Assembly: GCA_947034885.2 (NCBI GenBank)
Contig: OX344751.2
Span: 6,200,001-6,264,000, forward strand
Reading direction: 5' to 3'
Origin: Thuidium tamariscinum
Taxonomy: Eukaryota; Streptophyta; Bryopsida; Hypnales; Thuidiaceae
Length of the DNA stretch: 64,000 bases
The notes beneath the pieces were generated by a model. It saw only the letters and a list, made by a program, of their open reading frames with translations, had not been told where the DNA came from and did no database searches. Positions 1 through 64,000 of this stretch are shown here, piece after piece (position 1 is the first letter of the stretch; each line of letters begins with the position of its first letter). The translations under genes were made by a program, and so were the position numbers.

Positions 1-317
1 TTTATTTTATTCATTTACTGTGCTAAATATCTTAACAAGCTCGATGATGATACCCTGAAGATTACTTTCTTAAGCATTGATGTTCAATTGGTTGTTTAGT
101 GATTAATTACCGGTATACACTCTGTCAAGTTTGGGACACGACCCACAATACTGAACTGATCTCAAGATTTCATTACGCCTAGCCTGGTAAGTTGGCCATC
201 ACTTAGCAGAGCTCTAAGCATGGCTGCTGAATCAATTGTACTGAAATCCGCTCTCTTGACGAACTCGAGTTTCAAGCAGAATTCAAATGAGCTTTGCGCA
301 ACGCCAAGTCTATATTA

Positions 318-854
318 TCATGCCCAAGCTGAATTCAGTAGACAATTGCACAAGCAATTCCCTAGAATCGTGAATAAAATTGACTCCTGTACACTAATTA
401 ATGGTTTCAAATCCTCACGTGTATGAATCGGATGCAAGGATTAATTTGACGCACCTTCAAACTGGAATCTTCTCTCAACAAATGCTTCTCCACATGATGC
501 GTGGAGAGTTCCGGTGCATTAGAAACCCGCGGCACGTCTTCAGTGCCTGCACAACCACCGACAATGTTTTCAGACATTAGTGAATCCTTAGAAACTCCAA
601 GCTAGCTTCAATTAATAGCACCCTCTCTATCATATCTCTCTCTCAATTACTAGCAAGATCTCATTGACAACAACATGCAAATAAACATGATTTGCAGCAA
701 AATAATGGAGTCCATATTCGAGCAAGCAGCTACAGACTGCAAAATTACAAATGCCAGGAGCTAGCCAGCACTAACGTTGCCTCACGGCGTCCGTGATGCC
801 CGAGTTCGAAATCAGTAGCACCATTAGCAACGCTACTCCGACTTTGAGTCCCAT
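318..854 (-). CDS. Probable small secreted protein, three exons
   Basis: I read three minus-strand exons: 854-776, 546-455 and 386-318. The start ATG (854) opens a short peptide with a classical signal sequence: Met-Gly-Leu-Lys, then a hydrophobic core (VALLMVLLI), then a small-residue region. A GTTAGT donor follows at 775. The second exon starts after a GTGCAG acceptor, keeps frame and ends at a GTGCGT donor. The proposed last exon adds a short Cys-containing tail (three Cys within five residues) and a TGA, giving about 79 aa. A TATA box lies about 200 bp upstream. The signal peptide and first donor are what I see directly. The third exon is the least certain, and the gene could instead continue left out of the window. 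No family recognised. Confidence 0.4.
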
Positions 855-1054
855 TGGAACGACCAGGAACGCAGAATCAATCAGCACTAATCCTCAGTCA
901 CCAATTAATACCAGCCAAATCAACGAACGAATTGCTCTCAATCTCTCCAAAAATCTCTCTGTAAGCAAGTATGAAGAGGCTAGAACGTAACCAAGCATGG
1001 AATAGAAGGAACAGAATTCTATCGTGGGTATTCGCTGTTGATTGAACCTCTAAC

Positions 1055-1064
1055 ATATATATAG
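1055..1064 (-). promoter_or_regulatory. TATA box of the minus-strand secreted-protein gene
   Basis: A TATATATAT run sits about 200 bp upstream of the ATG at 854. This leaves room for a 5' leader of roughly 170 nt. Confidence 0.4.
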
Positions 1065-1072
1065 GCACTCCA

Positions 1073-1836
1073 ATTTTCTTACTAAATTTTCGTAGTTACT
1101 CAGAACGGGACTCAGAAACAGTATTAATGCTCTTCAGCTCTTGTCCATGAGCACTGATAGTACCGAAAAATTTAGTCACAAGCAAGGCTTTGATTTTCTC
1201 TTAGCTTCCTGTGATAACATGTCGGTACGTGTTGCTCGGCACACTTTGCAACGTGATTTGTGACCGTGGTTTTAAATGGGGTTAGTTAAGTAACTTCATG
1301 GAATGAGAGCATTCAGGGACCGTGATTAGCTCAGGCGACATTCATTTTTAGCATTTTGCAGTCGTGCATCATCTGACTTGCAGCTCTTTGATGAAGCTTG
1401 TGTGGAAGTGAAAGGCCGGCATGGAAACTGGGGTGGGGGTCTTGAATGAGGCGGTACATTGTAAATGCCATTATAACTGGGAAGGGAATTTGACTGGAGG
1501 AGATTGCCTAGAATGCCTCATACTAAATTACTTTCTTGACAATTCTCACTAATACACATATTTTAGCATCTGTGGTTGGAGGACAAATCCATATCTTAAG
1601 TTAGGTTGTTTGTTTTCTTTTGTTACGGTGAGATCTCTTGCTAACCATGCATCCCTTAATAGCATTCTTGGCACTACCAGAAAGTCTTTAGCGAAGAGGG
1701 GTGTATGGGCTTTGTTTTGTGGTGTTGTCATTTATAGTGTGAAAGGTATTGAATTTTTAATTTTTAATGAATTAAAAAATTAGAAAATTACTTGTACTTC
1801 TATTTTGATTGTAGCAATGGCACATTGGTCCATATT
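1073..1836. other. Non-coding stretch
   Basis: AT-rich intergenic DNA between the presumed promoter and the fold-back element. Short open frames here (for example near 1.55-1.73 kb) show no domain, codon signal or splice context. I see nothing functional. Confidence 0.5.
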
Positions 1837-1840
1837 TTAA

Positions 1841-2569
1841 CCCCTAAAGCCCTGAGGTGCGTTTTTTGGCATTATAAATATTTTGGGTGAATGGAGTTTT
1901 TATTTTTTTTCGCTGAAATTTTACACAAGATGTGCCTGAGGAGTAGCTTTAAGGCCCAACAATTTTCGTAACTTTTGACTTTGTGGTTAAAAAGTTATGG
2001 CATGATATGTTGTTTTCTTTATTCGGAAGGCAGCCCGAGCAGCTGAAAAAACTTCTTTAAAATTTTATTTTTTTTCAAAAGTGAAATTTCAAATTGATTC
2101 TTTAGGTTTTTACAGACATGGGAAGCTTTGTTTCATCCCATTTGGATTAAGGAGTCAAAAGTTATGAGCAATTTTAGTTTGCAGGTAGGTATGGAATTTT
2201 TGAAAACCATACCTACCCGCAAACTAAAATTGCTCATAACTTTTGACTCTTTAATCCAAATGGGATGAAACAAAGCTTCCCATGTTTGTAAAAACCTAAA
2301 AAATAAATTTGAAATTTCACTTTTGAAAAAAATAAATTTAAAGAAGTTTTTTCAGCTACCCAGGCTGCCCTCCGAATAAAGAAAACAACATATCATGCCA
2401 TAACTTTTTAACCACAAAGTCAAAAGTTACAAAAATTGTTGGGCCTTAAAGCTACTCCTCAGGCACATCTTGTGTAAAAAATTTCAGCAAAAAAAAATAA
2501 AAACTCCATTTGTAGTGAGCTGCCCAAAATATTTATAATGCCAAAAAACGCACCTCATGGCTTTAGGGG
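1841..2569. mobile_element. Fold-back MITE, TTAA-flanked, piggyBac-type ends
   Basis: A near-perfect inverted repeat: two arms of about 355 bp read toward each other around a loop of about 12 nt (the turn is GGTAGGTATGG..CCATACCTACC near 2,183-2,220). The outer ends are CCCCTAAAGCC and its complement, each abutting TTAA (1,837-1,840 and 2,570-2,573). A TTAA target and CCC-starting ends are the piggyBac signature. Its right arm is homologous to the right half of the single-copy elements at 50.9 and 52.7 kb, so it looks like two right halves joined head to head. It has no coding capacity. The transcript would form a long hairpin, a natural small-RNA source. Confidence 0.8.
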
Positions 2570-2849
2570 TTAAACTAGGCTATTTTTTGTTTGTTTGTTT
2601 GTCATGGTAAGATCTTTAGATAGTTGATGTCCCTTGGTTGAATTTAGGATACCGCCAAAAAGTTCTCTTGTAAAGAATGGAGTGCATGGGTTTTGTTTTA
2701 TAACATTTAGATCTACAATGTGAAAGCTATTGAATTTCTAAGTTCTTTTGAATTAAAAAATTAGAAAATTACTTATACTTTTATTTTGGTTGAGGCACAA
2801 GACACATTAGTATTAGTATATATTTCTTTTGAGTCATGACATTATTTAA

Positions 2850-3360
2850 GGGTGATTGCAAGAAACACTTGTCCTTTTTCTAGTCCCCTTGACTCCCATT
2901 AGGTAGTTTTTTGCTCATAACTTTTTCATCTTTTTTCCTATCAACTTGAAATATGGAAAGAATTTACACAAAAAAGTTTTATATGTTGTATAATTTTTTC
3001 AATTTTTTCAAAATTAGTTTACTATTTTTAAGCTACCCCCAATTGGCTGTCTACCTTAGCGATTTTGGGGGTTTTAGTCCTATTTTTTACTCAAAAATCC
3101 GAATTTGAAGCTACAACTTGGACAAGTTGGAGTTCTACTAACATTTCAAGGATTGATGGTGAGTTTTTATGAAAATAGTAAAATATTTATTGTCCACATG
3201 GGGTCAAAGTGACCTTCTTTTGCACAAATGCTATGAAGAGGGAAAAACTTTTTTAGAGGAATTTTTTGTTGGAATGTGAGCACAATTTTGTTTAGAAAAA
3301 TGATTTTCTTAGAATAATTTTTTGATTTTTTTTTTAATTATTAAAAATAAAAAAGTTGAC
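2850..3360 (+). mobile_element. Partial copy of a second TIR MITE family
   Basis: It starts with GGGTGATTGCAAGAAACAC, the same terminus as the complete copy at 38,267-38,997. The matching far terminus is not found nearby, so the right edge is approximate. Non-coding and very AT-rich. Confidence 0.55.
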
Positions 3361-4179
3361 AAATCCTTTTTCTGCTATTTTCTGCTCCCTATGGCGGTGT
3401 GAAGTACTTTGAAGTAGTCGATAGTAAGGGAGGAGGTCCATAAACTAACCATCTAAGAGAAGAATGTTCTCTGTGTGGAAGAAGATAGTGCCTAAGATTT
3501 AGAGAAAATAGGACGAAGAAGGAGAAATTGAAGAGGGTTCAGTGCCAATGAGCAGCATATTTTTCTGAGCAATTGTCATTTTTTAAAGCTTAATGAAAGT
3601 AGAAGTACCTTAGCTCGCTATTATGGTTCCTAGGCAAGAGCTGTAATGGAAATGAACAGTAATGGAAACAGTGCAAGTGAGGTCCAGCATGACTCATCTA
3701 CATGCCTAAGATACTCTCTAAACAATCATAAAAGCGTGTGCCTTTTTTTATGTAATGAGCAGGAAGTATGTACAGACAGCTCATGTGCGTTTGGAATTAA
3801 AAAACCAAAAAAAAATACAGGGTCTGTGTCTCAGTCAGAGTACTACTTACTGCAGCGCATTCATCATCCCAAAATGGACAGTTGCAAGACAAAAAGCGTG
3901 GCTGCTGGTGACTAGAAGCGCGCACTTCATTTTTGAAGTTGCTCAGGCCGCCTTCCAGAAGCATGCAGCACCCTAAGCAGAGCTTGACAACTTCTTGTTT
4001 TCAAAAAAGGGTTTCAAAATTGGGTCCGTTGCTAAGAGTCTGCTGCTTTGGCAGGATAGAATTTGCCACTCCCATCCTGCTTCGATGAGGCCTCAGATGA
4101 AGCTGTCTGTCCAGTGATGGCAACGGATAGGAAGAAGGTCGATAAACGCATGCATAGTGCTTAGAATTTAGGATTTGCT
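3361..4179. other. Non-coding stretch
   Basis: Mixed composition with short overlapping open frames (3,646-3,976) that show no recognisable domain. No confident gene. Confidence 0.4.
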
Positions 4180-4370
4180 GCAGAGGAGGTGGCAGCGCTT
4201 CTGCGCGGCATTGCTGGAGCGGGAAATGCGGAAGAAAGGCGGAAGAGGACAGCGGAAGTGCGGAGGAGATGGCGCCGCTCCTGGTTGGCATTGCTGATGG
4301 GAAAGGTAGAAAAGGAAGGCGGAACTGTGGAGGACATGGCGCCGCTCCTACTCGGCATCGCTGGAGCTAG
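4180..4370 (+). repeat. Three-unit GC-rich tandem repeat
   Basis: Three diverged units built on a GAGGA..TGGCGCCGCTCCT..GGCATTGCTG core start near 4,182, 4,262 and 4,331, so spacing is 70 to 80 bp. Both strands are open across it because of composition, so I do not call a gene. Confidence 0.55.
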
Positions 4371-4867
4371 AAAGGCAAAAAAGGACGTCGGACTGCGAAT
4401 CGTGCGGGCCGTGTGTGCCCAGCTGCTGTAGGCTACCGTGTCGGTGAGGAGAGGTCGGCGTAACTCCTTCTCCGAAGTGCTGCCGTAGTGCTATCCACCA
4501 TCGATGTCAGGTAAATAGTGGCACACCTTCTCTCGTCAGCGCTTTTCAGTTTCTTTTTGCTTGCAGTTCAAGCAGGACAAGTACTTTCAAATTCCCTGTT
4601 GGTTGAGAGAAGCCTATGTTGTGATGTCGTGCAGGAGTTCAGTTGCCATCACCTGCTCGCTTATAAGAGTCAGCCAGTCGCCTTCAATCAGAGTTGTCGA
4701 GGTAACGTTCCTTCTCCTCTCAATGCAAAGTTCTATTCTCCAGCTTGAGGATTGAGTGCGCCTTCATTCGAAGTCAGTGTCTGTATTCGTGGAGAAGGAG
4801 AGTGCAGCATAGTGGTGCTGAATGCGGAGCTGCTATTGCCGCTTTCTAAAGAGTGGAACTGCCGACT

Positions 4868-6640
4868 TTAGAAAAATTGACGGGGAAGCATCTGAGGCTG
4901 TCCAGCCCTAATGTCGGCATCAAAGTACTGCAGTTGCGTCGCTACCAGGCTTCTGTTTGAATCCATGTGCATTGCTTGCATGCTGTTGGGTCTCAAGCTT
5001 GTGGTGGCATTCATGTGTAGATGTTGCACTTCAGCAGTGCCGATCGAGTTTGGGAGCTGCTGAAACGGCGCTCCCATGTCACAGTTTGGCTATAGTAACT
5101 GCTCCTGTAAGGCTGGTACCCTGGCAATGCTGCGGTAAGTCCTCTGCTCCGCTGTAGAGGTCGGTAGGACTTGCTGCCTGTACTGCACTCCCATGTTAAA
5201 CTGTCGCTGAACTTCATCTTCTTGTAGCACTCTCATGGTAGGGTTGCTCTGTAGTTGTTGTAGGTTTTGTGCTCCAAGATAGCCACCAATACTGTCCATA
5301 TGATGCCCTACTGTTGAGAACAACTGCTGCTGCTGAAGGTCTCTAAAGTCTTGTTGCTGACGACCTGCGAACATAGGACTCAGTTGTGTATGCTGCAAAG
5401 CGGCGAACACTACATTCAGGTGAGGATGCTGCTGAGGGGCAACAGTCATTTGCGGAGGATGACTGACCTCATGTAAAGTAGGTACACTTCTGGGGTCAGC
5501 CCGTTTATTTTTTGCTCTCCTTCTCTCAATAGCTAGGCGTTGGTTCTCCTTACATATAGGGGGCATAAGTCCATAGTATAGGGCTTGGTAGCCCACTACA
5601 AGATCGTTTCTCTAGATGGCTGCATGTAACTTGTCACCTGCCTCTTTCACACTCTTGATACTCCATTTTTGCTTATATTCTCTTTTACTCCTTGCTAGTT
5701 CAGCCCTAGCGGCCTTTGCTTTCAGTTTCTCTGCTTTCTCTACTGCTCTTCTCTGTTTAGATGACTCCCGTTTTAACTGTTTTCTAATTTTCTCTGCTGC
5801 AGCTGTCTCCCTTTTTGATGCAACTACTTCTAGAGTGATCACATGGTTTTCCTCTATCAACAGCAATGACTTCTTGTAGTCTATGAGAGGCTCCATTGTA
5901 TTCTTGGACATGGTAAATGATGGCAGTTGAGGAAGCTGTAAGAATTTGGTGATACCTTTCCTCATCGCTCCTACATGTGATGTCTCTGCTGTTCCTGCCG
6001 ATACTGGTCCTGTGTATTGCTGCGGTCCACTGTCTGCGCTGCTGCTGGAATTGCCATCGTCTGTGTGTTCACTACAGTCTACAGCGTCGTCACTTTGTAG
6101 TTGGACAAAATAATGGGTGCACTCAGGTAGGTCTAACGGATCTTCTTCTTGAATTTCACGGATTTTCCACTGTGGTACTTCATAAGTGTCTTGTAAATCT
6201 GGACTTACTTCACAGGGGTCTGTAGTATCTTCAGCTGCATTTTCCTTGTAAGCTTCACTGGGTCCCATTTTGGCATCCATAGCTGAGTGATTTATAGGAT
6301 AGAATCCTGTAGTGCGAAATCCACTAACAATATTTTTAGCAGTAAGAGCACGCCTCAGTGCATGAGAGACCCATTGAGCCAAGTCCTCTTTCTTTGGCAT
6401 TTTTCCTAGATGACTTGAGGACCATTTATCTCTGTAGGCTCTGAAGTAGTGCTTGAAGGGTGAAAAACAAGTCACATCCAGAGGTTGTAGAGCATGTGAA
6501 GTATGTGATGGAAAAGTCAGAAGATCAAGTCCTCTAATTTTTGCTAATTTGATCACTTCTAGAGTGACATGGGACTTATGGCCATCCAGAATAAAGAGAT
6601 GTCTATTCTCAGTGGATAACTCATACAGAGTTTGAACACT
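4868..6640 (-). pseudogene. pogo/Tigger-like transposase, C-terminal half
   Basis: Minus-strand coding that starts just before the second catalytic Asp of a DDE_1 (pogo/CENP-B-like) endonuclease. It reads LFILDGHKSHVT, followed by the third Asp in HALQPLDVTCFSPFK (about 6.45-6.6 kb) and the typical GFRTTGFYPIN block. A Lys/Arg/Glu-rich coiled segment (about 5.62-5.85 kb) and a Gln-rich tail (5.1-5.5 kb) follow. One frame runs to the TAA near 4,868 but is interrupted by two TAG codons (5,612-5,614 and 5,090-5,092). The N-terminal helix-turn-helix and first Asp are absent, so this is a truncated DNA transposon copy. Sequence above about 6,640 no longer matches the family. Confidence 0.8.
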
Positions 6641-6997
6641 ATATTCATTAAAATGAGAGTATTCCACTGAATTGAAAGCTTCCAAATACACTCTTTATCA
6701 ACAAACATTCCGAAAAAATTGAGGAATTGAACTAAATTTTATTCATGAATGTAACATATTAACAAGGATAAGGCATTGAACAAAGTCATTACCATGATAA
6801 AAAAAACTCTTATATTTATAGAGAGCCGTATATTTTCAAATTCTCTTCCACATATGACATTTCAATATGTAGAAATCGTCATTAGTGTGTATGTATTTGT
6901 AAGGAGTGTCATTCACTCAGACAATGTATAATGTGTGACGCTGGAACAATGCACCTATATACTTGAGTACTACTCAGCTGTACACTGTGGAAAACAG
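6641..6997. other. AT-rich non-coding stretch
   Basis: Separates the truncated pogo copy from the 3' end of the minus-strand cluster. It probably includes the 3' UTR of the exon ending at 6,998. No other feature seen. Confidence 0.4.
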
Positions 6998-7630
6998 CTA
7001 CATGTCTGATTGTAGCTTAATTGTCCCCATCGCCTTCAAAATCTCTGGTCCACGACTGTAACCATTACACAATTTTTTATATTGTTGAAGCTCTTGTAGC
7101 TTCTGTAACTGTATGAACTTCCGATCCCATTCATTTTGTATCGGATGAGTGTCTCGGCTTAGGGGAACTCCATTGTGTGACTTCGTCCTTCTTATATTTA
7201 GGGCGCTGGCTCGCAGATGCGGATGTACGCCACCATGAGAACGCACACAAATCTTCTTCTCCCTTGATTCACTAGGCAGTGGACAATTTGGTTTCACCAT
7301 TGGTTCTTCGAGCTGGAATTGCTCATACAGCTTCCTCTGCGTCAATTTCTCGGAAGTGGAAGGCGAAGGTGACATCCGCGACGTGAGAGGATCTTTGGAC
7401 CGAAGAGGCGAAGGAGAGCACGACTTCATTAGCGAACGCGTCCGACTTGGCGGACTATCCACTACACCATCTTCTACGGGCCTCACCGAGAAGTCCATTG
7501 TAGAGTTGGCCGTCGCTGCGGAACAAAGGAAGTTCCCGGTACTTAAGATTGCATTCTGCCCGTACTCAAGGAAGGAATCAATAGAAGCCGAGCACGGCAG
7601 TGTGACTTCCTGGACCGGAATAGCTTCCTA
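6998..7630 (-). CDS. Terminal exon of an unknown protein in the palindrome-linked cluster
   Basis: An open frame of about 210 codons starts right after a good acceptor (CTTAG at about 7,631-7,635) and ends in a stop at 6,998. It has a Ser/Pro/Arg-rich segment (PSRTRSLMKSCSPSPLRSK) in the middle. The C-terminus, EWDRKFIQLQKLQELQQYKK, has a faint W-x3-F-x2-L pattern like helicase-associated repeats, which is too weak to name. It lies 335 bp downstream of the FCP1-like gene on the same strand, so it may be its last exon through alternative splicing or a separate gene. The exon is well supported; the function is unknown. Confidence 0.5.
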
Positions 7631-7873
7631 AGGATTGGTCTGGAAATAAAGAGATAACAAATCAAACATCAAGAATGATATAAATTTAGAAACTACTCTA
7701 ACCCAGAAGAAAACATTGGCAAAAGAAACAAACAGACAAGACAATCAGAGAAGGGTGAAGCCGAGCTAAAGAGAAGTAACCACATATTGAACGAAAAATG
7801 ATTTCTCGAATATTTATTTAGAAGTAAATCCGTACATACTCAGCCAAAGCAAAATCGGAGGCTTATGTACAAT

Positions 7874-7891
7874 TAAGGTCGCCTCGATCTA
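7874..7891. promoter_or_regulatory. Degenerate copy of the 19-bp palindrome
   Basis: AAGGTCGCCTCGATCTAA keeps the GGTCG..CGA.CTAA layout of the repeat family but with several changes. It lies just 3' of the FCP1-like stop codon. Confidence 0.35.
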
Positions 7892-7964
7892 AAATGACCA
7901 CACCTCCAATAACCACTAGAGAAGCATCTAGAGGACGCGTTAAAATGCAAAATATTATAAGACC

Positions 7965-9138
7965 CTATCTCAAGCTACTCGATTGCCTCACAATTTCCAT
8001 GAGCCTATTGTATTCCTTCCGGTTTCGCTCATCACACAACATTCTGCGTCCCATTTTTGCGGAACTATTATCCCGAAAGGATTTCAAACCATCGTCGCGA
8101 GCGAGATGGAGACGCTGGAGCCAAGGTAAAAGGTTGTCAAGCAGGAACGTGTCCTTCGGACCGTTGCCCTTGTTTGACCACGTGTCTGGGAGAACAACAT
8201 TCTCTGGCTTGTTGAGAATATGTTTCACCGGACTGTCGTCGACCATGACTGTATTAGTCGGCTTGAAATTCCCGCGGGTAATAGTGAAAAGGTGACTGAG
8301 GTCTTTCAGAAACAACTCCTTGTTTGTGCCTGGCTCCTTGAATACCGTGACGTACCCCGAATTTTCTCTGCACTTCAGCGTGGTGCAAGAGTTCTGCCCG
8401 AAAACGAAATCTGGATATCTTAAGCCGTTGAAGAGATACAAGCAAATCTCTTCAGCAGTGGGCTTTCTCATAGAGCTCCACACTGAGACGTAGGCAAATA
8501 GAGACAATTGTCGCAAAAACTCCGCGCAGTTTGGACGGACATAAACTAGTTTAGGCCCGATAAGCGCGGGGGTGGTTGCCGAATGTGGCTGCCTAGAGTC
8601 TCGAAGACACTTTGGGAAACCCTTGGACTTTGCATCCTCGCAAACACATAGGATCCCATTCAGGTCCAGGACGACATGAAGCCACCTATCCGCCAACCTG
8701 GAACTCAATGGGACCGGAACACCCTCCGACGATTCACCACGAGAACATGCAGGGTCTGATGCCTGCTATCAAACGAAGAGAAGACGATGCTAGTCACTAA
8801 ACAACCTCTCGTGATTGATTTCCCTACTATGAGAATACGGGAAACAGAAAACGGCAGCGAATAAAAAAAGAGAAAAAGGAATCCGTCAAGTGAACAAGCA
8901 ATCATTCATTCATATTACTAACCTCAGGAGGAGGCCCCGTCATTATATGTCCATCTCCCAACGCGACAGTGTCAACAACCTCCAACTCCATCAATGTGGC
9001 ATCACGACTTCCTAGGCCAGCACGAGTAATTTCATCAGGCAGAGCCAGATTATCATCGCTCGCGATTGGCTCGGATTCCACTGCAATTTCATACTCAATG
9101 CCATAAGGATTACTCATGACATTCACAGCGCCTGCCAT
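7965..9138 (-). CDS. FCP1/NIF-type HAD phosphatase-like protein
   Basis: Two exons: 9,138-8,923 and about 8,762-7,965. Exon 1 is an acidic leader (about 72 codons) ending at a GAG|GTTAGT donor. Exon 2 carries the FCP1 homology (NIF) fold. Motif I is VVLDLNGILC, where family enzymes usually have DxDxT, so the second Asp is Asn. Motif II is YVSVWSSM, followed by FVFGQNSC, and motif IV is NTVMVDDSP. The tail is a typical NLLPWLQRL. The family dephosphorylates phosphoproteins such as the RNA polymerase II CTD or acts as TIM50-like scaffolds. The Asn substitution makes full activity uncertain. No transmembrane segment seen. A degenerate palindrome lies 75 bp downstream. The methyltransferase-like gene ends 235 bp upstream, and both share the strand. 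Confidence 0.65.
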
Positions 9139-9329
9139 TGAAAAAAGGTCAAAAATATAATGTGAGAATGCCGTATAAAAATTTCTTATAAGATGAGTGA
9201 TTTTTTACAAAATTGATTTTCAAAAATCAAAATGAAGATCCCTATGGTTTTTCCACGTTGGAGATCTGTATAACGAAGAAAATAAAACCTCTATAATCCT
9301 GTAAGACTATGTAAAAACTATGATACACA

Positions 9330-9348
9330 TTAGGTCGACCCGACCTAA
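9330..9348. promoter_or_regulatory. 19-bp palindrome between two genes
   Basis: TTAGGTCGACCCGACCTAA has one mismatch in the right arm. It sits 25 bp past the stop of the methyltransferase-like gene and about 190 bp upstream of the FCP1-like exon. Confidence 0.6.
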
Positions 9349-9372
9349 ACCGCGAAGCAGCACATGAAAATT

Positions 9373-12300
9373 TTAGCTGGAAGCACCTGCAGAGGCATCC
9401 GAGGTATCCAGCGTAGCCGTCGTGTCATCAACCACAGCAGGGACGCTCTCCACGGCACGTGCAACGACTTCATCGTCCTCAACATCCATTAGAATAATCT
9501 CTGCTGGATCGATGTCAGAATCGGGAGGTGGTAGCGGAGCAGTCATTGGAGAATCTCCGGGAGGAAGAGGAGGCTGCTCACCCTGGATTTTCGGACTCCC
9601 TCTCTCCATCGAGGTACGAGCGGATGCGGCTAAGACAGGTTCAGCGATGAAAGGATTGGGAGCAGAAGTTGATGTCGACGGTACAGAAGCAGCTAAATCC
9701 GCAGGTGCTGGCATCAGAACCTGGGGTGCAGCAGACGAGCTCCTTGGCTGAGGAAGACCTGTTCTATAATTGAGGAACGAACCAAAGGATCCATAACCTG
9801 TACCCGGGATCATCAAAGGTGAGTCACTCGGTCCTGGAAGGGAAGCGCTGATGGGAGTGACGCCCTTCAAGTGGTTCACGATGGCCGCCAAGGTCGCTTT
9901 GTTGTCGGCATTGTGGGAGAAGAGGAGTTCTTTTATCTCATCAAGCCGCTCACTTTGCTCTACATGCAGCGCAAGATTCTGGGCGCGTTCCTTCTTCCGG
10001 GACGCCCTTATCTTTTCTAGCTGCACCCGCATGTCGTCGTCGTCATCGTCGTCATCGTCTTCGTCTCTTCGTCTCTTCTTCTGTGACCTGCTCCGAACGG
10101 GTGTGCTCGCAGGCTGCACATCCATGGGCTGCCCCGATGACGCGGACGACCCCCGCACACTCTGAGTGAGATTCACCGGTGTGCACTGCTCTTCATTGAA
10201 AGCAAGCGTGTCGGTCATTTCCATGTCATCGTCAGTGTTGGCGTTGTCGTCAGACAATTCCTCCACTTCAACTTCAGGTCTTTTCGCCCTGGACAGAGAC
10301 GCTCTTCGTCGAGACGAGGACGGCGTAGATTCCGTTGGAGGCTTTCGCGGGTGAAGCTCCTCATCCACGAAGTACCCCTTTGGAAGGAAGTCGTCTTGGT
10401 CTAAAGATTTGTCCACCTCAACGATTTCAGACCAAAGCTCAGACTCATCAGATGTTCCAACGGCGAACACTCGATATCCTTGCATCTGAGAACAGAAGCA
10501 CATTTTGTAAGTTGGTGAGAATGAAAGCAGAACCACTACCAATTTAGGTCGAGTCGACCTTAAACGAAGATTACATGCCACACTTGACTTGAACATGTGT
10601 AGAGAACAAAGACTTAGAGAATTCGATGGAATTAGGTCGAGTCGAGCTAAAAACACTTACCATGGCAGCGCATGTCAACTTCGCACCACCAAAAACCGAC
10701 AACACGTTCACTGATCCGAGTGCAAAGCGGCGAAGGATATTCAAATAGAACTCCATGCGGAGTTCTGTATTGTGAATCCTGAATGCAATCTCATTGTACA
10801 TTCGAGGCTTATTGAAAACATCTGTGTCAGGAGCCTTGTACGTCCTGCTTGGAAGATGGCATTCCACTCTGGACTTGTCTTGAAGGAAAATGAGAAGCAC
10901 CTTCTCTACCGCCTTGCTATTGCTCGCAGAATAGTCACCCATTCTCTCGTTTTTAGCTGGCAAGTACTCAGCGCTGTCCATTTGGTACTCCTTCAAGACA
11001 GGGTTCTGAGAGATGAATGTGAGCACCTGGGTCTGCTCAACGACATCTGTGCAAATGAACATCCACCTCGGGATCTGTTCAAGTGCTGGCTTCTTCATCT
11101 CTTGGAATGAGCACATCACCGCGTCAAAGTATGGGTTCAGTGGTGTGCACTTTCCCTTGTTCAAAACCACAGGAGTGTATCTGAAGTCAATCACTCCGAA
11201 ACCAATGCCTTGCACCGTCTCCTGCAGCCATGCGCCAGTAAGCCAGTTGTGGTGCTTGTCCGTCTCGATTTCATATGTTCTGTAGTGAGCCACTGTTTGC
11301 GGCTTCACAAAGTTATTGCGACGCGAGAGGAAGGCCTTGAAGAACTGGGCGGCGTAGGGAGACAGCTCCTCCGCTGTCCTATTCTTGGACTTGGTTTGCT
11401 TGGCGTCCTTCCAATAATCCTCCCCTGGTTTTTCAAGGAGAACGTTCATTGTAGCGCTGGTTATGGAGCGACTAATCTTAAATTGCCTCCATTTCTCAAC
11501 GTTCAGAGTGTTGAACGCATTCAACAATCCCAGGGAAGGATCCAACAAGTGCAACTCCCGCTTCACCAAGTACTTTCGCTTGCGCCGCTCCACCCAGTCT
11601 TTTGCGGTGTAGCAGCTCTCCAACACCGATGAAATCATCTTCACTGTCACCTTGGGGTACTGAAGGTTCTGTCTTTTCGGGTTCATATGAAGAATGTGTT
11701 GCGCGAGCTTCTTCAAGTCGTCGTAAGAGAGATTGCCTAACCACTTAAAGAATTCGTGTGTCAGGTTCCCGTTTTCCGACTTCCACCCGGATTTGTCCTT
11801 GAACTTCACCAGAGTGTCTGGGTCAATGAGCTCTCCATGCGCAGCACTTGAAATCACCTCGCTCCAGAGGTCGTAGACGTCGTCTGGCGTAGTGATAATC
11901 TTCAACTCGTTTGTTATCTTCAGCTTCTCTCCGGCGTCTTTCCCTCTTGATGACTTCTGTGATTTCACCACATATAGCATGGCGAATCTGACGTTCATAG
12001 CCTTCACAAATTCCTGTTTGTATACAGTGCAAACTCATTAGTAGGAGTACTGAATTAGGTCGACTCGACCTAAACCATGCGTGCAGATGCGGATTTTAAA
12101 AGAACATAGCCAATGAGATATAGACTTCCAAACATGAGAATTAGGTCGATTCGACCTCAAAGAACCTACCTTGAATTTCAAGGAGTTCTTCTTGTTGTCA
12201 GCGTTGCGTCTGGCCACTGAGGCTGTTCCCACTGGTGCCGCATCCTTCGGATTCCGTGGCCTATCCATATTGATCCAGCATGTTCTTGCACCAAGAATAT

Positions 12301-13604
12301 TTGTAGACCAAGATGGCTTTAGAGCAACGAAGTGATTTACACGGTTATAGTATGCGGATATTGTCCTGAGAATCTCTGATTTGTCAGACCACACTATGTA
12401 GCAGTCCCACTCGCGAAAATGCTTTAGGATGGCCTCATCCACATTCCTCTCGACCATCAGTTTGCTTGCGGATACACTGTGCTGGCCATTCACAATGTAA
12501 AACTCTCCCATCTTCAGCTGCTCCCAATCCTCCCTTTTGGGCTTCTCAATCTGGTGCTTCGGCATGACACACAGAGTCTGCTTTCCAGTTTTGTCTGGCA
12601 TATGCATCAAAAAAATGAAATATATCTTCGACAAGCCGTTGCTCGTGGCTTCGTATGTTCACGTCGGCCGGCGCGGCTACAAGCTTATCGATGGGCAGCC
12701 TCTTCTTCTCGTCAAGCTCGAAGATGTATGCATCACTGCACAATGACCAATAATTCTTGTACGCCTCGGTCGACTCTTTGTAGTCCACCACGCGCTTTGG
12801 ATCATGAGCGGAGGGCACGTCTGTTACAGCTGACGCGAAGCTCAGATCAGCAGGAGTTTTCCTGTCTTTGTCATTCTTCTTCTTAGCAGAAGAAGATGCC
12901 AGGTTACTCTTTCTAGGCGCCGTCGGCGGAGTACCTGTTTGAATGCTTCGTCAGGTCCCACGACTTTGCTGTGTTCCTGGCGTGCCTTGGGAGCTCTGAC
13001 CTTCAATCTGACTTGGAGGATCATGAGACATAGATTGTGGTGCAATCTGACTTTTCTTTAGATCCATCTTCCCCTTCAAAACCGCAAAATCGACAAAGAG
13101 TTGCCTTAATCTGTCACACAGATTCTTGCCGCTCACTTGGGTTCCTTTCTTGGTCCTCCAGTATCCACTGTCCACCTTCTTCTCTAATTCCGGAATCTCG
13201 TCTTTGTATGGTGAATTCTCGAGACTGTGGAGAAAGTGTGTTATGTAAAAAGGAATCTTCAATGAGTCGATCACAAGTGTGAAGTGATATTGCTCGTCAT
13301 CGTTCTTTCCGATTTGCGCTGTGACACAGTGTATCTTGATGACAGTTCCCACGTCAGGGGAGACCTCCTTTATTTTCTCGTCGTACGAGATTGGGTAGAA
13401 CGGCAACTGGTCCTTGTACTTCCGACAGAAGCAATATTTGTGCGTCATTGGAATTAACATGAGAGACCAGCATTCAACGACTTCGGGATCTTTCAACTCC
13501 CAGTACTCTCCTTCGTTGTTGAAGTCATCACCATCATCATCGTCAGCAGCAACGATGTTCAGCCGCTTGAAATACTGCTCGAGCTTGGGAACCTGCTCTT
13601 CCAT
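9373..13604 (-). CDS. ParB-like domain plus degenerate DNA-methyltransferase-like protein
   Basis: Exons 13,604-12,170, 12,013-10,661 and 10,485-9,373 join in frame at clean GT..AG sites. The N-terminal ~200 residues are unknown. Exon 1 then holds MGEFYIVNGQHSVSASKLM followed by a basic/helical stretch, which matches the GQHR-type loop of ParB/sulfiredoxin-fold proteins. Exon 2 ends and exon 3 begins with SVNVLSVFGGAKLTCAAM|MQGYRVFAVGTSD, which follows the SAM-binding motif I of beta-class N4/N6 methylases (VLDPFxGSGTT..A...GR..xGxE). The place where DPPY should stand reads FDAVMCSF, so catalysis is doubtful. ParB-methylase fusions are known in phage and bacteria. The C-terminus has Asp-rich nuclear-signal-like (KKRRRDED) and Pro/Ser-rich tails. 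Frame is interrupted about twice in exon 1. Family assignment is inference. Confidence 0.5.
10544..10650. promoter_or_regulatory. Two 19-bp palindromes inside an intron
   Basis: Copies at 10,544-10,563 (one extra base in the right arm) and 10,632-10,650 (GAGCTAA right end). Both lie within the 175-bp intron 10,486-10,660 of the methyltransferase-like gene. Confidence 0.65.
12055..12159. promoter_or_regulatory. Two 19-bp palindromes inside an intron
   Basis: A perfect copy at 12,055-12,073 and a near copy at 12,141-12,159. Both lie in the 156-bp intron 12,014-12,169 between the ParB-like and methylase-like parts. Confidence 0.7.
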
Positions 13605-13642
13605 CCTGTATTAAAGATGTCAAATACTTTTAGTTCTATAGT

Positions 13643-14406
13643 TTAGGTCGAGTCGACCTAAAAGGACACGTTCTTTTTTAGATGGGAGATCTAATCTGCT
13701 TTTGATTTATGTGTCTGATTTGGTCTATTTTCATCTATTCGTCGAATATATAAAATAATTCGCTTTCAACTTGTGTAGCTTAGGTCGACTCGACCTTAAT
13801 TTTGATATTTACAGAGCATTTCATTGCTTCCCTGATTTACTGGAGTGTGTTGTTATTTGAACTCTATATTACCTCTTCCTCTCGGTGTAACTGATCTAGT
13901 TGCCTCAGTCTTTATCATTACATGGACATTTAGATGTCAGTTTAGGTCGATTCGATCTAATTTGATATCCTGCTTTAATCTATTCAATTGAGGCTTAACA
14001 ATTTACATCTATGCATCTACTTTTTCTCCTCTGAGAGCTTAGTTAATAGTATATGACCTCGGTTTAGGTCGACTCAACCTAACTGGTCCCAGCTACCTGA
14101 GGGTTGGTTTTTTCGGAGGAGCTTAAGAGCAACCGTATGTTTTAGACATTCTCTAAATAAGTACCCAATTTCTACTGGTGATTTGGAATTAGATTGTCTA
14201 ATATACATGCAGTGCTGAATCATTTAGGTCGAATCGACCTAAATGAACCTTCTCTGACTATTATTCCTTATGTCATTGAATAATTTATTCGTGATTTCTT
14301 GCCTATTTGTCTTATTAGGTCGACCCAACCTAAACAACCTACTGTAGTGCTACATTTCCAGACTTCGTTTTTCGATGATAGTCGACCTAAAGTGACATCG
14401 AGCTAA
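13643..14406. promoter_or_regulatory. Array of seven 19-bp palindromes upstream of the ParB-like start
   Basis: Copies start at 13,643 (perfect), 13,780, 13,942, 14,064, 14,224 (perfect), 14,315 and a half-site at 14,382. Spacings are 137, 162, 122, 160, 91 and 67 bp. Between copies the sequence is unique and AT-rich, so this is not a tandem satellite. Most changes in arms are CpG to TpG or CpA. The array lies between the ParB-like initiator Met and upstream leader exons, so it is probably intronic or promoter DNA. Confidence 0.75.
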
Positions 14407-14467
14407 ACTGCTATGATTGAATTCTCCAATTACATACGGCAGCTTCTGTTTCAATTGAAGGAATTAC

Positions 14468-15600
14468 CTGATCCCAAAAGAAGACCGCCCACAAGTTCTG
14501 CAGATTGCGTTTCAACACCCTGATAATGCACAATACAATACTGGTGTACATCAGTAAACCATTGAAATGCAATAACAACGTAACATTTAATCACTTACAG
14601 ATTCATCTGTATTCAGAGCCATCACGAACCCTAAACTAGGATTCTGTATCAACCTCTCAATTGCATTCCACATTCTGCACTGAAAGTGTGCTCACTTGCT
14701 TGTTTCGTTGCTCTCTCAGCAGAAGACAGTAACAATCTCCCGATCAATTAATCCTTGTAAACTTCAGCTCTTACAACTAAACACACACACAACCAAAGCA
14801 CAGACGTTGTTAAACACTTGCAAGAAGGATATGGATAGAGGTTCAGGGAAGCGGCAAAGTCCTCACTGCTTACTATCTGCAAACAGGATAGCATTGTGAA
14901 AATCACTTGTGAGAACACTGAGGTTTCCCTAAAGCAACCGATTTAGCTGTCATGGTTAACTTAGCTAAGAAACAAAGAAGAACTAATTCCATTTAGGGTA
15001 CAATCAGACTAGGAAGCCGCTAATTCCAATTCCTATCAATCGAGCAAGAATAACTACAAATACCAACCTCAACATGCTGAATCACAGACCAAAACTTGCA
15101 TCACAGAACCCTAAACCCTAACGCACAAAGCCACTCAGCAGTACAGAATGATTGTAACTACAAGCTAACAAAGACCTCAATTCTTCCACAAGCTCGATTT
15201 TGTAAGCTTTCTAGAAACAATTCAAATTTGTGTTAAGTTTCCATTAGATAAAGCAGACTAATTACACACAACTAGTTTTCTTTAGTTTAATGTCGTATCT
15301 GTGAGATCTAACAGCTACGTAAACACAACAGCACGAGGTTACAATTGAGATAGCCAGATCTGAGCAATCCCAAACCCTAAACCCACACCAACCGTAATTG
15401 CAACACATTAATCAAAATGCATCAAAACAAAAAACTTCAAAACTCAGAGTTTGGAAAGAAGGGGGAGATCACATACCTCTAGCTTCAGCGCCAACGGAGG
15501 CTGCGACGTCGACGCTCCGCACAGATTGAAGCCTCCTTCACTCCCCGACTCAAAACTTCAAGAGCAATTGGAGAACCCAAAATACCCGACAATTTCAATT
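14468..15600 (-). other. Leader exons, possibly 5' coding exons of a host gene
   Basis: On the minus strand I see an exon ending at 15,477 with a strong GAG|GTATGTG donor, an exon 14,679-14,599 (acceptor CTTTCAG, donor GTAAGTG) and an exon 14,519-14,468 (acceptor TTATCAG, donor GTAATTC). The last two join into one open frame reading MWNAIERLIQNPSLGFVMAL, then a segment ending VGGLLLGSG. That frame does not join in phase to the Met at 13,604. So these are either untranslated leader exons of the ParB-like gene or the stub of another gene whose later exons are displaced. Teloboxes (ACCCTAAACCCTAA) occur at about 15,108 and 15,370. Confidence 0.4.
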
Positions 15601-15715
15601 ACGAATCCCAAGGCGCGGAGAGCAAACCACAACTCCCACAACACGCGACAACAAACAACCTTCAACGCGCAACTCCCTCATGTATTTAGGGCTGCAAATG
15701 GGAAACAAATGCGAG

Positions 15716-15935
15716 CGCCCTCCGATACCCGCCCCCACCTCCCGATGCCCGCCCCCACCACCCGATACCCGCCTGCACCTCCCGATGCCCGCCCCACCTC
15801 CCGAGACCCGCCTCCACCTCCCGATGCCCGCCCCCACCTCCCGATATCCGCCCCCACCTCCCGATACCCGCCCCACCTCACGATACCCGCCTACACCTCA
15901 CGATACCCACCCCACCCCACGATACCCGCTATTGA
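15716..15935. repeat. GC-rich minisatellite, ~18-19-bp unit, G4-prone
   Basis: About eleven diverged units of CCCGATACCCGCCCCCACCT, then a C14 run at about 15,971. The minus strand has repeated GGGCGGG / GGTGGGGG blocks capable of G-quadruplexes. It lies 100 to 300 bp upstream of the presumed 5' end of the minus-strand transcript. All open frames across it are compositional. Confidence 0.85.
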
Positions 15936-15989
15936 CTTGCCAATACCCAAGCTCAATCTTCGTGTATTAACCCCCCCCCCCCCCTCTCT

Positions 15990-17459
15990 CCAAAAAATCG
16001 GAGGCGGTTGATTTCTTTCAGCTTCTAATTCCTCCTGAACAATTGGAAGCCACGGCTCTTTTATTTTTTTAGTTCCTTCCCTTGCAAAAGTGTAGTCTCA
16101 AATCCTACATTCAAAGGTGGGCCCACATACTAGATTTATCACAAGGGAGAACATTGAAAGTTTTATTTTTTTTATTTTTTTTATCTTTCAAATTTTGAAT
16201 TGATTTTCGCAATCAAAGACATTAAATTAGCGAGGAAGCGTCAAAACAAACACAAATAACTATCACATATATAAATTTCAAAATTAATCCCTTTAAATCC
16301 TTGGTAAAACACGATTTATCCAACTAAGACCACCTACGACTATACGAATAAAATTGTGCTTTCCAAAATGCCTCATTCATCTCATGAAAAATCAAAAGCC
16401 ATTGACCATCACCAAATATGATTTAAGTTGTTCAAATACAAAAACAACTACAAATATCGTAACACATATACATGTGTTAAATAATTTGAATAGATAAATT
16501 TAAATGCTATTATAGATATACAAATATAAATATGAGATATGGATTACAAATACGTGATACAAATACAGAATATGGAATATGGGATAAATTGTCCTAAATT
16601 TGTTTTTAAATAAATTGGATTCTAAAAATTACAAGAATTCAAAACAGAAACGCAAAAGGGTAAGCATGTAAAACTTTGAATTCCAAACATCAAACTAGAA
16701 ATTGAAATTCATTGTACAAGTATTGTACCTCATATAAACGTGTAAGATAATTTGAATAGATAAAAACTAAATGCTAATATGGATATACAAATATAAATAT
16801 AGAATTATATAGATTACAAATACGTGATACAAATACAGAATTATATGGAATATGTGATGAATTGTCCTAAATTGATTGTCAAAGCAATTGGATTCTAAAA
16901 ATTACATAAAAATGGGAATGCGGGAGGATAATGTAAATTTTTTTATTTAAAACCCATTTGAAAATCAAATAACCTTTTTTTAATTTGATCAACACATAAG
17001 ACACAAAACAATTACTGAATGCATCATGTAGGCGTTGTAACAAGTAACCCAAAATGTACTTCAGAATACTTCATTGAAATTGTCAATCAATTCATGGGAA
17101 TAAAAAACAACGGATATTTCGTTAAAATGGCATATGCCACAAACTTGGCAATTTCAAGGTTTAGACCATGTGGTTTAGGGTGTACACCTCTTGTAGATTT
17201 CTAGAATTTGAAGTCTCAAATCTATATCAATCCTAGAAATTGAATGGAAAAGTGCCGTAGCAATACCATCATTTTAACGAAATAGCTGTTAAAGTTTGGT
17301 TCCTTGAAGTAATTATCAGAAGAGAACGGTCATTATTTTCCATCATGTACCATGAAAGATTGAAGAACTTCATAGCCTGAGGTAGAAGTCATTTGAGTGC
17401 TTTGCAATAAAATAAAGTATAGAGAATCGTATTTTCTAATGAAATCATTCATCCCTCAT
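15990..17459. other. AT-rich non-coding DNA with a ~150-bp direct duplication
   Basis: Two direct copies of a segment containing AATTTGAATAGATAAA and GATTACAAATACGTGATAC lie at about 16,475-16,610 and 16,742-16,880, offset by about 267 bp. No coding signal. Confidence 0.5.
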
Positions 17460-19310
17460 GAACCTCTGCAATTTCGTACATTTTCTTTTTGATGGCCTAC
17501 TAAATTGAAAATCAATGTGAAGGATGGACCCAAAAAAATATAGAGAAGTTAGAATGTCATACAACATTCACAATCTATGACAAATTCCCATTCCAAACTC
17601 AAAATTGTCTACTTTCTGTTGAATTTCAAAAAATAGACTACCCTGCCATTACTTGCGTTAATTTCCGAATGGCCTATAGAATAAGAAATCAATATGAATG
17701 GAGGATAAAGAAATTATGAAGAAGTTGAAATTTCATAGAGCATTCATATTCTATGACAAATTTTCATTCCTAACTTAAAATTGTCTACCTTTTGTTGGAT
17801 TTGAAAAAAACAACTACCCTGCCCTTTTTTAGGTTCTTCTCTAAAATGGCTTAAACACTTGAAAATCAATATGCAGGGGGGACAAAAAAAACATGGGGAA
17901 CAAAAAAAACATGGGGAACTTGAAATATTATAGAACATTCATGTTCTATGACAAATTTTCATTTTCAATTCTAAACCCTAAACCATTTGTTCGATTTGAA
18001 AAAAAAAAACTACCTTGCCATTTTTTGGTTTTTTTAAAAAAATGGCTTAAAGAGTTGAAAATCAATGTAAAGAAGGACAAAAAGAATATGGGGAAGCTAG
18101 AGTATCATATAAAATAAATGTTCTATGATCAATTTCCATTCCTAACATGAAATTGTCTATCTTTTTCTCGGATTGCCAAATGAAAACTATCCGGCTGTAT
18201 TCTGGGTTAGCTTTTGAACGTGCCTTAAAGAGTTCAAAATCAACGTGAAGTTATGACAAGAAAAAGTATGGGGAACTTGGAATGTCATAGAGCTTTCATG
18301 TTCTATGAAAAATTTCCAATCCAAACTTCAAATTCTCTACCTTTTCTTGGCTTTGGAGAAAAGAACTACCCGGCCATGTCCTGGGCTTTTTTTTAAATGG
18401 CTTAAACAATTGAAAATCAACGTAAAGTTATGCCAAAAAAAAATATGGGGAACTTGGAATGTCATAGAGCTTTCATGTTCTATGCAAAATTCCCATTCCA
18501 AACTTCAAATTCTCTACCTTTTGTTGGCTTTGGAGAAAAGAACTACCCGGCCATGTCCTGGGCTTCTTTTAAAATGGCTTAAAGAGTTCAAAATCAACGT
18601 GAAGTTATGACAAAAAAAAGTATGGGGAACTTGGAATGTCATAGAGCTTTCATGTTCTATGAAAAATTTCCAATCCAAACTTCAAATTCTCTACCTTTTC
18701 TTGGCTTTGGAGAAAAGAACTACTCGGCCATGTGCCCATGTCCTGGGCTTTTTTTTAAATGGCTTAAACAATTGAAAATCAACGTAAAGTTATGCCAAAA
18801 AAAAATATGGGGAACTTGGAATGTCATAGAGCTTTCATGTTCTATGCAAAATTCCCATTCCAAACTTCAAATTCTCTACCTTTTGTTGGATTTTGAGAGT
18901 AGCAGTACCATACCAATTTTTTGGGTTTTGTTGTAAATGGCCTAAAGAGTTGAAAATCAACATAAAGGGGGGTCAAAAACAAATATGTGTAAATTTGAAC
19001 GTCAACAAACATTCATATTCTAGGGCAAATTCTCATTATCAACATGAAATTGTCTGTTTTTTGTTGAATTTCAAAGAGTAGGGTACGTTGTCTTTTTTTA
19101 GGTTATTTTCTGATTGGACTATTGAATTGTACATCAATGTGAATGGAGGATGAAAAAAAGTATGGGGAAGTTGGTTTGTCATAGCACATTCATGTTCTAC
19201 AACAAATTCCCATGCCAAACTTGAAATTGTCAATAATTCCCATGTCAAACTTGAAATTCTGAATTTTTCGTTGAATTTCAAAAATTATTGTACCTTTAGT
19301 TTTGTTTTGG
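17460..19310 (+). repeat. Satellite-like tandem array, ~177-bp unit, about 10 units
   Basis: The word TATGGGGAACTTGGAATGTC recurs (with drift) at 17,539, 17,716, 17,910, 18,088, 18,268, 18,444, 18,621, 18,806, 18,984 and 19,161. Most steps are 176-180 bp, with two at 185 and 194. The four units from 18,268 to 18,985 are the most alike (often over 90 percent), and outer units are more diverged. Open frames here (18,305-18,936) are repeat translations, not genes. Confidence 0.85.
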
Positions 19311-20640
19311 ATTTCTTCTCAGAATTGTAGACAATGAAAAAGTTTTAAGAACCAATTTAAATTTTTCCTACAAAATCTTTTCGAAATCTCATTTAAGGTT
19401 TTTTTTAAATGCATAGAGAACAACAAAAATAAAGAACTGTGATGGAAAGTAATTGTCATTCAAGAAGTTCTAAAATTTCATTCATGGTCCTAAACTCATT
19501 AGATTCTTCTTAAGCGTAAAGTCTAATACATAGGATATGCTAGAAGACGAGGAGACTCTAATTGGAAATCTTCCTAAATTTATGAAAATGAAGACCAATA
19601 ATTAAATAATTACAATCCTAAAACCCTTAACCCTAAATCCATGCCAATAGAGACTATAATTTAAAAGTAATTATTGAGTAGTTTTTAAAGATTTTTTGAA
19701 TTGTAAATAATCATGAAATCAACATTTGAATTATTTATCATCTTTGAGGGTTTTGAATTTTTTGAGACATTCCGCTATTGGAATACATAGAAATAGAAGA
19801 AAAAGTATATCACTACTGTTAAAAAAGTAGTGGCCTTTCAATTGATTCCTTTGGAATGGATGGTTTGGGTTAATCATATGACACAAGTGACATCAATGCT
19901 TTTCCTTACAAGAATTATGGCATCATCATGCATGCCATCATGATAAGGTTCTTCATTGTCAAGTGTATTCATTACCTCAATCATGACTTATACATTAAAC
20001 TTACAAGGATTTCTACTAGACAGTGTAGTTAGTCAAATTTAATGTCCGTTCAAAGTACAATGCCTAATTTCTGATTTGAAGTTCATGATGTATTAACCAA
20101 GAGGTCATAGTTATTGAAGTGCTTGAAAAAGGACTTTGCTGTCTATCTAAAATGAGAACTATTAGACTTGCAGCTTGTAAATGTTCTTAATATGTAAGAA
20201 GCTTCTACATAAAGTTAACTATTTTGAAGCTCTTGGATGTGCTTCTTTGAAGAAAACAACAGCCTTTGTTAAAATCATTATTTGTGGGTCATAGGAAGAA
20301 GGCGTGTAATCTCACAAAATCAGTTTTTTTAATTGCAAATGTTTTAACCACCAAAAAAACCAAATAAATAAATCAACAAATAACAATGTCCATTCTCTAT
20401 GAAGAATAAGATTTTGTAATCAATTTCAATATCATGTCAAGTAATTTATAATCTCTGCCTAATTCAAAATAAAGAATCACGTTGCTACTATATTCCCAAA
20501 TGAATTTTTATAGAAGTTCAGAAATAATTAGAAACAAAGATTGAAAGAGTGAACTCATCTTGAATGACTTCTTTAGAATTCTAAAATTGGTTTTTAATTT
20601 CCAGAATAATTATTATGTAACATAAAACCCTTTTCTTTGT
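19311..20640. other. AT-rich DNA between the two satellite arrays
   Basis: No unit of the 178-bp repeat is clear here and no gene is seen. It may be an insertion that split one array, or eroded satellite. Confidence 0.4.
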
Positions 20641-21660
20641 ATAGTAGATAATTTCAAAGGCTTGTGAATGTTTTGAAATTTGCATGCAAGAAAGTCAACA
20701 ACAAAAATATTGAAGTGACAATGCTATGAAACATTCATATTCTATGACAAATGTTGTCTTCATGCAATCTAATTGCTTAAGCTGATTTGATCCAGAAGTA
20801 TGCACTTTTCTGCCACTTTTCGGTAGGAAACCACAGAAACATGCAAATGTTTTGAAATTCATGTACATGGAAACCAAAAAATGAAATGTTTAAGTTGGAA
20901 TGCCATTGAACGTTTGTGTTCTAAAACCCATTTGAAATTTTTTTGATCTTATTTCTCCATTCTGATTTAATGCAACAAAAAGGGCAGCCGTGCCGTTTCT
21001 ACCCTAAACCACAAAAGCATGCAAATGTTTTGAAATTCACGTGCATGGAAACCGAAAAATGAAATGTGTAAGTTGGAATGCCATTGAACGTTCGTGTTCT
21101 AAAACCCATTTGAAATTTTTTTGATCTTATTGCTCCATTCTCATTTAATGCAACAAAAAAGGCAGCCCTGCCATTTCTTTAGGAAACCAGTGAAGCATGC
21201 AAATGTTTTGAAATTCACGTGCATGGAAACCAAAAAATGAAATGTATAAGTTGGAATGCCATTGAACGTTCGTGTTCTAAAACCCATTTGAATTTTTTTA
21301 GATCTTATTGCTCCATTCTGATTTAATGGAACAAAAAGGGCAGCCCTGCCATTTTTTTAGGAAATCACATAAGCATGCAAATGTTTTGAAATTCACGTGC
21401 GTAGAAGCCAAAAACAAAATTGTGTAAGTTAGAATGCCATTGAACGTTTGTGTTCTATGACCCATTTGGAATTTTATACTTTCTAACTTGTGCCTCATTC
21501 CTATTGAATATTTCAAATTCAGTTGCTTTGGCATACTTCTTCGAAATTGGGATGGCATATAAAAATTTTCAAATGTACTTGCATGAAGACAAAAGAAATG
21601 TAGATGACCAATGTTGTAATAGGAATGTTTTATATTCCAATAAAATTCCACAATATTCTA
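20641..21660 (+). repeat. Second array of the same ~178-bp satellite-like repeat
   Basis: The word CATGCAAATGTTTTGAAATT recurs at 20,661 (variant), 20,840, 21,018, 21,196, 21,374 and 21,555 (variant), steps of 178-181 bp. The units align with the first array: AAGTTGGAATGCCATTGAAC matches AACTTGGAATGTCATAGAGC, and GCCCTGCCATTTTTTTAGG matches the CGGCCATGTCCTGGGC block. Confidence 0.8.
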
Positions 21661-22300
21661 TTGTCTAATTACAAAGAACTAGTGGACAGTATTTACAATC
21701 CTAAATTGTATATACAAATTCTATTATTTTTTCCTAATTATGCCGAATTTCCGATTGCAATGTCCTTTGAATTTATTGAATCATATTCTAGATTCAAGAA
21801 GAGAATGAATGATTCGTTTGTATTGTTTTTGCACTTAAGGAAATTATGGTCATAGTTTAAGTAATTAGTAATAGTGTACTAATACGAGTCAAAATTATAT
21901 ACAATTTGAGTTCTATTTTTCTCTCTCATAATTATTCAATTGCCTAGTTTCGAAACTTGTTCAAGTGTGTTGGATTCTTTTAAATAGGAACCCATAAGTG
22001 TGATTTTATTTCTTGCACGTTTAGGATTGAGACATGTCTAAAAAACAGATAGTACTTGTCTTTTTTTGAATGTAAGAAAGTTACATAGAAATTACTTATT
22101 TTCATCGTCATAGCAAAGTTAATAAGGTATTTAGAAATTAATGACACTTTCATCTTCATTCTCATTGTTTTTAAGATAATCCTATGAACTAAAAAAGTAC
22201 TTGTGGCAACCTAGAATTCACCTAAGCAGGTTCTTAAGCAAAATACGGGAAGAGGGATCTATTCAATCCCCATTTTTTTTGTTGTTTTCTTAGTTTCTAC
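21661..22300. other. AT-rich non-coding stretch
   Basis: Short frames only. No gene or repeat recognised. Confidence 0.4.
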
Positions 22301-22752
22301 ACATAATTGGGACCAAGACCGTAAACCGGAAGACCCTAGACCGTAAACCAGAAACTACGTTAAGGGACAGCGTATGAAATCCCGGATTCCGCCCACCTAG
22401 CGACCGAGACCGGATAGGTAATGAGTGGCTACCGAGTCTAGAGATCGTCGGGATCTCTCCCACGTGACCAGACTGGTTTAAACCTAACGGTCAGTAATTA
22501 ATGCCGGGGGAAAAAGTATAAGACCAGGGAAGCAGGGCCAGGTCCTGCCACTTTCTTGCACGCAGTTCGAGAAAGGGTTTCCGGCCAGAGATAGAGTATT
22601 CGGTCTACAGACAGAGAGAAGGGATAGATAAACTGTCAATCCGGTCTGGTACATAGTTGAGCGAATAGCACTACGCTAGCTGACAAGTTCTTGAGCGCGG
22701 GAGGTTTAGTTAAGTTGGACCGTGCCTAGATTGTGTAGGCGTCAAGTGAGAG

Positions 22753-24438
22753 ATGGCAGAAGAGGTGCAGGAAGGAAGGATTCTAGCCTTCCGGAATGTG
22801 AATCCGGTCGTGCCAACTGACGCACAAGACAAGAGGGAGCTGGAGGAAGACCTCAAGCAGATGGGCTGCGAGGGGTTCATGGCTCACCCCTGGAACCTGA
22901 AGGATGAGGCGATGGTGGAGGAGCTACTGGCCGGCCAGACCAACGAGTGGAAAGGGACGGTCCGGGCGCTGCCAAAGGAGTGGAGTGCAGCGATGTGGCG
23001 CAAGGTGTATGCCTTCGAGCAAGGAGGAGATGCGACGGGCACCCGGACGGACAAATTCCACCAAGGGAAGTTCCGCAGGCCCACCAACCCGAAGGACGGC
23101 TTTACAGTAGCAGAGTGTGTGTCTGCTAGACACAAGAGGCTACTGCGGTTCATGATGGCGATCTTGAACCCGGATAGACCTAGTAGGATTACGGTCACCG
23201 TGGCCAACACTGTCTTTGGTGCACTGTCGGGAGACAGGAAGATAGATTGGGGGTTAGTTATGAGGGACCGGATGGACCGAATGGTGAAAGGAATTGGGAA
23301 ATCTAAACCCTCTCCCATTTCACCATTCCTGTTTCATCTGTATCATTCGTTAGACCTCTTGAGAGAGAAGGAGATGGAAGCTTACGAGGTAGGGGCTGCA
23401 TTGATAGAGTATGAGATTGCAGACCCGGAAGCGGAAAATGACCAGGATGAGGAGGACTCCGAGGATGAGAGTCAGGAGGGGCATCAAGGAGGCACACAAG
23501 AAGTAGAGGAGGTTCCAGAGGTAGGAAGAGAGGATCCACCTCTAGAAACCCCTGTAGTAGCCGGGGAAGCCCAGAGGTTAGATCCGGTCTGGGAACAGGA
23601 TCCCTTGCTAAGGATCCTGCGAGACCTGGAAGATTTCAAAAAGCACCACCTAGAGGAGAGAGGGTTATTGCGGGCCATAAGCCAAGCCTTAGGCTCTATT
23701 CCCCCCTCCAAGATCATGGAGGTGTTGGGAGAATTGATTCAGGAGGCTCATGATAGTCGGGACAGAGAGGAGGTACTCCGGCTAACAAATCAGGTCTCAG
23801 CCCTGAGGAGGGAGCTCCATCACACTCAGGAGGAGCTGGATGAAGAGAGACGACTCACCACGCAGGCCCGGAACACACTCGGAGAAATCCGAGAGTTCAT
23901 CACGCATCCGGGTGAAGTCGTCAACAAAGCCATGCTTTTCGACAGGAAGGTCTTGGAAGCAGGCAAGATGGTGGGTCCTCAGATGCTTACAGCTCTGGTG
24001 GCCTACAACAAGAAAATGGAGGCAGCGCTGGAGAAGTGGCGGTCAGTAGTCACGGAGGTCCAAGCTAGTTCTGCTCCGGTCTCAGGACCGAAAGGGACAA
24101 AGATGGAGAAGGAGCAACCGAAGGATCAGCCACCACTAGCAGCTGTCGAGGTAGAAGCCGGCATATCTGAACCGGCGAAGGAAGAGGGAACCAGGACCGA
24201 CGCAGTGGAGGAGGAATCTGTCCCACCGGCCCGGATTGAAGAGCCCAGGGTTTCTCAACCCGAGAAGACCAAGGAGCCGGAACCCGAGCCGATTGTGTTG
24301 AGGGAGATAATCCGGGGAACTACACCACCAAGGGAGAAGACCAAGTTCATCACCTTGTTGGATGATTCTCCAAGCAAGTCATCACCCACGGTCATCACAC
24401 AACCAAAGACCGGAGGGGAAGCGAAGGCAACGGTGTAG
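22753..24438 (+). CDS. Plant-transposon-protein-like, coiled-coil acidic protein
   Basis: A 561-aa open frame. Residues ~120-210 hold RHKRLLRFMMAILNP..., ITVTVANTVFGALSGDRKID and SPISPFLFHLYHSLDLL. This layout (exposed-residue helices, 'GALSG.KIDWG') resembles the putative plant transposon protein domain (PF20167-like, from memory). Residues 225-280 are Glu/Asp-rich, 335-390 form a heptad-rich coiled coil (RREVLRLTNQVSALRRELHH type) and the C-terminal third is Pro/Glu/Lys-rich. No zinc knuckle, protease or polymerase motif. ATG context and high GC3 mark it as real coding. Role unknown; possibly a structural or packaging-like protein of a non-autonomous element. Confidence 0.55.
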   Translation: MAEEVQEGRILAFRNVNPVVPTDAQDKRELEEDLKQMGCEGFMAHPWNLKDEAMVEELLAGQTNEWKGTVRALPKEWSAAMWRKVYAFEQGGDATGTRTDKFHQGKFRRPTNPKDGFTVAECVSARHKRLLRFMMAILNPDRPSRITVTVANTVFGALSGDRKIDWGLVMRDRMDRMVKGIGKSKPSPISPFLFHLYHSLDLLREKEMEAYEVGAALIEYEIADPEAENDQDEEDSEDESQEGHQGGTQEVEEVPEVGREDPPLETPVVAGEAQRLDPVWEQDPLLRILRDLEDFKKHHLEERGLLRAISQALGSIPPSKIMEVLGELIQEAHDSRDREEVLRLTNQVSALRRELHHTQEELDEERRLTTQARNTLGEIREFITHPGEVVNKAMLFDRKVLEAGKMVGPQMLTALVAYNKKMEAALEKWRSVVTEVQASSAPVSGPKGTKMEKEQPKDQPPLAAVEVEAGISEPAKEEGTRTDAVEEESVPPARIEEPRVSQPEKTKEPEPEPIVLREIIRGTTPPREKTKFITLLDDSPSKSSPTVITQPKTGGEAKATV

Positions 24439-24510
24439 GTCCGCTCTATACTGAAGACCGGATCTGGATCCGGGTCACCAAGCCAGGGACCAGCCCGGAC
24501 TGCCGAGAGA

Positions 24511-24849
24511 GTGGGGGAGCAGACCCCGCAAAGCAAGATAGTGCACCACCCGCCCATCACCGGATTCAAGAAGAAGACCGCGGAGACATCCAAGGTGAAG
24601 CGGAAGGCCCGGGATGAAGAGGAAGAGGAGTCAGATGAGGAAGATGAGGACTCGGAGGAAGAGACCGACTCCGGTGATGAGTCGGAACAGTACTCAGATG
24701 CGGACCAGGCATTGGCAGAGACCACGAAGACCAGGGCCAGGGCGCGGGGTAAGACCAAACCGAAACCCAAGCCCATCAAGATGTACCGGTCTCCGAAGAA
24801 GCAGCCAGCCCGGAAAGGTGCGTCGCCTCTCAAGAAGGTGAGGAAATAG
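24511..24849 (+). CDS. Acidic then basic tail segment of the same unit
   Basis: 112 codons with a Glu/Asp-Ser cluster (EEEEESDEEDEDSEEE) followed by an Arg/Lys/Pro-rich end (RARGKTKPKPKPIKMYR). It continues the composition of the preceding frame and probably belongs to the same product or a downstream one. A nuclear or nucleic-acid-binding tail is plausible but unproven. Confidence 0.35.
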   Translation: MGEQTPQSKIVHHPPITGFKKKTAETSKVKRKARDEEEEESDEEDEDSEEETDSGDESEQYSDADQALAETTKTRARARGKTKPKPKPIKMYRSPKKQPARKGASPLKKVRK

Positions 24850-26050
24850 GGGGCATTAATTACAGGTAGATAGGAAGGCGGCTAAACCAAGTTATATTTA
24901 GGTTAGGAACTTTTGAACTTAGACCGGATCCAGATATGTAGGATCTGTGATCCTATTTTGTTGGTATTTTTGTAGTTTTGTGGAAGTCAACCTACCCAAG
25001 TTGTAGAGGAATGTGAGGTGGCATTCTTGGCGGCTGGTGTTGATTCCATTTGCACTTTTAGGTTTTCTTGCAGTTTAGTATTTAAACCCGGTTCGTAATT
25101 GAATCCGGGCGCGCATTATGTTATCTTACTTTCACAAGTTTTTGTGTTGCAAATACAAGTCAGAACCTTTCTGATTCACTCTGAAGTGGACTGTGTGCAT
25201 GGGACCTTGTCAAAGTCTTATGGTGATGGTTAGGATTGCAACCTTGTGTGGATAAGTGTGTGCCCGGATGGTCAGTTTATCCGGTCTCTGGACTTAAAGT
25301 GAATTCGGTTTTGATAGGGAATTTGTGTAGGATCCCACAGTGCTTTCTGAAACTGGTCTAGGGAGTATTTGATAGAGATAGACACTTGTAGAGTCTGGGT
25401 TTGAGATCGGGAGCGTCCGGCCAAATGCCAACTGAATGGTGATCCGGTCTCTGTAAAAGAAAGAAGGACTAAGTGAGGAAATTCAGCTCTCTTGCATAAG
25501 TTACCGCCCTTATTCTACCAGGGATTAGACTAACTGGTTCTTCCGTCGTTGTAGTCTTTGTTAGGATTAGGCAGGAGTGCTTGCGTGACCTGCTGGGTCG
25601 GATTAGTCCCGGTCCAGTTGTGAGGTATTCTGGTCTGTTTGTAGTAGTAGTTTCTTTTTACTCATAAGTGGAACTTCTGACACTTTAAAACTTGAAGGGT
25701 AGGAGTAAGCTTCCTTCCTAAACGCCCAAACAAGCAGATCCCTCTTGTTACCGAGGTTAAACTTACACTTGGTTACTATACTAGGGATTGGACCAGCTAC
25801 TAGTATCCGGTCTTTAGTCCCATATCTAGTGAGCGTAAGCATCAAGGTGGTGAACATACAGGTATAGATAGATAGACTTAGTTTGGAAGGATAAAGGATT
25901 GATCTGGTAATCAGGTCCAAGGAAATCTTAGGAACGTTGGAGACCAAGACCGGATCAGTCTTTTGCTTGGGTTTTGTTGTGATAACCACTAACGTATTCC
26001 GGTCTTTCGTCAACTTTCAACCAAATCTCTTGGGAACGATACACGAGTCA

Positions 26051-27918
26051 CTTTAAGGCTAATTTAGTGCATTCTAAAGCCTTAGAGAAGGAATTGTGCT
26101 TTCCTGTGCTACGACAGTACTAGTGGCTTAAATTTCTTATATAAATTATACATAGGAGTTTCGATTATTTTTTGTAGCCCATTTGCATTTTCTTTTATTT
26201 GGTTAGAGTGAGTTTCATTTTTAAAAAATGTAAGAGATCTTCATCTAAATTTTAGGTGTATAAGAAGATAAACATATCAAAGCATTAAATAATGGTACCA
26301 AATTTTTATATGCTAGAATGTACATTCCAATTCCATAATTTATATTTAATCATTTTTTTAGAACTTCATTAAATAGATTGGATATTCTAGAAAGTAAGTA
26401 AAGGGTTGGTCTTCATTCTTATTGTACATTAAAAGATGATTAAATTCAATAAAAAATGAACTTGTAGAAATTATGTATATATAAGAATATTTCATGTAAA
26501 TTGCATATTATATTGTTCCAATCAAATAATTATAATTTAATTTTGTCTTAATGTTTAGGATGTTTAGTAAAATTGAATTAGCTTTAAGAGCTCAAAGTTT
26601 AGGAAGCTACAATTTTGAATTTCCTATGTTTTTGAATTCCATTAAACATTAGCAACGTCTAAAATTATTTTAAGCATATTAGTCAGAGAAGCCAAAGCAC
26701 TTGATTAACCAAGTTTTACTAATGAATAACCACTTCAAGTTTTATTTCAATTCTTCATGAATAATTTTCAAAGGGCATGATGTACAAATTGTAATTTCTT
26801 TGTGCTTCTTGTAGGACGTATACAAATATTTTTAAATCATACGTTTTTTTCCCTACGCTTTTACATTGACGAAAATGTCTTTTACTGGATTTTTGTTCAT
26901 AGAATACAATGTCCCATTTATTTAGGATGATATAAATGTGGGAGTAGAATAAAATAATGAGCCCTACAATTTTTCTTCACTTGGTTTTATATCCTTTTTA
27001 AACAAAGGTTGGAAGACGTTGAATTGAGAACTTTAAAATTCCGTGGCAAAATGAAATTTGAAACAACGTCTACATTCTACGCGTTAAAAGTTTTCTCCTT
27101 ATTAAATTCTATGCCTTAAAGTTGACTAGTTCTAGACAACATAGTTGTAGGAGAATGTAGTTATTATTTAGAATCTAAAAATCTCAATAATTTTAATCCT
27201 TAAAATCTAACTTTTGAATCTTGAATCCTAAACTATAAATCCTAAAATCCTAGAAGAAGAAATCTTTGATTTTGATTTTGAAATCCAATAGTTTCATAGA
27301 AAGAGGAGTCATATTTTCCCTTATTATTCACCATTATCACGCAAAAACTATAATACTTACTTCGAAGCAAAAGGATTCGAAATATCCCTTTCAAGTTACA
27401 AACAATGTGGAACCTCAAAATTTACCTATAAGATTTTTTTCTAAACTTAAAGTATTGTCTATTTTAAAATTTGGGATTGTAGACTTTTTTCTGAATTGAG
27501 TGGCAAGGCAATATACAGTAGAAAGAATAACTGTGCTTTATTCCAATCATAGTACGGAACGGGAATTGAAATTCTTGAGAGAATTTTTTGCCATAATGAC
27601 AATGGAGAAAAGAAAAAGCCTGTCAAAAAGGAGGGAATAAAGGGAAGAGAAGAATTTGGATACAAGCTGAGGTCAATGATCCTCCATAACCTCGTATAAT
27701 GGCCAAAAAAAGAGTGGAATTTTGGCATTGGCTACATGCGGCGAAATGGACCTGTGCCCTTTTTGTAACAATAGAATGTAGTTTTAGAAGTACTTGTTCA
27801 AAAACATATCCTAAACTTCGAGATACTATCCATGTTTTCCCGGACACAAATGAAACGGAATACTATTTATGTTCAATCTAGCCATGAAGTGTCTTACAGC
27901 TTTAGGAACGGGCTGGAA
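26051..27918. other. Very AT-rich intergenic DNA
   Basis: No coding, repeat unit or RNA gene recognised. Short frames at 27.2-27.9 kb on both strands lack support. Confidence 0.45.
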
Positions 27919-28522
27919 TCATTCACCCGCGCCTACCTTTTTCCAATAACAGAAAAAGGAAGCCAACAAATTCCGATCAGCAACCAAGAAATTGCATGGG
28001 TTCCTTCCTAATTCAAACGTCTCCATTGCACTTGCCGCCTTCGTCCCTCCCGCCAAGAAATTATCATCATTCAACCTATATTCCAACTCCCTCCGGAGGG
28101 TGAGCGTTCTCTCATTTTCGTGAACACATTCTTGAGGCCGCTTGCTGCTCTTCCGTTTGCGCGCGGCGTGTTCTGCAAACGTTAGGTGTGCTGCGCATTT
28201 CGAAGGTTGTTTGTAGTACGTCGTAGAGTTCCGCGGTGTCGAAGGTTGTGGTGGAAAGCTTCGGTGACTTGGGTATGGCATACACGTTTCTTGTAGGCTC
28301 CGTAGGGTTTTCTGAATTCGCTCTGAACATTTCTGTTGTCGGATACTGGAGTCGCTCAGCAATCTTCGTCGACAGATGCATTTGCTTGTTCATTGTGTAT
28401 GCTAGCATCACGAACTCCAATGGTGCAAATTGCGATACATTGTTGTGTGCTACGATTGTGCTTTCGATGATCTGAGGGAATGCAAGAGGACTCCTATTTT
28501 CGCGCCGCAAAACCCGGAACAT
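27919..28522 (-). CDS. Unknown ORF divergent from the 945-aa gene
   Basis: Minus-strand frame from ATG 28,522 with moderate GC and sensible codon use (MFRVLRRENRSPLAFPQIIE...). A second frame takes over near 28,190 (PQECVHENERTLTLRRELEY...) and runs to 27,919. The shift is either a short unseen intron or a lesion. No domain recognised. It starts 48 bp left of the outermost palindrome, so the array 28,570-29,163 sits exactly between this ORF and the 945-aa ORF like a bidirectional control region. Confidence 0.4.
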
Positions 28523-28569
28523 AGAAGTGTTCGGTTGTACAGAATAACTTCCGCGAAATCCGGAGCTAT

Positions 28570-29163
28570 TTAGCTCGACTCGACCTAAATAAGCCGATTG
28601 TCACGTCCATGTTCATGTTGGGGACCCTTTTAGCTCGACTCGACCTAAATAAACCATTCATTAAGAATATATCCTATATCACTACTGTTTAGGTCGAGTC
28701 GACCTAAACTGGAGATCAGCTGAAACCCAAAAATTATCGCCATTTGTGATGAAGTACACCATTATTTTTTAATGTTATAAAAATGAATTACAATGAAGAG
28801 AGACTGAACAGTTTAGGTCGAATCGACCTAAATGGTAAATATATCAAAATGTCCGGTTTCTTGTTTTCCATTGTTAAAATGAAAATAACGTTACCTATTT
28901 AAAGATGGTTCTATTTACTCAAGATACGATTAGTGATGTGATGAGATAATATTGCCTTCTCCTTTAGATTAGATGAGTTTAGGTCGACTCGACCTAATTT
29001 ACAGTATACAGTTATGCTAGTTTAGAGACTATGTTATCTGCGTCTTCCAAGAAGTAATTGTGGTTTTTATTTACAATACATTGAATCTCTACTTGCTGAC
29101 GTTTTGGAAACAAATAATTTAGATTCTAGTGTATGATTGGTCATTTAGGTCGACTCGACCTAA
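28570..29163. promoter_or_regulatory. Array of six 19-bp palindromes in a divergent intergenic region
   Basis: Copies at 28,570, 28,630 (both TTAGCTCGACTCGACCTAA), 28,689, 28,813, 28,979 and 29,145 (all four perfect arms). Spacings are 60, 59, 124, 166 and 166 bp. The central base varies (C, C, G, A, C, C) while the arms are conserved, as expected of a dyad bound by a dimer. It fills the space between two divergent ORFs. Confidence 0.85.
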
Positions 29164-29251
29164 TTGTTTCATAGAAGAAGACTTTCTTTTGTGTTTCTAT
29201 TACCATTCAATTATAGCTAACGTGTGAGTCTGATTTTCTGATTCAGATATC

Positions 29252-32089
29252 ATGTCTTCCTCGATCATTCCAGGGGGTTCTATGGACTCTTCAGACGATG
29301 AGTTCCAGGTTCTCGAGGGAATGAATGTCGGCATTCCTGAGTGTGAAGGGCTGCCACGGCGACTTTGGAATACGATGTGTGTTACTCTGTACAACATTCA
29401 GGGCACGCTCGTCGGGGAGGGAACTTGTCATAGCGTGTCCTCAGACCTTGTCCTGGGTGCAAACGGTCCTCTTGGAGACACCCATGTTGCAATTCACATC
29501 TCAAAGACACACTCCAAAGAAGATATCCCCCGGGAGCGGGTCTATTCATTGATGGCATGGCCAATTGATTACGTGCATTGTCGAGGGGCTAGTCTTCGCG
29601 ACCACGAAGCCCGGGATAATTTCAACCGCCTCCAAGCAAGTATTTTGAATCCTCCATCACTGACATCTGCTCGACCTTACACAAGTGTCGTTCGAAATCC
29701 TCCACGTGAAGTTGGGTTGAGGGCGAAGGAACTTCTCACACAAGAGTCCATCAACGCTGTCTCCAGCAAAATCTGCTGCTCCGGAAATTGCATTCAGCCG
29801 TTTCCGAGGGAGAAGATAAAAGCATTTCGGGAACGCATGTACCAGGGTTCGACGTTCAAGTTTAGGGCCCATATGAAGACAGAAGTTTATAGGTCCGTGC
29901 ACCGTGATCCAAGTGGGAGGAAGATGGTTGTCGTGGAGGGGATCAGTGTGTGCATGCGGGCGTGGATGCTCATTTCTGGAGTCCCAGAGGCTACATTCTA
30001 TCGCTACCAAAGATATGCAAACAACAATCGAGAAGCAAGGGACCATGGCAACTTTGGTTTGCTGAAGCCAAGGCAACACACTGAACAGGCAGCGGCTACG
30101 CTAAAGTGCATCCTCGAGAACGAGGCAGACCACATGCCACATAAAACACGGAGTATGAAGTCTGGAGAGAAGGTGGTCTCTATGATTTTGCCATCTACCT
30201 TTCAATGGAAGGGGCAGATGAAAACAATCAATGAAACAAACGCTGCCTTCGGCTTGAGAGATATCTCCTTCTCCAATCTGAGTAAAATAAGGTCTAAGAA
30301 ATTATCTGAATTTGAAGTGAAAAAGCCAGGGGACAATTTTGCTAGATGTGCCACTTGTGATCAGTTGCAGGAGTTGAGGAAGAGTGCTTTGGCTGGATCT
30401 GTCAGTGCATTGAAGTGGTCACGTAGGTTGGACAAACATCTGGCTATCGCACGTGCCCACAGAGAGTACTACTACGCCAATCGATACTGCTCTTTCAATT
30501 CTCCGCATGAGTGCCTCACGATCATGCACGACAAGATGGATCATGCCAAGACGGCTTGCCCAGTATTCTCACACAAGAGTAAGGACACCGATGGCTTGGT
30601 GAAGTTGCCAATTTCTGTCACGGGCATGATTGCCCACGGACATGGTGACGTCCGGTATGCCCATTATGGCTTGGATATCTTCCCCCATGATTCAAACTAC
30701 ACTATCGGCTCCATGGCGAGGTTGTTACGAGATTTGGAGGAACCGCCAAAGTCTTCTTCAAGGATGTTGTTTGTGGGGTCAGGGTCCACCAACTTATTTC
30801 AAAGGGTTTTGAAGGGTGCAGAAATGTGTAAAGCATCACTACCGCCGCCACCACAAACCTTTGTTTTTGGAACACCATTGCCTCCGATTCTTAATGTGCA
30901 GATGGACAATGCCACAGGTGACAACAAGAATCGGTATGTTTTTTGTTTCTGGTCTCTTCTTGTCGCCAACAAGATTTTTCGAGAAGTTTACGTGAACTTC
31001 ATGATTGTTGGGCACACACACGATGACATCGATGCGTTTTTTGGGAGATGGAGTATGCTATTGAAGAAGGAGAATTTCCCAACAGTTCCAGCACTCATGA
31101 AATCGTTCATGGACGTGGAATCTATTCCAACTATTCCCCACCTCATTGAGGAGGTGCCGGACTTCAAGGGATTTATAGCAGGTTCATTTGTTGATGGTGA
31201 TGAGATCCTTGTTGGACATACAAAGCCACAACAAGTGAAGTTCTACTTGGATTCAAATGGAGTTCCAGTCATGAAGTACAAATTGCTTTGTACTGATCTT
31301 GAATGGTTAGGGGAGGATGGTAGAGGTATCAAGTTGTGGAAGGAAGATTCTGAGGGACATAGTCTGTGGCCTCGTGGAGTGCCATTGCCTGTTTCCCCCA
31401 AACCAATGAGAGGATTGGAGGACATTGAAAAAGGCATTGGAGGCTTTGTGAAGTATTGGGAGAACTTGTGTAATGCAGATCTCACAGGAGAGTGTCGGAG
31501 GCGTTATGAGCATGTTGTACACTATTGGCGTGATGTGAAGAATGCTTTGCAAGAACCACTACTTCCATGCATGGTTTTGAAGGACGGTTTCTGGCCAAGT
31601 ACTAGAGTTGAAGCCATTGCAGCCGATCAATTAGGAGAAGATGGAGATGAACTTGAGGAGTTTGGGGAGGACGATGCTTATGTTGGGCCTTTGCGTGGTC
31701 GTCCGCAACCATCTTTCAGGGTTGGTCGTGATCTCTTTGAAGGTTATTTTGTAGCAGTTTGTCCTGCAGATGGTGATACACGGCCAGTTTGGATTGCAAG
31801 GGCATTGTCTAATCCAGATTGCAACCCGGAGCACCCAAATTGTGTTCTCATCCAATACTTCCGTCCGACATCAAAAGACCAGGATGTGCGAGACTACTAT
31901 ACTGGTTGGGATAGTACAAGAGGTTTACGTTGGAAGGTGGACATAAATGATCCTCCAATTTGGGAGCATACTAATGCTTTGATGACAGCATGGAAGTCTC
32001 AAATCAAGAAAGATACTCGACAGTGCTTGTTGAAGATTCCAAGTGCTCAAATTGAAGTGATAAACCGGAGCCTTGAAATGTTCACTTGA
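29252..32089 (+). CDS. 945-aa DDE/RNase-H-like protein, probable transposase
   Basis: Intronless 945-aa frame. Cys pairs occur near residues 172-177 (CCSGNC) and 367-370 (CATC). Three acidic blocks have DDE-like spacing: IMHDKMDHAKTACP (~423), LNVQMDNATGDNKNRYVFCF (~549) and VGHTHDDIDAFFGRW (~585). The D-N-x4-NKNRY and GHTHxxID signatures match the DUF7869-type proteins found scattered in plants, protists and animals, which look like an RNase-H-fold transposase (my inference). A C-terminal Trp-rich module (GYFVAVCPADGD..., YTGWDSTRGLRWKVD) resembles a BAH/SAWADEE-like reader. No interruptions. It is flanked by palindrome copies on both sides and has an AATAAA at 32,297. Confidence 0.65.
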   Translation: MSSSIIPGGSMDSSDDEFQVLEGMNVGIPECEGLPRRLWNTMCVTLYNIQGTLVGEGTCHSVSSDLVLGANGPLGDTHVAIHISKTHSKEDIPRERVYSLMAWPIDYVHCRGASLRDHEARDNFNRLQASILNPPSLTSARPYTSVVRNPPREVGLRAKELLTQESINAVSSKICCSGNCIQPFPREKIKAFRERMYQGSTFKFRAHMKTEVYRSVHRDPSGRKMVVVEGISVCMRAWMLISGVPEATFYRYQRYANNNREARDHGNFGLLKPRQHTEQAAATLKCILENEADHMPHKTRSMKSGEKVVSMILPSTFQWKGQMKTINETNAAFGLRDISFSNLSKIRSKKLSEFEVKKPGDNFARCATCDQLQELRKSALAGSVSALKWSRRLDKHLAIARAHREYYYANRYCSFNSPHECLTIMHDKMDHAKTACPVFSHKSKDTDGLVKLPISVTGMIAHGHGDVRYAHYGLDIFPHDSNYTIGSMARLLRDLEEPPKSSSRMLFVGSGSTNLFQRVLKGAEMCKASLPPPPQTFVFGTPLPPILNVQMDNATGDNKNRYVFCFWSLLVANKIFREVYVNFMIVGHTHDDIDAFFGRWSMLLKKENFPTVPALMKSFMDVESIPTIPHLIEEVPDFKGFIAGSFVDGDEILVGHTKPQQVKFYLDSNGVPVMKYKLLCTDLEWLGEDGRGIKLWKEDSEGHSLWPRGVPLPVSPKPMRGLEDIEKGIGGFVKYWENLCNADLTGECRRRYEHVVHYWRDVKNALQEPLLPCMVLKDGFWPSTRVEAIAADQLGEDGDELEEFGEDDAYVGPLRGRPQPSFRVGRDLFEGYFVAVCPADGDTRPVWIARALSNPDCNPEHPNCVLIQYFRPTSKDQDVRDYYTGWDSTRGLRWKVDINDPPIWEHTNALMTAWKSQIKKDTRQCLLKIPSAQIEVINRSLEMFT

Positions 32090-32296
32090 GGTGTTATAGT
32101 TATGGTGACCTACTTCCTATAGTAGTGTCTAAGTTGCATCATATATGCCGTCGAATGTTATTATCACAGCAGTTGGTTTGGATTGGATTTGGTGTTGATT
32201 TGTCTCTGCTGTTAATTGTCTTACGTTGCATATCGGTTTCTAACAAACCATTGCATAAGGTGTTAGTTTAATTGCTTTGATTTTCCAAGTATTCTT

Positions 32297-32302
32297 AATA
32301 AA
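32297..32302 (+). terminator. AATAAA polyadenylation signal
   Basis: Consensus hexamer about 210 bp past the stop codon of the 945-aa gene, in T-rich 3' sequence. Confidence 0.5.
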
Positions 32303-32461
32303 GACTATTTTTGTAGCAAATGGAATCGTTACTGCAAGTTATCATTGACTACTAGGTACCTTCATCGTATTTTTGCATTCAGTGTATGAATGCTTGATGT
32401 AGAGGTTGAATAAATCCATAAATTACTGGATTTGTTGGTGTATTTGGTAAAGAGTTACGAT

Positions 32462-32749
32462 TTAGGTTGAGTCGACCTAAATTGCAACTTCTACATAGTT
32501 GTTCTTTAGAGGTGGAATCAAGTTAGGTTAATTCAAACAAAACAACAGTGCATTTGTGGATTAACGTTTGGAAGAGGATGCAATTTAGGTTGAGTCGACC
32601 TAAATTGTTAGCTCGATTCTAAACAGTTGAGCCCCCATCATTTTGTCTAGGATTATTGAGTGATGAGAGATTTTTTTATTTTTTTGAGTTCATTCAAATT
32701 GAATGGAATGTGTTTCTTCATCATTGCAATTTAGGTTCACTCATTCTAA
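32462..32749. promoter_or_regulatory. Downstream palindrome group
   Basis: Two good copies, both TTAGGTTGAGTCGACCTAA, at 32,462 and 32,585, plus two eroded ones at 32,523 and 32,731. The same TCGA to TTGA (CpG to TpG) change in both good copies suggests local duplication after the change, or shared ancestry. Confidence 0.7.
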
Positions 32750-33559
32750 ACAATTAAGCTTTTCATTAATTAAATGAAGATTTACAGCTACTATTCCAGG
32801 ATAATGTGTTCACTTTTCACTTTGGGGCTTCATATTTAATCAAGGTAATGTAGTTTGGTTGCATCCACTCAAACAATTTTTATTTTCAAATATCAAGAAG
32901 ATGTTGACAATTTTACTATAGTCACAGTAAAAGAAATTTAGATTTTCATTATTATTTATATAACTTCTTCTTTAAAAAATGACTAAATTATAAGAACTAT
33001 TGAAATCCATTGTATCAAAAATGTTGTATTTGAATTACATTTAATTCTAGTGAAGCTGTTGTAATGGATATTCTGCAGTAGGGAAGTCAAAAATGGTATA
33101 TGATCTTTGTTAAATATGTTTTAGTGAATAAAGCCGTAGGCTTAAATTGATTTTGTTGTAATTAGCTTTGACAAATAGTTATAATAGTATTAGGTATTCT
33201 ATAATTTTCTGAAAACACTTTGAATGTCATTAATATCAAGTTTGGATCTTCAATGAGCTTTCTTTTATGAGCTTATTTTTTTTTAATATTGATTTATTAT
33301 TTTTGAATTCTTGAGATAATTATTTCATTTATTTTCAAATAATGCTGACAAGTCTTTTTTGTGCTATTAACACAGGTTCTGGAGTATAGTTTCAGAATTT
33401 TAGAAGAGAATACTATTTTCACTCTATATAATAATGAAATTTTCACTTTCTACTTGTAAAACCTTATAAGCCTTATTTTATAAAGTGTTACTGTATTAGT
33501 GTCAATTGTATTCTGTAGAATTCAATTGTCAGGTCAACATATATTCAATTAGGACATAA
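32750..33559. other. AT-rich non-coding stretch
   Basis: No features recognised. Confidence 0.4.
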
Positions 33560-33745
33560 AAAAATTACAAAAAATTGTGTTTGAGTTCTAAATACAACCT
33601 TACTCTAGCTCGGTATGAGGATAGCGCCTACGGCGTAATTAGATGGAGGTCAACAAGATTCGAACCCGGACCTCCAATCACACAACACTCAGTCTCTTGC
33701 ATCGCTTCCCGCAATATACCCTAACTGAATAGGGTGACTACCAAA
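33560..33745 (-). mobile_element. Probable tRNA-related SINE
   Basis: Read on the minus strand it contains GGTCCGGGTTCGAATCTTG (about 33,654-33,672), a good pol III B-box within a T-arm-like hairpin. It then has a non-tRNA body (GCCGTAGGCGCTATCCTCAT) and a T-rich 3' end near 33,560. I cannot fold a complete tRNA: no acceptor stem or clear A-box. Boundaries are approximate. Confidence 0.5.
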
Positions 33746-34014
33746 AAGAAAGATTCACATATTAATAGGTAAAGTGCAACATTCACTACGTACCAGTTTG
33801 TATGAAATATTGTAACTTTGAATAGAAACACGAAATTAAGATTAGAGATGCTATATTTCCACGACTTCAACCTATCATTTTAATGGAAATTATAATTTCT
33901 AACTAATGAAATGAGATCCATTCGAACTAAATTAAATACAACTATAGATGGTTTTTTGGCCCTGCAAATGGATAATATTATTTTGGGAGGTCCTCAATCT
34001 ACCAAATTAATGAA

Positions 34015-34768
34015 TATGATGTTTTTGCAGTGTAAGGAGAAAGTGGTGCATCCATGCTCTGAATAGTTCATTTGTCATCCAGGCTTTAGATTGCATAGCC
34101 ATGACTGCATATGCTTCACGTGTCTTTCTAAGGTAATCTCTACTTTATCTTTTTCTTTTGAAAATGTAGAAGTTAGGAACTCTCTCCCCTTTTGCATTGA
34201 TGCAAACTAGAACAGAGATCCACTCTCTACTGTCAGGTGCAACCTTATGCACAACTTCAGTCCCTCTTCTAGCAAAAACGAATCCTCCACCATCCCTTCC
34301 AGCTTGTGCCCCACTTTTGTCACAATTCCACAGATGATCTGCTTCATAGTGGTTTGTATCATACAACATCTGCAGATTACTGTAGAAAGAAGCAACTACT
34401 TCAAGATTTAATTGCCGTGCTCTTCTTTGCTCTAAAGCTTGGGCCTTCCTTATAGTCAGTTCAAGATGTCTATTCTTGAAGCCCTTTATCCATCCAGGTC
34501 CACGAACTCCATTCTTAAAAGGTGTCACTTGAGATTGGGTTGTGATACCTACTTTCTCTCTCAACTACCCTATAGTGAAAGGGAAACGTAGATTCTATAG
34601 CTCCATCAAGTAATTAGCAAGTTCTTGTTCTTCTTCATGGGTGAGGACCCCTTCTTTACCTCTTCTTCTATGGATAGTGGTGCCATAAATGTGACCTCTC
34701 AAGGAAGTTGCAGGAATGTTATGATTTCTAGCTGCAATTCTAATGGGGATACCATCATTAAAGTCAGC
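34015..34768 (-). pseudogene. pogo-like transposase, middle part (right of the 14.8-kb insertion)
   Basis: Minus-strand coding resumes within the psq-type helix-turn-helix (ADFNDGIPIRIAARNHNIPA, then HRRRGKEGVLTHEEEQEL). It continues through the CENP-B-like second DNA-binding domain (GPGWIKGFKNRHLELTIRKA) and the first catalytic Asp (LWNCDKSG). Beyond 34,145 it goes on with AMQSKAWMTNELFRAWMHHF to about 34,015. A few stops interrupt the frame (near 34,590, 34,565 and 34,142). Its 5' end abuts the element at 34,769, and the missing N-terminus is at 49.6-50.5 kb. Confidence 0.85.
34761..34768 (+). repeat. Target-site duplication, left copy (AAGTCAGC)
   Basis: Identical to 49,618-49,625. It directly flanks the terminal CTCGGGG of the inserted element. 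Confidence 0.9.
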
Positions 34769-34850
34769 CTCGGGGGGGGGGGGGGTAGTGCCTTAAAAAA
34801 AATAAGGATATAGGTGCGACCAACCACTATTTTAAAGGGGGCTATTACTT
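34769..34850 (+). repeat. Left terminal inverted repeat
   Basis: CTCGGGG (14 Gs), TAGTG, then GATATAGGTGCGACCAA and ATTTTAAAGGGGGC. It is imperfect against the right end (gaps in the 15-20 bp between AGTG and ATATAGG). Confidence 0.8.
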
Positions 34851-34859
34851 CTTTTTTTT

Positions 34860-35600
34860 TTTTTTTGACATGCTATTATTATGTAATTTTCTAATTTGGG
34901 ATAATAGAAAAGGGGCTTATATTACTTATAATTCCAACTTTCTATGAATAAACTATATCGTATTTTAGATTAAAAAAAATATTCTACTATATTATTCAAT
35001 CTACATGAAATCACATATATGAAGTGAATGATGTTTTCAAGTTACAGTAGAATTTGGCAAAAGAAAGGTTTTCTTGTGAATGGAGTTACAATGATATTAC
35101 AATTTGAAAACTTCGAAATGTGTATTCCAGTATAGAAAATGTGATGTTATTACATTTTGGAAGCTCATTGTCATACAAAACACAACAAACACCAAACATA
35201 GTTTGGAAGCCGAAATATGGAGTAAGAAATATGTCATTGTGTTTAAAAACACAATGAGTGTATCCAAAATGTGCATACATGATCAAAACTGAAAGTTTGC
35301 ACCTTCACCCTAACATTTTCTACCATAACCGCCATCCAAAATTGTCTTCAACTGTAAGCCTGTATTGCAGCAAACACAGACAATTGCATCACACACTTGC
35401 AGTACACACAATTGCAAACACACAATTTCAATTGATGCAAACATACATAATTGCAAACACACAATTGCAGCACACACAATTTCAACTGATGCTAACCTAC
35501 ATAATTACAAACATACAGAATTGAAATTCTAAGGGTTTAGGGGAAATGAACAACACATGAAGAACACATGCAAAAGATAATCAAAAGAGATTCATACCTA
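34860..35600. other. AT-rich subterminal DNA with CA/ATTGCA short repeats
   Basis: From 35,360 to 35,520 there are about six drifting copies of ACACACAATTGCA. No gene. Confidence 0.5.
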
Positions 35601-35601
35601 A

Positions 35602-36699
35602 TCAAACTGGACGGTGGGATGGCGTAACCCAAACACGGCTGGAAGGCTGCACTTTGCCTCCACGAAGCACTTCAACCTCCTTCCGGTCCCAACCATCTTG
35701 CAAAATTTTGTGCAATGCCTGTAGCTCAGTAATGGACAAGTCCGCCAAAGCTTTGGACCATAGTCCCTCGCTGATTACCTGCTCAAATGACCATGTGCGA
35801 GAAAACAAAAAGAAAGCACTCTCATACAGTGAGAACATAAAGGAAATGTCCCGGGCACAAGCTCATGAAGTCCGACGAGAGATGGGTCTTCGCTTCACAT
35901 GATAGAATTCAGCCACTGCAATACGGAGTGCAGCAAACTCTGGGAGTCCTTGCAATGCATCTCGCCACTGGGTGCACGTCGCTGCTAGACGTGGTAGAAG
36001 TGTCAAGGTTTCCTCTTCGTCCACGAACGCTCGCACCCAAGTGTCTTCAGGAAGTCGCACTCTGGGGAATAGCACGCAGTCCCAAAGAATGCCTGGGAAG
36101 TTCACGACCTCCATGCCTCCGGATCTACAAATCACATCAACACAAATAATTATTTGCCCAGACAATGCTATAGCTTCCAGCACTGATCCAACGCCCCTTC
36201 CCTTCCATTCACAGAGCGGCACCCTAAATCGACAGTAATGAAATTGATATTCAAATTGCCTCTAAGCAAATGCAGAACCTAGGAAACACTAGATGCACAA
36301 CAAAACTAAAGAAGAGATGGAGTAATTCAAACAGATGAATTATAGTCGATCAGTTTCGCCTGCACTCTACAACAGCGACATTCAAACCCTAACTCCATCC
36401 CAAACGAGAACTTCTCAACATCCTAGCACTAGATCCCAACCATGCTAGATTGCGAGAATTGAAACGATTGCAAATGATTGAACCCAACGCAGGAAGTCAT
36501 TGTTGTGCCAGGACTGAGAAGCGGACCAGCTTTGGTGCAAGTGTTCAAGGTGATTACCTTTCTCGGCAAGCTGGAAACTGCAGTACTGCAGTCTAAACGC
36601 GGAATGCAGAACCCCGACGTCTCCCCCACCACCACTCGGAATGCGCACAAAACCACAATTCAGCAAAACACAAAGAATGCTGATACCTTCAGAGGCTAG
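35602..36699 (-). pseudogene. Captured host gene fragment, F-box-like
   Basis: Two exons: about 36,699-36,558 (donor GAAAG|GTAATC) and 36,223-35,602 (acceptor CGATTTAG). The second holds RLPEDTWVRAFVDEEETLTL followed by LAATCTQWRDALQGLPEFAA, which has the leucine/tryptophan spacing of an F-box. The tail is SFEQVISEGLWSKALADLSI. A TGA at 35,863 interrupts an otherwise continuous frame, and a further stop lies at the 3' donor. It lies inside the 14.8-kb transposon on the transposase strand. The F-box reading is tentative; a host gene origin is likely from intron structure and composition. Confidence 0.5.
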
Positions 36700-37204
36700 T
36701 CACTATATATGGATGTCTGCTACAAGAAACAGCCTGCAAAACAAACAACTGATAGGATTAGTTTAGACTAGGGTGTAGGGTTTTTGGTTGATGAGATTGC
36801 CAACCACCAAAGATAACCTGCAGCGCCCAAATCTGAATCTGCAACGCCAGAATCTGGAGAATCTCCAAAGTGCAGCATCCTTGCACAATCAATCACACCC
36901 AATAGTCTAGCAGCCACACCATGCAATCAGCCAAATCAAGAAGGGATAGTTTGGGGCCCTTTTTACATCCTGTCAGCCACATCAGCACCTACTGAGGTTT
37001 AGGGTGTCACAACTCTGGGTTTAGGGCTGCCCTATATAATTTTAAAATTTTACAAATTTTTAAACCAAATCCTATGCCATTATAAACTTCAGGCTTGGGA
37101 GTAGTTTATTAACTATAGTTCAATGCACAGGTGAGGGGATGCAAGTCTTTGTTACTTTAAACCGTGTACCTTAATACATGGATACATTCAACTCATGCTT
37201 GTTA
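36700..37204. other. Non-coding spacer between captured fragments
   Basis: Contains telobox-like words (ACCCTA) and AT-rich DNA. No gene seen. Confidence 0.4.
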
Positions 37205-38165
37205 CCATCCCCAAAAGTGGCCTTCAAATCGGCAGTGCCCATATTCGTTTGCCATGTTAAGCGCCGACCAGTGTGAGTTGACAGATAGTACATCTTGAAC
37301 TTGTTGCACATATAGCAAGAATCTCAGTTGGCATAGTATACCTGGCACCGGACTGAGTAGGCCATGACTCCGTGGTTAACACTTGCACAGTGAGCGTTGG
37401 CCCTTCATTCCTTTCCGCACCAGCCCAAGTTGTGTTAAATCCTTGCATGGTGTCCCGAGATGTCTTCATGTCCGTAAACATGCCTTCGAGTTTCGACGTA
37501 AACTAGTATCCACACTCCATCTTCAACTTCACGATAAGACTACGCTGTACATTATCTGATACAGTCCTGCCAAACAGCAGTCCACTAGTCCAAGTGCTGC
37601 TTGTAGTATTTTTCAAAGACATCCTTCTCCTGAAGGTACCGAAACAACATCATAACCTGATCCAATACCAACTTGACTGAAAGCAACAACAATATACTTT
37701 ATCAAGAAACTGGGTTTGCCTTCAGCAACCAGACTACTAAGAAAGCCTTTACAACCCCATCACCAGAAACAGAGGTAGTTGATGAGAAACTGAAAGAGAA
37801 TACTTGAAAGCTGTGAACATACCGGTTGCTAACAGAAAACTAGAGAAAAATGAGCTCGTACCGCAATATTTGTTAAGACTTCTCCATTGTCACGAATTGC
37901 ATGGATTTGACCCATTGCCTGCACACACCGTGAACTGTCAAAACAGAGAGAAGGCTTCAACCCCGTGAATAACAACGAACAAGGAAATGAACTCAGGAGA
38001 TCGAATATTCAAATTCATGAAGTATTCCAAAGATGAATTGAGGGTGTTCTGAAACATCTTGTCGTTATTGAAAGATTGCTAAATGATCCTGTCATACTTG
38101 TCTTTCTCATCCAGTAGGCGTTGCACGAACTCCACTGGATCCTTCAACCTTTCTGGATCAGGCTA
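37205..38165 (-). pseudogene. CUL3: Cullin-3 (CUL3) fragment carried by the transposon
   Basis: Unmistakable cullin-repeat and homology-domain pieces in order on the minus strand. They are KDPVEFVQRLLDEKDKYDRI and NLNIRSPEFISLF (38.16-37.95 kb), then [71 protein letters not shown], and last STHTGRRLTWQTNMGTADLK (to 37,205). In CUL3 this region spans the neck and the start of the RBX1-binding cullin homology domain. Lesions include TAG at 37,503-37,505, where the family has Gln (CGYQF), TAG at 38,079-38,081 and small shifts. The N-terminal BTB-binding half and the WHB/NEDD8 end are absent, so it cannot be a working ubiquitin-ligase scaffold. Confidence 0.9.
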
Positions 38166-38266
38166 AAGTATCAAAGACTTACAGGTAGGGATAAACTGCA
38201 TTCATCCTTATAAGACCCGAACGTGAATTTGGCCCCATGAATTTCGTGCAATTCGCCTTTGATGGT

Positions 38267-38997
38267 GGGCAATTGCAAGAAACACTTGTCCTATTTTCCG
38301 TCACACCTCATGTGCTGATTTGTTTTTTGGCCATAACTTCTATGTTTTGGCTCCAAATGATTCAAGATTTATAGAGAAGATACTCATAGGTACCATACAC
38401 ATTCTCTAATTTTTTCATAATTTTCAAAAATAGTTTGATTTCAAAATAGTACTAGTGATTGAATGTCACACTTGGCAGTTTAGGGGTTTTTAGTACTAAG
38501 GAGTACCTTTTTTTAATGATTTTGAGATGAAATTTTGATGAGATGGTCTCCTAGTAGACTTATAGCTCTCCACGTGACGGATTTTGAAAAAATTTATTTT
38601 TATGCGGTGTGGAAGTCCACAAAGTGAGCTTCCTTCTGGTTGCATTTTGAAACATATAAAGTATTATTTTAGTGATTTTTTTGATGAATGACCATCTCCA
38701 TGAAGTTGTTGCAAATGGCCACTTTTTTTTTTGTATTTACTTAATTTTACTAATTTTCCCGAATTAAAACATGAAGGTATGTATTTTCTTGAGATTTGGC
38801 GCTTTTTAAGTTCTCCTACTTAGAGAATTTTTCTATCAATTTCCTTCGGTGAAAACCTTCATTTTAGAGGTGTATACATTATTCATATTTTTCAAATTTT
38901 TTTCAAATTAATTTTCTAATTTTAAAGTACTCCGGAAAAAGTCACGAGTATTGTAGTAAAACGCAACAAATAGGACAAGTGTTTCTTGCAATCACCC
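38267..38997. mobile_element. MITE, complete copy of the GGGTGATTGCAAG family
   Basis: Left end GGGCAATTGCAAGAAACACT and right end the complement of GGGTGATTGCAAGAAACACT, about 731 bp apart. A possible 4-bp TGGT repeat flanks it. AT-rich and non-coding. It sits just upstream of the CUL3 exon, so it is an insertion within the larger transposon. Confidence 0.8.
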
Positions 38998-40204
38998 TGG
39001 TGGCAAATAGGAATCCATTGCCAAGAGACACTGGTGCTGCAAGCACACCCACGGTAATTCTTTACTACATTCGTAATGACAATTTATTATCGATATGATA
39101 TGATTTTCTACTTAAGAATGTTCTCATGATTATGAGAACATTCTGAAGTCATTGAAGCACTGCATCCTTTGTATTTACAGATGCTCAGGTTCTGCATTGG
39201 CATAGAGTGTGCATTGTTCTAAACTTAATTCGACAGGCTCTCATGTGATTGAAAGCAGGTGCGTCTACAATTTCACTGTATTGTGTTATACATCCCTCAA
39301 CCTTCCAATAAAATCATGAACTGTACATAAAGTATCAAGAAATACAACATTCGCTAGTCGTAGAGAGGGTGAGGCTTTGGAATGAACACAACGCACAATG
39401 CGAACAGGAATAGTTGCAATAGGGCCAAGACTACAGAAAATGATTGTTGCGTAATCAAAGGCTTGTCACTCATTGCCTATTACCAATCGTACCCTTCTTA
39501 CTCTCTTAATTCCCTGGTACTAAATGTCCTCCAGCCTAAAGAATGCTACCGCACTCCACAACACAAGGCACCAAGATATTCTACAATCCAGATTCAGGAA
39601 CCCATTCCGAATGCCAATTCAAACTAGCATCTTCGAACTTACCAAAATTTGAATCCAACACATCACCATGCGTGCAACTCAAGATTGGGAAGCAACAGAG
39701 GCTTACCCCGATAAGAGCTGTCAGGAGGAGCAGTATACGGAAGTAGCTGATGCCAAGATCGCACAGGGCTCCACACTTTGTCACATTGCTAATCCTGGTG
39801 CTGCAACTCCTACACGTCGCCAAAACAGGTCATACTCATAAAAATACCATGCTTCGCCAAAGTGTTCAATTGGAGAAACTAAGTGAAGGCTTGCTCAGCG
39901 TCATGCCTGCCACGCCTGCTGGCACATTCTTGAGCTGAGCTCCTCAAATCCCGACCCAGCAAGTTACGACCCACCACCTCAAGAAAGCCCCCTGTAGAAA
40001 TTATCAAAGCTTTCACCAATAACCCTGCAAAATTAGTGCAACAACACCCAAACTGAATGAATCAAGGTGTCACGGCAATTCTGGTTCATCACAAGTCCAT
40101 TTTGGAGATTTAACAAAAACAGTTTACATACACTCACTAGAATTTGATTGAACTTCAGATTGAAGATAAATTGGCAAGAACTTGGGAGGACATCATGGCT
40201 GTAC
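38998..40204. other. Unassigned DNA downstream of the transposase-like gene
   Basis: Several splice-like sites on both strands (for example a minus-strand GTAAGT near 39,645) and short frames, but no domain. It may hold 3' exons or UTR of the transposase-like gene, or more captured host DNA. Confidence 0.35.
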
Positions 40205-42495
40205 CTTTGAGACTTGAATGCAAGAACCACGAGTAACTGCCAAATCTGCACCTTTCAAGGAGTTTTTGACACAAATTCATCTAGAACCTGCCGATCACTC
40301 TCCTGCAGGGTATAGGCATTGCTATGAGAATGAAACGACAATGCAATGGTACAAATCACACTGTCGATGTCAATCCATTGGGTGTCCGTCACATCGTACT
40401 TATATTTGTTCCTCCCTGGCGCAGATTTGAACCAATTGAGCATAATTTGAATGGAGGGGGGAGAACTTACCTTCTTACCTGCTGAGGTGTGAGCCATGAG
40501 GTCAACTGGGTTCCTACACAGCCCCCACGTTTTCCCAACCCTCCTACGCATTTTCTGCACCCTACCCAACCACCAAGTGCCAATGTCTGGGCCACTGGTC
40601 ACAGCAGCCAGCCGTCCCACTTGACCACTGCAACAGTTTCGCTTCTGTACTGCTCTCACTCCCGAACTCTGACCAAGATTCAGTGATTGCATGAAGAGAA
40701 CACCGCAGTCAGTTCCTAGCCCCAAGAAAGCAATCGTTGTGGAATTAGCGGCAGAAAGGTAATCCTCTGCGTTGTTGAAGTAGATAGAGTTTTTGATCCT
40801 TGTCAACCTATCTTTGGACAAAAAGGGATTCCCATTCAACTCGCCTACCAACGTGGATTTGTAAATGGCCCTGCTGTTGTACAAAACCACAGGCTCTATT
40901 TTTTGTGCAGGGTTTCTAGAAGTGAGCTGCACTTCAGCTGAATCTAGCATTTGGCTAATAGCATCTCGGCATTCATCCTCAACAACCCTCAAAATTAGTT
41001 CCCTATCTTCCGATGTCTCCTCAACTGCAGTCATATCGGCATCAGCGTTGGCACTCTCAGCGTCCAGCAATGAATCATCTGTGACTATGTCTTCGGCATC
41101 TGGCTCCACACTATCTGCCTCCAATTGCACGGCAAGATCCTCCTGCATTACCTCAGCATCGCCGTCTTCACCTGGGATAGGTTTTTCGGGAGCCACATAT
41201 GCCCAATGCTTGGGATCTGCCCTCTCCACTGTCCAAGGCTGCAAGAACCACTGTTTCTTTCTAGCATAAGTGGATGGAGCCATATTTAGCACCTTCAACT
41301 GCGCTTGGGCAGCCTTTAGACCCTCCTTCAACGCCTCCACGAAGTCATCATCTGTGAGAAGGGCATTGTAATCTCCCAAATCAGCAGGGGATTGTCCTCG
41401 TTCTAGAGGATGCAGGTCCGCCCAGATGTTCTTCTGCTTGTTATGCGCTCTAGCAAATTGAAGTCCATTGGGTCCATACTCAATCGCAGCAAGCTGATTC
41501 ACTGTGTTTGCACAACCAACCAGCTCTTGGAAATCGTAAGCTCTTTCCATACCCTACATTCCCCCCACCTTGCTAAAAAAAATTTCACATGAGTCAGATC
41601 CTGTGAGGTGCAGTGGAACCGGTAAGTGAGAAAAGGCATCCCGAAAATACCTAATGAGCAAGACCACGAAATGGCAAGAGAGCTGCACATCAAGGTAGCA
41701 TTGGTTGCTTACAAAACACTCCTGCAACGTGAGATTCTTTGTATTTCCTCCTACACCATGGTCACCATGGACAAACCACAACTTCCATATCCTGAAAAAG
41801 AATGACACTTTGCTAGCAAGCACCACTCTCTCCCTCAAAGTCAAAGACACGGAAAGGAACAAATCTATATAATCAGCACATATAGACAAATACAACTTAG
41901 TCTCCAAAGTTCTCTCCTGATGTGCATCCCTTCCAGTTCTCAATTCCCGCAAACAATTTCTTGCCTTTTTTGCACAAATGCGTTGTGCACTTGCCCAATT
42001 TTGTCTATCTATTCGCTCCACATCTTCCTTTCTAAGACCGTGTTGATCAATCCCAAACCTTTGATACACTTGACCAAGGTGATCTAGGTAGCAAACATCA
42101 GCCCCCAACTGAAGATTCTTTACAACCGAGTCAAGCGGGTTTATCAATTTTTTTCCATTATGGATAAAATCCTGATCATGCAACCTGTGAGCGCTCCTAA
42201 CTCCACCCTCGAGTTAAGAGTTTTTCACACGGGTCCTGTGTCTAATTGAGTTTTCTTTCTAATTGGGTGAAAAAGAAAGCCTTCCAAGCAATGAACTCTT
42301 TTAGCCACGTTTTAAAGTGTCTTTTAATCTTAGTTGGGGTTGTAAATTTATCTATTCTATTCTAAAAGTCAACCAAGCAATCCTACTCTACTCTATTCTG
42401 GCAACTGATGTTTCCTAAATCTAATTCCAAGCATTTGGCAAAAAGAAGCTTAACAGTAAAACAATGAGAATAAAAATCAAATGTGAGCGGTTTAC

Positions 42496-42591
42496 CTCTT
42501 CCGCGTAAATCTCCATGGTCCCGTCGTCAAACATCATCATGTGTAAGTATTCCCCTACGACCTCGCCATCAAAATCATCCCGGTTCTCCAT
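42496..42591 (-). CDS. Isolated exon-like segment inside the large intron
   Basis: 32 codons reading MENRDDFDGEVVGEYLHMMM and on to IYAEE, preceded by GATTAG and followed by a strong GAG|GTAAAC donor. Composition is coding-like and unlike the AT-rich surroundings. It could be a captured host first exon or a skipped exon of the transposase-like gene. No family recognised. Confidence 0.35.
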
Positions 42592-43645
42592 CTAATCCAT
42601 AATAATTCTCACGTTGTTGGTCAATTAATTCTGGCCTGGATAAAAGGTTATGTAGCGTTAATTTAATTTCGTAATTCTTTTAATTCCTGATTTCCCGGTA
42701 ATTAAGAAATACTACAATTAAATTAGTCTCCCTAGTTTGTTAGTATTTTATCCTAAAGGAATTAACGGAAATCTAATAATTAACGAGTTGTTATCTTGGT
42801 TTTTAATTGAAATTATAAAATCCTAACGAGTTCCAATTAATTTGGATGAAAATTTCCTTCAAATCTTTTCAAATCCAATTAAATTTCGAAATTATTTTAA
42901 TCTTAAAGAAATTGGTTGTCAATTTGTTTGTTTCCCTTTTGGCTTATTAGAATATTTTAATCAAAAACTATCATCAAATCTTTTCAAATCCAATTAATTT
43001 TTAAATTTGCGTTAGTTTGTAAAGAAATTAGTTGTCAATTTGTTTGTTTCCCTTTTGGCTTATTAGGCCTAATAAAACAAAACCATAAAATCCAAACCTT
43101 CTAAGAATCTAATTAATGACTAACTACCAAAGAATGTAGGACATACCCCAAGAATCAAAGCCAATTCAATAGTAATGTTCCAAAACAATTAGTTTTTTAA
43201 TTGTCAAAGGTCAACCTTAAAGAATATAGCACCTTATTCAATAGTGAGATTCTTTTTAAAATGATTTTTTAATGCTAAATTCCCTCACGTGGTTATCTCT
43301 CACGTAATCCTTCTCCCTTTAATTCCTTTCTTCTTCCTCAAATTTGCACTTAGTTTCTTGCAATGTTAGTGAAGAAGTTGGCTATGGAGTTTTGAGTGCG
43401 TGGATCTTCTAGAATGGAGCATCAAAGTTGCAAAGAGTGGATTTTTAATGCAAAATCAAAAGTGGTGGAGGAATTTTAATCCCGCATCTTTTGATTTTCG
43501 ATTAAAACCCAATTTTTGTAATATCACTTTTTCCAACTCAATTGGGTGTACGGATCACTTACTTGTTTGTTGTGTGTGTGTATACGTTGGCTATGGTGTG
43601 TGTGTTTTTTGTTGTATGAATTTATGTTCTTGGTTTTAGTTTCCC

Positions 43646-43870
43646 CTTGGCCAGCCCTGGCCTGGCCTGGCCTGGCCTCTGGCTCCGCTCCCCGCTCTGG
43701 TTCCGCTCCCGTTCTAGCTCCGCTCCTTGCCTGGCTCCGCTCCCGCCTGGCTCCGCTCCACGTGGCGCTCCCCCACTGGCCGGACCCCGCCCCGTCAACC
43801 GCCCACGTGGCGGCCGCGGATTGGCTCGGGGGGGGGAAATTTGCTGTGCCTCGGTCTGCTGGGCCTTCGG
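43646..43870. repeat. GC-rich short tandem block
   Basis: CTGGC repeats and about six drifting copies of TGGCTCCGCTCC, then a G-run. Long frames on both strands across it are compositional. Confidence 0.7.
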
Positions 43871-46800
43871 GCTGGGCCTTCAGGGCCTGTTGCTCCACGG
43901 TCTGGCCTTCTGGACTGGATTTTGAACACTTAAACTGAAATTTTTGGAATTTTGAGAAAAGAGAATTTTGGAAACTAAACTAAAAGAGAATTTTGGATAC
44001 TAAACTAAAGGAAATTTTGGGTAACGAACTAAAAAGTCACTTCAAATGATGAGGTGGTAGCCAAGCTTCTAAGTGCTAGTTTAGCTTGCAAGGGTTTTTA
44101 TCAACCAAAAGCCATCCTTTGTGAAGTCCAACTTAGAAAGAGTACCCTTGGTGGGTTTGGGTGTGGGTTTTATAGGTTTGAGTCTTTGCCCAATTATTCC
44201 TATTCAAGCACACTTGTGGCCAAGGATGTAGTTAGTGAGTTATCCAATTTCCTGAGAGGTGAGAAATAGCACCCTGAAATCAAATGCACTTAAGTGCCGT
44301 TTGTTGCATGGGGTTATCCCTGGTCGTCACGAAATTTCTTAAGTATTCCAAGTATTTAGGCGCAGAAGGAGGTACACATGACAATGTTTAACCGAACTTC
44401 CACTGGAAAATATTTTAGAATATCCACAACTTAGTACTTTAAAATCTGAGACCAAAGGAGGTACACATGACAGTGTTTAAACCGAACTTTGGCACCAAAT
44501 TCTTCAAGTTTCCGAAAAGAAGGCTTAGAAGAGAAGTTAAGGTTGGCCTAATGGCAGAGGAGAAGGAGGATCTTTTGAAGGGGCCCTAGGCCTTCAAAGT
44601 CCCAATGAACACAACAAAACTTGGCCAAGAATTTTGGTCCAAGCAGTGCTCCGACCACGCTGGTAGCACAAGTAGTATAACAACTGTCGGTATGCAAAAG
44701 AAAGGGTACTGGCAACCTCGAGGGGGGCCCTTATATACCCGTGGCCGGGCCCCTCTCGGTAATTGCCAGTGAAAACACTTTGTCACTTTCTATCCTAAAC
44801 TACCCTAATGTAATTCCAAAATATTAGTTGTTTAATGGTGGAAATTTCTAAAAACATCCCCATTTTGTCAAAGAAATCTTGGCCAAATCAAATCCAAGAT
44901 CTTAACCCAAAATATTTTAGAATTAACCCTAATCTACCTAGATATTTTGCAAATTAATCCAAAGTCATTTCGAAAATTGTCTTTCTTTAGCCCAAAGATG
45001 GCTTTTTACGCAAGAAAGAGATCTTGACCAAATCCAATCTTTGATTTTCCAAGAGATATTTCCAAAATCACTTCTAATTAACCGCAATTAACGATTAAAA
45101 AGTCAAACTAAGAGCTGACCCTCTCTATCTTTTAGGGAACAACTCGAAACGAAAAACCGTCTGCGCCATTGTCTTCAGAAGACCCCAATTAGCCTAAGGG
45201 ACCCCTTACCCCTCACTCCTAGGCCATTTGCGCGCCCAAATTGGAATTACGGTAACTCCAATTAAAAGTCAAAAATCTAACTTTTAGGATTTGCGCAATT
45301 TGATGAATCTGTCAGGCCAGGGTCGTTAGGAATGTCCGTGAGAGTAAGGAATGACTCCTTATTTGCGACAATCGGACATCATTCGCTCCTGATACGCCGA
45401 TCAACCCGCCGCCAACTTGTAACTTCCAGTGAATTTCGATGTCGATGCCGATTTTGGTAGTTGGGAATGTCGGAATGTCTTCAAACTTGACCGGGCGCTT
45501 ATTAAGCACACAAAAACCTATCCTAATTTTTAGTGAGATTTTACCGCATTATATGTAATTTTTATGATTTTACGAACATTTCTATGTGCGGTTGACTTCC
45601 CATGGAGTCAACGTGGAATTTCGGAAAAATCCGAAATAAATTGGGTAACATCTAGGGCACTCCTAGATTCTTGGTGTAAGTCCCACGCAACCTTGCACCT
45701 TTCTAATTTTAGTAATTCGGAATTACCTTGCCCAATTGGACAATTTAATTCCCGATGCCCGGGAATCTTGGACAATTGTTTGATTCTTGTTCGCTCCTGG
45801 CATGCTCCTACCCTTGGAACACCTCTCTGTAGTCTTCAATCTCCAATCCTCCATCTTTTGTCTCGTGAAATTCGAATTCTCTAAATCCATTGTAGTGGTT
45901 TTACCTTTAAATCCAATTTATTTCCAAAATTGAACTTAAGTCCTGGTGACTTCCCCACGCACGTAGTAGACTCTTTTAGCTTAGTCAGTGTGTCTTATGC
46001 ATCCTTAAAAGGTTGACTTTGCACAAACAATCGCTAGGACTGACTAACTCTCTATTCCTCATTTCTCTCGGAATTACTAATTCTTCACATATACTTGCTT
46101 TGGAGACTTAGAATGATTCCAATTTCTAGCATTAGGAATTTTCCACCATCTAAGTTGGTTTTCCACTATTTTGGCATAGACTGACACCAAAACTCCCTCA
46201 ACACTCTTTTTATGTGTTTTTCTTGAATATTTTGACTAATTTTCGCCATTTAATCGCGAAAAATGGACCCAGAGTCCTGAGTGCCATCTCGAGGGCTCAC
46301 ACAACCCTCTAACTTTATTCTCCCCAAGCCATTCACAAGACAAGGACCAGCCTTCCCATGGAATTTCATACCTTAGGCCTACCTTGCTGCGATAGTCTTG
46401 AACCATGAGCTGCCTCCTCTTGGAATCCCCATCCGAAGCATGCCCTACAATAGGTCCAAGAATCGGCCCACAACTATCTTCCCAAAGCGTGTCAATCGTT
46501 GCCCATTGATTACGAACCCAATCAGAGTTAAATCGATTACAAGTGCAGGAGCAAACAAGTACCAACCTGGGCAACTTATCATGCAGTGGATTTACCATGA
46601 TCACACGAGCAAAACTGCCCTTTGCATTTTGCCTAAAAGAATCAACAATGGCGGCATACCCACTCTCACCGTTCCCTACTAGCGGCCTGAAACTGGAGAC
46701 GCACTGATGATCCTCCTTCACTCCACAGAAGCCCACCAGTCCATCATCCCGAGTGTCCCACGAGATTCGGCACTTCACTTTGGTCTCGTCTTCCGCCAAA

Positions 46801-48944
46801 ATGACAGGAACAGGTCCCTCCACTCCATGAGTTGCTTTAGCCTCTCTGTAAATTTCAGCAACAGCAGCAAACAACGAGGAATGCTCACCTGCAACAAACT
46901 GAACCCCTTTTTTGTTTTCTCTTTTAGTACAATCATATGATGGCCCACCAAAATTCAAACTAAATAAATCACACATTCTTCTGCCACCATAAATCCTCAT
47001 AGCTTGAGCAAATGATTTTGAATTTTTGGAAAATCTGTGACCCTGCCTCACACGATTCAAATTTGTGGCAACATCCCTGAGGAAGTCCCACAGAGCTGGT
47101 TTTCCCCTGAAGGCATTGGTTCTGTGAGCCGCCAGAATGTTGTTACAGAAAGAAATAACATCCTTCCTATTAAAACTTTCTACAGCACTAAGTTTCAAAC
47201 CACAGTGACTTACTTTCAACTGTGCTACCCTGGACTTCATGAGCCAGTGCCTAGCCTTTTCATCACGATATTTTTTAGCTAACGTCCTAGATTGTGAGTC
47301 CAGTTCAGCACCCTGTAGGTAGCCTATTCTTCTTCCAGGCTGTGTATCCCTGCAGCCACATTTAACAACTGCACGACCTTCCCGAAGCACCCTAAGCCTA
47401 AAATCGTTGGCTTGCTCAATTTCTATACATTTAGAACAAGTAAAATCCGGGAAGGGATCCCCGGTGCCACAGAGACGTTTACACTCTACATAGCGGAAGC
47501 ATCCTCTCACAAGAACAATTGTACCTTCAAACATAAAATCAGCAGTTGTGCTGGGCTTCGCCCTCCACACGGATCCAGGCATTGAATCATTTAGCAATGA
47601 ATCGACTCTGTAGGACTTCCCAGCGTAGGCAATTGTTTTTTTCCTAAATCCCCAACAAAGCAAGGACAAAATAGAATCTGAGTGCATACCTTCCCGACAT
47701 TCACCTGGTGCTTCGATATCTGCACTACCCCTGGTAGTACCGCTGAACCAAGAATGGAGGTCGCGTTGATCACCTGTGGTCGATCTCGACCTTGCACTAG
47801 GTCTCCCCCGTTTCCCCGAGCTCAGTGCATTTGAAGACTTTGAGGAACTGTTTGCAGCAGACAAGTCTTCACAGCACTTGACATGAAGGAGGCCATGGAC
47901 GTGATGCTCTAAATTACCTCGGAGGTTTTCTTTCTGTGGGCACAAGAGCATGAGTTTTCCATCGACTTTGCAGCGCACCTTGAACCAGAAGGACTTCAAC
48001 TAAATCGCAGCCACATCTCCTACAATTTCAAACGTCGGATCATCCGAGTCTATGCTGTCATTCACGCTTTGAAGAATGCTGATACCTTCCTCCACGAGTC
48101 GCCTGTGATCTGCTGGTGTCAGAATTACGGGTTTGCTGGATTTCCCATCCTTCTTCGGGTGATCGCTGTATAGGATCTCCCTCTTTCTGCACCACTGCTT
48201 GATGTGGAGAGCTGAATGCAAATGACTCTTCTTAAAATTAGTAAACAAATTTTGCACGGCACTCCGAGAGTGATCACGGCCCATACCTCCAATTTCTCTC
48301 TTGCACTCCCCGCACAAAATTTTGACAACTGCCACACCATGGTGATCGTAAGTCTTCAGATTCCAATGGTGATCTGCAAAATCCATAGCCTGCAGCTTCC
48401 TCCTCAACTTCTTAGCACCTTGCTTGTAACTCTGAAGCACATCAGTAGGTAAGAGGGTCGATTGCAGGAAAGTCTCTTCATCAGCCTCAACTTCAAGAAA
48501 TTCTCCTGGATTTCTTCGTGCACCATCTTCTTCCTCCTCTAACGTCGGGGCAGCACCGGCTTCGAAGACATCCGGGAGACAGGGATGGAAATTCCCACCA
48601 ACCCTAATTTCCACTTCTGGCTCTGCTGCTAACCCTAAATCGCTTGCTTCGTCCGTGATCCCAAGACGACGACGTTTGTGAAGTCCATCGCCACCTTCCA
48701 ATGCAGGAATGACATAAACACGTTTGGATACAGGGTTCATAGACTCGAATCTCTTCAAAATTCGACATCCATCTTCAAAGTCCCAGAATAAGAAAAGCCA
48801 CTCCACGCATCCCCCATTCTCCAACAGTGTACGCAAATCAGAGTAATTGTCACCTGAATGGCAGAAGAACGGACTCAGTAGCTCTGGTCGCCCACCATCT
48901 TCTTCCACCGAATACAGGCGAATTTTGAACTTCAGCGCCATCAT

Positions 48945-49554
48945 CCGCGCCCGACAATCCTAAACCCTTGACACACAAATTCGAGAATAACAGCATGTAG
49001 AAGAAAGCGCACGGAAAGGCAATCCCAGAATCCTAAACACCTGTATGAAACTTCTTGCACACACACAACGGTAAGTTTGGTGAGGCAGCTCCGAGGGCAA
49101 CTCCGACTTCAAAAAACCTAAACCCTAAACGAGATTGGAGTGACAGAGTTAACCGGCTGCAGTAAGTCCAGTAACGGTAAACCCAATAGTACTCTATAAG
49201 TAGATCTCTTTGCCAGTTGTGTACGTTGTATAGTATCAAGTTCTAAGAGTACATTACTTAAGTCACACAAAGGATCCTAAGTATATTTGCTATAGTATAA
49301 ATTATGTTCCTAGTAATAGGAATTTTTAATTTTTTAATCCTTAATAATATGCCACTGACAAAGTATTAGAGAAAGTAGCTTTTTCAGACCTTTGGTCAAT
49401 AAAATTAATATATAGGGGGCTATATTAGGACTAATGCAATTTCTAATGGGGCCTATTAATCCGTACCCTATATTACTTTAAACACTTCCAATGTCATTTT
49501 CTATACCCTATATTACTCTAAGCCCTTTTATAATTTTTTGGCCCTATGATTTTA
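48945..49554 (-). promoter_or_regulatory. 5' region of the transposase-like gene with subterminal repeats
   Basis: Contains a telobox (AAACCCTAAAC, about 49,121) and then three ACCCTATATTACT-type repeats (49,465, 49,503, 49,553 variant) close to the right TIR. Similar GGCTTATATTACT words lie near the left end (about 34,915). These look like subterminal transposase-binding repeats. Confidence 0.5.
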
Positions 49555-49617
49555 AAATACCCTATCATTTGTTCGCACCTATATTGCTACTCCGTGCGCT
49601 CACTGCCCCCCCCCGAG
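49555..49617 (-). repeat. Right terminal inverted repeat
   Basis: Complement reads CTCGGGGGGGGGCAGTG...ATATAGGTGCGAACAA...TATTTTAAAAT and pairs with 34,769-34,850. Confidence 0.8.
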
Positions 49618-49625
49618 AAGTCAGC
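49618..49625 (+). repeat. Target-site duplication, right copy (AAGTCAGC)
   Basis: Exact match to 34,761-34,768. Confidence 0.9.
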
Positions 49626-50456
49626 TATGGCCCTAAAGAGTTGTGCATCTATCCAGTTGCCATTTCTCTTCCTCTTAGCATTTTTTTGAGGCACTACCCT
49701 TTCACTTCTCTCTTGTTGAATTCCAAACTTCCCAGTGGACGTACCTAACTTTTTAGGAGCATGGTTGATGGGACTGCCATCCAAACTTGCAGTACATGGG
49801 GAATTCGTAATAGCAGCTCGTTCTTTCTCGGAATGTACCCTGTCGGAGTCGCTCCTACCTCGAGCGTTAGGGTTGCTCTTGTCTCCGACGTCTAGGTCGC
49901 TCCTGCCTCCAGTGTCAGGGTTGTTCCTGCCTCCAACGTTAGGATCGCTCCTAGCTCCGTCATTAGACGGGAATTCCTTTTATGACCTTCAGTGACAGTA
50001 GTAGTCTCCTCCCCAACATCACTTGTATCCAATTCAACAGCAGCCTGCAAGCCTTCTTATTCTAGATCTTCCTGTTCCAAATCCCTTGCTGTCTTCGTTG
50101 TCTGCAGCTCCGGATCCTCTCCGACGCTAGCATCTTCTACAACATGTACAAGTTTTCTTTCATCAAGACGTTGCAGAGGTTGTAGACGATTGCGCATGCT
50201 ACGACTTCACACTTGTTGGAGACGCTCTACATTGGGGAGACCAGCGTTATCCTCGTCTTCATACTGCTGCATCACATAAAGCCATTCTTCATCATTCTGT
50301 CGTTTCTTCTGTTTAACAAACTTCTCCTCATCATAATCAGAGTCATCATTGTCATCATCTTCATAAAATTCACACTGACTACTGCCCCAACTTCTAGATC
50401 TCTTCTAGCTTTCTTCCTCTCCTTCACTATCATTTTCGGTATTGCTTATTGAAGTC
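49618..50456 (-). pseudogene. pogo-like transposase, N-terminal part (left of the insertion in gene order)
   Basis: One minus-strand frame from ATG 50,456. It has an acidic start (SNTENDSEGEEES, FYEDDDNDDSDYDEE), a ~9-residue repeat region (LTLEAGTT/GATQT type, 49.83-49.97 kb), then KRKRNGNWIDAQLFRAIADF, the first helix of the psq/CENP-B-type HTH. It stops at the insertion. It has several stops, for example TAG at 50,405-50,407. The following residues (NDGIPIRIAARNHN) are found at 34.75 kb. Confidence 0.8.
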
Positions 50457-50891
50457 ATCTTGATAATGCAATTACAAATGCAGGTGAGAACTTTCCCTAA
50501 CTAATGAATCACAAGGAAGCACTAACTCTACTGGGCACTGCACATATTCACTCCACATATTCACTTCTCTCATATGAAATGCTTTGCACTATTCTTTGCA
50601 CGTTCTCTTTCTAAATCTAAGCACAGCGTCCTTATTTGGCGGCTTCTTAATTTTCATTTATTTTCAAGGAGATAGTATTTTCTTAAATAATGTACTTCAA
50701 ATTCTAAAAGTGACGGCTATTTCATGCTGAATCACCATTTACAGTAGGTAAAACTACTCGTACATCGTTCCTGAATGGAGCCCTTTGTACTTGTAAATGG
50801 CGCTTCTCAATTTATGACTTCTCTAAAAGCGTGCACTACTAATGTTCTTTGTATTCACTGCCTTCTTCCAAAAGCGTACTAGTACACTTCA
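50457..50891. other. Upstream DNA of the pogo-like gene
   Basis: Presumed promoter side of the split pogo copy. No terminal repeat identified. Confidence 0.35.
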
Positions 50892-50895
50892 TTAA

Positions 50896-51829
50896 CCCCT
50901 AAAGGACCGCAACTATGTTTCCACAAAAACTGCTCCAAATCTGTAATTTCTAGGATAGCTACCAAATTTTAAGAAAAAAATATTTTTTGACATATGTAAC
51001 CGTAGGATCTTTTAGTGAACTAGTTTGGGAAGATGTACAAAAAAATTCAGAAATTCCCACCATGTAGATTGCAAGATATTAGTGTTTGAAGTTACAATAA
51101 TCATTTTTTTTCCACTGCGAAAATCCGGGCAGCTGCACTTCAGAAGGCCACATTTGTATGAAAAAATGTCCAAAATGGTTGCAACTCTTTGGACTCATTC
51201 TCCAATTCAAGTTGACTACATGCTTGAAAATTTTCATATCATTTGGAATTGTACAACATGTACAAAAAAAATAGTAAGTAGAAAGAAGTAGAGAATGATT
51301 CAAAATACAAAAATGGTAACAATTTATTTATTGAATTGAAAAATGCCAATCCCAATGGTTCAAATGTTGTAATAAACAAACTAAACCCAATGTTTTTATT
51401 TTTTTCAAAAATATTGAAAATTGAGTAAAATAAAGGACTTCAAAGTTTATTTTAGAGAAAAGGATCCATAACTTCCCGCAAACTAAAATTCTTCATAACT
51501 TTTGACTCATTAATCCAAATGGAATGATTCAAAGCTTTCCATGTATATATAAATCTATAAAACCAATTTCAAATTTTTATTTTCAAAAAAAGTGATTTTT
51601 TCTGATCTACCCGAACTGCCCGAGTTGAGAAACAAACAACATTTTATGCAATAACTTTTCAAGTATGTAGTCAAGAGTCACGAAAATTGTTGGGCTTTGA
51701 AGATACTCCTTGTCCACACCTTCTATTAAAGTTTGGTTCCAAAATATGGAAATCTCTAGCCACATGTACCTGCCCAAAATCGCTATGTTGCCAAAAAAGG
51801 CATGTTGGTCCTTTAGGGGTTAAGTGCCC
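50896..51829 (+). mobile_element. TTAA-flanked MITE, complete copy
   Basis: Ends CCCCTAAAGGACC and its complement, each next to TTAA (50,892-50,895 and 51,830-51,833). 934 bp, non-coding. It is the best-preserved member of the family that includes 1,841-2,569, 52,686-53,604 and 62,585-63,474. Confidence 0.85.
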
Positions 51830-51833
51830 TACT

Positions 51834-52213
51834 CTCTTTGTTTTGGGTATTTTCATTTTTACTTCTACTGCTCATTACAATAACCAAAAGTACATGCAAA
51901 TGATGCATAAACTGCTCACATTCATTTCTTTTTAAGCACTTTTTAAAAATTTCCTTCTTCAACTACATCTTGTGTGCCATTTCAGACCCTTTTATAGGGT
52001 CGCTTTGAAAAGCCTGAGCGGTTTTTGAACCACCTCCTATACTTCATAGTACTACACTAATGGCCCAGATTTGGAAGCGTCCGAAATCAATGGTTGAGAT
52101 TTGTAGGCGTGCATTAGATGGATTGTACTGTCAGGACCGCGTAGTACTGTGAGTACTATGCCAAAAAATAGCATTTTGGAGCCCAAAACGTGAAGTGTTT
52201 CTTGCAATCACCC
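51834..52213. mobile_element. Fragment ending with the GGGTGATTGCAAG terminus
   Basis: The inverted terminus GTGTTTCTTGCAATCACCC ends at 52,213, with no matching left end. The left boundary is unknown, and the body differs from the 38.3-kb copy. Confidence 0.45.
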
Positions 52214-52681
52214 TTAATAGAAATTATAGCATATCTACGTAAGATAAATAAGTGTTTTTATTAATTACTAGTTATTTATTGTTTATAATAACTTTAAATA
52301 CTTTGGTGATTACTAAAAGTATGATAAGGAAGGCTTATAGTGAATCATCAAGAATTTCAAATTTGCTCTCATTTATTTTAGGTATATCTTTCATTCAATC
52401 CAAATAAACTTGAAGTTACCATTATTTGATAATAAAAAAAAGGTTGTTTTAGAATTAGTTGTTGCCCAATTCCATCAAAGTTAGCATAGCATGTTATAGT
52501 AGGATATGAATAATTTGAGACCATTCAATATTTCTTACTTTGAAATCCTTCAACAATAAGATATCTTGAACTCTCCTAGATTTACACTTAATATGAATGA
52601 AGTCAATATATTTTCATGGAATTACACCAAAGGTGGCGTTCCAACAATCTAACTTGACCTTGTAAGAACCAATTGATGGCT
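52214..52681. other. AT-rich spacer
   Basis: No feature recognised. Confidence 0.4.
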
Positions 52682-52685
52682 TTAA

Positions 52686-53604
52686 CTCTTTAAAAAATTT
52701 TATTATGTTTTCATCCTAAATACTCCAAAAGTGCAATTTTTTATACAAGTGCAAAATTTCAGAAAAAAAACTTTTTTTGACACATATAAGTATAGGATCT
52801 TGTAGTAAGGTCATTTGAAAAGATGTCAAAAAAATTTCAAAAATTTCCAACCGGTAGATTGCAAGATATTAGCATTTGAATTGACATAAATTCTTTTTTT
52901 ATCCTTGCAAAAATCCAAACAAGCAACACTTCAGAAGTTCACATTTGTATAGAAAAATGTTCAAAATGGTGGTTACTCTTTGGATTCATTCTTCAATGCA
53001 AGTTGGTTGTATGTTCAAAAAATTTCAAATCATTTGGAATTGTACAACATATTGGAAAAAAATAGTAAGTAGAAAGAAGTAGAAAATGCTTCAAAATACT
53101 AAGGTGTGAACAATTTATTTATGGAAATGAAAAATGCCAATCCAATGGTTGTAATATTGTTATAAACTATCTTCATCCAATGTTTCAATTGTTTTTCAAA
53201 ATATTAAAAATTGAATTAAATAAAGAATTTCAAACTTTTTTTTAGAGTAGAGATTCTATAACTATCCACAAACTACCCTAGACAAAAGCTCCTCATAACT
53301 TTTGACGCATTGATTAGAATGAAATGATTCAAAGCTTTCCACATAGACAAAAATCTAATAACACGATTTTAGATTTTTATTTTTAAAAAATGTGTTTTTT
53401 GAAGAAGTTTTTTGAGCTACCTATGTTGCCCAAAGATAAAAAGAAATATGTAGTCAAAAACTATGAAAAGTTGTTGGGCCTTAAAGGTATTCCTCAGACA
53501 CATGTCGTGTGAAAAATTCAAAGAAGAAAAATAAAAACTCCATTCTTAGTGAGTTGTCCAAAATTGCTATGTTGCCAAAAAAACATAGTTTAGTTCTTTC
53601 GGGG
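52686..53604 (+). mobile_element. TTAA-flanked MITE, diverged copy
   Basis: Aligns along its length with 50,896-51,829 (shared GTAGATTGCAAGATATTAG, ATAACTTTTGAC, TTGTTGGGCCTTAAAG words). Right end CTTTCGGGG-TTAA; left end eroded (TTAACTCTTTAA). Confidence 0.75.
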
Positions 53605-53608
53605 TTAA

Positions 53609-54709
53609 AAACAAAGAATGCACTTATTGGTTCAAAAATTAAACCATTTTTTGGCAAAGTACCTTGATGATACGTTTTATCTTTTTCAAATCAATCCGTA
53701 AAGTAAGTTTAGACTAGTGATGGTGAAAATAATTCTAGGCTTTTGGCATTGGGTGAATACTTGGTTTAAGAAATTCCAGAAGCACTCATTGGAAATCAAA
53801 CTACTATATAAGACATTTTCTTTCTACACAAGACTTTGAAGATGAATAGTTGCACTTTTATCCTACAAAGGAAGATTCTTTGTCATCCATTGATAAAAAT
53901 GGCTACAACATTGTTTATGGATTAATCATGAAGTTGAATTTAGGGCACCTTTGCAGGCTTGTACATTTGAGAAAGTTTCATAACTTAAGGTAAGTACACC
54001 CCAAAATGGCACCTGACCTTAAAAAAATTCCATCTATAATGTGCATACATTTCCAAAATTAGTCATGTACCCAAACTGTAGATGGCACTTTCAGAAATAG
54101 ACTTTGACTGTTAATAACTTTTGCATATGGTATCCAAATCCTTTATTCTTTGGTACGTTGGAACATGCTTTCACTCCCCCACAAGACTATATAAAAATCT
54201 GAACAGCATGATGACAGGACCTAGGCACAGTAAGAATAAGTGGCGCTTTTGGGTGTAAGCTTGTGATCAGCACACCTCCCTTATCACCCAAGAGTTTCCC
54301 CAACGGGAACGGTTCTTTTGACAAGTTAGCCGGTTCCGTTGGAACGAAGAACCCATGATAGTCTCCGTCCGTCAGCTCAGTCGCCCGCCGGCATCCTCAA
54401 ACCCACATTCATTCATCCAGGGCGTGTCCTCCGTCGTCCTCTTGAAGACCTTCGAGCTCCTCGAGCGATGGCGATGGCAGGACTCCTCTGCTGCTCTCCC
54501 CCTCAAACGGCACAATCGGCACCCCGACACGTCGTCTCTTGGCATTTGAATTCACATCTCATCGAGTGTCTTCTCTCCGTCACATTTGAGCCTTTTCTGT
54601 GATTGAAAATGGCTGCGATTTGAGTCCGGGACGGCCGTGAATGTAGAGCTTCTGTCGGAGGAGCCGTTTTGTAGGTTTGGAAGGTTCGGACGAGGACGTT
54701 TGAGAATCG
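53609..54709 (+). promoter_or_regulatory. Upstream region of the cyclin H gene
   Basis: Composition shifts to higher GC from about 54.24 kb. Three AACGG cores cluster at 54,302, 54,308 and (inverted) 54,336, resembling MSA elements bound by three-repeat MYBs. A 5' UTR probably starts between 54.35 and 54.6 kb. No TATA box is obvious. Confidence 0.45.
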
Positions 54710-57700
54710 ATGGCGGACTTCACGACGTCCACGCACCGAAAGCGGTGGATCCTAAGTCCGCATGATCTGGTATATTCTTGTGGTCGCGTTTAGTCGATGG
54801 AGCTGAATGAATTAGGAGGCTCGTCTGTTTCGGATGGGATTGCTGTGCATGTGGTGAAATTGATGTAGAACTTCGGTTAGGGAAGCTTACAATCAGAATT
54901 TGTTTAGGGTTTGAAATTTTTATTCGGGTCGTTGCTGTATTGCTGAACCTGCTTTTGCATGATGTCGGTTTTGGAGTGGTTTTGGAACGTGATTGGAACG
55001 TATTTAGGAGGTTTAATGATTGGATTAATCGTATCCATGAGCTTTGAATTCGCATTCTCTGTCTTGCTAGCTGAGGTTGGGAGGAACGGGTTGGGAGAGG
55101 GGAACTAGGAGGTTTGGAAGCGCGTTGCTGGCTCCCCATGGGATTGACTGCTTGCCGTCTGCTTGTGCAGATGCCTACTTGCTTAATAGTCTAAGAAGTC
55201 TAGAAGTAGTCTTAGCGAATTTCATTGAAGTTTTCCAGTGAGCACTTCATTTGGACTAGTTTGTTGCTATTCTGTATCGGCGACCTGGGGTTTTCGTGGA
55301 TGTTGTGAGGAAGCTCGATCGGTTGATCGAAGATTTGGCATTGCGATTTGGAGTGTCAATCGCTTTTGAAGCTTCTTCTGAGAGCAATTCATTATTAGTA
55401 CATTGTGAAAGTTCGAAGATTGGATGGAGTGTTTTTTTGCTGTTGTTGTACTGAATCAATTTGTTATTATTGTCTGCAGACCAGAAGGTACCAAGCAGCG
55501 AATCAGCGGGCAGTCGAAGCTCTACAGAAGGTAAATTGCATTCTATCAGGATTCCTCAATTGGATATGTTTTTTTGGATTGCTTTTTGTCTTTCTTCTAT
55601 CTTGTGCAGTTTGTAGCGAAATTGTAACCCTAAATTTCCTAAATAGTGTGAGAACAGCTGAGACATTGACAGGGTCTCCACTTCATGTTTAATTTGTTCC
55701 AAAGTAAGCGATGAGTAAAGTGGGGTACGACGTGTTCATTGCAGTATGGCGCAACTAGAGTAGAAGTACAAACCGATGGAAGTCTGACCTACCCTGGTGC
55801 TGGTGGAGATGGAGAAAATGGTCTGCAATTCTCTTACTCATGAAATTTTCGATTGTCTTGCAAATTTGAATTACGAATTGTATTGGTAGTCCTTCACCTA
55901 GGATTTTATTTGGTGGTGGTAGTGTGAGACCCGCCTCTCTCCCAAAGCTATAGTATCAGAATCTGCTATGTGATCAAATTGTAGAAGATCCAAGTCGTAT
56001 GAATTTGTGCCGTCTCTTCTGCGATTGCTGTGTTTCTTACATGACTTCCTGTTTTCATCAGGAAGGAGGGGATCCTTACCGGAGCATCTCTCAATTGAAG
56101 AAGAGCTTCTTCTTCGAAGATATTATGAGAATAAAATTCAGCAAGTTTGTGCAGCTTTTAGACTTCCCAACAAAATTCAGGTGTGGGCGCTTATTTGAGT
56201 TAACTCGAGGAGTCTGTACATTTTGATAAAGAATTGAATAGTACTTGTGGATACCTTCTTCACTCTTTTATTCTGGTGCTTATTGTGAATGATATCAAGA
56301 GATTTTTTTGGTTTTTATTTTGTTTGACGTGGACATGGAAATGTTTCACCTTGTCTAATATTGTATCTTCCTCCACTTCGTGATTCATCGACTCATTTTT
56401 AAATCTCTTGCATTCACTTTTGGGCAAACTATTCCTGCAGGCAACAGCTATTATGTACTTTAAGAGATTTTATCAACAATGGTCTGTCATGGAGCACGAC
56501 CCCAAGAATATCATGTATGTTTTTTTCATGCTCTCTGTCTTTCATTCTATGTACAGAGCGTCTGCCTTCTTCATGCAATTATGCAATAGCTGTTCTAATA
56601 CAAAGTGTTGATGTTGAGGCAAAGATTTTTTCAGAGACTAGTTTAATAATCTCCAGTGCTTAGAAAGGGTCTGCCAATACTGTTTTCCGTTTTCAGTAAC
56701 CTACAGTTATCATTGTGAGTATGATTTAAGTACGTGCATGTTCCCTCTGAAACATTGCACTGCTTCTGAATAGAACAGAGCTTTCATGTGTGATTGGCAG
56801 GCTCACATGTATATACTTGGCATGTAAAGTAGAGGAGTCCCATGTTTCCGCTGAAGAATTGGGAAAGGGTATCCAGCAAGATCCACAAGTGGTCCTAAAA
56901 AATGAGATGATTGTGTTACAAGTATGTTCTTCATCTATGTGTCCATTGTTTTGTTCTATGTTGTCAGTCAGGCAATTTATCAGGTTTTTTTCCGGAGTAG
57001 AATGTTGTAAATTACTTGGAGAGACCACTTGTTCTTGCTGAAATGAATTGAAGGTTGATCATTGTCGGTAGTCCTGTTGCCTATTTTGGTGCAGTTATGT
57101 CCCTACTCTTATTTTGTGTAGAGCTGAAATTTGAATAACTTAATAACTTGGCTTTGGGTCCTGTTTTCATTCAGGGCTTAGAATTTGAGCTCATTGTTTA
57201 CACCCCGTATCGCTCTATGGAGGGTTTCATCTACGATTTAGAGGTAAGATTTTCTGAGTGCACCTCGTTCACTCGTATAACAAAACCTGCTCCTGCAGAT
57301 CTTAGATATGCACTATTTCCTGGGAGACTTATCGTAATTTCGGTATCTTTACCATGCATTTTTACTGGAATTCTCAAAACTCCTCTGCGTTGTGGAAGAC
57401 GTGGAAAGCTTTATGTCATTGGATTCAAGCAAACCATTTTCTTTATCGTTGTTAATCGAGCTTAGCTGTGTGTCTGCTGATTTTGGTACGTGGTGTTCTG
57501 CAGCCCTTTGTGCAACGGATGGGCCCAGCTGGCCTGCAAGCATTGCAGGTAAGACTCGTACATTGGTTTTCTTTTTCATTGTCTCCACACTATCTGCAGT
57601 GATATTTTAACAGTTTTTGCTGCCTGCAAAGAAGTCTGTCTGTTAGGATTAGTACTCTGCTTTTTTCCTTCCTAGACATGACCTAATTCTGTCTACACCA

Positions 57701-59583
57701 GGATGGATTAAGATATGGGCATGTTGCCCCCCTTAGTATTCTACCTATCTCCTCATTTTCTGATTTTATTTGACAATTTGCAATGGTCTAATGTTTAATG
57801 CAACTTGGAGGAATAATTTTGAATGCTTCGGTGAGACATGATCTTAATTTATTCAATGTTTGGAAAACTTCACACGAAGAAGTTTTGGGAAATTCGAACT
57901 GCCAAATGTTCAACAGCTATCTAAAAGTTTTTATTTATAATTGCATGGACGGATGAAAACTCAACTCTTCACATTGAGAAGCCTGCTAGAATCTGTCCAT
58001 TGTCCCGAATCTAGATGACGAAGTACTTGTTTATGTTTATTATAATATATGTATCTGTAAATGTTAATTGCTTTCTTAACAGGGGTTGCGAACAGCAGCA
58101 GCATCTGTTGTGGATAACATGATGCTTACAGATGCTCCTCTTCTTTATCCGCCAGGCCAGGTTTGTCTTTAACTAGTCCAATTTTCTTGTTTCTTGAATA
58201 GACGTCAAATTACCCCTACGGTTGCTGCTGGTTTTTGAGAGAGTTTTTACTTTGGATCTGATCGTTTGTGGTACTTGTCGTGCTGAAAAGTACCACTACG
58301 GGATTTTTTCACCACTGAACAGTATCACCTGGAAACTCTAGTTGTGAAATTATACTTCGCAAAAGCATAACTAGGGAATAGATTCTCCAGCTCTTAGGCA
58401 GTAAGTCTGACAGAACCGTTTTCTTTTGTGTCTGAAGTTAGCATTGGCTGCGCTGCGCATTGCCAACCAGGAAGAGTCCAAGGTGGATTTTGACGGGTAC
58501 TATTTTTCACAGTGACTTGGTTGTGGATAGGTGATGGGTCTTGTTTAGCCTTTTTTTTCTTTTTTCGATTTCAATACATGCACACTGAGGGTTTTCGGGT
58601 GACATATGTACAGTACCAAGGTATTTCACACGGGTGCCTTGTGCATTAAGATATGAAGGTGTGAAACTGTACATGCTGGTGCTCTGTGATCTAACATCAC
58701 ACCCATGGATCCAGGTACCTCCAAGCTCTACCAGAACATAAAAGGCTGCAGCAATCGTACGCCGAATTGATTGCCAAGGTTGATGCCATTCAGTCTCTGG
58801 TAAGATGCAGTGTTCGGCACTGAAGAATACTGTCAAGATAACTTAGTAGTCAAATGTTTCTGCCCATATTATCTAGTCTTCGGGTGGATCTTTCAACCTT
58901 GTTTGGTTTGGGAAGATCAAACTGGATGATACCTAGACACCAGCGTTGGCTTTGTGGAACTATGTATTGCTGGTGTACCTCTTGGAATATGTCTTGCCTT
59001 TCAGAAACGAAATGAGCGCTAATTTGTGTTTTATTATCTTAACTGACAGGTCAAGGGGACGAAACAGCCCTTAGAGACGGAAGTGAGACACATTGATCTC
59101 AAGCTTAAGTATTGTAGAAATCCCAGGTTACAGGATGAGTACGTTTCTTCATCTCCCTCTCAGTAACTTTTTGCAAAACCTAGACAATGTAGCCCATGTG
59201 ATCTGATACTAAATTTTTTTTTTCTTTCGCTTTTCCATGAGGGTTCTTTAGAAACGTTATGTAATTGCCAATTGCAGGAGTAAAGGAAAACGCGACCGCA
59301 AGCCGAAGAAAGGCGAGCGCAAGCGACCACCTAGTGACGTTGCAATGTCCAACGCCGTCGATGATTCTGAACCCCTGTATGCTATCTTCACTATTCCTAC
59401 TTCTATTGCTTGTATCATGCGACTTCTTCAGCTACATATTTTATTGCAACTTCAATTAACCCTGCGGAAACTTAAGACTGTCCTCATATACCGAAGAAAC
59501 TCAGTGATGTTATGGTTTACAGGGATCTCAATGTGCCACACAGTGCAAAAAGAAGACAAAGTGAGGGAGATGTAATGATTTAG
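54710..59583 (+). CDS. CYCH: Cyclin H, CDK-activating kinase / TFIIH subunit
   Basis: Fourteen coding exons: 54710-54769, 55480-55530, 55745-55820, 56062-56180, 56441-56514, 56801-56921, 57175-57243, 57504-57548, 58083-58160, 58438-58496, 58715-58799, 59050-59138, 59278-59376, 59523-59583. All joins keep frame, giving about 361 aa (Arabidopsis CYCH;1 is about 336). Diagnostic pieces are [86 protein letters not shown] and [20 protein letters not shown]. The first cyclin box spans exons 4-8. The C-terminus is basic ([15 protein letters not shown]). Cyclin H pairs with CDKD and MAT1 to phosphorylate CDK T-loops and the pol II CTD in the nucleus. No lesion seen; this is the window's clear host gene. 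Confidence 0.93.
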
Positions 59584-62580
59584 GTACAAGTGCTGGAACT
59601 GGAATGTCACAAGTCTGCTATTTGTTTTCACCATATGTGTTTCACACTAACCATGGTGAGTATTATGTCTTGGACGAAATTAGAATTTTATGCTGTGGCT
59701 GCTGGGAAGAGTTGTGAATTGATAAAAAAATTTCAATTTGTGAGTTAGGGCTCTCACTATATTCATTTTTTATTTTGACTGAGAAATATGAAGTCTTGAT
59801 AGTGAATAATTGATGGTTTCCATTTTTTGCAGGTTGGAAGACAAGGCATTTCAGTTAACAAGAGAGGATTCCTTGATAGCTGAGGGTAATGATTTCAACA
59901 TTTGGAAGTGAGGTTAGTTAATAATGCAAACTCTGAAAGCTAAGTGCAGAAACTGCACTTGCTTGAAGATTGTTTTCGTCTTAGTCCTAGTCTTTAGTTT
60001 TCTTCTTGAAAAAGTTGTCATTGGCAATCTTTCCCCGATGCTATATGGACTGGCGCATTGCCACGTTCAAGCGAGTTTGGCAGAATGAAGAGTCACATGG
60101 ATGCATGAGATTGTTCTTTGATATTCGTCAAATAATGAGGATCACGATTCAATGTAAACATTCGTTTGCATGCCTTGCTTCGGTTATACATCACGTGACA
60201 TCATGCAATGCCACAGTGAGCGAGTTCTTAATCTCGTAATATTCATTTGCTGGCTTGCTAGCATACTGGTACGAACATGAACTGTTTGTCTTGAAATGAC
60301 TTCCTACCATATTTCGTAAATATTGTCTTAGATTTGAACTGATTCATTTGTGATTAACGTTTCATGAATGGACTTTCTCTGATAGCTATGGAAGGAATCT
60401 ATATATTAATCTGTTTTGCAGGTGGTCTCGTGGAATTCCTAGATGGTTTTCGCCGCCTGTCATGCACCTGGATGCGGGAACTATGTAATACTTTCTCTGG
60501 ATAAGTGACCGACTTCCTCCTCCTTGGTCCATTGAACTCAAATTTGTTCCCTCCTCTAAAGTTCGTATTATACAGGAATCAAGATCTCCACTTACCTGCT
60601 ACTCATTGCACCGAATTGTTGAATGCAAATGTTGGGAACATGTTTTGAATGATGGAGATCGAGCATGCTGAAGTGGAGGCTTCCTTTTCTGGTTTTCTAA
60701 TTTTGTCTTACAACAGTTCGCAGGCTCTACTTCACTCCTAATAAACAGGTTGCTTATGTTCCTGAGTTTGGTGCTTATGTTAGCACTCTTTGAAAATAAA
60801 AGCACTCTTTGCTCAATATCTCAATACTTGTCATGATTTTTGAATGAATAATGGTATCAATTTGCTCTGACTGCTAAAACAAAAGATTTTTCAGTAACTA
60901 CACTTAATTTTGACCCCTTTCTAAATTTGACTCTTGTAGAGTCTTATCCTACAATGTACTACTATTCATGAATGTCTAGGGTTGGTTTTAGAAACACCTA
61001 TTTTCAGCATTTTGAATATGCATAGTTTGTTCACATGGTGTCCACAAAGTGCATTCTAAGAGAATCTAGAATTCCCTTTTAACTACCACTAAGGTTCTAT
61101 TGAAAGTTCTTCAATATGATAGGAACTATATTGAATTGCATATCCATCCAATTGTAGGTGGTTACTTCAATGCTTGGAGTTGCACTACTCTTTGTATTTT
61201 GCACTACTCTTTGTATTTTGCACCACTAATTGTTTGTGTTTATTTTATTTGTAGTTCCAAAATCATAGAGAAAAAGAAATTTGAATTTGGGAAGTTCAAT
61301 TATTTTGGGGGGAAATTTTCATTCTAAACTTCAAACTCCATTCTATAAGAGGCTTTGTACATGTAGCAGTAGCATTTGTTGGTGCAAGACTTCTACCATT
61401 AGTAGTGAATCTCAAGTGATATTTGACTCCACACAATCAAAGTTAAATGAATTTGAAATGACCTATGATTTGAAAACCCTTGTTCTTCTTTATGTGTGAC
61501 TACAGAGCTTATCCCTTCTACCAAAAAACATTGAAAACCTTTCCCTTTCTTATGGTATTAAACATTTTCTTCACAATGTTTATTAAGTATATTGGTATGT
61601 TAAAATTTTGTTTTTATTTTTTAAATGATATTTGATAAAAAGTCTCTATTATAGTTACTACCAAATTGTACCAGAAAATCTTCAAAATGCAAGGGGATAT
61701 TTTCTAGTAGTTATTCTTCCTAGAGCTAATTGTCTTTCTTATTTATTTAAGTCAATTCCTCAAAGTTAGATTCTCCTATGGATTGTATTTATTTGTTGAA
61801 TCTTCAATACATAGTGTTATATTTTGTCTTTTTACATATTTCATATGTGAGGGTTAGATTCAAATATAAATTAATTGTAGGAAATTGCAAAGAAGGATAT
61901 TTTCAAGTGTAAAATTCTAGAATATTCCATCAATGATTATAAATTATCAAGTTGAAAAGACAACTCAACAACTAAGAAAAAATTGGTAGTAAAAAACACA
62001 TTTGATTCAATTACGAAAAGACAAAATAACAAACAAACAATGAAAAGGTCACAACAATCAAACTCAAAGAGTTGCGGGGGACAAAAAGCAAATAAATTAA
62101 TAACCTAAAGTGGAAAAACCATTCAATACTAAAAAATGAAGTATTCTTGTTGTTTTGATCCTAAGACATAGTAGGCAATAGGGAACTTCCAACTTTGTTG
62201 TATTTTATTGTGTCTCCATTAATCTAGAACCTATATATTTTTAAATGAAAGGAAATTTTTGAATATGATATAATTAGTGCTAAAATTGAAAAGGAGTAAT
62301 CTTTGCTAAATGTTCATTGTAGAATAGGGTTACTTTTTTGAGCCAATAAACTTCAAATATATTTTTGGAAATCAACTCGCCTTTTAAAACCAAATGGAGT
62401 GTTAAATTTCTATATAATCTTGTACGGTAAATCAATATTTTGCAATAAAATGTATACTCTTCTAAAATGAATAATTGGATGTTCACCTATAAGTTAAAAA
62501 CTTCATCTTTGACCATGAATGTAAATAATTGCATCACTCTATTAAGTGTAGCTTTTTATTTTGCTCAGAATAGAAACTTC
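59584..62580. other. 3' UTR of cyclin H and AT-rich intergenic DNA
   Basis: A possible 3' UTR intron ends at TTTTTTGCAG (about 59,832), and AATAAA-like words occur near 60,797. A short exact duplication (GCACTACTCTTTGTATTTT) lies at 61,181-61,220. No further gene is supported. Confidence 0.4.
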
Positions 62581-62584
62581 TTAA

Positions 62585-63474
62585 CCCCTAAAGAACCATG
62601 GCTTTTCTTTATCAAGAAGTGAACACTCAAAATTACCATTTTCAACGCAAAGTACAATTTGAAATTAGAGAAATTTATTTATTTGCATATATGACTATAG
62701 GATCTTGCACTAAATTAGTGTAAGAATGTGTAGAAGGACTTTTAGAAACTTCGATAATATAGATTATAATACATTTGTATTTGAAGTGAAGTAAAAAAGT
62801 CTTTTGCACCTTGTTTGAATAGATTATTTGACTTTAAACCTTTTAACTCTAACTTTTTGTACTATAAAGTTTTAATTAAGAAATTATCATGAATGATTGA
62901 ATTTAGAATTTAGAAAAAAAATTGAAATACTAAAAAGTTCTTAATATTCATTCTTAAAAAATTGTTAAGTAGATGTAGATATTAGATAGAAGAATTAAAT
63001 TGTTAATATCTCTAAGATGGAATTGAATCACACTAACTCAAAAAAAAGTTGTTCTAGCAAGAAACTAAGCCTTATTGAACTTAATTTCCTATTAATTGTG
63101 AATATTGAATTAAAAATGAATTTAGTATGTTATTTTTGCTATGATTCTCCAAAAACAAAATGATCCATAACTTTCATATCACTATTCTAAATGGATTAAG
63201 CCAAAGATTTTTATATAAACAAAAATACAATTTGTCAAAAAAATAATGATTATATTTCAAAATTTTGAGGATTTCTTTGTTGTCTAGTGAGGTCAAAATT
63301 ATGCTTAAGATGGTATAACTTTTGTTCTAGGCACCTATTGAAATAAAAACAATCTTTTCCAAGAGTTAATGTGTTTTTTAATCTTTAAAAAAAAAACCGA
63401 CAAGAATTGAGACAATACATGTACTTACTTGAATTCCATTTTGTCCCTTGTTGTGACTTTGGTCTTTTAGGGGG
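62585..63474 (+). mobile_element. TTAA-flanked MITE, old copy
   Basis: Left end TTAA-CCCCTAAAGAACC. Right end GGTCTTTTAGGGGG followed by a damaged TTAA. Internal words (CTATAGGATCTTGCACTAA) align with the 50.9 and 52.7 kb copies, with many differences. Confidence 0.65.
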
Positions 63475-64000
63475 TAAAGGCTTGATGACAAGAAGTAGTA
63501 TACAAAAAAATTAAATTGGACATATATTAACTCAATTCAATCAAAAAAAGTCATATGTCATCTAACTTGTAATTGTTGTGGGATAATACTATCTCCTCAA
63601 AATGTCTATGATGGAAATCCAATTCAAAGTTTTCAACTCTCCCTTGTTTAAATTGACCCCATAGTTTATTTTTTTTTGTAAATGTATGGCTCTATTTGAT
63701 AGATTTTGGCTTTTTTCATTTAGTCCCTTCAAATATTGGTCATTGCAATGAGGTCAACAAAAGGCTCAAACCATCTCTAATCTAGATCCAAGCTATTCAA
63801 ATTATAGTTTCATTTGACTTTTAAATTTAAGGGATCCAACAACATTTTCTATTAGAATTTATTAATAAGATAGTTTGCAAACCAATCATGAATTATTTTA
63901 GTTAGAATATAAGAGAAGATTCTATTACTAGTTATAATACAATTCAAGATTTGATTTGTATTAATTTTAGAGGGCAATTTGGGCCTCCATACACCTGTGA
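63475..64000. other. AT-rich intergenic DNA to window end
   Basis: No feature recognised. Confidence 0.4.

What the first reader, a model, noticed from the sequence alone, without database searches (positions are those of the whole stretch)
7874..32749. A 19-bp dyad, TTAGGTCGA-N-TCGACCTAA, repeated about 20 times in two separate loci
Copies occur at 7,874, 9,330, 10,544, 10,632, 12,055, 12,141, 13,643-14,382 (seven), 28,570-29,145 (six) and 32,462-32,731 (four). Arms are conserved while the centre base varies (A, C, G, T) and spacer sequence is unrelated. That is selection or recent spread of a binding site rather than a satellite. None falls in an exon; they fill introns, leaders and the divergent spacer. 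The rest of the window (34-64 kb) has none. Changes are mainly CpG decay.
Basis: partly seen in the sequence, partly recalled or inferred. Interest (0 to 1): 0.9.

Follow-up and report, generated by a model that had tools for sequence, protein, structure and literature searches.

The report
Palindromes marking one giant jumping gene
A 19-letter palindrome occurs some twenty times inside a single 27,000-letter mobile DNA element, outside its protein-coding parts and crowded ahead of two of its genes, which looks like a binding site by which the element recognises and controls its own copies.

Summary
In detail: 20 copies of TTAGGTCGA-N-TCGACCTAA (up to 3 mismatches; 0.02 expected), none in coding sequence by my gene models. 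The "two separate loci" are one thing. A pogo/Tigger-like transposase gene is split in two; between its pieces lies one insertion, 6635-34023 (27,389 bp), with 16-bp inverted ends AACA(CT/TC)ATATTCATTA and a 4-bp duplication TTTG. Joining the flanks restores the host frame and an unbroken DDE_1 match. All 20 dyads lie inside. They crowd upstream of two divergent genes: a 945-codon DUF7869 protein, probably the transposase, and a decayed gene with ParB-like motifs. Most likely they are binding sites for an element-encoded regulator (self-recognition, autoregulation or anti-silencing, as in Arabidopsis VANDAL/VANC), not end-recognition sites, since the terminal 1.2 kb hold no clear copy. "Mainly CpG decay" is not supported (4 of 16 changes). 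No family model supports the ParB label. The same string in bacteria belongs to another repeat. Binder, superfamily and host species are unproven; no genome is held for this window.

The parts
6635..34023 (.). Whole inserted DNA element, 27,389 bp, flanked by the 4-bp duplication TTTG (6631-6634 and 34024-34027)
   Evidence: inverted ends plus TSD at the break of a pogo/Tigger-like reading frame; joined flanks give one continuous DDE_1 match (positions 3-177, 81.9 bits)
6635..6650 (+). Left terminal inverted repeat AACACTATATTCATTA
   Evidence: the degenerate end sequence occurs in the window only at the two ends at up to 2 mismatches (0.26 expected by chance)
34008..34023 (-). Right terminal inverted repeat AACATCATATTCATTA (read on - strand), 14 of 16 identical to the left
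13643..14333 (.). Dyad array of six (13643, 13780, 13942, 14064, 14224, 14315) just upstream of the ParB-motif gene; a lone half-site follows at 14382
28570..29163 (.). Dyad array of six (28570, 28630, 28689, 28813, 28979, 29145) just upstream of the DUF7869 gene
12055..12159 (.). Two dyads (12055, 12141) inside one 156-bp intron (12014-12169) of the ParB-motif gene
   Evidence: splice sites by eye
10544..10650 (.). Two dyads (10544, 10632) inside another 175-bp intron (10486-10660) of the ParB-motif gene
   Evidence: splice sites by eye
9330..9348 (.). One dyad between the ParB-motif gene and the phosphatase-like gene
7874..7892 (.). One dyad (3 mismatches) between two coding segments of the phosphatase-like gene, 1,239 bp from the left end
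32462..32603 (.). Two dyads (32462, 32585) downstream of the DUF7869 gene, 1,420 bp from the right end; weak matches at 32730 and 33911 are within noise
29252..32089 (+). Intact 945-codon ORF with DUF7869 (PF25273); probable transposase with acidic motifs IMHDKMD (424), VQMDNATGDN (549), GHTHDDID (587)
   Evidence: (E 3.7e-42); the transposase role is inferred
9373..13604 (-). Gene with ParB-like motifs: coding about 13604-12170, 12013-10661, 10485-9373. One in-frame TGA at 12951-12953 and a frameshift near 12.64 kb: decayed in this copy, unless assembly errors
   Evidence: splice sites read by eye; no family model supports the ParB label
6998..9138 (-). Gene with an NLI/CTD-phosphatase domain (PF03031), in at least three segments by eye
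   Evidence: E about 1e-17
14450..28500 (.). Dyad-free middle: GC-rich microsatellite, 177-178-bp tandem repeats (17.7-21.5 kb), gag-like ORF (22753-24849), AT-rich DNA; its own or nested
34028..34564 (-). Host DNA: first piece of the interrupted pogo/Tigger-like transposase (with an older stop of its own)
5612..6634 (-). Host DNA: second piece of the interrupted pogo/Tigger-like transposase

Best explanation
SHOWN: both dyad loci belong to one 27.4-kb DNA insertion with inverted ends and a 4-bp target duplication. The clear dyads lie only in its noncoding DNA, packed upstream of two divergent genes, in introns and downstream. INFERRED: the element is a large cut-and-paste transposon whose transposase is the DUF7869 protein. 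The dyad is the two-fold symmetric operator of a dimeric DNA-binding protein made by the element, perhaps the ParB-motif protein or the transposase itself. Binding at some 20 sites marks the element's own chromatin, controls its two promoters, and may keep or strip silencing marks, as VANC proteins do at motifs in noncoding parts of VANDAL transposons.
For: Boundaries: (0 of 300 shuffles of the junction regions give such ends). Dyads: 20 in the element, 0 in the other 36.6 kb. 0 of 20 in coding DNA, which fills 72% of the two loci. Arms conserved while centre and spacers are free. No flanking duplications over 3 bp. Six dyads within 0.75 kb upstream of each of two genes. Precedent: VANC21 binds YAGTATTAY in noncoding VANDAL21 DNA and induces methylation loss (PMC5735166 and PMC10398659, passages only).
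Against: No binding data and no second copy of the element. No DNA-binding domain was recognised: DUF7869 protein in Pfam and NCBIfam; pieces of the ParB-motif gene in Pfam, and in part in NCBIfam and PHROGs, with only sub-cutoff matches such as HEPN-like_int (E 0.02-0.03) and Cwf_Cwc_15 (E 0.006). The ParB-motif gene is broken in this copy. A host protein could be the binder. VANC motifs are short (9 bp for VANC21) and lie in tandem repeats; these are longer palindromes with unrelated spacers. A half-site with one mismatch lies in the DUF7869 coding region and another outside the element (29671, 37493), as chance would give.
Confidence: 0.55

Rival explanations
1. The dyads are transposase recognition sites that help bring the ends together, like the subterminal TnpA repeats of Spm/CACTA elements.
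For: They are dispersed copies of one motif in a large DNA transposon; CACTA elements carry such repeats near both ends (PMC2613891, passages). A weak 7.6-bit match lies near the right end at 33911, within noise.
Against: The nearest clear dyads are 1,239 bp (left) and 1,420 bp (right) from the ends and most are several kb inside. In soybean Tgmt* the repeats lie within 159 and 732 bp of the ends. The ends here are AACA with a 4-bp duplication, not CACTA with 3 bp.
Confidence: 0.1
2. Sites for a host transcription factor captured by the element to drive its promoters.
For: Promoter-proximal arrays upstream of two genes; nothing shown ties the sites to an element protein.
Against: No copy in the other 36.6 kb. 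A 19-bp conserved palindrome is long for an ordinary plant factor (recalled). Copies also sit in introns and downstream.
Confidence: 0.2
3. Self-modification target: the ParB-motif protein is a methyltransferase-like enzyme and the dyad, with GANTC at its centre, is its site.
For: GANTC is kept in 17 of 20. By eye, the end of exon 10661-12013 and the start of the next resemble a permuted methyltransferase motif I.
Against: No Pfam, NCBIfam or PHROGs match to a methyltransferase, and I saw no DPPY-type motif by eye. By my arithmetic from 16 changes in 360 letters, about 16.7 of 20 would keep GANTC without any special constraint.
Confidence: 0.07
4. A tiny mobile palindrome, or an RNA hairpin signal, that spread within the element.
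For: Near-identical copies in unrelated sequence; 4 of the 16 changes would leave a G-U pair in RNA.
Against: No direct repeats longer than 3 bp flank the copies. None of the 16 changes is matched by a compensating change in the other arm. The would-be loop GANTC changes no more often (3 of 80 letters) than the stem (13 of 280). Arrays lie upstream of genes.
Confidence: 0.05

Closest known systems
Arabidopsis VANDAL21/VANDAL6 transposons with their VANC anti-silencing proteins
   Same: A DNA transposon whose noncoding DNA carries many copies of one motif; for VANC21 the motif is bound by the element's protein and coding-region probes lack it (PMC5735166, PMC10398659, passages)
   Different: VANC21's motif is a 9-bp word in tandem repeats. 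Here it is a 19-bp or longer palindrome in unrelated spacers, membership of the Mutator superfamily was not tested, and no VANC relative was recognised
Spm/En and other CACTA elements with TnpA-bound subterminal repeats
   Same: A large DNA transposon with many copies of a short motif; the 20.5-kb soybean Tgmt* shows that size alone is not new
   Different: Clear dyads avoid the terminal 1.2 kb; ends and TSD length differ
Sola, Ginger and Academ superfamilies (4-bp, or 3-4-bp, duplications; recalled, not from a call)
   Same: 4-bp target duplication
   Different: Transposase kinship could not be tested; no reference sequences at hand
Bacterial ParB-parS
   Same: Several palindromes beside a gene with ParB-like motifs
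   Different: ParB kinship is not supported by any family model, and the element is integrated in what reads as a eukaryotic chromosome
Rhizobial palindromic repeat with the same 19-mer
   Same: The identical string occurs in 51 bacterial stretches
   Different: There it is the centre of a longer repeat with its own recurring flanks, by eye in nearly all 51 (L048 differs on one side); best read as coincidence

Membership tests
TIR (cut-and-paste) DNA transposon | Terminal inverted repeats flanked by a short target duplication | tested here: met
   16 bp, 14 identical, TSD TTTG; 0 of 300 single-base shuffles of the two junction regions match it
TIR (cut-and-paste) DNA transposon | Empty site restored when the insertion and one TSD are removed | tested here: met
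   Host frame reads through the junction; one DDE_1 match 3-177 of 177, 81.9 bits, against 26.5 and 48.0 for the two pieces. An older stop elsewhere in the host gene was set to X
TIR (cut-and-paste) DNA transposon | Encodes an RNase-H-like DDE/D transposase | tested here: inconclusive
   DUF7869 with three acidic motifs; single-sequence fold of 385 residues unusable, mean pLDDT 34; no PDB sequence match
CACTA/Spm | CACTA ends, 3-bp duplication, motif arrays near the ends | tested here: not met
   AACA ends, 4-bp duplication, no clear dyads in the terminal 1.2 kb
VANDAL/VANC anti-silencing system | Motif confined to noncoding DNA of the element | tested here: met
   0 of 20 in coding DNA, 20 of 20 in the element, within this window only
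VANDAL/VANC anti-silencing system | Motif sits in tandem repeats | tested here: not met
   Spacers unrelated
VANDAL/VANC anti-silencing system | Element protein binds the motif and removes methylation | not testable with these tools
   Needs binding and methylation data
ParB | ParB N-terminal domain by profile | tested here: not met
   No ParB match in Pfam, NCBIfam or PHROGs; only DUF6551 at E 0.1 in Pfam; one weak tblastn hit each in phages (E 6) and plasmids (E 5). The tested pieces bridge a frameshift
Sola/Ginger/Academ | Transposase similarity to the superfamily | not tested
   No reference sequences held; defining traits recalled only

The most novel reading that the evidence does not exclude
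A new lineage of giant DNA transposons with a DUF7869 transposase that carries its own self-recognition system: an element-encoded protein (ParB-motif) loads on some 20 palindromic sites spread over the element, much as bacterial ParB loads on parS, and so marks, activates or protects the element's own chromatin.
Probability: 0.12. Interest if true: 0.85.

Novelty: new variant of a known kind. Interest (0 to 1): 0.6.

Why it matters
To my knowledge (recalled) few transposons are known to carry both a sequence-specific self-recognition factor and its target sites through their noncoding DNA; VANDAL/VANC is the worked example. An independent case with a long palindromic site, in an element with an intact DUF7869 gene, would suggest that such systems arose more than once and would give DUF7869, a domain of unknown function, a likely role as transposase. 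The ends given here make both claims directly testable by scanning the host genome for further copies.

Tried and rejected
Host pogo/Tigger element's own ends: a perfect 25-bp inverted pair at 2850 and 38997 looked like them, but further copies at 38267 and 52189 show a repeated end, 38267-38997 alone forms a ~0.73-kb unit, and no matching duplication flanks the outer pair; not claimed. LTR pair or nested element around the gag-like ORF: self-comparison found no LTR-like pair (pairs within the satellite and microsatellite were left out), only a close 192-bp direct repeat at 16449/16715; a weak inverted pair 22495/24862 frames the ORF. Hairpin RNA: rejected, no compensating changes. Micro-transposition of the dyad: no flanking duplications over 3 bp. 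Common ancestry of spacers: best z 2.7 of 182. Extra half-sites: 6 with up to one mismatch outside the dyads, no more than chance by my estimate. Structure: two single-sequence models, mean pLDDT 34 and 38, too poor, so no fold search was made. PDB by sequence: none for the DUF7869 protein, 4 weak matches for the ParB-motif composite, best E 0.06 to IMP3. Relatives in viral contigs: none for DUF7869 or the ParB-motif fragment; for exon 10661-12013 one stretch met a pattern but was not confirmed. Exact dyad: 0 in viral contigs, 51 stretches in prokaryote contigs, a different repeat. Bacterial promoter scan of the array region: nothing useful. Papers: DUF7869 named in 0; arm strings in 544, of which the 20 listed showed nothing relevant by title; moss + ParB + transposon + Physcomitr together 0; listings only; passages of PMC4455052 and PMC6431247 gave no match for this element, though PMC6431247 notes maize Helitrons up to 39 kb. 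Rfam and tRNA scans: 0 hits. DUF7869 in one Rhizobium genome and 14 controls: none, which that answer calls uninformative.

Full report
OBSERVATION. The dyad is real. One search finds 20 copies with up to 3 mismatches against 0.02 expected, and seven are perfect. A palindromic weight matrix built from these 20 scores them at 25.5-38.1 bits, against a best of 9.7 in 50 Markov sequences; it adds only two weak matches, 32730 (9.3) and 33911 (7.6). The centre base is free (C 10, G 6, T 2, A 2). The symmetry reaches weakly to about 27 bp.

ONE ELEMENT, NOT TWO LOCI. Two open frames on the - strand, at 34145-34564 and 5612-6694, look like the two halves of one pogo/Tigger-like transposase. A search for inverted ends with a target duplication ranks first AACACTATATTCATTA at 6635 and its inverted partner AACATCATATTCATTA ending at 34023, flanked by TTTG on both sides, at the place where the host protein breaks. 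Removing the insertion and one TTTG gives an open frame across the junction...HHFLLTLQTLYELSTENRHLFILDGHKSH... (an older stop lies further upstream in the host gene). Its DDE_1 match runs from 3 to 177 of 177 at 81.9 bits, against 26.5 and 48.0 bits for the halves. Shuffling the junction regions gave such ends in 0 of 300 trials. At up to 2 mismatches the end sequence occurs nowhere else in the window (0.26 matches expected by chance, and 2 of 100 shuffles had two). The insertion is 27,389 bp and holds all 20 dyads; the other 36.6 kb holds none.

ANATOMY. Left to right: phosphatase-like gene (-, PF03031); a large gene with ParB-like motifs (-, 13604 to 9373) with a stop at 12951-12953 and a frameshift near 12.64 kb in a run of T; six dyads upstream of it; a dyad-free middle with tandem repeats and a gag-like ORF; six dyads; the intact 945-codon DUF7869 ORF (+); two dyads. 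Four dyads sit in two short introns of the ParB-motif gene. None of the 20 overlaps the coding segments, which fill 72% of the two loci; by simple proportion, taking copies as independent, the chance is about 1e-11 (splice sites by eye, two borders since moved by 1-5 bp without effect). The nearest clear dyads are 1,239 and 1,420 bp from the ends.

EVOLUTION OF THE SITES. Spacers between dyads are unrelated (best z 2.7 of 182 comparisons) and no duplications over 3 bp flank the dyads. So they look like neither a satellite nor little mobile inserts. The 16 changes in 20 copies include 4 CpG transitions, and 36 of 40 CpGs survive, although CpG is only mildly depleted around them (observed/expected 0.70 in 2,402 bp of noncoding DNA with dyads removed).

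MECHANISM. A long two-fold symmetric site with a free centre base suggests a dimeric DNA-binding protein (general knowledge). Its confinement to the noncoding DNA of one element, ahead of two genes, points to a regulator that serves the element. The closest worked example is VANDAL/VANC (PMC5735166, PMC10398659; passages), where the element's protein binds a short motif in its noncoding DNA and induces loss of methylation. The CACTA model of subterminal transposase-helper sites (PMC2613891; passages) fits badly, as the ends lack clear dyads. Which protein binds is not shown. The ParB-motif protein is a candidate from a pattern seen by eye (IVNGQHSVSASK); no family model confirms it, so this stays a lead. 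That the DUF7869 protein is the transposase is inferred from its three acidic motifs and from the lack of another recognised candidate in the element; structure prediction without relatives failed.

LIMITS. No genome is held for the window, so no second copy, host scan or species name could be had. Telomere-like AAACCCTAA words in the sequence suggest a plant, by recall. The same 19-mer in rhizobia and kin is the centre of a different, longer repeat.

VERDICT. A real and well-bounded find: one large DNA transposon with a palindromic site through its noncoding DNA. It works most likely like a VANDAL/VANC-type self-recognition or autoregulation system but is not shown to be one. New variant of a known kind; interest 0.6.

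Noticed in passing
38267-38997: A ~0.73-kb MITE-like unit with 25-bp inverted ends (GGGYRATTGCAAGAAACACTTGTCC) and a possible 4-bp duplication TGGT; further end copies at 2850 and 52189.
   Followed up: partly
5612-6634 and 34028-34564: A pogo/Tigger-like transposase gene interrupted by the large element, with an older stop of its own.
   Followed up: yes
17721-19071 and 20824-21475: Tandem repeats of 177-178 bp inside the element's dyad-free middle.
   Followed up: no
16449-16633 and 16715-16906: A close pair of 85%-identical direct repeats of about 190 bp.
   Followed up: no
22753-24849: A gag-like ORF with an acidic tail and no LTR pair found around it; a weak inverted pair 22495/24862 frames it.
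   Followed up: partly
46236-48959: Two adjacent ORFs (587 and 319 aa, - strand) without Pfam match, perhaps another transposon gene.
   Followed up: no
L001-L051: The identical 19-mer is the centre of a longer palindromic repeat in Rhizobiales genomes.
   Followed up: partly
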